This document shows, piece by piece, positions 1-40,122 of a stretch of DNA of 40,122 bases. Numbering within the stretch: position 1 is the first letter of the stretch; every line of letters begins with the position of its first letter. This DNA comes from an uncultured Bacteroidales bacterium (GTDB lineage: Bacteria > Bacteroidota > Bacteroidia > Bacteroidales > P3): contig ONLW01000024.1 in NCBI GenBank assembly GCA_900318835.1, positions 1 to 40,122 of the forward strand, in the 5' to 3' direction. The position numbers and the translations under genes were made by a program. The notes beneath the pieces were generated by a model. It ran no database searches and was not told the origin of the DNA. It saw only the letters and a program-made list of their open reading frames with translations.

Positions 1-706
1 CGCCCTGGTTGATGTAGTCGTAGGAGCCCACGCCGACGTCGGGAGTGTTGCCGCCCCATACGTCGAGGATGCTGTAGGTACTGCCGTCAATTTCCATCTT
101 GTTCTCCCTGACCTTGCTGTTGTTAAGGCTGGCACCGAGGTCGAGTTCGAGACAGAGGTTGCCTCCGAGGTCGACGGTGCGCGTGATGGCAAGGTCGATG
201 TTGATGCGGTCTTCGCGGCCATAGATGTTGCAGGGGATATAGCGATGGTTGTTGGTGAGGATGCCGGTGCCAGAGGTACTGCCGAGGAGGAAGACTCCGT
301 TGGCCTGCAGGCGCCACATGTCAAAGCGCAACATCCAGCCAAAGCCGCTGGCATAGTCGTAGCGAATGCCCAAGCCGAACTGCAGGGATGTGCGGTAGTA
401 CATGTTGGCATATTCCTCCACCTTCAACTGGTTGTAGTTGCCGATGGAACCGTCGATGAGACCGTCGGTTTTCAACTCGTTCCATATGCGGGTACCATAA
501 GTGTTGCTGTAGAGCACACGATCGATGGTGTTGGCGTTGTCGGGACGGCCGGAATAGAAATTGGCATTGATGCCGTCGGCCCAGATGGCGCCGGCGCTGG
601 CAAAGACAGAGAGACCTGTAGGCTGACGCCTCGGTACTCCTTCGTCGTCGGCCATGGCCGCACTCATGGCCAGCAGGGTGGCCACTAGAAATATGGCTCT
701 TTTCAT
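1..706 (-). CDS. Secreted, probably outer-membrane beta-barrel protein (partial, C-terminus outside window)
   Basis: The reading frame starts with ATG at 706 and stays open to the window edge (235 codons seen). The first ~20 residues (MKRAIFLVATLLAMSAAMA) form a clear Sec signal peptide cleaved near AMA-DD. The rest alternates aromatic and polar residues in short strands, with Gly/Asn-rich turns, which suggests an outer-membrane beta barrel; I recognise no named family. Its ATG overlaps the TGA of the upstream sigma-factor gene (ATGA), so the two are translationally coupled. The gene may be a target or partner of that sigma factor, but this is inference from position only. The C-terminus cannot be judged. 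Confidence 0.75.
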   Translation of the reverse strand, partial: MKRAIFLVATLLAMSAAMADDEGVPRRQPTGLSVFASAGAIWADGINANFYSGRPDNANTIDRVLYSNTYGTRIWNELKTDGLIDGSIGNYNQLKVEEYANMYYRTSLQFGLGIRYDYASGFGWMLRFDMWRLQANGVFLLGSTSGTGILTNNHRYIPCNIYGREDRINIDLAITRTVDLGGNLCLELDLGASLNNSKVRENKMEIDGSTYSILDVWGGNTPDVGVGSYDYINQG

Positions 707-1308
707 ATCACATCCCCCCTTTCTCTTACTATGCTGGACAACAATGTTTTAGCTCTCATCAGACGTACTTTGACGGTGCCCAGCGGCAGTCGTAGGCGCT
801 CGGCAATTTCCTCGTAGCTGAGGTCCTCATAGTAACGCATCTCGATAATGCGGCGGTAGGGTTCTTTCAGCCCTGCCACAATCTCCTTGAGCACCGAGTC
901 GCGCTGCATGCGTATCATCACCTCTTCGGGGTTGGGCTGATTGGAAGGTATTTGATATTCAATGAACTCACCATCGCCTGTGCGCGTAATGCTACCCAAC
1001 GAAACTGTCTCCACCTTGCGCTTGCGCAGGTAGTCAATGTAGGTGTTCACTCCGATGGAGAATAGCCACGAACTGAATGAACCCGTGGGAGCATAGCGGT
1101 GGAGCTGAAGGAAAGCTTTGCTGAAAGTCTCCATGGTGAGGTCGGAGGCCGTGGTGGTGTTGTGCGTCATGCGCAGGAGCAACAGATAGAGCGGCTCGCG
1201 ATAGGAGGCCATCAAGTCAGCATACGCCTTGTGGCTTCCATGGTCGCGGGCATCGCAAACCAACTGATAGTCAATCTTCAATCTGTCGTTCGTGGCTTTC
1301 GTCTCCAC
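703..1308 (-). CDS. ECF-type RNA polymerase sigma factor (sigma-70 family)
   Basis: A 201-residue protein with the two-domain layout of group 4 sigma factors. Sigma-2 spans about residues 25-98, with the DLTMETFSKAF core and the promoter-melting stretch SSWLFSIGVNTYIDYLRKRK. Sigma-4 spans about 138-192, with the helix-turn-helix LSYEEIAERLRLPLGTVKVR. It would direct RNA polymerase to a dedicated promoter set. The start is GTG at 1308, one base after the TAG of the glycosyltransferase gene; no early in-frame ATG exists. The downstream secreted-protein gene overlaps its stop. No anti-sigma gene is recognisable in the visible part of the operon. Confidence 0.93.
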   Translation of the reverse strand: METKATNDRLKIDYQLVCDARDHGSHKAYADLMASYREPLYLLLLRMTHNTTTASDLTMETFSKAFLQLHRYAPTGSFSSWLFSIGVNTYIDYLRKRKVETVSLGSITRTGDGEFIEYQIPSNQPNPEEVMIRMQRDSVLKEIVAGLKEPYRRIIEMRYYEDLSYEEIAERLRLPLGTVKVRLMRAKTLLSSIVRERGDVI

Positions 1309-1309
1309 T

Positions 1310-2476
1310 CTATTTGCTAAATTTTCTGTTATTATCTAACGGAGTTAGGACCAAAATAGTATTTGCAATGATAAAATAAATTTCATACAGCGGTGCCGCG
1401 AGGTACACCAAACCACCCTCGAAACGCTTGGACAACTGGGAGAAAGCAACAATCTGCCAAGCCCATTTCACTACCGCGGCGATGGCAATCATGCCCCACG
1501 GCATGCCGCCATTAGCAAGCAGCAGGGCTCCCATGGTGTAGAAGAGTGCGACGGAGATGGGAAGCAAATCCTCGAGCAGACGGCCGCCTACGCTGTGCCA
1601 GTTGCGTGTCGACACTCGCGCCAAACGCTGTTTGTGCCATTCGCCGAAGGTCTTTTTGGGTTCGGTGTACAGACAGGCGTCGCTGCTGATGCTCACGGCA
1701 TTGTTGTTGCGCGTGGCGTTCTGGTATACAAAGAGGTCATCTGAGCCACCGGCCACATTGTAATGACTGATGAAGGCTCCGCGGTCGAAGAAAAAGCTGC
1801 GGCGATAACTCAGGTTGCGGCCGCTACCGGTGTATGGGTGACCCAACAGGGCGCAACCCAGGTAGTGCGAACTATAGGCCAGATTGTCATACTGCTGCAA
1901 TGTCCCAAGCAGGGTTCTTGTACGTTTTAAACCACAGAATCCCAGTACAATTTTGATATCTTTCCTATAGTATCCCTTTACCATGCCGCGCAGCCACTGC
2001 ATGTTCTTCGGTGTGCAGTCGGGGTCGGCAAGAAGAAGGATGTCGTTTTTGGCACTCTTGATGCCGATGGAAAGGGGATATTTTTTGCCTTGGAAAAGGT
2101 TTACATCCTCCTTGAACGGCACAATCTTCAGGTGAGGGTAGTAGTCCTTCAGCAGCTTCAAGACAAACTGAGTGTCGTCGTGACTCATATAGTCTACCAC
2201 AACCACCTCGAAATTAGGATAGTCCTGCTCAAGTAGATAGACCAGGTTTTCTTTCAGCCAAGCAGCATCATTATGTGCCGTCAACACCACACTCACAGGT
2301 GGTGTCGACTCTTTGCCAGATGTATTGTCGCCTTCTTTGGCTGGTTTGCGGTGCCACATTCCTATGCGCAGATGGAACAATCCATAGTATATGCTGCAAA
2401 ACACCAGCGCCAATAACATTAGCACTGAAAAGACAACAGACTGGGTATCAGTTAGAAAATTTGTAAAATCAAACAT
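1310..2476 (-). CDS. Membrane-bound family 2 glycosyltransferase
   Basis: About 388 residues. An N-terminal membrane helix (about 12-35) is followed by a GT-A fold: PPVSVVLTAHND (59-70), the nucleotide-sugar/metal motif DPD (151-153), a GGSDD acceptor-site motif (243-247) and a QRLARVSTRNW stretch (283-293) resembling the QxxRW motif of processive GT2 enzymes. Two or three hydrophobic helices follow (about 305-380). It probably transfers a sugar onto a lipid or polysaccharide at the inner membrane; donor and acceptor cannot be read. I chose ATG at 2476; the frame can be extended to a TTG at 2488. A TAnnTTTG-like -7 element lies at 2500-2507, which favours the ATG. The sigma-factor gene follows with one base between. 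Confidence 0.88.
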   Translation of the reverse strand: MFDFTNFLTDTQSVVFSVLMLLALVFCSIYYGLFHLRIGMWHRKPAKEGDNTSGKESTPPVSVVLTAHNDAAWLKENLVYLLEQDYPNFEVVVVDYMSHDDTQFVLKLLKDYYPHLKIVPFKEDVNLFQGKKYPLSIGIKSAKNDILLLADPDCTPKNMQWLRGMVKGYYRKDIKIVLGFCGLKRTRTLLGTLQQYDNLAYSSHYLGCALLGHPYTGSGRNLSYRRSFFFDRGAFISHYNVAGGSDDLFVYQNATRNNNAVSISSDACLYTEPKKTFGEWHKQRLARVSTRNWHSVGGRLLEDLLPISVALFYTMGALLLANGGMPWGMIAIAAVVKWAWQIVAFSQLSKRFEGGLVYLAAPLYEIYFIIANTILVLTPLDNNRKFSK

Positions 2477-2499
2477 TTGTGCACACAAATTTTAGTGTA

Positions 2500-2507
2500 C
2501 AAAGATA
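2500..2507 (-). promoter_or_regulatory. Bacteroidota-type -7 promoter element for the glycosyltransferase operon
   Basis: On the minus strand this reads TATCTTTG, an exact match to the phylum -7 consensus TAnnTTTG. No good TTTG -33 box is seen 18-21 bp upstream. Predicted transcription start is near 2493, about 17 bases before the ATG. Confidence 0.5.
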
Positions 2508-2574
2508 CTCATAAATATAGTTCACACGCATGCGCGAGCCTTAAAAATATCAACAACTATTCAACAAGTTACAC

Positions 2575-3711
2575 CTACAATCTCCGGCCCAGCTTGCCAA
2601 CCATACCGCTTTTCCATGTAGCATAATCCCCTGCAATAATATGTCGACGGGCCTCCTTGACCAGCCATAGGTAGAATGTGAGGTTATGGATGGAGCATAT
2701 TTGGAGGCCGAGAATCTCTTCGGCACGGATGAGATGATGCAAATAGGCAAGGGTATAGACCCGGTCGGCTTCGGCAGTGGAGTTGGGGTCAATGGGTTCG
2801 AAGCAACTCTCCCACTTCTTGTTCTTGATATTGATAGTGCCTTCGGAGGTGAACAACAGTCCGTTGCGACCATTTCTGGTGGGCATCACACAGTCGAACA
2901 TATCCACTCCGCGCTCGATGGCTTCAAGGATATTTTGTGGCGTGCCAACCCCCATCAAGTAGCGCGGACGGTCCTTGGGAAGGATGGCATTGACCACCTC
3001 AATCATCTGATACATCACCTCGGTGGGTTCGCCGACGGCCAGACCTCCGATGGCGCAACCTTCGGGGTTCTTGTTGGCGATATACTCGGCCGAAACCTTT
3101 CGCAGGTCTTCATACTGGCAGCCTTGCACGATGGGGAATAGAGCCTGGTGATGACCATAAAGGGGTTCAGTCTCATTGAAACGCTTAATGCAACGGTCTA
3201 GCCAACGGTGTGTAAGTTCCATTGAATGTTGCGCATATCGATGATCACTATCACCGGGGGCACACTCGTCAAAAGCCATCATGATATCGGCCCCGATAAT
3301 GCGTTCAATGTCCATCACGCTCTCCGGTGTGAAGAGGTGTTTGCTACCGTCAATATGACTGCGGAAGGTGCACCCTTCCTCCTTAATCTTTCGGTTATCA
3401 GCCAACGAGAAGACCTGAAAACCGCCACTATCGGTCAATAGTGGCCGCTCCCAGCCGTTGAATTTATGCAGGCCTCCTGCCTGACGAAGAAGGTCGCACC
3501 CTGGACGCAGATACAAATGATATGTATTACCTAGAATAATCTGAGCGCCAATATCATTACGAAGTTCTGCCTGATGTACTGCTTTAACACTGCCAGCAGT
3601 ACCTACTGGCATGAAAATAGGAGTCTCAATGTCACCGTGGTCAGTATGGATGACACCCGCACGGGCATCGCCACTAGTGGCTTTGAGGTCGAAAGTGAGA
3701 CGGTCAATCAT
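2575..3711 (-). CDS. tgt: Queuine tRNA-ribosyltransferase (tRNA-guanine transglycosylase)
   Basis: A 378-residue enzyme that exchanges guanine at position 34 of GUN-anticodon tRNAs for a queuosine precursor. Signatures: substrate-loop DSGGFQVFS (94-102), FDECAPGD (147-154), QG of FPIVQG (192-197), GGLAVGE (222-228) and the nucleophile Asp of MFDCVMPTRNGR (D273). The zinc-binding CxCxxC of the E. coli type is absent around 308-320 (reads DPNSTAEADRVY), although the downstream IHNL His (H342) is kept; from memory this is normal for Bacteroidota TGTs. Its ATG directly follows the TAA of the 81-residue gene with no gap. It is the last gene of the groES-like, alaS, small-gene, tgt operon. Confidence 0.96.
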   Translation of the reverse strand: MIDRLTFDLKATSGDARAGVIHTDHGDIETPIFMPVGTAGSVKAVHQAELRNDIGAQIILGNTYHLYLRPGCDLLRQAGGLHKFNGWERPLLTDSGGFQVFSLADNRKIKEEGCTFRSHIDGSKHLFTPESVMDIERIIGADIMMAFDECAPGDSDHRYAQHSMELTHRWLDRCIKRFNETEPLYGHHQALFPIVQGCQYEDLRKVSAEYIANKNPEGCAIGGLAVGEPTEVMYQMIEVVNAILPKDRPRYLMGVGTPQNILEAIERGVDMFDCVMPTRNGRNGLLFTSEGTINIKNKKWESCFEPIDPNSTAEADRVYTLAYLHHLIRAEEILGLQICSIHNLTFYLWLVKEARRHIIAGDYATWKSGMVGKLGRRL

Positions 3712-3957
3712 TTAGAGTGCAATCTTCTCAATCTTGGCACGAGCCTCCAGGATGGCCTTATAGTCGTTCATGGCACGCAACTGCAGGTCATAGATGCTGC
3801 GGGGACAGTCGGGAGTGAAGGTAAGTTTGCCGTTATCCCATAATTTCAACACAGCTTCAAGATTCTCTTTGCGATTGAGCAGGTGATAGTACTCAGCTTT
3901 CATTCTTTCCTTGTAGTCTTGGGAAAGCATCAAGGTGGTAATGGTCTGTAAATCCAT
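3712..3957 (-). CDS. Small phage-type protein (resembles crAss001_48-related family)
   Basis: An 81-residue, mostly helical soluble protein. The layout, RMKAEYYHLLNRKENLEAVL near the N-terminus and then YDLQLRAMNDYKAILEARAKIE near the C-terminus, resembles a family of short proteins common in phages and named after a crAss-like phage gene (crAss001_48-related). This is recognition by pattern from memory, not a search. It sits between alaS and tgt, 20 bp after alaS and touching tgt, so it is co-transcribed with two tRNA-related housekeeping genes. No signal peptide or membrane helix. Function unknown; domestication of a phage gene is one reading, a lineage-specific tRNA-linked factor another. 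Confidence 0.8.
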   Translation of the reverse strand: MDLQTITTLMLSQDYKERMKAEYYHLLNRKENLEAVLKLWDNGKLTFTPDCPRSIYDLQLRAMNDYKAILEARAKIEKIAL

Positions 3958-3977
3958 AATACTTATTGTTTTAAGGG

Positions 3978-6569
3978 TTAACTAATCATTTCTTTAGCCA
4001 TGGCGAGTGCCTTGTCGAGCCCGTCGGGGTTTTTGCCGCCGGCAGTGGCAAAATGGGCTTGACCACCGCCACCTCCCTGGATTTCCTTGCCGAGAGTGCG
4101 AACCATCTGTCCGGCATTCATTCCGGCATCCACGCGGACCTGTCCCAGCACTATGAGCAGGGCGGGCTTGCCTCCAGTGACACTACCCAGTACAAGAGCC
4201 ATCTCAGGATTGTCATTTCGTAAAGCCATCAGGGCATCTTTGACGGTGTTGACATCGAAGTCCACCCGCTCGATGAGAATCGGGTTAGCTTTCAGTCTGT
4301 CGGCGAACCCCTTGGCCACGCCGGAGGCCTTCTCTTTCTGCAATTGCTCAACACTGGCTTTCAGGGAAGCATTGTCTTCCTGCAACTTGGCAATGGAGGC
4401 AGTCAAATCCTTGGTACCTTTGAACATGTCGTTGAGGGAGGCGATCAAATCCTGCTGATCGTCGGCATAACGCTCGGCACCGGCAGCTGTGACGGCCTCA
4501 ATGCGACGCATGCCGGCGGCAATGGCACCCTCTCCGATGATTCGGAAGGAACCGATCATGCCGGTATTGGCCACATGTGTACCGCCGCAGAACTCAATGC
4601 TGGGGCCGTACTTCACCACACGCACCTTGTCGCCATATTTCTCACCGAAGAGGGCCATGGCGCCCAGCTTCTGAGCTTCTGCGATAGGCATCGAGCGGTG
4701 CTCCTCGAGGGGCAGACACTGGCGAATCATCTCGTTGACGCGTCGTTCCACAGCACGAATCTCCTCATGGCTCAGCTTGGCGAAATGGCTAAAATCGAAG
4801 CGTAGGCGCTCGGCGTCGACACTCGAGCCTTTCTGCTCCACATGGTCGCCCAGAACCTGACGTAAAGCGTAGTGCATCAGGTGCGTGGCGGTATGGTTGT
4901 TGCCAATGGCTTGACGGCGGGCGGCATCCACGCTGGCGTGGAAAGTGGCCGTCATATCCTCGGGCAACGTGTCTACGATGTGTACAATAAGGCCGTTTTC
5001 CTTTTTGGTATTCTTGATTGCTAACTCTCCCAACTTACCGGTATCGCCCGTCTGGCCGCCGCTCTCGCCGTAGAAGGGGGTATGGTCGAAGACCAGCTGA
5101 TAGAACTCTTTGTCTTTAGCTTTTACCCTACGGTAGCGGGCGATACGCACGTCGGCCTCGAGGACATCATAGCCGATGAATTCCTCCTCCACTCCCGGCA
5201 GCAACTCCTGCCAGTCGTCGCTCTCCACCTTGGCGGCACCGCGCGAGCGCTCCTTCTGCTCTTGCAAGCCTTTTTCGAAGCCTGCCATATCCACTGTCCA
5301 GCCTTTCTCGCTGGCCATCAGCTGCGTGAGGTCGATGGGGAAGCCGTAGGTATCGAAAAGTTCAAAGGCGAAGGCGCCGTCGATAATCTTGGCAGACGAG
5401 AACGTCTGCGCACTCAGGTAGTCGTTGAAGCGCTTAATGCCGCCGGCGAGGGTGCGCAGGAAGGCCTGCTCCTCTTCGAGGATGATGCGCTGGATAAGCT
5501 CCTGTTGCTTTTTGAGTTCGGGGAACTGGTGGCCCATCTGCCCCACGAGAGTGGGAACGAGGGTATTGATGAAAGGCTCGGTGAAGCCAAGGAAGGTGTA
5601 GCCGTAGCGCACGGCTCGGCGCAGGATGCGGCGAATGACGTAGCCGGCCTTCACATTGGAGGGCAGCTGGCCGTCGGCAATGCTGAAACTCACGGCGCGC
5701 AGGTGGTCGGCACAGACACGCATGGCGATGTCAGCATCCTCGTTTTCACCGTATTTCTTACCACATTTGGCGGCAATCTCCTGGATGAGGGGCTGGAAGA
5801 CGTCGGTGTCGTAGTTCGAGCGTTTTCCCTGCATCACCATACAGAGGCGCTCGAACCCCATACCGGTGTCGATATGCTTGGCTTTCAGTGGCTCAAGACT
5901 GCCGTCGGCCTTGCGGTTGAACTGCATGAAGACGAGGTTCCATATCTCTATGACCTGGGGGTTGTCCTTGTTCACCAAGTCCTTACCAGAAATTTTGGCC
6001 TTTTCCTCGTCGGGACGTATGTCGACGTGAATCTCTGAGCAAGGGCCGCAGGGACCTTGGTCGCCCATCTCCCAGAAGTTGTCTTTCTTCGAGCCACGCA
6101 GAATGCGGTCTTCGCTGATGTGCTCCTTCCAAAAGTTGTAGGCTTCCATATCCATCTCGAGACCCTCCTTCTCGTCGCCGCCGAAGACTGTAACATAGAG
6201 CCAGTCCTTGTTTATCTTCATCACCTCGGTGAGGAACTCCCAGCCGTAGGCGATGGCCTCTTTCTTGAAATAGTCACCGAAGCTCCAATTGCCCAGCATC
6301 TCGAACATGGTGTGGTGGTAGGTGTCGTGACCCACTTCCTCAAGGTCGTTGTGTTTGCCGCTGACGCGCAGGCACTTCTGACTGTCGGTGGCGCGGGGCC
6401 ACTGGCGCTGCTGGTTGCCCAGAAAGATATCCTTGAACTGGTTCATGCCGGCGTTGGTGAACATCAGCGTCGGGTCGTTCTTGATGACCATGGGGGCACT
6501 CGGCACCACATGGTGGTTCTTGCTCTCAAAATAGTCTAAAAAGGCTTTGCGTATTTCGTTGCTTGTCAT
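3978..6569 (-). CDS. alaS: Alanyl-tRNA synthetase
   Basis: 863 residues, full length for bacterial AlaRS. It charges tRNA-Ala. The N-terminal class II catalytic core starts at residue 1 (IRKAFLDYFESKNHHVVPSA, then TNAGMNQFKDIFLG and MFEMLGNWSFGDYFK). The editing domain carries the HxxxH of NHTATHLMH and the CGGTH zinc motif. The C-terminal DHHA1-type C-Ala domain ends in GGGGGQAHFATAGG. The ATG at 6569 follows the GroES-like gene by 8 bp. It is the second gene in the operon driven from the promoter at 6962-6992. Confidence 0.98.
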   Translation of the reverse strand: MTSNEIRKAFLDYFESKNHHVVPSAPMVIKNDPTLMFTNAGMNQFKDIFLGNQQRQWPRATDSQKCLRVSGKHNDLEEVGHDTYHHTMFEMLGNWSFGDYFKKEAIAYGWEFLTEVMKINKDWLYVTVFGGDEKEGLEMDMEAYNFWKEHISEDRILRGSKKDNFWEMGDQGPCGPCSEIHVDIRPDEEKAKISGKDLVNKDNPQVIEIWNLVFMQFNRKADGSLEPLKAKHIDTGMGFERLCMVMQGKRSNYDTDVFQPLIQEIAAKCGKKYGENEDADIAMRVCADHLRAVSFSIADGQLPSNVKAGYVIRRILRRAVRYGYTFLGFTEPFINTLVPTLVGQMGHQFPELKKQQELIQRIILEEEQAFLRTLAGGIKRFNDYLSAQTFSSAKIIDGAFAFELFDTYGFPIDLTQLMASEKGWTVDMAGFEKGLQEQKERSRGAAKVESDDWQELLPGVEEEFIGYDVLEADVRIARYRRVKAKDKEFYQLVFDHTPFYGESGGQTGDTGKLGELAIKNTKKENGLIVHIVDTLPEDMTATFHASVDAARRQAIGNNHTATHLMHYALRQVLGDHVEQKGSSVDAERLRFDFSHFAKLSHEEIRAVERRVNEMIRQCLPLEEHRSMPIAEAQKLGAMALFGEKYGDKVRVVKYGPSIEFCGGTHVANTGMIGSFRIIGEGAIAAGMRRIEAVTAAGAERYADDQQDLIASLNDMFKGTKDLTASIAKLQEDNASLKASVEQLQKEKASGVAKGFADRLKANPILIERVDFDVNTVKDALMALRNDNPEMALVLGSVTGGKPALLIVLGQVRVDAGMNAGQMVRTLGKEIQGGGGGQAHFATAGGKNPDGLDKALAMAKEMIS

Positions 6570-6577
6570 ATCTGTTA

Positions 6578-6937
6578 TTAAAATTCTTCTCTTTCAACCA
6601 TCAAAATCGCACCCTGAGGCACGATGAAATATTTTTTGCCGTCGTACTTGATTTCCACGGCATTCTTCTGCATGAAGATAGCCATGTCGCCAGGTTTCAC
6701 CTGCAAGGGCAGGTAGCGCGGCTCGCGGTCGGCGGGGTTCCAGTCCTCGCCGTCGTTCGAAGAGGGCAGGGGATAGCCGGGTCCGCACTTGAGGATATAA
6801 CCCGTCTGCACCTCCTCCTTTTCCTGATAGCCGGCAGGCAGCAGCAGGCCTCCTTTGGTCTTCTTGGTGGCTATCGACGGCTCAATCAGCACCCTGTCGC
6901 CAATCACTATCAATTTGTCTATGTTTGTTTTCGGCAT
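6578..6937 (-). CDS. GroES-like co-chaperonin-fold protein
   Basis: A 119-residue protein with the GroES beta-barrel pattern: IGDRVLIEP at residues 12-20, a mobile-loop-like stretch TKKTKGGLLLPAGYQEKEEVQTG whose GGLLLP resembles the GroEL-binding tripeptide region, then VKPGDMAIF and a C-terminal GAILMVER strand. It is longer than true GroES (~90-97) because about 25 residues (PGYPLPSSNDGEDWNPADRE region) are inserted where the roof loop should be. No groEL lies nearby. It is first in the operon with alaS, so a role as a dedicated GroES variant is plausible but unproven; the canonical groES-groEL pair is presumably elsewhere. Confidence 0.85.
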   Translation of the reverse strand: MPKTNIDKLIVIGDRVLIEPSIATKKTKGGLLLPAGYQEKEEVQTGYILKCGPGYPLPSSNDGEDWNPADREPRYLPLQVKPGDMAIFMQKNAVEIKYDGKKYFIVPQGAILMVEREEF

Positions 6938-6961
6938 AATTTATATGTACAATATAAATTG

Positions 6962-6992
6962 CAAAGATACAAAAAAAAAATCAAATCGCAAA
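6962..6992 (-). promoter_or_regulatory. Bacteroidota promoter for the groES-like/alaS/tgt operon
   Basis: On the minus strand, TTTG (6992-6989) is followed by exactly 19 bases and TATCTTTG (6969-6962), matching the TTTG-N19-TAnnTTTG consensus. Predicted start of transcription is near 6955, about 18 bases before the ATG at 6937. Confidence 0.75.
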
Positions 6993-7035
6993 AAAAACTT
7001 CAATTGCAAACATTCGCGCCCCTTACCTAGCAATC

Positions 7036-9453
7036 TTAGCGGGCATAGGAAATGGTGACAAGTATATTGGAAACGGTGACATGGATGTTGGGGCGCCAGT
7101 CGGACTCGTCCCAAGGGGTTGTGACAGCAAGAGAAATCATGGGGGATATTCCTCCGAGAGAAAACTCTTTGGTCAACGAGAGGTGGAATGTCCCTGCAGT
7201 GTAGCACGGATTGCCTAAGAGAAATTTGGAAATACGCTCAAACTCATGAATGCTTTGATTTCCTTCAAATTTGATGCACAGATTAGGGAACTGCTCCACT
7301 TGGAGTTCGTCGTGTAGGGTCACATCGGCCTCCAGTGCTATACGCACCGAAGTATATCCTTCAGTACCATTGAGCTGCAATGCAGGTAGGATTGGGTAGT
7401 CGACACAACCAACCTTGGAAGGAGGCTCTTCTGGATTGATACAATCGATGGGTTTAGAAATGCGGATACACTGCATTGTGTTGTATTGCTTTGAGTAGAC
7501 GGGACTGGAGGTAAGACGGTTGCGATAATAGGTATAGGCATAGAGGTATCGCATAAGGTCTATTTGGCGGCGACAATCAGTCAATGCTTGTTGGTCGTTA
7601 CTGGGGGCAAGTTTCATGTCAGAACCGATGGAATAGAACTCCTCAGGACCAAAGTGGGTAGCAGTCTGGTAATAATGGTCGTGGTAGATAATATCTGTAA
7701 TCTCATGATCGTAGTTGACCACAAGAAGAGTCTTGGGTGAAGGACCTAAACCATCACCAAGCCAGTGGACAGTAGGCTGAGCCTGAAGCCCATAGCGCCC
7801 CGTCAGCAGGGAGTATAGCGCGGGAGCGATATCATTGTGGGTAACAATATGCCGGAAATGTCTAGGTTGTTGCACCAGTGGCGACCAGAGGATGAGTGGG
7901 ACATGGTGGTAGGCCAAATGGTCACCACCTTGACGCCCCGAAGCATGGTCGCCCACAATGACAAAGAGTGTATTGTCGAAGTCGGCTCTTCGGCTGTAGG
8001 CATGGATAAAACGGCGAAGGCAATCATCAGTGAAGAGGGTCGCGGGGAAGGATTCTGCAACTCGGCTGTTTGGAGCTCGCAACTTCCTGGTACGGCGTTC
8101 ATAATCAGCTTGGACTGAAGGATTGGAAAGTCTAAGTTTCTCATGCATGGAGAGGGTGGTGATGAGGGTAAGATGCGGACGGACACCAGAGCCTAAATTG
8201 CGGTTGAGATCGCGGATGGCACTGACAAAGAGAGTGTCGTCGTTGTAACCCCAAGGACTGGTTTGTTCAGAAGACGGGAGGTTTTTGTATTCGCTGTAAA
8301 GGGGAGAAAGGTAGTCTGTGCGCTGGGCCGTAAGGTATTCGTAGATACAGTCGAAGGTGAAGTCACCGGCATAGTAGGCCCTCGTGTTGTAGTTTGCATG
8401 ACGCAGTAAGGTGATGAGAGTGTTGTGTGCAGGCATGGTGCCAAACTGAAAACTCTTCGGACCACCCACCGAGCCGGTGATGGCAGGCATGGCTCCGTAG
8501 GAACGTGTGGTGGCTGAGAGGCAATTTGACCAATATAGTCCCGTTGCGGCCAGCGAGTCGACAAACGGCATGGCGCCAGTACCCATGTACTCATGTCCGA
8601 GACTTTCGACTAAAATGATAACTATGCTTGGAGCGGAATTGCCGGGTTTAATGTCTTTGAAATAAGTATCAAGAAAATGGTCGGGGGTGAATTGACGTTC
8701 CAATGGGTAAGTTGAGTCAATCGGAGTACCCCATTCAGGATGGGTGGCAAGGAGCTCGGCAGTCATTGATTTGTCGTATTCAACCGTTGTCCCGTCGGTA
8801 AGGTCGTCAGAATGGCCTAAAAGATGGAAATAGTAGTAGCACTCAACGTAGAAATAATGGCTCTTGTTGAGGATGAAGTGGTTGTACTGCTTGCTCATCA
8901 AGTTGGAAGTCTTGAAAACCAGCGACATCAATGCAAAAACCACAACCACCACAGGGACTGCCATCACTACGCGCGAGGGTTTGTCCGAGCGCCAAAGAGA
9001 CAGAGATACAAAGCCACCTACAATCAGAATGGGAAGTACTATGGGCAACACAACACCCACGGCACCGCGTATGGCCATCCAACTTTCTGACAAAGGACGA
9101 GCCGCTAGCTCACATCCAAGCAGAAAGCCATTGTGCAAAGAATAAAACAGAAGGCCAGTCTCGGTCAAGAGTAGCAAGGCAAAGATTATCGACGAGAGCA
9201 CCTTTGCCGCCCGGCTCGACAGCAACTGAACCAAATAATAGACCACACCCATCCCCAGTATCGTCCATGAGGCGACGATAAGATTGTAGACTAAGGCATT
9301 GACGAGAATTTGACCCCGCTTGGCAGCATCAATGTCAATCAAGAAAAACTCAACCAACTTCAGCACCAAGAGTATAAGAATGTAGAGCCCGGCAATGGCA
9401 AAATAGGGGCGGAGGCTGGTGATGAATATATTATATTTCAGTTTCTTTTCCAC
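7036..9453 (-). CDS. LTA-synthase-like membrane sulfatase-family protein
   Basis: 805 residues. Five hydrophobic segments occupy about 15-38, 50-77, 85-110, 132-155 and 162-180, followed by an extracytoplasmic alkaline-phosphatase/sulfatase domain (about 272-610) with metal-binding Glu in LVESLGHEY (E283), a Thr/Ser nucleophile region SATTRSYGA (313-321) and GDHASGRQGGDH. Such proteins transfer phosphoglycerol or phosphoethanolamine from phospholipid onto surface glycans. A Gram-negative cell has no lipoteichoic acid, so the acceptor is unknown. The last ~190 residues are a beta-rich extension I do not recognise. The start is GTG at 9453; an in-frame TGA lies just upstream and no early ATG exists. 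It has its own promoter at 9477-9507. Confidence 0.88.
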   Translation of the reverse strand: MEKKLKYNIFITSLRPYFAIAGLYILILLVLKLVEFFLIDIDAAKRGQILVNALVYNLIVASWTILGMGVVYYLVQLLSSRAAKVLSSIIFALLLLTETGLLFYSLHNGFLLGCELAARPLSESWMAIRGAVGVVLPIVLPILIVGGFVSLSLWRSDKPSRVVMAVPVVVVVFALMSLVFKTSNLMSKQYNHFILNKSHYFYVECYYYFHLLGHSDDLTDGTTVEYDKSMTAELLATHPEWGTPIDSTYPLERQFTPDHFLDTYFKDIKPGNSAPSIVIILVESLGHEYMGTGAMPFVDSLAATGLYWSNCLSATTRSYGAMPAITGSVGGPKSFQFGTMPAHNTLITLLRHANYNTRAYYAGDFTFDCIYEYLTAQRTDYLSPLYSEYKNLPSSEQTSPWGYNDDTLFVSAIRDLNRNLGSGVRPHLTLITTLSMHEKLRLSNPSVQADYERRTRKLRAPNSRVAESFPATLFTDDCLRRFIHAYSRRADFDNTLFVIVGDHASGRQGGDHLAYHHVPLILWSPLVQQPRHFRHIVTHNDIAPALYSLLTGRYGLQAQPTVHWLGDGLGPSPKTLLVVNYDHEITDIIYHDHYYQTATHFGPEEFYSIGSDMKLAPSNDQQALTDCRRQIDLMRYLYAYTYYRNRLTSSPVYSKQYNTMQCIRISKPIDCINPEEPPSKVGCVDYPILPALQLNGTEGYTSVRIALEADVTLHDELQVEQFPNLCIKFEGNQSIHEFERISKFLLGNPCYTAGTFHLSLTKEFSLGGISPMISLAVTTPWDESDWRPNIHVTVSNILVTISYAR

Positions 9454-9476
9454 AAATCATAATCTTATCAAGATTG

Positions 9477-9507
9477 CAAAAATACAAAGAAAGATTGACA
9501 TGACAAA
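9477..9507 (-). promoter_or_regulatory. Bacteroidota promoter for the LTA-synthase-like gene
   Basis: Minus-strand TTTG (9507-9504), 19 bases, then TATTTTTG (9484-9477): a full match to the phylum consensus. Start of transcription is expected near 9470, about 17 bases before the GTG codon. The palindromic repeat at 9551 begins 43 bases upstream of the -33 box. Confidence 0.75.
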
Positions 9508-9550
9508 AAACATACGCAATGTTTTATATGGTAAATCTACCCACGAAGGC

Positions 9551-9606
9551 CCTACCAACACCCTACCAACTCCTACCACAGTAGGAGTTGGTAGGGTGTT
9601 GGTAGG
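9551..9606. repeat. Palindromic intergenic repeat, copy 1 (26-bp perfect arms)
   Basis: The arms at 9551-9576 and 9581-9606 are perfect reverse complements of 26 nt with a 4-nt loop (CACA). Each arm contains the subunits CTACCAACACC and CTACCAACTCC, so the arm itself is a ~10-nt tandem. The centre is CCTACCACAGTAGG (9572-9585). It lies in the divergent gap between the LTA-synthase-like gene and the plus-strand secreted-protein gene, so it cannot simply be a terminator. It belongs to a five-copy family in this window. Confidence 0.95.
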
Positions 9607-9714
9607 TAGATGGTAGGTGTTTTATCCCTATCTGGTACTGACAGTTAGGCTATTTTTTGTTATTTTTTCAGTCGAGAGTAAAATATTTCTCTTGATGTCA
9701 CGTTTAGTTATCAT

Positions 9715-10692
9715 ATGAATATAAAAAGGAGCATAGTGACGTTGCTGATCGTGGCCGCAGGAATGGTGGCGCAGGCGCAGGACAAAGCGTTGATGCAGAG
9801 CTATCAGGAGCGTCTATCAACCTTGATAAGTCAGGTGCGCAATGCCCCCACGGACAATGAGCGCTATCTGGCCTCTGAGGAGGCTGTGCAGTTGCTGGCC
9901 AAGGCTTTGGACGAAGAGGATTCGGAGGAATGGAATTGGAGCCTGCCGGATTATGCTTCGGTGTTGACTTCGCCCGACGGTCTGCTGAGGGTTTTCTCTT
10001 GGGCTGTGATTCGTGACAACGGCGAGTTCGAGTGTTTTGGTATTGTGCAGTATTACAATGAGAAAGAGGAGGTTTTCGAATACCAGCTGCTCAACGACAA
10101 GTCGGAGGAAATCATGAACCGCGAGGAGAGCCTTCTCACGGCCGACAACTGGCTGGGTGCTGTTTACCAGGAGCTTATACAGACCAAAGCGGGTGACAAA
10201 ACCTACTACACGCTCCTTGGTTGGAACGGTGTGGATAATATCACCGAGCGCAAAATCATTGAGCCTGTGACCCTCCACCGCGGGGTGCCGCAATTCGGAG
10301 CTCCGCTCTTCCGCCGCATGCGCAACCAGCGCCGCATCGTCATCGAATATGCCAACGAGGCCATGGTGAACCTCGCCTACGAGACGCAATATATTCAGGA
10401 AGTGGAACGTAAGCGCGAGAAGGTGAAGGGTACCAACCGCCACCGCACCGTCGAGAAAGTGAAGGAACACAAGGAAAAGATGATCATCTTCGACGAAGTG
10501 GAACCTCAGATCCCCGGCATGGAAGGCCTCTATCAATATTATGTGCCGTCGGGCACCGAGGTGGCTTATGTATGGGTCGACGGCAAGTGGGAACTCCACG
10601 CCGGAGCCCAGGGACGCCTCACCGACAAGAAACTGAACAAGGACTTCGAACCGCTGCCCAAACAGGCTCCCAGTTACAACTATAACAAATAG
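9715..10692 (+). CDS. Secreted protein of unknown function, upstream of dxs
   Basis: 325 residues with a clear Sec signal peptide (MNIKRSIVTLLIVAAGMVAQAQ, cleavage near AQA-QD). No family recognised. The mature part starts with a helical, acidic segment (about 23-80), continues as mixed beta strands with many Trp and Tyr residues, and has a highly charged Lys/Glu/Arg stretch (about 226-262). The C-terminus (GTEVAYVWVDGKWELHAG) looks like a beta-hairpin. Only 7 bp separate it from dxs, so they probably form one transcript. It is likely periplasmic; nothing in the sequence ties it to isoprenoid synthesis apart from position. Confidence 0.82.
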   Translation: MNIKRSIVTLLIVAAGMVAQAQDKALMQSYQERLSTLISQVRNAPTDNERYLASEEAVQLLAKALDEEDSEEWNWSLPDYASVLTSPDGLLRVFSWAVIRDNGEFECFGIVQYYNEKEEVFEYQLLNDKSEEIMNREESLLTADNWLGAVYQELIQTKAGDKTYYTLLGWNGVDNITERKIIEPVTLHRGVPQFGAPLFRRMRNQRRIVIEYANEAMVNLAYETQYIQEVERKREKVKGTNRHRTVEKVKEHKEKMIIFDEVEPQIPGMEGLYQYYVPSGTEVAYVWVDGKWELHAGAQGRLTDKKLNKDFEPLPKQAPSYNYNK

Positions 10693-10699
10693 ACTCAAC

Positions 10700-12577
10700 A
10701 TGACCCTTCGCGATATCAACAGCCCTGCCGACCTCAAAAAGCTTAACCCAGGAGAGCTGCAAAGCATTGCCGACGAGCTGCGTACCTATATTGTCGACAC
10801 CCTTTCGACCCATCCTGGCCATCTGGCATCGAGTCTCGGCACTGTCGAACTCACCGTGGCTCTCCACTATGTCTTTAACACTCCCGACGACAAGCTCATC
10901 TGGGACGTGGGGCATCAGTCCTATTCCCATAAGATACTGACAGGCAGGCGCGACGCCTTCCAGACCATCCGCACCTATGGCGGCATCAGCGGCTTCCCCA
11001 AAATGAGTGAGAGCCCCTACGATGCCTTCGGTACAGGTCATAGTTCCACCTCCATCTCGGCAGCTCTCGGCATGGCTGTGGCTTCCAAATTGCAGGGCAA
11101 TCTCACACGTAAGCACATTGCCGTCATCGGTGACGGCTCGCTGACGGGTGGCGAGGCTTTCGAGGCTCTCAACAACTTGGGCCTCTCCAAGTCAAATATC
11201 CTGGTGATTCTCAACGACAACGGTATTTCCATAGACAAGGCCGTCGGCGGCCTCAACAATAACCTGATGCGCATTACCTCGTCGCCGCGCTACAACAAGC
11301 TGAAAGAGCAGGTGTGGCAGAAACTCAACACCGGAGAAGGCTGCAGAGAACGTTCCAAGAGTATCTTCCAGAGGCTCACCAAGATAGCCAAAACCATTGC
11401 CCTCGGCGACACCAATATCTTCGAGGCTTTGGGAATCCGCTATTTTGGTCCCGTCGATGGCCATGATATGCTCAAGCTCACCGAGATTCTCGAGCGTTTG
11501 AAGAATATCAACGGCCCCGTGCTGCTGCATGTGGTCACCCGCAAGGGCAAGGGACTCAAGCAAGCCGAGCAGAACCCCATTGTCTACCATGCGCCAGGCA
11601 AATATGACGCCCATACCGGCCAGCAGATTGTAAGTAGCACACAAGGTAAACCGCTTAAGTTCCAGGAAGTTTTCGGACGTACCATCATTGAACTTGCCGA
11701 GCAGAATCCCGCTATTGTGGGCATCACGCCGGCCATGGCCACAGGGTGCTCCCTCAACCTGATGATGGAACAGATGCCCGACCGTGTGTTCGACGTGGGT
11801 ATCTCGGAGCAGCATGCTGTCACATTTGCTGCCGGCCTCGCCGCACAGGGTATTGTGCCGTTCTGCAACATCTACTCTTCGTTTGCACAACGAGCCTATG
11901 ACCAGATCATCCACGACGTGGCGCTGCAGAGGCTGCATGTCGTGATTTGCCTCGACCGTGCCGGATTGGTGGGCGACGATGGCCCCACTCATCATGGTGC
12001 CTTCGACTTGGCTGCTTTGCGTCCCATCCCCAACCTCACCATCTGCGCCCCCATGGACGACCATGAGTTGCGCGATATGATGTTCACCGCTCAATTGCCC
12101 AACCATGGTCCTGTGGTTATTCGTTATCCCCGTGGTTCAAGCATTTACAACGACTGGCAATCACCAATGAAGGAGTTGAGAATAGGGGAGGGCCGCTGTC
12201 TGAAAGAGGGTAGCGACGTGGCTTACGTCAGCCTCGGTTTCCCTGGGAATGATGCTCTTTCCGCTGCCAAAGAATTAGAAAAACAAGGAATCTCTGCCGC
12301 CGTCTATGACATGCGATTCCTCAAACCACTCGACACCCAGTTGCTTGACACAATTGCAGCAAAAGGATTCCGCAAGATTATCACCGTTGAGGATGGCGTG
12401 AAGTTTGGTGGCTTTGGAGAATCTGTGGAGAGTTATTTCGCCGAGCATCATCCTGAGCAGTGCAAGATTATTACAATACTTGCCATTCCAGACACTTTTG
12501 TCACTCATGGCAGCGTGCCTCAGCTGAAGCACGATTGCCACATTGACCAGCAATCCCTTATTGACGCTGCTAAATGA
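10700..12577 (+). CDS. dxs: 1-deoxy-D-xylulose-5-phosphate synthase
   Basis: 625 residues, normal length. It condenses pyruvate and glyceraldehyde-3-phosphate with thiamine diphosphate, the first step of the MEP isoprenoid pathway. The N-terminal TPP domain has the GDGSLTGGEAFEALNN motif (GDG...NN) and GHSSTSISAALGMA. The central pyrimidine-binding domain has DVGISEQHAVTFAAGLA with the catalytic Glu, plus CNIYSSFAQRAYDQIIHDVALQ and RAGLVGDDGPTHHGAFD. The C-terminal transketolase domain contains VAYVSLGFPGNDAL and TVEDGVKFGGFG. It follows the secreted protein gene by 7 bp and converges on the thioesterase gene. Confidence 0.98.
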   Translation: MTLRDINSPADLKKLNPGELQSIADELRTYIVDTLSTHPGHLASSLGTVELTVALHYVFNTPDDKLIWDVGHQSYSHKILTGRRDAFQTIRTYGGISGFPKMSESPYDAFGTGHSSTSISAALGMAVASKLQGNLTRKHIAVIGDGSLTGGEAFEALNNLGLSKSNILVILNDNGISIDKAVGGLNNNLMRITSSPRYNKLKEQVWQKLNTGEGCRERSKSIFQRLTKIAKTIALGDTNIFEALGIRYFGPVDGHDMLKLTEILERLKNINGPVLLHVVTRKGKGLKQAEQNPIVYHAPGKYDAHTGQQIVSSTQGKPLKFQEVFGRTIIELAEQNPAIVGITPAMATGCSLNLMMEQMPDRVFDVGISEQHAVTFAAGLAAQGIVPFCNIYSSFAQRAYDQIIHDVALQRLHVVICLDRAGLVGDDGPTHHGAFDLAALRPIPNLTICAPMDDHELRDMMFTAQLPNHGPVVIRYPRGSSIYNDWQSPMKELRIGEGRCLKEGSDVAYVSLGFPGNDALSAAKELEKQGISAAVYDMRFLKPLDTQLLDTIAAKGFRKIITVEDGVKFGGFGESVESYFAEHHPEQCKIITILAIPDTFVTHGSVPQLKHDCHIDQQSLIDAAK

Positions 12578-12591
12578 TGTAGAAAGAAATA

Positions 12592-12641
12592 GGGGTTATG
12601 TTTTAGGATTCATATAAGAATATCCTACTTAACATAACCCC
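12592..12641. terminator. Bidirectional hairpin between convergent dxs and thioesterase genes
   Basis: GGGGTTATGTT (12592-12602) and AACATAACCCC (12631-12641) are perfect 11-nt inverted arms. The 28-nt loop contains a second stem (AGGAT/ATCCT). On the minus strand the hairpin is followed by a T-rich run (TATTTCTTTCT), so it looks like a terminator for the thioesterase transcript; on the plus strand the U-tract is weak. It is unrelated in sequence to the CCTACC palindromes. Confidence 0.65.
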
Positions 12642-12665
12642 GATATTGAGTTAAATTTACCAAAT

Positions 12666-13415
12666 TTAAATGTGGCTGATTTTGGCTGCTACGCTAAGTC
12701 CACGAGAATTGCATATTTCTATAAAAGTAGCATCATTATCCTGTTTACGCAAAACTGAGAGTGTGTCGTTAGGTTGGGTTTCGTGCTGATAATTTATCTC
12801 CAAGCTGAAAGGTTTGTCCAAATTGAAACCTGTCTGCATAAGGCTGTCGAAAACTAGGCGGACATATTCCGAATTATTGACATGCTGAGCATGGTCAATC
12901 AGCGAAAACAATGCTGTCTGGTCAAACCGTCCGTCGGGATCAGCCATATCAGGCAGTCTCAGGCGGTCAAGCACATTGTGGTCGGTAGCTTCTTCATCGT
13001 GGTCGGTAGCTTCTTCATCGCGGTATTCGTAGTTGACCATGGCTTCCTTCAGGCGAATGGGCTTGCGGGTTGTATAGTCAATCATTGGCCAGTAGGTGGT
13101 GCCGGCAAGTAAGGTCTCACCTGCCTCGTTCTTCATTCGGTAATCGCGGAATGCGAACAATCCGTCGTTGCCGCGAGACCATGTACTTAACATAACCTTT
13201 TCGAAGGCTGCAGGACGCCTATATATAATATAGTACGCGCGCGAAATAATCCAAATACGATTCTGACGCAGAAGTTCTTCATAACCAATGCCTGTCGCCT
13301 GGCTATGGCATTCTGAGACTTCCTGACACAAGCGCACTGCCGCCCAAGGATGCAGACGGTCGTGTCGGTCACAGAGATATGCAGGAGTCTCAAGTGTTTG
13401 TTCAAACAGATTCAT
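12666..13415 (-). CDS. Acyl-ACP thioesterase family protein
   Basis: 249 residues with the tandem hot-dog layout of bacterial acyl-ACP thioesterases. The N-terminal fold (about 1-128) includes ATGIGYEELLRQNRIWIISR and the C-terminal fold (about 155-249) includes the catalytic-type HAQHVNNSEYVRLVFDS, where VNN follows the usual His/Asn pattern of the family. It releases fatty acids from acyl carrier protein. The linker holds a perfect tandem duplication of seven residues (DEEATDH, 133-139 and 140-146). It follows argS by 5 bp and is probably transcribed with it. Confidence 0.9.
   Translation of the reverse strand: MNLFEQTLETPAYLCDRHDRLHPWAAVRLCQEVSECHSQATGIGYEELLRQNRIWIISRAYYIIYRRPAAFEKVMLSTWSRGNDGLFAFRDYRMKNEAGETLLAGTTYWPMIDYTTRKPIRLKEAMVNYEYRDEEATDHDEEATDHNVLDRLRLPDMADPDGRFDQTALFSLIDHAQHVNNSEYVRLVFDSLMQTGFNLDKPFSLEINYQHETQPNDTLSVLRKQDNDATFIEICNSRGLSVAAKISHI
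12978..13019. repeat. Perfect 21-bp tandem duplication inside the thioesterase gene
   Basis: Two identical 21-bp units at 12978-12998 and 12999-13019. Being a multiple of three, the duplication keeps the frame and encodes DEEATDH twice in the linker between the two hot-dog folds. No divergence between copies suggests a recent slippage event. Confidence 0.97.
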
Positions 13416-13420
13416 ACCTT

Positions 13421-15202
13421 TTACATTCTTTCCGGCACCTCGATGCCAAGGATATTCATAGTGTTCTTCAGTGCGTTAGCCACCATGGCGCAAAGTTGCA
13501 CACGGAAATGCTTCAGCTGTGCATCCTCTTCGCGCAGGATGGGAGTGTCCTGATAGAAACTATTGAAAGCCTTGGCCAGGTCGTAGGCGTAGTTGGCCAC
13601 CATGGCGGGGCTGTAAGCGGCGGCCGCGGCAGCCACGGTCTCGGGCAGAGCGTGCAGAGCCTTCACCACTCCCCTCTCCTTTTCATTCATCTTGATTGAC
13701 GTAGCAGGTAGCGTCTCTACATCCCCAGCCTTGCGCACGATGCTGCGGATACGGGCATGTGTGTACTGGATGAAGGGACCTGTGTTGCCGTTGAAGTCAA
13801 TACTCTCAGCGGGATTGAACAACATGTTCTTGGTGGGGTCGACTTTGAGAATGAAGTATTTGAGTGCGCCGAGGGCGAGGATATGGTACAGGTGACGCTG
13901 CTCCTCGGGGCTCAGTTCGTCGTTCTTGCCGTGCTCACGGCTCATCTCCTCAGCAGTCTTCTCCATCTCGTCGATAAGGTCGTCGGCGTCCACCACAGTG
14001 CCTTCACGGCTCTTCATCTTGCCGTTGGGAAGTTCCACCATGCCGTAGCTGAGGTGGTAGACCTTGTCGGCCCACTCGAATCCCAACTTGCCAAGGATGA
14101 GTTTGAGCACCTTGAAGTGGTAATCCTGCTCATTTCCTACGACGTATATCAGTCGTTCGGCACCAAAGTCTTTATGGCGCAACAGCGCCGTGCCGAGATC
14201 TTGGGTCATGTAGACGGAGGTGCCGTCCTTGCGGAGCAGAAGCTTTTGGTCGAGGCCGTCGCCCGTGAGGTCGCACCACACCGAGCCGTCCTCCTTGCGG
14301 AACAGTACACCTAAATCCAAGCCTTTCTGCACCAACTCTTTGCCAAGCAGATAAGTGTTCGATTCGTAATAGACTTTGTCGAAGCCAACGCCAAGTCGGT
14401 TGTAGGTCTCGTCGAAGCCGGCATACACCCATCCATTCATCTTCTCCCACAGCGCACGCACCTCTTTGTCACCCTCTTCCCAACGCTTCAGCATGCTCTG
14501 GGCCTCCACCATCAGGGGAGCTTGCTTCTTGGCCTGCTCCTCCTCTACCCCACTATCCATCAGCTGCTTAACTTCATCTTTATAATGTTTGTCAAACTCC
14601 ACATAATACTTGCCCACCAGATGGTCACCTTTCATGCCGGAGCTCTCCGGGGTCTCACCATTACCGTATCGCAGCCAAGCCAACATGCTCTTGCAGATGT
14701 GGATGCCGCGATCGTTCACCAGATTCACCTTCTTCACATTGGCACCGTTGGCAGCCAACAACTGGCTCACCGACCAGCCCAAAAGATTGTTTCGGATATG
14801 GCCCAAGTGCAAAGGTTTGTTGGTGTTTGGACTACTGTACTCAACCACCACCGGAGCCTCATTGGGGGCTGCTTTGGCAATGCCGAAGCTCACGTCGGAT
14901 GCCTTCTCGGCCACAAAGGAAGTCCAGTAAGAGTCGGCTACCTCGAAGTTGAGGAAGCCCTTGATGACGTTGAATCCCTCGACGAGCGGGAGGGCAGCCT
15001 TCACGGCCTCGCCAATCTCGTTGGCCACCGCCTCGGGGCTCTTGCGGGCCTGCTTCACATAGGGGAACACGACAAGTGTGTAGTCGCCCTTGAATTCCTT
15101 GCGGGTATCCTGCAAAACAATGCTTTTGGCATCGGCCTCGATGCCGTAGAGATTCTTCAGTGCGTTGGCAACTGCCTGAGAAAGAGTGGTTGTAATATTC
15201 AT
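13421..15202 (-). CDS. argS: Arginyl-tRNA synthetase
   Basis: 593 residues, a full-length class I synthetase that charges tRNA-Arg. The N-terminal Add1 tRNA-binding domain (about 1-105) is followed by the Rossmann catalytic domain with the HIGH-type motif HLGH (in SSPNTNKPLHLGHIRNN) and a KMSKS-like MKSREGT. The C-terminal anticodon-binding DALR domain ends in the ANALKNTMNILGIEVPERM stretch. It starts at ATG 15202 behind a likely promoter at 15235-15264, and is followed after 5 bp by the thioesterase gene. Confidence 0.98.
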   Translation of the reverse strand: MNITTTLSQAVANALKNLYGIEADAKSIVLQDTRKEFKGDYTLVVFPYVKQARKSPEAVANEIGEAVKAALPLVEGFNVIKGFLNFEVADSYWTSFVAEKASDVSFGIAKAAPNEAPVVVEYSSPNTNKPLHLGHIRNNLLGWSVSQLLAANGANVKKVNLVNDRGIHICKSMLAWLRYGNGETPESSGMKGDHLVGKYYVEFDKHYKDEVKQLMDSGVEEEQAKKQAPLMVEAQSMLKRWEEGDKEVRALWEKMNGWVYAGFDETYNRLGVGFDKVYYESNTYLLGKELVQKGLDLGVLFRKEDGSVWCDLTGDGLDQKLLLRKDGTSVYMTQDLGTALLRHKDFGAERLIYVVGNEQDYHFKVLKLILGKLGFEWADKVYHLSYGMVELPNGKMKSREGTVVDADDLIDEMEKTAEEMSREHGKNDELSPEEQRHLYHILALGALKYFILKVDPTKNMLFNPAESIDFNGNTGPFIQYTHARIRSIVRKAGDVETLPATSIKMNEKERGVVKALHALPETVAAAAAAYSPAMVANYAYDLAKAFNSFYQDTPILREEDAQLKHFRVQLCAMVANALKNTMNILGIEVPERM

Positions 15203-15234
15203 ATAGATTCAATATTATATACAAAAATAAAATG

Positions 15235-15264
15235 CAAAAATACACAAAAAAATTGAATCCCAAA
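15235..15264 (-). promoter_or_regulatory. Bacteroidota promoter for argS
   Basis: Minus-strand TTTG (15264-15261), 18 bases, then TATTTTTG (15242-15235). Spacing is one base shorter than ideal. Predicted start near 15228. A palindromic repeat begins 42 bases upstream of the -33 box, nearly the same distance as at the LTA-synthase-like gene. Confidence 0.6.
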
Positions 15265-15306
15265 GGCCAAAAATCCACCAAAAACTAACTATCTATAAAC
15301 CAGTTG

Positions 15307-15365
15307 CCAACACCCTACCAACGCCTAACCAACTCCTACTATAGTAGGACTTGATAGGGTGTTGG
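15307..15365. repeat. Palindromic intergenic repeat, copy 2 (asymmetric)
   Basis: Outer arms CCAACACCCTA (15307-15317) and TAGGGTGTTGG (15355-15365) are perfect. The centre CCTACTATAGTAGG (15335-15348) is a perfect 14-bp palindrome. The left arm has an extra ~11-nt unit (CCAACGCCTAA) absent from the right arm, showing three consecutive CCAAC-starting units. It sits in the divergent gap between argS and the plus-strand exported-protein gene. Confidence 0.92.
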
Positions 15366-15458
15366 TAGGGTCTTCGTTGGCGTTTGGACTCTTGTTGACC
15401 AAGAGAAATCCCCTTTTAACGACACAATATAACAGGCGGTATTGCGTTATATAATATT

Positions 15459-16250
15459 ATGAACCACGGGAAGAACATCTGCAAGCATTTGAAGGAGGTG
15501 CGGAAACGCATCGCCGAGGAGAATGATATTCCTCTGGAGATTGAAGAGTGCACCTACAAGGGCGAGTGCCGTGGGACTTGTCCGAGGTGCGAGGCCGAGG
15601 TGCGGTATTTGGAAAAATCATTGGCAGAGAGGATTAGTCTCGGAAAGGTGGCCACCGTCGCCGGCCTGGCGTTGGGGTTGGCTACGCCAGGTGTCGCCAC
15701 GGCGCAGGACACTGTCAGTACGAAAGATTCAAAAGTTATTCCGATTATTGAGATTCCATCAGGATATTCTATGGGGATAATTACGGAGGATCCCCAAAAG
15801 TTGGAATATATCCCAGTGGATACCCTACCGATGGTGTTGCCCATCAACAGAAATGTTTCGTTAAACTCCACAGGTAAAATCAAGGGTCTCATTGTGGACC
15901 AGGACAGGAATCCTGTTCCCTACGCCAACGTGCTGCTATACAAAGACGGCGAAGAAGTTTTTTTCGCGAATGAGATTTCCGACTCCACCGGCAACTATCT
16001 TATTGAAGGCCTCGACCCCGGAACCTATGATATGAAAGTGTCTTCCGTCGGCTACCGTCTCTATGAGAGGGTAGGAATCAAGGTAAAAGAGACGGGTTTC
16101 ACTGTGGTAGACCTTCAATTGATGTCGCTCGACGCACCGCTGCCCGAGGAAATTATTATTGGAATGTCCACCATCCCTATGATAGAGCTGGATCCTAACG
16201 GTCCCTCCCAACAGATGGAACGCGAGGGTGTGAAAGTCATTGTCAGATAG
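15459..16250 (+). CDS. Cysteine-motif leader protein with carboxypeptidase-regulatory-like domain
   Basis: 263 residues in three parts. Residues 1-60 are hydrophilic and helical with a C-x5-C-x3-C-x2-C motif (C31, C37, C41, C44; EECTYKGECRGTCPRCEAE), plus C8. Residues 64-82 (VATVAGLALGLATPGVATAQ) look like a signal-anchor or late signal peptide with an ATA-QD type cleavage site. Residues ~138-222 form a CarboxypepD_reg-like beta sandwich (GKIKGLIVDQDRNPVPYANV, then STGNYLIEGLDPGTYDMKVSSVGY). I recall similar Cys-rich N-termini in other Bacteroidales exported proteins, but no function. The four cysteines could bind zinc or an Fe-S cluster in the cytoplasm before export. It precedes the M20 peptidase gene by 25 bp. 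Confidence 0.85.
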   Translation: MNHGKNICKHLKEVRKRIAEENDIPLEIEECTYKGECRGTCPRCEAEVRYLEKSLAERISLGKVATVAGLALGLATPGVATAQDTVSTKDSKVIPIIEIPSGYSMGIITEDPQKLEYIPVDTLPMVLPINRNVSLNSTGKIKGLIVDQDRNPVPYANVLLYKDGEEVFFANEISDSTGNYLIEGLDPGTYDMKVSSVGYRLYERVGIKVKETGFTVVDLQLMSLDAPLPEEIIIGMSTIPMIELDPNGPSQQMEREGVKVIVR

Positions 16251-16275
16251 AAAAATAATCAAACAATAATATATC

Positions 16276-17628
16276 ATGAAACAATACATTGAAGCAAACA
16301 AAGATCGTTTTCTTGAGGAACTTTTCTCTTTAATCCGTATTCCCAGCATCAGCTCGGAGCAGGAGCATAAGCCCGACATGGTGCGCTGCGCCGAGCGTTG
16401 GAAAGAGCTGCTGCTAGAGGCCGGTGCCGACCGCGCCGAGGTGATGCCCACCGACGGCAACCCCGTGGTCTACGGCGAGAAAACCATCGACCCCAGTAAG
16501 CCCACCGTGCTGGTCTACGGCCACTACGACGTGATGCCCGTGGCACCGCTCGAACTCTGGCGCACCCAGCCTTTCGAGCCCGTGGTCAAGGACGGCTACA
16601 TCTGGGCTCGCGGTGCCGACGACGACAAAGGCCAGAGTTTCATGCACGCCAAGGCATTCGAATATATGGTACGCACCAACCAGCTGCCCTGCAACGTGAA
16701 GTTCATGCTCGAGGGCGAGGAGGAGATTGGCTCTGGCAGTCTCTACGGCTTTTGCGAGAAGAACAAAGATTTACTTAAAGCCGACGTCATCCTTGTCAGC
16801 GACACCTCGATGATTGCCCCCGACGTGCCGAGCATCACCAGCGGCCTGCGCGGCCTCTGCTACTGGGAGGTAGAGGTCACCGGCCCCAATCATGACCTGC
16901 ACAGCGGCATCTTCGGCGGCGCCGTCGCCAACCCAATCAACGTGCTTTGCAAGATGATTGCCGACCTGCACGACGAGAACGGCCACATCACCATCCCCGG
17001 CTTCTACGACGATGTGCTCGTCCTCAGCGACGAGGAGCGCGCCCTCATGGCACAAGCTCCGTTCGACGAAGAACAGTACAAGCGTGACCTCGGCGTCCGT
17101 GCTCTCAAGGGCGAGAAAGGTTTCTCCACCAAGGAACGCACCGGCATCCGTCCCTGCCTCGACGTTTGCGGCATTTGGGGCGGCCACACCGGCGAGGGCA
17201 CCAAAACCGTGCTCCCCAGCAAGGCTTACGCGAAGATCAGCACCCGTCTCGTCGCCAATCAGGACTTCGAGAAGATTAGTGAGATGTTCAAGAATTATTT
17301 TGAGAGCGTGGCGCCCGACTACGTCACTGTTAAGGTCACTCCCTGCCATGGTGGTGCCGCCTATGTCAGTCCGCTGGAACTCAAGGCCTACAAGGCTGCC
17401 GAGAAGGCCATGACTGACACCTTCGGCAAACGACCCATCCCCACCCGCAGCGGCGGAAGTATCCCCATCGTGGCCGGCTTCGAGAAGATTCTCGGACTCA
17501 AAAGCATCCTCATGGGCTTCGGCCTCGCCAGCGACGACATCCATGCCCCCAACGAGAACTACCCCCTGCAGCAGTTCTTCAAGGGCATTGAGACAATACC
17601 GTTGTTCTACAAGTATTTTGCAGAATAA
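16276..17628 (+). CDS. M20 family dipeptidase/metallopeptidase
   Basis: 450 residues, the usual length for the M20 dipeptidase group. Di-zinc ligands are visible: YGHYDVMPV (first His), WARGADDDKGQ (bridging Asp), the catalytic/ligand glutamates in EGEEEIGSGS, DTSM, and the C-terminal His in DDIHAPNENY. The dimerisation lid domain includes GPNHDLHSGIFGG. It hydrolyses short peptides, probably in the cytoplasm as no signal peptide is seen. The next element downstream is the SRP RNA promoter, which begins directly after its stop codon. Confidence 0.95.
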   Translation: MKQYIEANKDRFLEELFSLIRIPSISSEQEHKPDMVRCAERWKELLLEAGADRAEVMPTDGNPVVYGEKTIDPSKPTVLVYGHYDVMPVAPLELWRTQPFEPVVKDGYIWARGADDDKGQSFMHAKAFEYMVRTNQLPCNVKFMLEGEEEIGSGSLYGFCEKNKDLLKADVILVSDTSMIAPDVPSITSGLRGLCYWEVEVTGPNHDLHSGIFGGAVANPINVLCKMIADLHDENGHITIPGFYDDVLVLSDEERALMAQAPFDEEQYKRDLGVRALKGEKGFSTKERTGIRPCLDVCGIWGGHTGEGTKTVLPSKAYAKISTRLVANQDFEKISEMFKNYFESVAPDYVTVKVTPCHGGAAYVSPLELKAYKAAEKAMTDTFGKRPIPTRSGGSIPIVAGFEKILGLKSILMGFGLASDDIHAPNENYPLQQFFKGIETIPLFYKYFAE

Positions 17629-17629
17629 T

Positions 17630-17660
17630 TTTGCGGGATAAAAAAAAAGTCGTATCTTTG
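17630..17660 (+). promoter_or_regulatory. Bacteroidota promoter for the SRP RNA gene
   Basis: TTTG (17630-17633), 19 bases, TATCTTTG (17653-17660): an exact match to TTTG-N19-TAnnTTTG. Predicted start of transcription is near 17667. The -33 box overlaps the end region of the M20 peptidase gene. Confidence 0.85.
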
Positions 17661-17666
17661 CATCTC

Positions 17667-17817
17667 GTAAAGGCAACGGAGAAATAGAGTAACTCCAGAA
17701 ACCTCAGAGAGTTAGGGCAAGTCTTATACGACCAGCTCCCATTGAATCCCCCAGGGTAGGAATACAGCAAGGGTGTTTGGTTGTAGCGGTGCGATATAAA
17801 ACAGCTTGCCCTTTTTT
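17667..17817 (+). ncRNA. ffs: Signal recognition particle RNA (4.5S/SRP small), with 5' extension
   Basis: The conserved SRP domain IV apical hairpin is clear: CCCAGG, GGAA tetraloop, AGCAAGGG (around 17750-17773). A closing stem pairs GGGCAAG (17715-17721) with CTTGCCC (17805-17811), followed by six T residues (17812-17817) that terminate transcription. The core is about 105 nt, typical of the short bacterial form that binds Ffh. The predicted start at ~17667 adds about 48 nt containing its own hairpin (TAACTC 17690-17695 with GAGTTA 17709-17714) abutting the core stem, so either the 5' end is processed or the RNA is longer than usual. Confidence 0.85.
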
Positions 17818-17828
17818 AATGCACATAT

Positions 17829-18938
17829 ATGACCAATCAGGAACAGATAAAAGATCTCATCGCGCGCAAGGAGGCGCTGAAGAAATTCCTTGACATCGAC
17901 AATACCAGTGCTTGGATTACCGAAGAAGAAAAGAAGACCGAGGCGCCCGACTTCTGGAACGACCCCAAAGAAGCTCAGAAGGTGGTGAAGGGCATCAACG
18001 CCAAGAAAAGCTGGGTGACCGCCTATAAGGATGTCGATACGGCTTGTGGCGACCTCGAGGTGATGGGTGAGTTTTTCGATGCTGGAGATGCTACCGAAGA
18101 GGAGCTTCTTGCCCAAATTTCCACCACCCAAAAGAAGGTGGAGGAACTGGAATTCAAGAATATGCTGCGCAACGACAGCGACCGTCTCGACGCTGTGCTC
18201 TCCATCAATGCCGGTGCCGGTGGCGTGGAAGCCCAGGATTGGGCCGAGATGCTCATGCGCATGTACATACGCTACGCTGAGACCCACGGCTACAAGGTGG
18301 TAATCAGTAACTCCCTCGATGGCGACGGTGCCGGCATCAAGAGTTGCACCCTGCAGATTGAGGGTGACTTTGCCTACGGTTATCTGAAGAGCGAAACCGG
18401 TGTTCACCGTCTGGTACGCGTTTCCCCTTTCAACGCCCAAGGAAAGCGTATGACGAGTTTTACAAGTGTCAGTGTTACACCGCTTGTAGACGACTCAATT
18501 GAAGTGGTTGTCGATATGTCGAAACTCTCTTGGGACACCTTCCGCAGCGGCGGTGCCGGCGGTCAAAATGTCAACAAGGTGGAGTCGGGTGTGCGCCTGC
18601 GCTACCAATACAAAGATCCCTATACCGGCGAAGAGGAGGAAATCCTCATCGAGAACACAGAGACCCGCGACCAGCCTAAGAACAAGGAGAACGCCATGCG
18701 CTTGCTCCGCTCGCAGCTCTACGATCGGGAGCTCAAGCATCGCATGGAGGAGAAAGATAAAATCAAGGCCAGCCAAAAGAAAATTGAATGGGGTTCACAG
18801 ATACGTAGCTACGTCATGGACGATCGTCGTGTCAAGGATCACCGCACCAACTATCAGACCTCCGACGTCGCTGGCGTCATGGACGGCCATATCGACGAGT
18901 TTATCAAAGCCTATTTGATGGAGTTTGGCAAAGATTGA
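17829..18938 (+). CDS. prfB: Peptide chain release factor 2, single-frame
   Basis: 369 residues, full length. It recognises UGA and UAA stop codons and triggers peptide release. The tripeptide anticodon is SPF (in RVSPFNAQGKRM) and the catalytic GGQ lies in RSGGAGGQNVNKVESGVR. In many bacteria prfB needs a +1 frameshift at CTT-TGA-C near codon 25; here the same place reads CTT GAC (KKFLDID, residues 18-24) in one continuous frame, so no autoregulatory frameshift exists. The gene itself ends in TGA. It starts 11 bp after the SRP RNA terminator and is followed by the DHH gene after 6 bp. Confidence 0.97.
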   Translation: MTNQEQIKDLIARKEALKKFLDIDNTSAWITEEEKKTEAPDFWNDPKEAQKVVKGINAKKSWVTAYKDVDTACGDLEVMGEFFDAGDATEEELLAQISTTQKKVEELEFKNMLRNDSDRLDAVLSINAGAGGVEAQDWAEMLMRMYIRYAETHGYKVVISNSLDGDGAGIKSCTLQIEGDFAYGYLKSETGVHRLVRVSPFNAQGKRMTSFTSVSVTPLVDDSIEVVVDMSKLSWDTFRSGGAGGQNVNKVESGVRLRYQYKDPYTGEEEEILIENTETRDQPKNKENAMRLLRSQLYDRELKHRMEEKDKIKASQKKIEWGSQIRSYVMDDRRVKDHRTNYQTSDVAGVMDGHIDEFIKAYLMEFGKD

Positions 18939-18944
18939 TGGTTA

Positions 18945-20492
18945 ATGAGAATAGAATGCAACAACACGGTTGATTTTGTCGACGGTTGGAGCGCCGAGGC
19001 GCTACGACGGATGGTCGGTGATGCACACAGCATCGTGATGACTGCCCATATCAGCGCCGACGGTGATGCTGTGGGGTCGCTCACGGCCATGTATGCCATT
19101 CTTTCTCATGTCAGCAACGCCCAACTTACCCCTATGCTGCCCGACGGCTGCCCCGACGACCTGTTGTGGCTGCCTCACACCGACGTGATTCTCAATGGGA
19201 AGAAAGAAAGCGACTGCTGCCGTAAGGCCATTGAGGAAGCAGATTTAATCATCTGCATGGATGTGAGCACCCTCGACCGTACGGGAGTGCTGGCCGACAA
19301 CCTGAAGGCCTCGAAAGCCAAACGTATCCTCTTTGACCACCATATTGACCCCGCCCGCGGATGTTTCGACCTTGTGGTCTCTGACCCTGAGATATCGAGC
19401 ACCTGCGAGTTAATATTTTGGGCGATGAGCGCCACCTTCGGACGCGAGCCTATCAACCCTGACGCCGCAAAGAGTCTCTTCACCGGCATCTGCACCGACA
19501 CTGGCACTTTCAGCTACAGCAACCGCCAGAAGAGCGTCTATCTCGCCGCTGCCGAGTTGTCGCAGATGGGTATTGATCCTATGGATATCAACCGACAAAT
19601 CAAGAATGTTTTCACCGTCAACCGACTGAAATTCTTCGGCTATGCCATGAGTCAACTATTGGAGGTATATCCTGAGAGGGAGGCCGCCGTGATGGTAATA
19701 AAGAAAGAAGACATGGAGCGCTACGGAGTGGAGAGCTCGGAACTTACCGGCCTCATCAACGAGGTGATGAAACTCCACATGGTCGATTGTGCCGTGCTCA
19801 TCCGAGAGGAGGACGACAAGGTTCGCCTCTCGTTGCGCTCGAAATGCCATACTGACGTCAATCAACTTGCATCAAGCATGTTTGACGGTGGCGGACACGA
19901 GCGTGCTGCCGGTGCCACCAGCCACCTGTCGCTGACCGAAACTGTGAAAAAAGTCAAGCAACACCTCGGCCTGTTGATGCTCACCGTCGTTGCCTGCCTG
20001 ACCATGGCTTCGTGCGGCGATGTGCCCGTGGTGAACCTACAGCCCGCGAAAGGCGACACGCTGAAAGAGAACATGATTAATGCCAACCGCGTCATCGCCC
20101 ACAGTGAAGAGACGCAGATTGACAGCTATATATCACGCCGCGGCTGGCAGATGGAACGCCTCGTCGGCGGTGCCCGCGTCATGGTGACCCGCCAGGGCAA
20201 AGGCCCCAAGGTGGGCTTCGAGGACGTGGTGGCTTTCCGCTACCGTTTGGAAGCCATCAATGGTACCGTGATTTACGACAACCTCACCGATACTGTCGTT
20301 GCTGGACGCCTGCAACCCACCCGCGGTCTCGACGCCGCCCTTCGCACCCTTGCGGAAGGCAGTAAGGCCAAGGTCATCCTCCCCTCGGAACAGGCCTACG
20401 GCGTAGCCGGTGACGGCAACCGCATCAAGAGCCGCATGATTCTTGTATGCGACATGGAGGTGACTAAAGTGAACAAACTGAAGAAAAAATAA
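18945..20492 (+). CDS. DHH phosphoesterase (NrnA-like) fused in frame to GldI-like FKBP lipoprotein
   Basis: One 515-codon frame encodes two proteins normally separate. Residues 1-340 are a DHH/DHHA1 phosphoesterase of the oligoribonuclease/pAp-phosphatase type: ADGDAVGS (38-45), ICMD (103-106), DHH (131-133), DTG (185-187), GGGH (315-318). Residues ~360-515 are an FKBP-type prolyl isomerase (GFEDVVAFRYRL...TVIYDN...GLDAALRTLAEGSKAKVILP). Between them lies KKVKQHLGLLMLTVVACLTMASC, a complete lipoprotein signal with lipobox Cys at 357. An in-frame GTG at 19944 (codon 334) followed by two lysines could start a separate 182-residue lipoprotein. As one polypeptide the enzyme would be cytoplasmic and the isomerase periplasmic. 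In gliding Bacteroidota, as I recall, a DHH gene lies directly before gldI. Confidence 0.88.
   Translation: MRIECNNTVDFVDGWSAEALRRMVGDAHSIVMTAHISADGDAVGSLTAMYAILSHVSNAQLTPMLPDGCPDDLLWLPHTDVILNGKKESDCCRKAIEEADLIICMDVSTLDRTGVLADNLKASKAKRILFDHHIDPARGCFDLVVSDPEISSTCELIFWAMSATFGREPINPDAAKSLFTGICTDTGTFSYSNRQKSVYLAAAELSQMGIDPMDINRQIKNVFTVNRLKFFGYAMSQLLEVYPEREAAVMVIKKEDMERYGVESSELTGLINEVMKLHMVDCAVLIREEDDKVRLSLRSKCHTDVNQLASSMFDGGGHERAAGATSHLSLTETVKKVKQHLGLLMLTVVACLTMASCGDVPVVNLQPAKGDTLKENMINANRVIAHSEETQIDSYISRRGWQMERLVGGARVMVTRQGKGPKVGFEDVVAFRYRLEAINGTVIYDNLTDTVVAGRLQPTRGLDAALRTLAEGSKAKVILPSEQAYGVAGDGNRIKSRMILVCDMEVTKVNKLKKK
19944..20492 (+). CDS. Possible internally initiated GldI-like FKBP lipoprotein
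   Basis: An alternative product of the same frame, from GTG at 19944. It would be 182 residues with two lysines, a hydrophobic core (LGLLMLTVVACL) and lipobox MASC, placing the lipidated Cys at residue 24, the textbook position. The FKBP domain follows. An ATG at 19977 is also in frame but would leave too short a signal. Bacteroidota do not depend on Shine-Dalgarno sites, so a lack of one is uninformative. Whether this start is used, or the fused protein is made, cannot be told from sequence. Confidence 0.45.
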   Translation: MKKVKQHLGLLMLTVVACLTMASCGDVPVVNLQPAKGDTLKENMINANRVIAHSEETQIDSYISRRGWQMERLVGGARVMVTRQGKGPKVGFEDVVAFRYRLEAINGTVIYDNLTDTVVAGRLQPTRGLDAALRTLAEGSKAKVILPSEQAYGVAGDGNRIKSRMILVCDMEVTKVNKLKKK

Positions 20493-20514
20493 ATTAATGT
20501 ACATTAAAAATACC

Positions 20515-21435
20515 ATGAAAAAAAGTATCAAAATGGCCGCCCTCTTCGTGGCTGCCGCAACAATGATGGTTGCCTGCAACGGCACCGACAAAGAAGGTTT
20601 CAAAAAAACCGAAAACGGCTTGTATTACAAGTTTGAGAAACAGAATTCCGACGGCCAGCAAGTGCAGGAGGGCGATGTGCTGGTGGGTGAGCTCACCATC
20701 CGCTTCGACACCACCGTCATCTTCACCAACAAAGGCGAGGCCCGCCGCATTGCACAAGCCACTCCCAACTATGAAATCAAGATTGGCGAAGGCCTCCTGA
20801 TGATGCATGTGGGCGACGTGGCTACCTTTGCCATGGATGCCGATTCGGCCGCCAAGTATGTGGACCCCAATCTGATGCCCTCCAACTACGAAGCTGGCAA
20901 GGGCCAGAAACTCTACTACGAAATCAGCCTGCAGGACATCGTTACCCGCGAAGAGCTTGAGCAGGAACGCACCAACTTCGCCAACTCGATGGAGGAACGC
21001 AAGGCAAGCGAGGCTGACGACATCGCCAAATACGTCAAAGACAACAACATCACCGCCAAGCCCACTGCCGACGGTCTCTACATCACCATCAAGAAAAAAG
21101 GCAATGGCGCCAAGGTGGCCACCGGCAAGGAAGTCTCCGTCAACTACACCGGCCGCCTCCTCGACGGTACCATCTTCGACTCCAGTGTGGAGAGCGACGC
21201 CCGTCAGGGCAATGTCTACAACCCCCAGCGTCCCTATGAGCCCATGGCCTATGTCGTTGGCCGCGACAGACTCATCGAAGGCTGGGAGAAAGCTGTCATG
21301 GGTCAACCTCAAGGCACTGTCCTCCAGGTGGTCATCCCCTCGGCTCTCGCCTATGGTCCCAAAGGTACTCCCGACGGCCGCATCCTCCCCTACTCTCCCC
21401 TTGTATTTGACATCGAAATTGTCAGCGTAAAATAA
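20515..21435 (+). CDS. FKBP-type peptidyl-prolyl isomerase lipoprotein
   Basis: 306 residues from the ATG at 20515 (MKKSIKMAALFVAAATMMVAC), a clear lipoprotein signal with lipobox MVAC; the frame also has an earlier ATG at 20497 that would add six residues (MYIKNT) before it. The N-terminal half (about 25-165) is a degenerate FKBP-like domain, the second half (about 185-306) a canonical FKBP with VSVNYTGRLLDGTIFDSS, VVGRDRLIEGWEKAV and SALAYGPKG. It would catalyse proline isomerisation at the periplasmic face of a membrane. It lies 22 bp after the DHH-FKBP fusion gene, so two FKBP lipoproteins are made side by side, and 10 bp before adk. Confidence 0.93.
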   Translation: MKKSIKMAALFVAAATMMVACNGTDKEGFKKTENGLYYKFEKQNSDGQQVQEGDVLVGELTIRFDTTVIFTNKGEARRIAQATPNYEIKIGEGLLMMHVGDVATFAMDADSAAKYVDPNLMPSNYEAGKGQKLYYEISLQDIVTREELEQERTNFANSMEERKASEADDIAKYVKDNNITAKPTADGLYITIKKKGNGAKVATGKEVSVNYTGRLLDGTIFDSSVESDARQGNVYNPQRPYEPMAYVVGRDRLIEGWEKAVMGQPQGTVLQVVIPSALAYGPKGTPDGRILPYSPLVFDIEIVSVK

Positions 21436-21445
21436 TTAAGGCAAA

Positions 21446-22003
21446 ATGAAAAACATCGTTATTTTCGGAGCCCCGGGTGCCGGCAAGGGTACCCAGAGCG
21501 ATTTCATCGTTGAGACCTACGGCCTGACCCATGTCTCCACCGGAGACCTTCTCCGCAAGGAGATTGCCGACCAGACCGAACTCGGCCTCCGCATCAAGAG
21601 CATCATGGATGCCGGACAGCTCGTCAGCGACGACATCGTTGTCGAGATGATGGACAAAGCCATTGCCGCCGACACCAAAGGCATGCTCTTCGACGGCTTC
21701 CCCCGCACCGTGGCACAGGCCGAAACTCTTGACAAGCTGCTGGCCAAGCATGGCCGCGAACTCACCTGCATGGTGCAGCTTGAGGTGCCGAAAGACGAGT
21801 TGATGCGCCGTCTACTCGAACGCGCCAAAATTCAGGGCCGCGCCGACGACAATGAGGCCACCATCAACAACCGCCTCCTGGAGTACAACAATAAGACCAA
21901 GCCCGTGGCAGACTACTATGCCAAGCAGGGCAAGCAGTGTGTTGTCGACGGCCTCGGCACCATCGAGGACATCGCCGCCCGCATCCGCCAGGCCATTGGT
22001 TGA
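21446..22003 (+). CDS. adk: Adenylate kinase (short-LID form)
   Basis: 185 residues, lacking the long zinc-finger LID of the E. coli enzyme, as is usual in this phylum. Converts ATP + AMP to two ADP. P-loop GAPGAGKGTQ (residues 8-17), AMP-binding STGDLLRKEI and FDGFPRTVAQAE, and the short lid RAKIQGRADDNEATINNRL. The transcript ends at a terminator at 22113-22135; a palindromic repeat sits between the stop codon and that terminator. Confidence 0.97.
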   Translation: MKNIVIFGAPGAGKGTQSDFIVETYGLTHVSTGDLLRKEIADQTELGLRIKSIMDAGQLVSDDIVVEMMDKAIAADTKGMLFDGFPRTVAQAETLDKLLAKHGRELTCMVQLEVPKDELMRRLLERAKIQGRADDNEATINNRLLEYNNKTKPVADYYAKQGKQCVVDGLGTIEDIAARIRQAIG

Positions 22004-22012
22004 GCCATTCGA

Positions 22013-22093
22013 CCTACCAACACCCTATCAACTCCCTATCAAGTCCTACCACGGTAGGAGTTGGTAGGGAGTTGGTTACTGGTTGATAGGTAG
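22013..22093. repeat. Palindromic intergenic repeat, copy 3 (longest, imperfect outer arms)
   Basis: Centre CCTACCACGGTAGG (22045-22058). Arms extend through CTACCAACACC on the left and GTTGATAGGTAG on the right. The inner 22 bp of the arms pair with two non-Watson-Crick positions, one being a U-G wobble in the plus-strand RNA; the outer part has extra unpaired units. It lies between adk and its terminator, in a co-directional gap, so it is transcribed as 3' UTR. Confidence 0.92.
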
Positions 22094-22112
22094 TTAGCCT
22101 TAAGTGCCTCCG

Positions 22113-22135
22113 ACCCCGTTTCGGGGTGTTTTTTT
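22113..22135 (+). terminator. Rho-independent terminator of adk
   Basis: Stem ACCCCG (22113-22118), loop TTT, CGGGGT (22122-22127), then GTTTTTTT. A compact, strong intrinsic terminator 110 bp after the adk stop codon. Confidence 0.9.
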
Positions 22136-22197
22136 GTTAATTTCACACACAATAAAACCTCCCTCAAAACGTTATTAAAATAAAACATATATAATAC

Positions 22198-23190
22198 ATG
22201 ACCTCGAACTTTGTAGACTACGTGAAGATATTGGTGCGGAGCGGCAAGGGTGGAGCGGGAAGCGCCCACCTGTTGCGTGTGAAGTACAACGCCAAGGCGG
22301 GTCCCGACGGCGGCGACGGTGGCCGCGGTGGCCATGTCATCCTGCGAGGCACTACCCAGCGTTGGACCCTTTTGCACCTGAAATACACCAAGCATGTCTT
22401 CGCCGAAGACGGTGAGCACGGCGGCGAGAACCTCTGCACCGGCCGCACTGGCCGCGACCAGATTCTCGAGGTGCCGCTGGGCTGCGTCTGCCGCGATGCC
22501 GAGTCCGGCGAGGTACTTGGCGAGGTGACCGAGGAAGGCCAGGAACTTATCATCGCCAAGGGGGGGCGTGGGGGCTTGGGCAACGACCATTTCAAGAGCC
22601 CCACCAACCAGACTCCCCGCTACGCACAACCCGGCGAGCCTGCCGTGGAACGCTGGGTTATCATTGAGTTGAAAGTGCTTGCCGATGTGGGACTTGTTGG
22701 ATTCCCCAATGCCGGCAAGAGCACCTTCCTCAGCGTCGTCAGCGCCGCCAAGCCCGAGATTGCCAACTACCCCTTCACCACCCTTGTGCCCAATCTGGGT
22801 ATCGTGAAATACCGTGACGACCGTTCGTTCTGCATCGCCGACATTCCCGGCATCATCGAGGGCGCTGCCGAGGGCAAGGGTCTGGGTCTGCGCTTTTTGC
22901 GCCACATCGAACGCAACTCAATACTCCTCTTCATGGTTAGTTGCGAGCAGCTGGAGATCGCCAAGGAGTATCACATCCTGCTCGAAGAGTTGAAAAAATA
23001 CAACCCAGAACTGCTTGACAAACAGCGCATCCTGGCTGTCACCAAGTGTGACATGATGGACGAGGAGATGCAGAAACAGCTGAAGCGCCACCTGCCCAAG
23101 GGGGTGGAGTCCATCTTCATAAGTGCCGTCAGCGGACAGAATATTCAGGAACTTAAAGATCTGATATACAAGAAACTGACTTCTGAATGA
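22198..23190 (+). CDS. obgE: Obg family GTPase
   Basis: 330 residues. The glycine-rich Obg fold (about 1-158) starts [21 protein letters not shown] and contains repeated [10 protein letters not shown] turns. The G domain (about 160-330) has G1 GFPNAGKST, switch region [11 protein letters not shown]3 DIPGIIEGA and G4 TKCD. It binds the large ribosomal subunit and acts in ribosome assembly and stress control. The C-terminal OCT extension is absent. The PAP2 gene starts inside its stop codon (ATGA). No clear TAnnTTTG promoter is seen in the 60 bases between the adk terminator and its ATG. Confidence 0.97.
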
Positions 23191-23765
23191 TAGAGACGAT
23201 AAACAACATCGACACGCAACTCTTCTACTTTGTCAACGGGCACCACTGCACGGCGATGGACTGGGTGATGTGGGTGTTCAGCGCCCGTTGGAGTTGGCTT
23301 ATTTTCATCGTGGCAGCTTTCTGCTTCAGCACCTTGCGTCGTGAACCCAAGCGCTGGTGGTTGGTGCTGGCTGGCATTGGATTGTGCTTCCTGCTGGCCG
23401 ACCAGGGCAGCGTGCAACTGTTCAAGAACACCGTCTGCCGCCTGCGCCCGTGCCATGCGCTGGAGGATGTCCACATGTTCCGCGAGGGCTGCGGAGGTCT
23501 CTACGGATTCATCTCTTCGCATGCCGCCAATGCTTTTGCCATTGTCATGTTCTTTGTGCTAAGATACTGGAAGAGAGATAAAATTGTGCCCGTCTGTATG
23601 CTCCTATGGGCATTTCTGACCAGCTACAGCCGTGCCTATCTGGGGAAACACTACCCCGGCGACCTCGTCTGCGGCGCTTTGTTTGGCGTACTAGTAGCCT
23701 TTGTGGTACAGTGGTTTACACAATGGATTGAAAAAAAGTCAGTCAAAAACGAAACAAAAAAATGA
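23187..23765 (+). CDS. PAP2-family membrane phosphatase
   Basis: 192 residues, five or six membrane helices. The three acid-phosphatase motifs are visible: KNTVCRLRP (C1, KxxxxxxRP), SSHAAN (C2, normally SGH) and [12 protein letters not shown] (C3, SRxxxxxHxxxD). Such enzymes dephosphorylate lipid pyrophosphates such as undecaprenyl pyrophosphate or phosphatidic acid at the outer face of the inner membrane. The ATG overlaps the obgE stop. The C-terminus is basic ([10 protein letters not shown]). The transcript is ended by a hairpin at 23834-23868. Confidence 0.92.
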
Positions 23766-23833
23766 ATTCTTCGTTTTATATGACGTGCTTGCTTATTTCT
23801 ATCCATGTGATAGAGAAAGAAAATGTGTTATTT

Positions 23834-23868
23834 GGGCGCCGTGTCGACAACGATAGGGCGCTTTTTTT
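23834..23868 (+). terminator. Intrinsic terminator after the PAP2 gene
   Basis: Stem GCGCC (23836-23840) with GGCGC (23857-23861), 16-nt loop, followed by seven T residues. It ends 14 bp before the CvpA-like ATG, so that gene needs its own start of transcription or read-through. Confidence 0.7.
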
Positions 23869-23881
23869 ATGCTAGAAGGCA

Positions 23882-24400
23882 ATGACAATACTCGACATCA
23901 TACTCATCATACCCCTCGGATGGTTTGTTTTCCTGGGCTGGAAAAAGGGAGTCATCCGCGAAGCTGCCACCTTGGCGGGTATCGTGGCGGGCATTTGGGC
24001 CGCCGTCAACCTATCCAAGCTGGTGGCTTCGTTGCTGGGACTCACTGGCGAGAGCGCCATCCTCATCGCCTTTTTCATCACATTTGTGGGCGCGCTGGTA
24101 CTCACCTATTTGCTTGGACGCAGCATCGAACGCATGGTGAAGTCGGCCCATCTTTCGCTGGCCAACAAGTTGGCCGGTGCCACCCTTGGCATGGCCAAAG
24201 CGCTCTGCGTGCTGGCTGTGGTGCTCAACGGTATCGTGCAGCTCGACCGCAAACAGGAGCTTGTCACGCCGCAGACACGCGAGAAAAGCATCCTCTATAC
24301 ACCCGTCTACAAGACTGGAAACCTGCTCATTTCGTCGCTTAAGGATTTCATCAACGAGCATAAAAACCATGTGGAGAAAGGAAAGGAGGCATCAGAATGA
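23882..24400 (+). CDS. CvpA-family inner-membrane protein
   Basis: 172 residues. Begins MTILDIILIIPLGWFVFLGWKKG, the conserved N-terminus of the CvpA family (D-hydrophobic, G-x2-KG), then four membrane helices (about 4-22, 28-50, 58-80, 100-120) and a hydrophilic C-tail. CvpA proteins are inner-membrane proteins tied in other bacteria to colicin V export and envelope stress; exact role here unknown. The stop overlaps the ATG of the dus-like gene (ATGA), so both are coupled. Confidence 0.87.
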   Translation: MTILDIILIIPLGWFVFLGWKKGVIREAATLAGIVAGIWAAVNLSKLVASLLGLTGESAILIAFFITFVGALVLTYLLGRSIERMVKSAHLSLANKLAGATLGMAKALCVLAVVLNGIVQLDRKQELVTPQTREKSILYTPVYKTGNLLISSLKDFINEHKNHVEKGKEASE

Positions 24401-25329
24401 TTCTGGCACCCATGCAGGGGTTGACGGAAGTGCTCTTCCGCCGTGTTTATGAAGAATGTTTTCCGAAAGCCATACAGTTGGCGGTGTCGCCTTTTCTCTC
24501 GCTGACCCATGGCAACCTGACCGATGCGTGGGAGAAAATTGAGGATGTGCTGCCCAAGAATAACGTCGGATCCATTCCTGTCATCCCCCAGATTTTGGGT
24601 AAAGAGCCAAATGAATTCATCGCTTTAGGTAACCGATTGTATGATATTGGTTACAAGGAAATAAACTGGAACATGGGATGCCCTATGCGTAAGGTGGCGG
24701 CCAAGCATCGCGGCAGCGGTATCCTTCCCCATCCCGACGAGGTGCGAGCCATCCTCGATGCCGTGGTGCCTCAATTGAAAAACACACTCAGTGTCAAAGT
24801 GCGTCTAGGCCTGAAGGACAAGGAAGACATCTTCCGGCTCATCCCCATTCTCAACGACTATCCCTTGGCCAGCGTCACTGTCCACCCGCGTTTGGGTCGT
24901 CAACAATACAACGGACATCCCGACCTCGACACTTTCGGACAGATTCTCCCATTGTTCAAGGCACCAGTAATTTACAATGGCGATATCTGCACTGGAGGAG
25001 ACGCGCGCCGCATACGCGAAAGATTCCCGCAGGTGGCCGATTTGATGGTAGGCCGTGGCGTACTCTACCGTCCCACCCTGCCCCTCGACATCGCCACTCC
25101 CGACCGCGACACCTCCGATGATCAGCAGCTTGCCGCTCATTTCATCCGTCGCCTTGTGGAAGAGATTCTCGCCACCTTTCCTACCGAGCAAAGCAAGATC
25201 AGGAAAATAAAAGAATACTGGTGTCTGGTGTGGAAAGCTTTGCCCATCAGCGAAATGCAGGCACGCGAGGTGCTGCATCAGGAGAAATTGACAATTGTTG
25301 AAAAAATGATTCACGATTTGCTACAATAA
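24397..25329 (+). CDS. tRNA-dihydrouridine synthase family protein
   Basis: 310 residues, FMN-dependent TIM barrel. LAPMQGLTEVLFRRVY (3-18) is the Dus start motif and NWNMGCPMRKVAAKHRGSGIL carries the catalytic Cys and the conserved Lys/Arg region. SVKVRLGLKD and TVHPRLGRQQYNG (HxRxxxQ-like) follow, then the FMN phosphate motifs NGDICTGGDARRI and LMVGRGVLYRP. It reduces uridine in the D-loop of tRNA. The length is close to the DusC type, but I cannot assign the position it modifies. Coupled to the CvpA-like gene. Confidence 0.92.
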   Translation: MILAPMQGLTEVLFRRVYEECFPKAIQLAVSPFLSLTHGNLTDAWEKIEDVLPKNNVGSIPVIPQILGKEPNEFIALGNRLYDIGYKEINWNMGCPMRKVAAKHRGSGILPHPDEVRAILDAVVPQLKNTLSVKVRLGLKDKEDIFRLIPILNDYPLASVTVHPRLGRQQYNGHPDLDTFGQILPLFKAPVIYNGDICTGGDARRIRERFPQVADLMVGRGVLYRPTLPLDIATPDRDTSDDQQLAAHFIRRLVEEILATFPTEQSKIRKIKEYWCLVWKALPISEMQAREVLHQEKLTIVEKMIHDLLQ

Positions 25330-25357
25330 AAAACACTTTTTTACGTAATATAGACAG

Positions 25358-26263
25358 ATGAAAAATATATATACATACTGCTTCCTAATACTTCTTCCGC
25401 TGCTGGCAACAAGTTGCGGACAACGCGAAATCACCGACGACATGCCAGATAGCGTGAAGCTTGAGTTATTGGATATCAACCTCGAACGCGATCCCGACAA
25501 TGCCGAAATCCTTGCCGCCCGTGCCAAGGTGCTCTTCAACCTGCAGCGTGTCAAGGAGGCCAACTTCGACATCAACCGCGCCCTTGAGGCCGACTCCGAC
25601 AACCTTGAGTACCTGATGCTCAAAGCCGACATAGCCTTTGCCAACGGCAGCATCGAAGAAAGCTACCACGCCCTTGAGTCAGCTGAGAAATTGGCACCCA
25701 ACAGCAAGGATGTGCAGCTCAAGATGGGGGAAATCATGTTCTACAGCCGTGACTACGACCGCTCCCTGAAATACCTCACAAAAGTCACCGAGCACGATGC
25801 CAACAACCGTACCGCCCTATTCATGAAAGGTTTCATCTACAAGGAGAAAGGTGATACTGCCAGTGCCGTGCAACTCTTCAACCGCGTGTGCGACAAGTTT
25901 CCCGACTATGCTCCCGCTTTCGAGGAATTGGGGGTGCTCTATGCCTCGCGCAACAACCCCATGGCCGTTGAATACCTCTCGACCACCTTGCGCCTGGAGC
26001 CATCGAACACCAACGCCATGTACGCCCTTGCCCTCTTCTATCAGGAACGTGGCAATATGGAGAATGCTGAGACCCTCTACCACCAGATTCTCGACCTTAA
26101 CGCAGAAAGCGCCGACGCATGGCACAATCTGGGATACATCGAGATGACCTACTACAGCGATTACCAGCGGGCCGTCGAATATTTCGACAAAGCCCTCGCC
26201 ATCAACCCCGAAATGGAAAATGCCATTGCCAACCGCCAGGTGGCTTTGGATGCGATGAAATAA
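25358..26263 (+). CDS. TPR-repeat lipoprotein
   Basis: 301 residues with a lipoprotein signal (MKNIYTYCFLILLPLLATSC, lipobox ATSC at ~17-20). The mature protein is almost entirely tetratricopeptide repeats, about seven, with typical A-x-x-x-L-G-x-x-Y-x-x-x-G and A-x-x-x-F pairs (for example FEELGVLYASRNNPMAVEYL and WHNLGYIEMTYYSDYQRAVEYF). It is likely anchored in the outer or inner membrane, where it scaffolds protein contacts. It lies 28 bp after the dus-like gene and 21 bp before pyrB. Confidence 0.92.
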   Translation: MKNIYTYCFLILLPLLATSCGQREITDDMPDSVKLELLDINLERDPDNAEILAARAKVLFNLQRVKEANFDINRALEADSDNLEYLMLKADIAFANGSIEESYHALESAEKLAPNSKDVQLKMGEIMFYSRDYDRSLKYLTKVTEHDANNRTALFMKGFIYKEKGDTASAVQLFNRVCDKFPDYAPAFEELGVLYASRNNPMAVEYLSTTLRLEPSNTNAMYALALFYQERGNMENAETLYHQILDLNAESADAWHNLGYIEMTYYSDYQRAVEYFDKALAINPEMENAIANRQVALDAMK

Positions 26264-26284
26264 AAAACAAAAACCCTATATATC

Positions 26285-27202
26285 ATGAGTACTTTAAAAG
26301 GACGCAACCTCATCTCCATCACCGACTTCTCGAAGGAGGAGTATATCCAGGTGCTGGACATTGCCGAAGGATTCGAGAAGAATCCTAAACAGAAAATCCT
26401 CAGCGACAAAGTGGTGGCCACCCTCTTCTTTGAGCCCTCCACCCGCACGCGCCTGAGCTTCGAGAGCGCCGCCAACCAGCTTGGCGCCCGCATCATCGGC
26501 TTCTCCGATCCGGGCGGCACCAGCGTCCAGAAGGGTGAGAGCCTGCACGACACCATCGTGATGGTCTCGTCCTACAGCGACCTCATCGTCATGCGCAATC
26601 CCAAAGAGGGTTCCTCGCGCTACGCCTCAGAGGTCTCCACGGTGCCCGTCATCAATGCCGGCGACGGCGCCAACCAGCACCCCACCCAGTGCATGCTCGA
26701 CCTCTACAGCATCCGCAAGACCCAGGGAACGCTGGACAACCTGCAGATTGCCATGGTCGGCGACCTGAAGTACGGCCGTACTGTCCACTCGCTGGTTCAG
26801 GCCATGTGCAACTTCAACGCCACCTTCCACCTCGTGTCGCCGCAGGAACTCAAACTCCCCAGCAGCGTCAAGATGAGTATCAAGGATGCCGGTCTGCGCT
26901 ACTACCAGTACACCGACCTGCGCGACATCATCCCCACGGCCGACATCATCTACATGACCCGCGTGCAGCGCGAACGCTTCCCGGATCCCATGGAGTATGA
27001 GCGCGTCAAGGACAGTTGCATCCTCACGGCCGACATGCTGAAGGGCTGCAAGGAGAACATGCGCATCCTACATCCCCTGCCCCGCGTCAATGAAATCACC
27101 ACCGACGTTGACTCCACGCCCTACGCCTACTACTTCCAGCAGGCCCAGAACGGTGTCTATGTCCGTCAGGCCCTTATGGCTGCGATACTCGGAGTTAGAT
27201 AA
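26285..27202 (+). CDS. pyrB: Aspartate carbamoyltransferase catalytic subunit
   Basis: 305 residues. Joins carbamoyl phosphate and aspartate in pyrimidine synthesis. The carbamoyl-phosphate motif FEPSTRTRLSFESA (about 50-63), the KGESL loop, HPTQCMLDLYSI and the aspartate-domain HPLPRVNEI are all intact. It is directly followed by pyrI, so the regulated B-type holoenzyme of catalytic trimers and regulatory dimers is expected. Confidence 0.98.
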   Translation: MSTLKGRNLISITDFSKEEYIQVLDIAEGFEKNPKQKILSDKVVATLFFEPSTRTRLSFESAANQLGARIIGFSDPGGTSVQKGESLHDTIVMVSSYSDLIVMRNPKEGSSRYASEVSTVPVINAGDGANQHPTQCMLDLYSIRKTQGTLDNLQIAMVGDLKYGRTVHSLVQAMCNFNATFHLVSPQELKLPSSVKMSIKDAGLRYYQYTDLRDIIPTADIIYMTRVQRERFPDPMEYERVKDSCILTADMLKGCKENMRILHPLPRVNEITTDVDSTPYAYYFQQAQNGVYVRQALMAAILGVR

Positions 27203-27237
27203 ATTGAACTGCAGGCGAGACAAACGTCTGCATACCC

Positions 27238-27258
27238 ATTGAAAATTGAAAATTGAAA
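27238..27258 (+). repeat. Heptanucleotide tandem repeat (ATTGAAA)x3 before pyrI
   Basis: Three perfect copies of ATTGAAA end three bases before the pyrI ATG, inside the pyrB-pyrI spacer. The repeat occupies the ribosome-loading region and could tune translation of the regulatory subunit if copy number varies. Confidence 0.9.
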
Positions 27259-27261
27259 TTT

Positions 27262-27723
27262 ATGGAAAGCAAGAAAGAAATGGTTGTCAGCGCCATTGAG
27301 AACGGCACTGTCATTGACCACATCCCAACCGAGAGCGTCTATCAGGTCATCCGCATCCTGGGTCTCGAGAAATATAAAGACGAAGTCCTTATCGGCAATT
27401 TCCTCAACAGCGGCAAGCTCGGCAAGAAAGGCATCGTCAAAATTAAAAACAAACACTTCTCCGTCGAGGAGGTCAGCAAGATTGCCCTTGTGGCCCCCTT
27501 TGCCTCCATTATCGACATTGAGGACTACAAAGTGGTAAAGAAATTCAAAGCCGAGATTCCCGATCACGTCGAGAACTTCGTCCGCTGCGCCAATCCCAAG
27601 TGCATTACCAATGCTGAGGTGGTTCCCACCAAGTTCGATGTCGTCGACAAGGAGAACCTCAAGCTTCGCTGCCACTATTGCGAGAAGTTCACCACCAAGG
27701 AAACCATGAAATTCTGCGAGTAA
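27262..27723 (+). CDS. pyrI: Aspartate carbamoyltransferase regulatory subunit
   Basis: 153 residues from ATG 27262 (a TTG three codons earlier lies inside the ATTGAAA repeat and is less likely). The N-terminal nucleotide-binding domain contains AIENGTVIDHIP. The C-terminal zinc domain has CANPKC (C-x4-C) and CHYCEK (C-x2-C), four cysteines that hold the catalytic contact domain. It mediates CTP inhibition and ATP activation of PyrB. Its stop overlaps the ATG of the membrane-protein gene (TAATG). Confidence 0.97.
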   Translation: MESKKEMVVSAIENGTVIDHIPTESVYQVIRILGLEKYKDEVLIGNFLNSGKLGKKGIVKIKNKHFSVEEVSKIALVAPFASIIDIEDYKVVKKFKAEIPDHVENFVRCANPKCITNAEVVPTKFDVVDKENLKLRCHYCEKFTTKETMKFCE

Positions 27724-28109
27724 TGCGCCGCTATTTCATTTCCCTCATCGCGGTGACACTGGCCTTGGTGCTCATCTCTTTTGTGGTGATGTGGACAGCT
27801 TCCGAGTGGTTCCTTGCCGTCATGCCACTGCTGGCGCTCTATTTCGCTGCTGTCACCGGTGTGCAGCACTACTTCGTGGTGAAGAGCATGTACCAGTCAC
27901 CCAAGCGCTTCGTGCAGCTCTTCCTGGCCACCACCGTTGCCACCCTCTTCCTCCATCTGGTGGTTTTCGCGGCCTACCTTTTCACGCACACGCAGCAGGA
28001 CAAGCTCTTCGCCATCGCCTTCTGTATAGGTTTCACCACCATGCTGGTCTTCGAAACCGTCTCGCTGGTTCTCCTCATCAACCGCGAAAAGAAGAACCGT
28101 GCCAAATGA
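27723..28109 (+). CDS. Small four-helix membrane protein
   Basis: 128 residues from the ATG that overlaps the pyrI TAA. Four hydrophobic segments fill most of the length (about 6-25, 29-48, 64-85, 96-118), with a basic C-tail (REKKNRAK). No family recognised beyond a generic Bacteroidota membrane protein. It is translated in tandem with pyrBI and ends 29 bp before the strong operon terminator, so it is the last gene of the pyrimidine operon; a link with pyrimidine or envelope physiology is inference from position only. Confidence 0.85.
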   Translation: MRRYFISLIAVTLALVLISFVVMWTASEWFLAVMPLLALYFAAVTGVQHYFVVKSMYQSPKRFVQLFLATTVATLFLHLVVFAAYLFTHTQQDKLFAIAFCIGFTTMLVFETVSLVLLINREKKNRAK

Positions 28110-28138
28110 CACCTCTATCCAGGATGGAACAACAATTC

Positions 28139-28180
28139 ACGCGGCAGGCACAAGAAAAAAGCCTGCCGCGTGTTTTTTTT
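28139..28180 (+). terminator. Strong intrinsic terminator of the pyrBI operon
   Basis: Perfect 11-bp stem ACGCGGCAGGC (28139-28149) and GCCTGCCGCGT (28161-28171), A-rich 11-nt loop, followed by GTTTTTTTT. Confidence 0.95.
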
Positions 28181-28251
28181 GAAAAAAAAACAAAACCATG
28201 GTGTAGTTTTTTCCCCACAGATGCAGTCTAACAGACAAAACAAGATAACTA

Positions 28252-28746
28252 ATGAAGCTCAAAGAACAGAAAGAACAACGCGAACACGACTTCGAGCGGT
28301 TGGTGGAGCGACAGCGACAGACCATCTACTCGGTCTGCTATCTCTTTGCCACCGACCGACAGGAGGCCGACGACCTGGCTCAGGAGGTACTGCTTAGACT
28401 GTGGAAAGGCATGGATTCCTTCGAAGGACGCAGTGCGGAACGCACATGGGTCTATCGCGTGGCGCTGAACACTTGTGTCACCCTCGCCCGCAAGAAGCAC
28501 CGTTGCATAGACACCACTCCGCTGGAGGTTAACGTGGATCTCTTCGCCGACGAGGAGCAGTGTCCCGCTGCCGGACGCCTGCACCGCCGCATAGCGCGCT
28601 TGCATCCCTTCGACCGCGCACTTATCCTCCTCTGGCTTGAAGACCTGCCCTACGACGAGATTGCCGCCATCCTCGGCATCACCACCGACAACGTCAGCGT
28701 GCGCCTCACTCGTATCCGTGAGAAACTCAAATCATTCACCGATTAA
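28252..28746 (+). CDS. ECF-type sigma factor
   Basis: 164 residues. Sigma-2 (about 12-82) has the DRQEADDLAQEVLLRLWKG core and RTWVYRVALNTCVTLARKK; sigma-4 (about 108-162) has LPYDEIAAILGITTDNVSVRLTRIREKL. It is shorter than the sigma factor at 703-1308 and from a different subgroup. The 70 bases upstream hold no TAnnTTTG promoter that I can see, although the pyr terminator isolates it from upstream transcription. A membrane-protein gene follows after 12 bp, the common place for an anti-sigma regulator. Confidence 0.93.
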   Translation: MKLKEQKEQREHDFERLVERQRQTIYSVCYLFATDRQEADDLAQEVLLRLWKGMDSFEGRSAERTWVYRVALNTCVTLARKKHRCIDTTPLEVNVDLFADEEQCPAAGRLHRRIARLHPFDRALILLWLEDLPYDEIAAILGITTDNVSVRLTRIREKLKSFTD

Positions 28747-28758
28747 ATATGCATCGCC

Positions 28759-29328
28759 ATGGAACAAAATATTGACCTTAAAAAGCAACTGCAACAGGAA
28801 CTTAGCGGTCTGCAACAGCATATAGAACAGCACAGTACCTTCCGCAGCGATGTATGGCGGCGGTCGGTGGAGCGGCATGCCCGCCGCCTGCGCAGGATAA
28901 ACATCGCAAGTGCAATAATACTTATTGGATTCATGATAATATGGGCCGTGGTGTTCCTTAACGATCACTATACACCGTGGTGGGCGGTGGTACTGATAGA
29001 GGCGTACTTCGGCTACATTGTAGTCGACGCCCTCTTGGCCTCACGCGGGATGAGACACCTCCGCAACCGCGAAGAGGTGCGCACCTTGCGCGAGAATATC
29101 GACCGAAGCAAAAAAAACAATATTTACAAAAAAGCTCTTCTTACCATTGTTGGCGTTTTGGTACTGGGAATAATAATATTCATCGCCTTTAGGGCAGGCC
29201 AAACGGCAATCGAAATACTGCTGCCAATAGTTGTCAGCGCCATAATAGGCCCCTTAACACTAAGACCCCTCAACCGCTCGCACCGCGAACTAAGCGACGA
29301 AGTGGATGAACTGCTGAAAGAAGATTGA
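28759..29328 (+). CDS. Membrane protein, possible anti-sigma partner
   Basis: 189 residues. A cytoplasmic N-terminus of about 45 residues, helical and rich in Gln/Arg (DLKKQLQQELSGLQQHIEQH, then WRRSVERHARRLRR), is followed by four hydrophobic segments (about 47-68, 73-92, 123-143, 150-172) and an acidic tail (LSDEVDELLKED). It lacks the zinc-anti-sigma HxxxCxxC motif. The position 12 bp after an ECF sigma gene suggests it restrains that sigma factor at the membrane; the sequence alone does not prove it. Confidence 0.82.
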   Translation: MEQNIDLKKQLQQELSGLQQHIEQHSTFRSDVWRRSVERHARRLRRINIASAIILIGFMIIWAVVFLNDHYTPWWAVVLIEAYFGYIVVDALLASRGMRHLRNREEVRTLRENIDRSKKNNIYKKALLTIVGVLVLGIIIFIAFRAGQTAIEILLPIVVSAIIGPLTLRPLNRSHRELSDEVDELLKED

Positions 29329-29350
29329 TATAGAGAGCGATAAACCACCT

Positions 29351-29400
29351 ACCAACACCCTATCAACTCCTACCATGGTAGGAGTTGGTAGGGTGTTGGT
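29351..29400. repeat. Palindromic intergenic repeat, copy 4
   Basis: 25-bp arms (29351-29375 and 29376-29400) with no loop and one mismatch, which is a U-G wobble in plus-strand RNA. The centre is CCTACCATGGTAGG (29369-29382). It fills most of the convergent gap between the membrane-protein gene and the M16-like gene, where it could also act as a two-way terminator. Confidence 0.95.
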
Positions 29401-29435
29401 ATGGGGGAGATAGGGTAATTATTTTAACAAAATGG

Positions 29436-30689
29436 TTAGAGGGCACCGGCACGGCAGATGGTCATCTGTTCCGAGGCAAGATAGGTAGCGGCGAGGCGCT
29501 GGAGGTCGGCAGAGGTGGTCGACTGGATAGCCTCGCGGAGGTTGTCGGTGAAACGCTCCGTGATATCGGAGCCAAGCATGTCGCAAAAACGTGCCGAACG
29601 CTCAAAGATGCCATCGACCGAGCGAAGGAAGTCACCTGCGAGCACGGTACGTACAAGGTCCAGCTCATCCCCTGCAACAGGCTCGTCAACAAGGCGTTGC
29701 AATTCGAGCATAATTTCTTTCTCGGCCTCGTTGACCACACTTCCAGCCACATCGGCGGTGATATAGAAGACAATGACGCCGCGATAGATCTGTGTGCGGG
29801 CGTAGATACCGTAGGTGTAGCCCTTGTCCTCACGGAGGTTGCTCATCAGGCGCGAGCCAAAGTAGCCTCCGAGGAGGGTAACAAGGAGTGTAAGTCGCGC
29901 ATAGTCAATATCATCCCAACGCAAAGGCAGGATGCGCCCCACGCGAATGGTAGATTGGACGGAGGAAGGAAGGTGAAAGGTGAGAGGTGAAAGGTGAGAG
30001 GTGGGAGATGGTAAGGGAAGGGACAAATGTTTTGGGGAATCGGAAGGGGTATCGTGGCCGAAGCGGTCGTCGATGGCGGCCAGCAGACGGTCGTCGACAT
30101 GTCCCGCGAGGACGATGTCCATGTCGCCGGCACGGTGATAGTCAGCATAATGCCGCTTCACCATGTCGAGATCCAGTCGGTCGGCATCCGTGGGCGTGGC
30201 GTAGGCTCCCAGAGGGTGGTCGAAGCTGAAGAGACTCTCATAGAACAATCTCCTCGCCATATCGGAACTCTTCTGCTGCGAGGCCATAATCTTCTGGCGG
30301 CGCTCACGGCGGTAGATGCCAAATTCCCTTTCGGGGAAGGCAGGCGCATGCACCAGGTCGTCAATCACGGGCAGCAAGTCGCCGAGATGGCGGCTGAGGG
30401 TGTAGAAAGTTGCAGTGCTCTGAAGCGCAGTATTGTTACTCTCCACAATGATACCACGGAAGTCCATGAACTCCGACAGCCGTTCGGCATCCATGCGCTC
30501 GCTGGCCACAGAGAAAAGCTTGTTGGCGGCGGCTGCCACAAGGGGTTCCTGTTGGTAGGCCGAGCCAGCCTCACTCAATAGGTCAATTTTCACCAACTCG
30601 GTGGCAGAAGGGAAACAATAAAGCTTTCGGCCGTTGGCAAGGTGGTGCTCATGCGGCACAAGGGGGTCGGTCTGCGGAATGGAAATCAT
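29436..30689 (-). CDS. M16-family peptidase-like protein lacking the HxxEH site
   Basis: 417 residues with the two-domain layout of M16 peptidases: GSAYQQEPLVAAAANKLFSVASERM (42-66) at the active-site helix position, LGAYATPTDADRL, and a second domain with LGGYFGSRLMSNLREDKGYTYGIYA, the characteristic R...Y motif. The zinc motif HxxEH and downstream Glu are absent (NKLFSVASE in its place), so it is probably a non-catalytic subunit. There is no signal peptide. A linker around residues 226-240 (SPTSHLSPLTFHLPSS) is encoded by a 7-nt tandem repeat. Its ATG overlaps the TonB receptor stop by one base (TGATG). Confidence 0.88.
   Translation of the reverse strand: MISIPQTDPLVPHEHHLANGRKLYCFPSATELVKIDLLSEAGSAYQQEPLVAAAANKLFSVASERMDAERLSEFMDFRGIIVESNNTALQSTATFYTLSRHLGDLLPVIDDLVHAPAFPEREFGIYRRERRQKIMASQQKSSDMARRLFYESLFSFDHPLGAYATPTDADRLDLDMVKRHYADYHRAGDMDIVLAGHVDDRLLAAIDDRFGHDTPSDSPKHLSLPLPSPTSHLSPLTFHLPSSVQSTIRVGRILPLRWDDIDYARLTLLVTLLGGYFGSRLMSNLREDKGYTYGIYARTQIYRGVIVFYITADVAGSVVNEAEKEIMLELQRLVDEPVAGDELDLVRTVLAGDFLRSVDGIFERSARFCDMLGSDITERFTDNLREAIQSTTSADLQRLAATYLASEQMTICRAGAL
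29972..30013. repeat. Heptanucleotide tandem repeat inside the M16-like gene
   Basis: Six 7-nt units on the plus strand: GGTGAAA, GGTGAGA, GGTGAAA, GGTGAGA, GGTGGGA, GATGGTA. The first four form a perfect 14-nt dimer repeat. Because seven is not a multiple of three, loss or gain of one unit shifts the M16-like reading frame. Confidence 0.9.
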
Positions 30690-33118
30690 CAGAAAAGAAC
30701 GGTTATTTTGAAATTCACCTGACGGGCCGTGAGGTAGTTGGGCACTCGTCGCGGCAGGTTGTCAATGTCGGCCACCCATAGATAGGAGACCACGTTGCGG
30801 AAATTGAAGAGGTTGAACACCTCGAGGCCCAGCTGGATATCGTCGACCACACGGAAAAGTTTCTTGCGCTTCAGTTTTTCAAACTGTGAAAGGCGGATGG
30901 TGTTGCCCCAGTCGAGACGATAGTAGGACGGCAGGCGCAACTGGTTGCCTCCATTGTTGCCAAAAGGCACGGCGATGGGGGTACCGGTGGCAAAGACCAG
31001 ATTGAGACTCATGCGCCACCACGGCATATCGGGCACATTGTCCTGTAGGAAGAGTTTGAAACTCAGTCGTTGGTCTGTCGGACGTGCTAGCCACCCGAAA
31101 CTGTCGCCTTCGATATCCTCCTGTGTCTGCATGAAGGAGAGGCTGGCCCACGATTCAAGGCCTTCAACCAACTCGCCGTTGAGTCTGAGGCTCAACCCCA
31201 CGGTATAGCCCACAGCCTTCTCGTCGGGCATATAGCGCAGGCGCAGGTTGTCGATGGTGTAGGGAATGAGGTCGGTAATATACTTTCCATAGAGGTCTGC
31301 TGTGAGGGTGAAAGGTTTGTCCCACAGACGGAAACGCCAGTCGGTGGTTCCGGTGACCTGATAGGAAGTCTGCGGGTCGAGGTCGGCGCAGAGGCTTCCG
31401 TCGTCGCGTCGGTATTCACGATAGAACGGTGCCTGACGATAGACACCGGCGGCCAAACGGAAGAGCATGTCATGCTTCATCTGGGGTTTATAGTTGACGC
31501 TGACCCTGGGACTTATCATCCATTTGGACCCGACGTAATCGGTACCGTAGACCTGCGTGCGCACGCCTGCAAGAATCTTAATATCGGAGCCCTTGCGGGT
31601 GTGGATGTCTATTTCGCGTTGCACAAAAGCGGCAGCACGGAGAGTCTGCAATGTGTTGGTGCTGTTGGCGTAGAGTTGCAACACGGGTGGCACGGGATAG
31701 TTGGCACTGTCACCAAACGGTAGCATGTGGGTTGGCAGGGCATATCCCGACGAGTCAACCCATTTCCATTCACGAAGGTGGTCATCGATGTTCTCCAACT
31801 GCAGTTTCAGGCCAAGGTCCCAACTGCCAAGTTTGGCATAACGGTTGGCGCGGACATCGAAGGTAGCAATGTCGGTGGTGAGGCGGTTGCGGGCGTGTTC
31901 GAGGAAAGTTCCCACACCACGGTTGAAGCGCGAGGTGTCGTCAGAAGTCTCACCAGAGGCTATCTGGTAGAGCCAATATTGGCTCTGCACGTCGTAGCGT
32001 TCGCTCTCATTAATGTGCTGCATGGCAATGTGGCTCTTCACGTGCCAGTTGTCGTTGGGTCGCCAGTCGGCACTGAAAGCGCCGAGCAACGTATTGTAGC
32101 GATCCTGTTCCTGACCGTCGAAGTAGATGTCAATTTCCATGCCTGGCTGCAAAGCACTGCCAAAGGCAGTGGTGCGGCTCTCGGGCACCAGGCCGTAGAC
32201 ATTGCGGGTCCACACAGCCAGCACTCCGAGGTCGAGTTTCTCATTGACCTTGTAGCCCAACAAGGCCTGAAAGTCGGTATAGGCTGTGGTGTAGCTACCC
32301 TTTGTGTCCATGCTGCCCAACACATACTGGTTGCTGTGGCGACGCAAACCGGCGGCATAACTAAGCTTCTCCCCTGCCCTGCCCTGCACCGTAGCAGCGG
32401 CTCCCAACAGACTGGCGCTCACCTTACCCTTGAATTCCTGAGGACGAAGATATTTGATGTCGAGCACCGAAGAAAGCTTGTCGCCGTAGGTGGCATCGAA
32501 ACCGCCTGGCGAGAAGAGTATGAAGTCCACCAGATCGGGGTTAATGATGCTCATGCCTTCCTGCTGACCGCTACGGATAAGCATCGGCCGGAAGACCTCT
32601 ATGTCGTTGATGTAGACGAGATTCTCGTCGAACGAGCCACCACGCACCGAGTACTGGCTGCTGAGCTCGTTGTTCGACTGCACGTCGGGCAGCATCTTGA
32701 TGACACCCTCCACGCCTCCAGTGGGTCCCACTGTCTCGTCCAATTTACTCACCTCTATTTGTGTAAATGTGCTCTGGCGCGTCTTTTCGTCATTCACCTC
32801 CACAGCTTGCAGCTGTGTGGCCATGGGCTTGAGTTGCACATCAAGCTCTGTGCGCCCGCGACGCGCCACCCGGAACTGCATCGGCTCATAGCCCGTAAAA
32901 GAGAAACGTACCGTGACACTATCGTCGCCCTTGAGTTCAAGTTTGTAGAATCCTTTGCTGTTGGTGACAGTACCTGTTTTTCGACCGGGGATACCCACAT
33001 TGACAAACTCCAACGGTAAGCCGTTTTTGGCGTCGGACACCACTCCTTCTACCACCCCTTGCGCCACCGAAAGCAACGGTGAGAAAGTCAGTACTAGGTA
33101 TAAAACAAATCGTTTCAT
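30689..33118 (-). CDS. TonB-dependent outer-membrane receptor with CarboxypepD_reg N-domain
   Basis: 809 residues from ATG 33118 (a TTG five codons upstream is in frame). A Sec signal (MKRFVLYLVLTFSPLLSVAQG) is followed by a CarboxypepD_reg-like domain (about 20-100; VVEGVVSDAKNGLPLEFVNV), a plug domain (about 105-230; VEGVIKMLPDVQ, YSVRGGSFDENLVYINDIEV) and a 22-strand type barrel to the C-terminal LTARQVNFKITVLF, ending in Phe as expected. It imports a substrate using the TonB-ExbBD system; the substrate is not readable, and no SusD partner is adjacent. The start codon lies inside a perfect 14-bp hairpin (33107-33144). It is followed by the M16-like gene with overlapping stop/start. Confidence 0.95.
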   Translation of the reverse strand: MKRFVLYLVLTFSPLLSVAQGVVEGVVSDAKNGLPLEFVNVGIPGRKTGTVTNSKGFYKLELKGDDSVTVRFSFTGYEPMQFRVARRGRTELDVQLKPMATQLQAVEVNDEKTRQSTFTQIEVSKLDETVGPTGGVEGVIKMLPDVQSNNELSSQYSVRGGSFDENLVYINDIEVFRPMLIRSGQQEGMSIINPDLVDFILFSPGGFDATYGDKLSSVLDIKYLRPQEFKGKVSASLLGAAATVQGRAGEKLSYAAGLRRHSNQYVLGSMDTKGSYTTAYTDFQALLGYKVNEKLDLGVLAVWTRNVYGLVPESRTTAFGSALQPGMEIDIYFDGQEQDRYNTLLGAFSADWRPNDNWHVKSHIAMQHINESERYDVQSQYWLYQIASGETSDDTSRFNRGVGTFLEHARNRLTTDIATFDVRANRYAKLGSWDLGLKLQLENIDDHLREWKWVDSSGYALPTHMLPFGDSANYPVPPVLQLYANSTNTLQTLRAAAFVQREIDIHTRKGSDIKILAGVRTQVYGTDYVGSKWMISPRVSVNYKPQMKHDMLFRLAAGVYRQAPFYREYRRDDGSLCADLDPQTSYQVTGTTDWRFRLWDKPFTLTADLYGKYITDLIPYTIDNLRLRYMPDEKAVGYTVGLSLRLNGELVEGLESWASLSFMQTQEDIEGDSFGWLARPTDQRLSFKLFLQDNVPDMPWWRMSLNLVFATGTPIAVPFGNNGGNQLRLPSYYRLDWGNTIRLSQFEKLKRKKLFRVVDDIQLGLEVFNLFNFRNVVSYLWVADIDNLPRRVPNYLTARQVNFKITVLF

Positions 33119-33144
33119 TGCTATAAATAACAATGAAACGATTT
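33107..33144 (-). promoter_or_regulatory. Perfect 14-bp inverted repeat enclosing the TonB receptor start codon
   Basis: Minus-strand RNA reads AAATCGTTTCATTG, a 10-nt loop (TTATTTATAG), then CAATGAAACGATTT, in which the AUG of the receptor lies. The stem is perfect over 14 bp and is followed by GTTTTA. It could hide the start codon, end the upstream TPR/gyrA transcript, or be a DNA operator. Confidence 0.9.
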
Positions 33145-33169
33145 ATTTATTGTATAGATGTACTGAAAA

Positions 33170-34405
33170 TTATTGCTTCATCAGCTGCTCCACACGGGCT
33201 TTGGCGGCATTCGATTCATTAAGCTTGTCGACGCGGGCGTAGGCATTGCCGAGGGCTATGAGGGCATTCACGAGGTTGGGACGCTGTGAGGCTTTGGCAC
33301 CTTCGTCGGTCAAACCGTCGATAAAGGCCACAGCTTTCTCCAGGTAGGTGATTGCCTGACCATAGAAGCCCTTTGCCTCTTCGTTGAGCTTGTCATAGAG
33401 ACCGGCCTTCTCCTCGTCGAAGGGGTCGACTGCGTTGGCAGCGTTGGTTTTGTCGACAGCGCGGTTGTAGAGCATCTTACCCAAACCGAAGTTGGCGGCA
33501 AACTGATTGGGCTTCAGCGTCAAACTCTCATTGTACTTGGCTTCAGCAGCCTCGTATTCTCCGGCGCTCTCGTCGAGCAATGTTCCGGCCTGCACCAAAA
33601 CTTCGGGATAGACGTTGACGGAATCCTTGGTCATCTCAAGGGCGAGGTTAATTTTCTCCTTGCCTTTCTCGATGTTCTTGTCGAGAAGGTAACCAGTGGC
33701 ACTCAGCAAATAGGCACGATAGTCGGTCTTGCAGTTCTTCTCGTAGCTATTGGCAATCTTCATGGCCTGTGCATTATCTTTTTCGGCAATATAGATACCA
33801 AAGAGGGTGACATAGACATAGTTGATATCCGTGCGCTTGCGAATCATCTGGTTGAAGTACTTCTTGACATTAACCGTGTCGTGGGTAGCTACCGAGCTCA
33901 GACCGGCGATGTACATGGCGTCCTGAGCAAACTGGCTCTTGCCGGAATTGTTGAAGCAGGTGATGGACTTCTCGGCCAGTGCCTGAGCCTCCGTATAGTT
34001 CTTCTCAGTGTAGAAATTCGAGGCCTGCTTGTAATACTCATTGCCTACGAAGCTGAACACCTCGTTGACCTGCTGGGCAAACTCCTGCTTGGTGTCGAGG
34101 CGCTTGCATTCGAGGGCAGCAGTATAAGCCTGCTCGGCCCAGTCGGGAGCAAGATTCTTGTATTTGGGTTTCTTGGCCTGTGCATCGCCACCAATCTGTG
34201 AATAGATGAGAGCTTTGTAGCACCAGGTCTTGGCGTCATCCTTCGTGCTCTCATGGAGACAGGCAGCGTCAATCTCGGCCTTGGCCTTGTTGAGGTAACC
34301 CTTGCGCATGTCCTGGAAAGCGCTGGAAACATTCAGCGATTGGGCACTTGCAGCCAATGTGAAGGCGGCGAGAGCCGCGGTCATGACAAACTTTTTCATT
34401 TTCAT
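33170..34405 (-). CDS. Secreted TPR-repeat protein downstream of gyrA
   Basis: 411 residues with a Sec signal (MKMKKFVMTAALAAFTLAASAQ). The mature protein is all helical with tetratricopeptide repeats, including MRKGYLNKAKAEIDAACLHE, YTEAQALAEKSITCFNNSG and YEAAEAKYNESLTLKPNQFAANFGLGKML. It is likely a periplasmic scaffold of unknown partner. It is 24 bp after gyrA and 51 bp before the TonB receptor start. The gyrA-TPR neighbourhood is, as I recall, common in Bacteroidales. Confidence 0.92.
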   Translation of the reverse strand: MKMKKFVMTAALAAFTLAASAQSLNVSSAFQDMRKGYLNKAKAEIDAACLHESTKDDAKTWCYKALIYSQIGGDAQAKKPKYKNLAPDWAEQAYTAALECKRLDTKQEFAQQVNEVFSFVGNEYYKQASNFYTEKNYTEAQALAEKSITCFNNSGKSQFAQDAMYIAGLSSVATHDTVNVKKYFNQMIRKRTDINYVYVTLFGIYIAEKDNAQAMKIANSYEKNCKTDYRAYLLSATGYLLDKNIEKGKEKINLALEMTKDSVNVYPEVLVQAGTLLDESAGEYEAAEAKYNESLTLKPNQFAANFGLGKMLYNRAVDKTNAANAVDPFDEEKAGLYDKLNEEAKGFYGQAITYLEKAVAFIDGLTDEGAKASQRPNLVNALIALGNAYARVDKLNESNAAKARVEQLMKQ

Positions 34406-34429
34406 ATCTTTTTATAAAGTTTATTTTTT

Positions 34430-37012
34430 TTATTCTTCCGTTTGATTATTAGTATCCGTTGTTTCGGAATTATTGCTCTCGGAAACCACATTTTCCACTC
34501 CTTCGGCGTTCTCGGCAGGCTGTTCCTCCTCATTGTCGGTAGGAACCTTGGTGATGGAGGCGATGTAGTCCTTACCGCGCAGGTCGATGAGTTTCACACC
34601 TTGGGTGGCACGTCCGAGGACACGCAGGTCGGACACCTTCATGCGGATGGTGATGCCACTGCGGTTGATAATCATTAGGTCGTGGTCGTCGGTGACATTG
34701 GTCACAGCCACCAGCGGGCCGGTCTTTTCGGTGATCTGCATGGCTTTGACACCTTTGCCACCACGGTGGACGGTGGCGCGGTAATCCTTGAGCGAGGAAC
34801 GTTTGCCGTAACCATGCTCGGTAACCACCAGCAGATTCTCCTCCTCGCTGGGCAGGCAAAGCATCTCGATGGCGGCATCGTCGCTGCCGTCGAGGTCCAT
34901 ACCCTTCACACCCGAAGCTCCACGGCCCATGGCGCGGAATTCCTTCTCGGGGCAAATCATCACCTTGCCCTTCTTCGAGGCTATGAGCATGTAGCTCTCG
35001 CCGTCGGTAAGGCAAGCAGTGAGCAACTCGTCACCCTCGCGGATGCCGATTGCGATGATACCATTGGTACGCGGACGGGAGTAAGCCTCCAGCGGCGTCT
35101 TCTTCACGATACCGTTCTTGGTGCACATCACGATGTAGTGGTTGCCCACATACTCGCTGTTGCTCAGGCTTTCCACATTGACGTAGGCTTTCACCTTGTC
35201 GTCGGGCTCGATGTTGATGACATTGAGTATCGGGCGGCCCTTGGTGTTGCGTTCACCCTCGGGCACCTCGAAGGCGCGCATCCAGTAGCAGCGGCCCTTT
35301 TCGGTGAAGAAGAGCAGGTAGTTGTGGTTGGTGCAGGTGAAGATGTGCTCCACGAAGTCCTCCGAGCGGACGGCGCTGCCCTTGGCACCCACGCCGCCGC
35401 GGCTCTGCGTGCGGTATTCGGTGAGGGGCGTGCGCTTGATGTAGCCCTTGTGGCTGATGGTGATGACCACCTGCTCGTCGGGGATGGTGTCCTCGATGCG
35501 GAAGCCGGCGGCATCGTATTTGATGATGGTGCGGCGCTCGTCGCCGTATTTCTCCTTCAGCTCGACAAACTCGCCTTTGATGACACCCATCAGCACGTTG
35601 TGGTCGCCGAGAATCTCTTTGCAACGCTCGATGAAGCGCAGCTTCTCGTCGTATTCGTCCTGGAGTTTCTGGTGGTTCAAGCCGGTGAGCTGTGCCAGGC
35701 GCATGTCGACGATAGCGCGGCTCTGCGGGTCGCTGAAGCCGAACTTCTCCATCAGTCCCACGCGGGCGTCCTCGGGGCTCTTGCTGGCCTTGATGAGGGC
35801 CACAATCTCGTCGATGATGTCAATGGCGCGCAGCAGACCTTCGAGGATGTGGGCGCGGCGCATGGCCTCGTCCATCTCGAACTGCGTGCGGCGCGTCACC
35901 ACCTCTTCGCGGTGCTCCACGAAGTACTGGATGAGCTGCTTGAGGTTCAGCAGCTGCGGACGGCCGTGCACCAGGGCGATGTTGTTCACGGCGAAGCTGC
36001 TCTGCAACTCGGTGAACTGGAACAACTTGTTCAGTATGACGTTGGGGACCACATCGTGGCGCAGCATGTACACCACGCGGATGCCGTCCTTGTCGCTCTC
36101 GTCGCGGATGTCGGTGATGCCCTCAATCTTGCCGGCCTTCACCAGCTCGGCGGTCTTCTTAATCATCTCGGCCTTGTTCACGCCGTAGGGGATGGTCGAC
36201 GCCACAATCATGTTGCGGCCCTTCGAGTCCTCCTCGATTTCGGTGATGGCGCGGATGATGATGCTGCCGCGGCCCGTGGTGTACGCCTCGCGCACGCCGT
36301 TGTAGCCGTAGATGATGCCACCCAGCGGGAAGTCGGGAGCCTTGATATACTGCATCAGCTCCTCTATGGTAATCTCGCTCTCCCACTTGCCACTCTCCTC
36401 TTTCAACTTGCCCTTGTCGATATAGGCAATGCAGCCGTCCAGCACCTCGGTGAGGTTGTGCGTGGGCATATTGGTGGCCATACCGACGGCGATGCCGTTG
36501 GAGCCGTTGATGAGCAGGTTGGGAATTTTGGCGGGCAGCACCGAGGGCTCCTCGCCCTCGTTGTCGTAGGTGGGCACCATGTCGACGGTGTTCTTGTCGA
36601 TGTCGGCCACCAGCTCGTTGCTTATCTGTTTTAGGCGGGCCTCGGTATAACGCATGGCGGCGGGCGAATCGCCGTCGATGGAGCCGAAGTTACCCTGTCC
36701 GTCGACCAGCGTGTAGCGCATCGACCAGTCCTGTGCCAGACGCACCAGGGCACCATAGATACTCGAGTCGCCGTGGGGGTGATACTTACCCATCACGTCA
36801 CCCACAATACGTGCCGACTTCTTGGTAGGAGTGTTGTAGAGAATGCCGTTCTCGTTCATCGAGTAGAGGATGCGGCGGTGCACCGGCTTGAAACCGTCAC
36901 GCACATCGGGCAGTGCCCTCGCCACGATGACCGACATAGCATAGTCGATATAGGCCGTTTTCATTGTGGTCTCGATATCGACTCTTTTGATTCTGTCGTT
37001 TTCTAAAGCCAT
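34430..37012 (-). CDS. gyrA: DNA gyrase subunit A
   Basis: 860 residues. The N-terminal breakage-reunion domain starts [32 protein letters not shown] and includes the QRM quinolone-region [25 protein letters not shown] and the catalytic Tyr in [10 protein letters not shown]. The C-terminal beta-pinwheel carries a GyrA-box of the form [10 protein letters not shown], which separates GyrA from ParC. The tail after about 825 is acidic and low complexity ([21 protein letters not shown]), as often seen. It introduces negative supercoils together with GyrB. A -7 element lies at 37088-37095. Confidence 0.98.
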
Positions 37013-37087
37013 CAGTCGTTAGTTATTATATATTATATTATTGTATACCATTTATTTAATGGCACAGCTCACCTGTACCTTAAAAAA

Positions 37088-37095
37088 CAAAGATA
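37088..37095 (-). promoter_or_regulatory. Bacteroidota -7 element for gyrA
   Basis: Minus-strand TATCTTTG is an exact TAnnTTTG match. No TTTG -33 box at 18-21 bp; the expected place is A/T-rich. Predicted 5' UTR is about 70 nt. Confidence 0.5.
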
Positions 37096-37135
37096 CAACT
37101 TTTTTTTGATTCTAACTGAAAAAATTATCAACACC

Positions 37136-39625
37136 TCATCGGATGAGTGTGACGGTGCCGAGGAGCGTCTGATGCTCGTCGGGATAAATGTCGACACGAT
37201 AGTGCAGCACCCAGACGTAGGCTCCCTGCGGACAGGCCTCCCCTTGGTGGGTGCCATCCCATGCGGGTGTCGGTCCTTTGATGCGGCTCACCAGCAGCCC
37301 TTGGCGGTTATAGATGAGCAGTTCCTCGGCGACCCCCTCATGCAACGTCACCGCAAATCGGTTGTTGGTTTCCGCATCCGGGGTGAAGACATTGGGAATC
37401 CACTGCGTGGCGTGCGAGAAAGGAAGGGTGCGCCGCAGGGTGTCGGGGCAGGTGCTGCCGTTGAGCACCAGCATCACCTCAACACTGTCGTTCTCGGACG
37501 AGGCGAAGTAATACAGATGAGCGCTGTTTTCACCTTGAAGTATCTGATTAACATACCACTGGCGCTCAGTCACATGTCGACTGATATCGTAGGCATTGAG
37601 CCAGGGATGCTCGTAGGTGAGGATGTCGGGGTTGATTTCCCACGCAGCATCAACTCCTTCGACAGGCAAAAGAATGACAGTATCTCTGAAGGGACAGATG
37701 TAATCGACATCGAGGGCATAGAGCGTGGCACCGCCGGGTTTGACAATAACGGCGGTGTCGTGCTCATGGCCGTCGAGCATCGTGTCGTGAGGCGACGACG
37801 ACCAAACGAACGGCCACCTTTCCTCCTCCGAGAAGTTGACAGAAAGACTGTAGGTTGCCTCTAGGCAATCCACATCGCGAAGGATGGTCATCGCAGGACG
37901 CGGGATGACGGTGAGGTCCAGCATCATGATGGAATCACAGCCGTGAGAAGTCTCCAACGTGTCGCCATAGATGCCTGTACTGTCGAAAATATGTCCTCGC
38001 CATGTGTATGGCTCGAAGCAACTGGTGTCGGTGAAGGTTTCCAAATGACTGGGATAGACACGGATATTGGCAAAAAGAGTGTCGCAGGAAAAGATAGCCT
38101 CGATGCGGTAGACTCCACTGGCGTCCGGAGTGAATTTAAAACAGCTGGTGTCAATATCTATCACTGAGGAATTGATTCTCCATACAGGAACAACATCTTT
38201 TCCGTCGCTTTTAATCCACACATTGATGGTATCGCCCACACAATAGTACAGCGTGTCTGTTCTACTACGCATAGTACGGTCGTCGACATATAGCTTCTCT
38301 GTGAGATTGTTGTTTGCGGAGCCAGCATTATAGGCATAGCCTTCAGCCAAGCCGCCTATGTGGCTGAGGCCATAGCACCAAGCCACAAACCTACCACTGT
38401 CGCAGCTGAGTGTGTGGTCGCCCTCCGGGACAGAAAGGCGCGCGTAGGCGTAGCCGCCGGGAGTCGCCGTGAAGCAGCTGTCGATGGGGACGCCATCGAA
38501 TCTAATAAAGGGTACAGCACTGTTTGGAGCGACGATATTGGCGTGGTGCAACGTGACGGAAGGGGTGCCGAGAGAACGAAACATGGAGTAGGAAACAGCT
38601 TGCTGCAACGGCGGTATGAGGACTGATGCGGGGTCGCCTTTCTTGTCGTCGTTGCACCAATTCCCCTTCATGTACAGCATGGCGGAGACAGGTCTCGTGC
38701 TTCGCAGGATTCCTGCCGAGTCGGACGGCAGGTTGTACAGAAAGCTTTCCCCTGCCTGAAGAGTGGCCAGCAGAGTGTCGTTGAAATAGATATCGCAACA
38801 GTTTCTGAGCGAGGTAATCTGCACCAAGTCGCCCGAAGTACGCTCAGCCGTGGACACCAGCATAAACCGATTGCCCCAAAAGTCGACAGGGAGTGCCTGT
38901 TCATAGAGAAGGTCGGCGGCAAGGGTATCCCCGACATTGGTCCGTGGTGATCCTTGGAACATGGCGAAGGGTTTGCCGTTGGAGGTTACCTCCATGCCCG
39001 AGAAATCGCTTCCGCCCATCCGGTAGCACTGTCCGTGCATAAGGGTTACACTACGCGCCCCAAAACCGGGCACATTCATGGAGAGTCTTGTATTGTTCTC
39101 CACGGCGACAAATCCCACCTCCGTTTTATCATTCTCGCTGTAGGATTGGACCATGTAGTGGGTATCTATGGTCGTTGTGGGATAGACGGTAGCGGCTTCG
39201 TATATCCCAGGCTTGTAACTGGAAGCATATAGAAATATAGGTCGGCTGGAGGTGACATGGATACCCCCGGAATAGGTCACGGCATACACACCCACCTGGC
39301 TTGCCTCCTGAAAAGCTGTCGTCGCGGGAACATTTATAGTTACACAGCCTGTCGCCGTGGCAGTGTCGGTCACGCTCCAGCCGGTAGACAGGTTACTGGC
39401 TCTGACGACGGTACCGCTATCGCACGCGGCAATGAGTTTATAGCTCACCACCGCAGCATCATTATTTCGAAGGAACATCACCCAGAAATCCGTACCCATA
39501 GTGGGATTGTAAACACCCTGCCCGTGACCGGCAAGCGGCATCAGCAACAGAAAAACAATCGATAGCCGCCTCGCCATCACGCTGGCAGCTATCCGAAAGA
39601 ACCTGTTGCTGAAATATTTATCCAT
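37136..39625 (-). CDS. Large secreted protein with IgGFc-binding-like N-terminus and gliding/T9SS type-B C-terminal domain
   Basis: 829 residues. Signal peptide ARRLSIVFLLLMPLAGHGQG; the ATG at 39625 gives 16 extra residues, and a later ATG at residue 17 (MARRLS) is an equally good start. Residues ~40-440 resemble the N-terminal region of IgGFc-binding-like proteins found in Bacteroidota (GTDFWVMFLRNND, IFLYASSYKPG). Several Ig-like/Cys-containing repeats follow (for example SCFEPYTWRGHIFDSTGIYGDTL). The last ~85 residues are a gliding-motility-associated C-terminal domain (WIPNVFTPDAETNNRFAV, then LLIYNRQGLLVS and WDGTHQGEACPQGAYVWVL), which directs type IX secretion. A TAnnTTTG-like -7 lies at 39650-39657. 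Confidence 0.9.
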   Translation of the reverse strand: MDKYFSNRFFRIAASVMARRLSIVFLLLMPLAGHGQGVYNPTMGTDFWVMFLRNNDAAVVSYKLIAACDSGTVVRASNLSTGWSVTDTATATGCVTINVPATTAFQEASQVGVYAVTYSGGIHVTSSRPIFLYASSYKPGIYEAATVYPTTTIDTHYMVQSYSENDKTEVGFVAVENNTRLSMNVPGFGARSVTLMHGQCYRMGGSDFSGMEVTSNGKPFAMFQGSPRTNVGDTLAADLLYEQALPVDFWGNRFMLVSTAERTSGDLVQITSLRNCCDIYFNDTLLATLQAGESFLYNLPSDSAGILRSTRPVSAMLYMKGNWCNDDKKGDPASVLIPPLQQAVSYSMFRSLGTPSVTLHHANIVAPNSAVPFIRFDGVPIDSCFTATPGGYAYARLSVPEGDHTLSCDSGRFVAWCYGLSHIGGLAEGYAYNAGSANNNLTEKLYVDDRTMRSRTDTLYYCVGDTINVWIKSDGKDVVPVWRINSSVIDIDTSCFKFTPDASGVYRIEAIFSCDTLFANIRVYPSHLETFTDTSCFEPYTWRGHIFDSTGIYGDTLETSHGCDSIMMLDLTVIPRPAMTILRDVDCLEATYSLSVNFSEEERWPFVWSSSPHDTMLDGHEHDTAVIVKPGGATLYALDVDYICPFRDTVILLPVEGVDAAWEINPDILTYEHPWLNAYDISRHVTERQWYVNQILQGENSAHLYYFASSENDSVEVMLVLNGSTCPDTLRRTLPFSHATQWIPNVFTPDAETNNRFAVTLHEGVAEELLIYNRQGLLVSRIKGPTPAWDGTHQGEACPQGAYVWVLHYRVDIYPDEHQTLLGTVTLIR

Positions 39626-39649
39626 ACCGGCACCTCTCTTTTGATTTTA

Positions 39650-39657
39650 CAAATATA
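39650..39657 (-). promoter_or_regulatory. Bacteroidota -7 element for the secreted-protein gene
   Basis: Minus-strand TATATTTG matches TAnnTTTG. The upstream region is A/T-rich without a well-placed TTTG. Predicted start near 39643, about 18 bases before the ATG at 39625. Confidence 0.5.
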
Positions 39658-39694
39658 CAAATAAAAACAAACAAATAAAAAAACTCATCATTAA

Positions 39695-39736
39695 AAACTG
39701 TAAACTTTAAATATTAAACTGTAAACTTTAAACCCT
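39695..39736 (+). repeat. Heptanucleotide tandem repeat AAACNNT-type, six units
   Basis: Units in order: AAACTGT, AAACTTT, AAATATT, AAACTGT, AAACTTT, AAACCCT. The 21-nt block of the first three is nearly repeated by the next three. It lies in the divergent gap, directly before palindromic copy 5, and has the same 7-nt period as the repeats at 27238 and 29972, with unrelated sequence. Confidence 0.9.
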
Positions 39737-39791
39737 TACCATCCCCCAACCATCCCCCTATCAACTCCTACCACGGTAGGTGATGGTAGGG
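39737..39791. repeat. Palindromic intergenic repeat, copy 5 (degenerate)
   Basis: Centre CCTACCACGGTAGG (39767-39780), identical to copy 3. Inner arms CCCTATCAACTCC (39756-39768) and GGTGATGGTAGGG (39779-39791) pair with a few mismatches. The left flank holds further degenerate units (TTACCATCCCCCAACCATCC). It is the most decayed copy. Confidence 0.85.
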
Positions 39792-39889
39792 CGGAAACAG
39801 GTAGAGATAGCCTGCAGATTCTCAACGCCCTGCGTACCATTTCCTCCCAGCAAGGGGTGGGAGCTATGAAAGATTTAACATTTTTTTCC
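39792..39889. other. Spacer inside the 410-bp divergent gap; nothing recognised
   Basis: The gap 39626-40035 contains, from left, a -7 element, the AAAC heptads, palindromic copy 5, this stretch, a promoter and a long hairpin. In this stretch itself no ORF, repeat or site is recognised apart from a short GGGTGGGAG run. Confidence 0.5.
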
Positions 39890-39918
39890 TTGACAACGGT
39901 ACATTTTCGGATTATATT
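39890..39918 (+). promoter_or_regulatory. Sigma-70-like promoter (TTGACA-N17-TATATT) for the DUF6266-like gene
   Basis: TTGACA (39890-39895), 17 bases, TATATT (39913-39918): a near-perfect classical sigma-70 promoter, uncommon in this phylum. It can also be read as a weak Bacteroidota promoter (TTGA-N19-TATATTAT). Predicted start near 39925, directly at the foot of the hairpin that begins at 39928. Confidence 0.55.
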
Positions 39919-39927
39919 ATATACAGG

Positions 39928-40014
39928 TTTATTTATCAACGGCGAATTTTACGAATTAAGCGAATTGACCAGTGTAGCAATTGGTTTAATTAGTAAAATC
40001 CGCCGTTAAATAAA
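39928..40014 (+). promoter_or_regulatory. 87-nt long imperfect hairpin in the leader of the DUF6266-like gene
   Basis: About 32 base pairs in five blocks: TTTATTTA/TAAATAAA, ACGGCG/CGCCGT, ATTTTAC/GTAAAAT, AATTAA/TTAATT and AATTG/CAATT, separated by a 3-nt bulge (TCA), single mismatches and one 3x3 internal loop; apex loop 39967-39976. It starts at the predicted 5' end of the transcript and ends 21 nt before the ATG at 40036. Confidence 0.88.
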
Positions 40015-40035
40015 GAAAAAAATAAGCAGTTAATT

Positions 40036-40122
40036 ATGGCAAAGCAACGTTTTGGAATCAACGACGCCTACCGCGGCACGGTGGGCACGGTCATCGGGTA
40101 CGAGTGGCGCGGCAAGTGGTGT
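40036..40122 (+). CDS. DUF6266-like protein, N-terminal fragment (continues outside window)
   Basis: 29 codons visible: MAKQRFGINDAYRGTVGTVI then GYEWRGKWC. The pattern G-I-N-x-A-Y/F-x-G-x-V-G-T/S-V-I/V-G-x-x-W-R-G-K resembles the start of DUF6266, a Bacteroidota family of unknown function. This is pattern recall from a short stretch. There is no signal peptide. The leader contains a long hairpin. Confidence 0.75.
   Translation, partial: MAKQRFGINDAYRGTVGTVIGYEWRGKWC

What the first reader, a model, noticed from the sequence alone, without database searches (positions are those of the whole stretch)
9551..39791. Five-copy family of long palindromic intergenic elements (CCTACCNNGGTAGG core)
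Copies centre at about 9578, 15341, 22051, 29375 and 39773, i.e. spaced 5.8, 6.7, 7.3 and 10.4 kb. Copies 1 and 4 have 25-26-bp arms that are perfect or have one wobble; the others are asymmetric or decayed. Arms are made of ~10-11-nt units CTACCAACWCC, so the element looks grown by unit duplication inside an inverted repeat. All copies are intergenic, in divergent (1, 2, 5), co-directional (3) and convergent (4) gaps, so termination alone does not explain them. They resemble REP-type elements, but no transposase is adjacent. Alternatives: a nucleoid or gyrase binding site, an mRNA-stabilising hairpin, or a mobile element mobilised in trans. I know of no named family with this sequence.
Basis: partly seen in the sequence, partly recalled or inferred. 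Interest (0 to 1): 0.78.

Follow-up and report, generated by a model that had tools for sequence, protein, structure and literature searches.

The report
Evenly spaced 11-base chromosomal repeat arrays
The five palindromes belong to a class of short DNA arrays, built from 11-base units and placed between genes about every ten thousand bases in a group of rumen bacteria, that look like landing sites for an unknown chromosome-organising protein.

Summary
The five copies are real and belong to a genome-wide family: 70 copies in 787 kb (34%) of this genome, about 200 if extrapolated; none lies inside a predicted gene. They are not REPs: the genome's two Y1/RAYT genes are flanked by other palindromes, and copy-rich relative G009 has no Y1 hit. 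The arms do not covary (71.1% paired, 71.0% after shuffling). Each arm is a run of ~11-bp units, as in a protein site on double-stranded DNA.

Three further results. Copies are more evenly spaced than chance: mean 11 kb, 0 of 56 intervals below 3.5 kb against 11-15 expected. Other species of the genus carry intergenic arrays of unrelated sequence with the same 11-bp period (153 windows at lag 11, 6 and 5 at lags 10 and 12). Spacing is even also in G048 and G064, in G064 although neighbouring arrays mostly have unrelated units; G045 is not even. Positions tend to be conserved while units differ (small numbers).

Best reading: phased protein-binding arrays punctuating the chromosome about every 10 kb. 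The protein is unknown and the function untested.

The parts
9535..9622 (.). Copy 1, palindromic array of ~11-bp units; gap between a sulfatase gene (7036-9453, -) and an unassigned gene (9715-10692, +)
   Evidence: Profile match; 26 uninterrupted pairs; neighbours; orthologous copies in G009 and G045
15299..15384 (.). Copy 2, decayed palindromic array; gap between arginyl-tRNA synthetase (13421-15202, -) and a carboxypeptidase-regulatory-like protein (15459-16250, +)
   Evidence: Profile match; neighbours; copy in G045 at the same gene, and an array of other units (CATCTCTTACT) in the G048 gap orthologous to the G045 one
22010..22095 (.). Copy 3, asymmetric palindromic array; gap between adenylate kinase (21446-22003, +) and an Obg GTPase (22198-23190, +)
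   Evidence: Profile match; neighbours; copies in G009 and G045, while the flanks are only 43-48% identical
29338..29417 (.). Copy 4, near-perfect palindromic array; convergent gap between 28759-29328 (+, weak DUF2207 match) and an M16-type peptidase gene (29436-30689, -)
   Evidence: Profile match; neighbours; copy in G009
39731..39805 (.). Copy 5, most decayed; right of an IgGFc-binding/CHU_C-domain protein gene (37136-39625, -); right neighbour outside the window
   Evidence: Profile match; neighbour; weakest fold of the five (z -3.0)

Best explanation
Double-stranded DNA protein-binding arrays. Shown here: runs of ~11-bp units, one per helical turn, often in two inverted arms around a dyad; intergenic; vertically inherited; more evenly spaced than chance in own, G048, G064 and one of two G009 contigs, not in G045; in the genus the period is shared while the unit sequence is not. 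Inferred: a protein binds successive turns on one face of the helix and forms a filament or wrap starting at the dyad (information per unit falls outward); such complexes must stand at roughly regular distances, most simply as boundaries or anchors of ~10-kb chromosomal (supercoiling or nucleoid) domains. As neighbouring arrays in one genome can have unrelated units and still keep their distance, either one protein reads the 11-bp period more than the sequence, or several proteins do the same job.
For: Intergenic only, 65 of 70 copies in gaps, 5 near contig or stretch ends, 0 in genes. Spacing: 0 of 56 intervals under 3.5 kb, 11.0-14.7 expected in three nulls, 0 of 3000 permutations in each; G048 P 0.0013/0.0017, G064 0.0073/0.006. 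Phasing 0, 10, 21, 32, 43. No arm covariation. Lag-11 windows 76 + 77 against 1 + 5 at lag 10 and 2 + 3 at lag 12; 0 in 234 kb of nine other families. In G064, 14 of 15 neighbouring pairs are of different unit clusters yet at least 4.2 kb apart. Orthologous gaps outside the clade: 7 both, 4 one, 11 neither, p 0.0046. Orthologous copies 81% identical, random copies 66%, flanks 48%. Information per unit 1.46, 1.16, 0.87, 0.54, 0.24, 0.15 bits outward.
Against: No binding protein identified and no functional data. G045 (140 kb) is not evenly spaced, P 0.63; G009 C1 only marginal. The lag-11 excess is not distinct in G001, G002 and G021. Lags 7, 8, 9 and 14 are also raised, so other tandem repeats occur in this DNA. 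Near-centre positions 4, 5, 6, 10, 12 and 17 do show excess pairing, and single copies fold into very stable hairpins. If one protein binds all arrays, the variety of units within G064 is hard to square with sequence-specific binding.
Confidence: 0.42

Rival explanations
1. Non-autonomous mobile repeats (REP- or MITE-like) spread by a transposase in trans and now mostly fixed; slippage or unequal exchange makes the tandem units.
For: High copy number and lineage-specific amplification: G000 131, G009 122, G045 100 core matches, most of the other genomes searched near control level. Presence/absence differences exist, e.g. copy at own C35:34241 absent from the G009 gap.
Against: No copy in the two own Y1 loci; 1 of 23 Y1 loci of eight relatives holds a copy, on one side only; G009 has no Y1 hit. 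No match in plasmid or phage records. Spacing is even across unrelated units. Positions tend to be shared by species with different units. No clean empty site or target duplication seen, but only one pair was examined.
Confidence: 0.2
2. Arrays are strong gyrase (or other topoisomerase) sites that wrap ~130 bp, placed to relax supercoils about every 10 kb.
For: Footprint ~120-130 bp around a dyad with ~11-bp periodicity; the E. coli gyrase motif is 130 bp with 10.75-bp periodic flanks, and BIME-2 repeats are enriched in gyrase cleavage sites (passages of PMC6379681).
Against: The gyrase motif is periodic in GC content; here GC power at 11 bp is below column-permuted arrays (1.24 v 3.56; 2.72 v 3.74). 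Lag 10 is nearly absent, so the step is 11, not 10.75. High sequence identity among copies is not needed for wrapping.
Confidence: 0.1
3. RNA or single-strand hairpins: terminators, attenuators or transcript-stabilising stems.
For: Window copies fold far better than shuffles (z -3.0 to -8.8); 3161 candidate RNAs of human microbiomes include 250 palindromic ones, some mostly in Bacteroidetes (passages of PMC8040213).
Against: Arms do not covary; 24 of 65 copies lie in divergent gaps; no Rfam match at the copies; related arrays in G048 are mostly one-sided runs.
Confidence: 0.1
4. A self-mark or DNA-uptake signal: any ~10-kb piece of chromosome carries one.
For: Even spacing, lineage-specific sequence, no match in phage or plasmid records.
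Against: Several unit clusters occur in one genome (6 among 18 arrays in G064), whereas uptake sequences are, as I recall, one short motif per species. Competence was not tested.
Confidence: 0.07
5. Neutral tandem-repeat growth by slippage in long intergenic gaps.
For: Lags 7, 8, 9 and 14 are also raised.
Against: Lag 11 far exceeds lags 10 and 12 with many unrelated units; spacing is even against nulls weighted by gap length; orthologous copies are more alike than random copies and than flanks.
Confidence: 0.08

Closest known systems
REP / BIME elements with RAYT transposases
   Same: Dispersed intergenic palindromes in many copies, lineage-specific
   Different: REPs are 20-40 bp, tagged GTAG or CGTC at one end (passages of PMC3733652). 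Here ~90-130 bp, units of 11 bp, no terminal tag, no cognate RAYT found, evenly spaced, other sequences with the same period in relatives
DNA gyrase motif / strong gyrase sites
   Same: Dyad, ~130-bp footprint, about one helical turn of periodicity
   Different: Gyrase motif is degenerate and GC-phased at 10.75 bp (PMC6379681); here GC is not phased at 11 bp
parC centromere bound by ParR (plasmid R1)
   Same: R1 ParR needs at least two 11-bp direct repeats (passages of PMC9426499)
   Different: A plasmid centromere beside parM; here about 200 dispersed chromosomal sites (extrapolated), often inverted
matS, Noc and SlmA sites (recalled, not looked up)
   Same: Dispersed chromosomal binding sites of one architectural protein
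   Different: As recalled: one conserved motif, regional distribution, no 11-bp arrays
DNA uptake sequences
   Same: Hundreds of copies, lineage-specific, often intergenic inverted pairs (recalled; listing of PMC1852404)
   Different: As recalled a single short motif at higher density, also in genes (abstract start of PMC2346458)

Membership tests
REP / REPtron | RAYT (Y1) gene flanked by the same palindrome | tested here: not met
   Own: 2 of 2 Y1 loci have other palindromes and no copy. Eight relatives: 1 of 23 Y1 loci holds a copy, about 1.3 kb away on one side. The 3.3-kb loci limit the view
REP / REPtron | GTAG or CGTC tag at one end of a 20-40-bp palindrome | tested here: not met
   GTAG recurs in every unit rather than at one end; footprint ~120-130 bp; definition
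REP / RNA hairpin | Arms kept complementary (compensatory changes) | tested here: not met
   71.1% v 71.0% paired; covariation score reached by 72 of 500 shuffles. A few near-centre positions do covary
MITE | Terminal inverted repeats with target-site duplication | tested here: inconclusive
   One presence/absence pair aligned, flanks too diverged to read
Intrinsic terminator | Hairpin plus T-run downstream of genes | tested here: not met
   24 of 65 copies in divergent gaps. Copy 3 has a separate terminator-like hairpin beside it at 22108-22127; 11 such sites found in the region, 8.0 expected
E. coli-type gyrase motif | GC content phased at about one helical turn in the flanks | tested here: not met
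   GC power at 11 bp 1.24 v 3.56 and 2.72 v 3.74 in the permuted null
E. coli-type gyrase motif | Cleavage by gyrase in vivo | not testable with these tools
   Needs Topo-Seq
parC/ParR | 11-bp repeats in phase | tested here: met
   analogy only
parC/ParR | ParR-family protein encoded | tested here: inconclusive
   PF10784: 0 of 31 genomes, but the 14 control genomes did not ring either
DNA uptake sequence | One conserved short motif per species (recalled) | tested here: not met
   6 unit clusters in G064, 3 in G048
Nucleoid / domain-boundary site | Bound by an architectural protein; domain edge at the site | not testable with these tools
   Needs ChIP-seq and Hi-C

The most novel reading that the evidence does not exclude
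A new kind of chromosome-wide site in which the 11-bp helical period, not the sequence, is the conserved signal: one array about every 10 kb acts as a topological or nucleoid punctuation mark, and its unit sequence can be replaced at the same position without loss of function.
Probability: 0.3. Interest if true: 0.92.

Novelty: categorically new. Interest (0 to 1): 0.82.

Why it matters
Whether bacterial chromosomes carry fixed, regularly placed marks for domains of about 10 kb is, as far as I know, open; the architecture sites I recall are few or regional. Here many species of one genus carry helically phased arrays, evenly spaced in most genomes tested, whose positions tend to be conserved while their sequences turn over. 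That makes the question testable: find the protein, delete or rephase one array, and read supercoiling and contact maps. It also offers a natural series of unit replacements with which to ask what a DNA-wrapping or filament-forming protein really reads.

Tried and rejected
REP/RAYT: rejected, no cognate transposase and no terminal tag. RNA or ssDNA hairpin: rejected on covariation and gap type. Gyrase-type GC phasing: not met.

Synteny breakpoints or recombination hot spots: several blocks shared with G009 and G045 end at copies, but counts are weak. Own to G045: 8 broken, 1 kept at ends with an array; 5 and 6 without (p 0.058). Own to G009: p 0.48. G009 to G045: p 0.14. Own to G048, G064, G015: p 0.76, 0.77, 0.21.

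Avoidance of recombination between close repeats as the cause of even spacing: unlikely, as neighbours of unrelated sequence keep their distance too (smallest different-cluster distance 4.3 kb in G064, 5.2 in G048, 3.6 in G022).

First guess that species without the CTACC element lack such elements: wrong. A palindrome search found little, but the lag-11 search found other units.

C-to-G strand-switch scan: 62 of 82 intergenic hits in own were known copies; not used further. ParR search: uninformative. Viral contigs: 0 hits for the strict pattern; the 2 hits of a shorter one lie in AT-rich repeats without 11-bp units. Model R1 could not count copies: 150 candidates scored in own, 36 per genome in the genus search. 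Literature: 10 searches, two of which returned nothing; no title or abstract start listed describes such arrays. Passages only were read of PMC12393610, PMC9426499, PMC6379681, PMC3733652 and PMC8040213; of PMC7537859 abstract and outline.
Full report
WHAT IS THERE. The five palindromes are in the window as described. Copy 1 has 26 uninterrupted pairs; copy 4 has 12 and then one G-U in a longer stem; the others are broken sooner. Three of five have the exact core CCTACCNNGGTAGG. In the genome the 18-base core with up to three mismatches gives 158 forward matches against 11 for the reversed pattern. A profile built from 23 copies (18 loci and the five window copies) finds 70 copies in 786,581 bases, 34% of the 2.34-Mb genome; I extrapolate about 200. 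On the reversed sequence the best match has E 0.09.

WHERE THEY LIE. With a simple codon-based gene finder (578 genes, 88% coding), 65 of 70 copies lie in gaps between predicted genes, 5 lie near ends of fetched contigs or stretches outside predicted genes, none inside a gene. Gaps of at least 90 bp holding a copy: 24 of 51 divergent, 10 of 21 convergent, 31 of 134 co-directional. Short co-directional gaps are mostly empty, 4 of 61 below 200 bp. This fits neither promoters nor terminators.

EVEN SPACING. Mean interval 11.0 kb over 61 intervals, CV 0.52, minimum 3.8 kb. For the 65 copies placed in gaps there are 56 intervals, none below 3.5 kb. Three permutation schemes that use only real intergenic gaps (any gap; matched for type and length; copies per contig kept) expect 14.7, 11.8 and 11.0; none of 3,000 permutations in each reached zero. 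In relatives, with gaps weighted by length only, P for CV and for close pairs: G048 0.0013 and 0.0017; G064 0.0073 and 0.006; G009 C2 0.0013 and 0.066; G009 C1 0.058 and 0.26; G045 C53 0.63 and 0.47, so not even.

ANATOMY. Reading outward from the dyad, in 103 copies of G000, G009 and G045, unit matches start at 0, 10, 21, 32 and 43 in 480 of 488 cases. A variant with an extra T before AGG lacks a base after it, so the 11-bp step is kept. Information per unit falls outward, 1.46, 1.16, 0.87, 0.54, 0.24, 0.15 bits, then background: a footprint of about 120-130 bp. The arms do not covary as a hairpin would. In 38 own-genome copies (those with high palindrome scores lying within one fetched stretch) 71.1% of cells pair against 71.0% after shuffling, and 72 of 500 shuffles reach the covariation score. 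In the 103 copies pairing equals expectation at most positions, exceeds it near the centre at 4, 5, 6, 10, 12 and 17 (z 3.5 to 9.1), and falls below it at several outer positions. Each arm thus mostly follows the consensus on its own, as half-sites of a protein site would. Against this, single copies fold into stable hairpins (z -3.0 to -8.8).

INHERITANCE AND CONSTRAINT. At strictly orthologous gaps within own/G009/G045 both have a copy in 6, one in 1, neither in 9. Twelve orthologous pairs are 81% identical over 90 bp; random own-relative pairs of copies 66%; flanks 60-100 bp away 48%; unrelated sequence 29%. The pairs were chosen because both members are recognised, so 81% is to be judged against 66%.

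NOT A REP SYSTEM. G000 has two Y1 transposase genes. One sits among GGTAGCCAGCCGTTTCAACGGCTGG palindromes, the other between GGGCGTACACGGGGGTACGCCCCTAC palindromes; neither 3.3-kb locus holds our element. Of 23 Y1 loci in eight relatives one (L147, G002) holds a copy, about 1.3 kb away and on one side. G009 has 122 core matches and no Y1 hit. There is no match in plasmid or phage records and no Rfam match at the copies.

A CLASS, NOT ONE FAMILY. The core is abundant in few species: G000 131, G009 122, G045 100, G007 25, G035 20, G002 19, the rest near control level; 30 of 118 genomes have any match. Searching instead for self-similarity of intergenic DNA at a fixed lag gave an excess at lag 11: 76 windows in own/G009/G045 and 77 in other genus members. 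Lag 10 has 1 and 5, lag 12 has 2 and 3; Markov-resampled intergenic DNA 0 to 2. In nine other families of the order (234 kb, about 27 kb intergenic) there are none. Lags 7 (21 and 46), 8 (6 and 17), 9 (6 and 15) and 14 (7 and 21) are raised too, and lag 22 (21 and 33) as expected for the double. In 16 further genus genomes sampled at 18-20 kb (4 of the 20 pieces were under 4 kb and left out), 13 windows at lag 11 lie in 10 genomes, against 1 at lag 10, 2 at lag 12 and 6 at lag 8. The excess is not distinct in G001, G002 and G021.

The units differ: CCGTACATGCA and CATCTCTTACT in G048; TTCTTCAACAG, GTCGGACTTCA, AACCTGCTATT and CCAAGAGTATA in G064; TAGGTCTATGG in G015; GGCCGAAGGGG in G022; CGACCTTAACA in G016. 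Some are palindromic, others mostly one-sided. In G064, 14 of 15 neighbouring pairs are of different unit clusters, the closest 4.3 kb apart; in G048 the closest of 8 such pairs is 5.2 kb apart (single linkage, which may over-merge). So the spacing rule seems to ignore unit sequence, which argues against family-specific immunity and against recombination avoidance.

POSITION WITHOUT SEQUENCE. In strictly orthologous gaps (both neighbours orthologous and adjacent, at least 120 bp) between species outside the clade pairs, both have an array in 7, one in 4, neither in 11 (p 0.0046). For the clade against species with other units: 6, 3 and 7 (p 0.020). Two of these rows share one G048 gap. A looser gene-end test gives odds ratio 3.3 with partly dependent counts. 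Examples: own C16:86236 with AACTCCTACCC units against G015:61620 with TAGGTCTATGG; and the G045 counterpart of window copy 2 against a CATCTCTTACT array in G048.

MECHANISM. The simplest reading is a protein that binds one unit per helical turn, from the dyad outward, at sites that recur about every 10 kb. I tested whether GC content is phased as in the E. coli gyrase motif (10.75-bp periodic; passages of PMC6379681). It is not: GC power at 11 bp is 1.24 against 3.56 for column-permuted arrays in the clade, 2.72 against 3.74 elsewhere; the third harmonic is raised in both groups, 6.01 against 3.54 and 5.59 against 3.82, which I cannot explain. The known case with the same period that I found is ParR of plasmid R1 (passages of PMC9426499); an analogy only, and the ParR search was uninformative.

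LIMITS. All genomes are incomplete assemblies, gene calls are mine, and the samples are parts of genomes. The binding protein is unknown. Function rests on spacing, phasing and conservation, not on an experiment. The novelty grade rests on my knowledge and ten literature searches of an open-access library.

Noticed in passing
L019 (G000:C23, around 53.3-53.7 kb) and L020 (G000:C32, around 25.1-25.3 kb): Two Y1/RAYT-type transposase genes, each beside its own kind of REP-like palindrome whose foot contains GTAG; they look like two ordinary REP systems unrelated to the finding.
   Followed up: partly
window 17708-17815, +: Bacteroidales small SRP RNA, Rfam RF04183, 107 bits.
   Followed up: no
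window 39695-39733 and 29970-30003; also other genus members: Heptad tandem repeats (AAACTTT, AAGGTGA); self-similarity at lag 7 is raised in intergenic DNA of the genus.
   Followed up: no
own C20:40517, C22:115904, C32:37570-37660; G001 C7 around 52.7-55.0 kb: Another dispersed palindrome type, CTCACCCCC(n)CCCCTCTCC...GGAGAGGGG, in this genome and in G001.
   Followed up: no
G001:C7:58337 and G040:C1:16978: Very regular 11-bp arrays with AT-rich or mixed units (TTTATTAGAGA, GTATAGTCGTG), 89% and 95% self-identity at lag 11.
   Followed up: no
arrays of the genus: Within the 11-bp units GC content shows a raised third harmonic (period 3.67 bp) in both groups of genomes; unexplained.
   Followed up: partly
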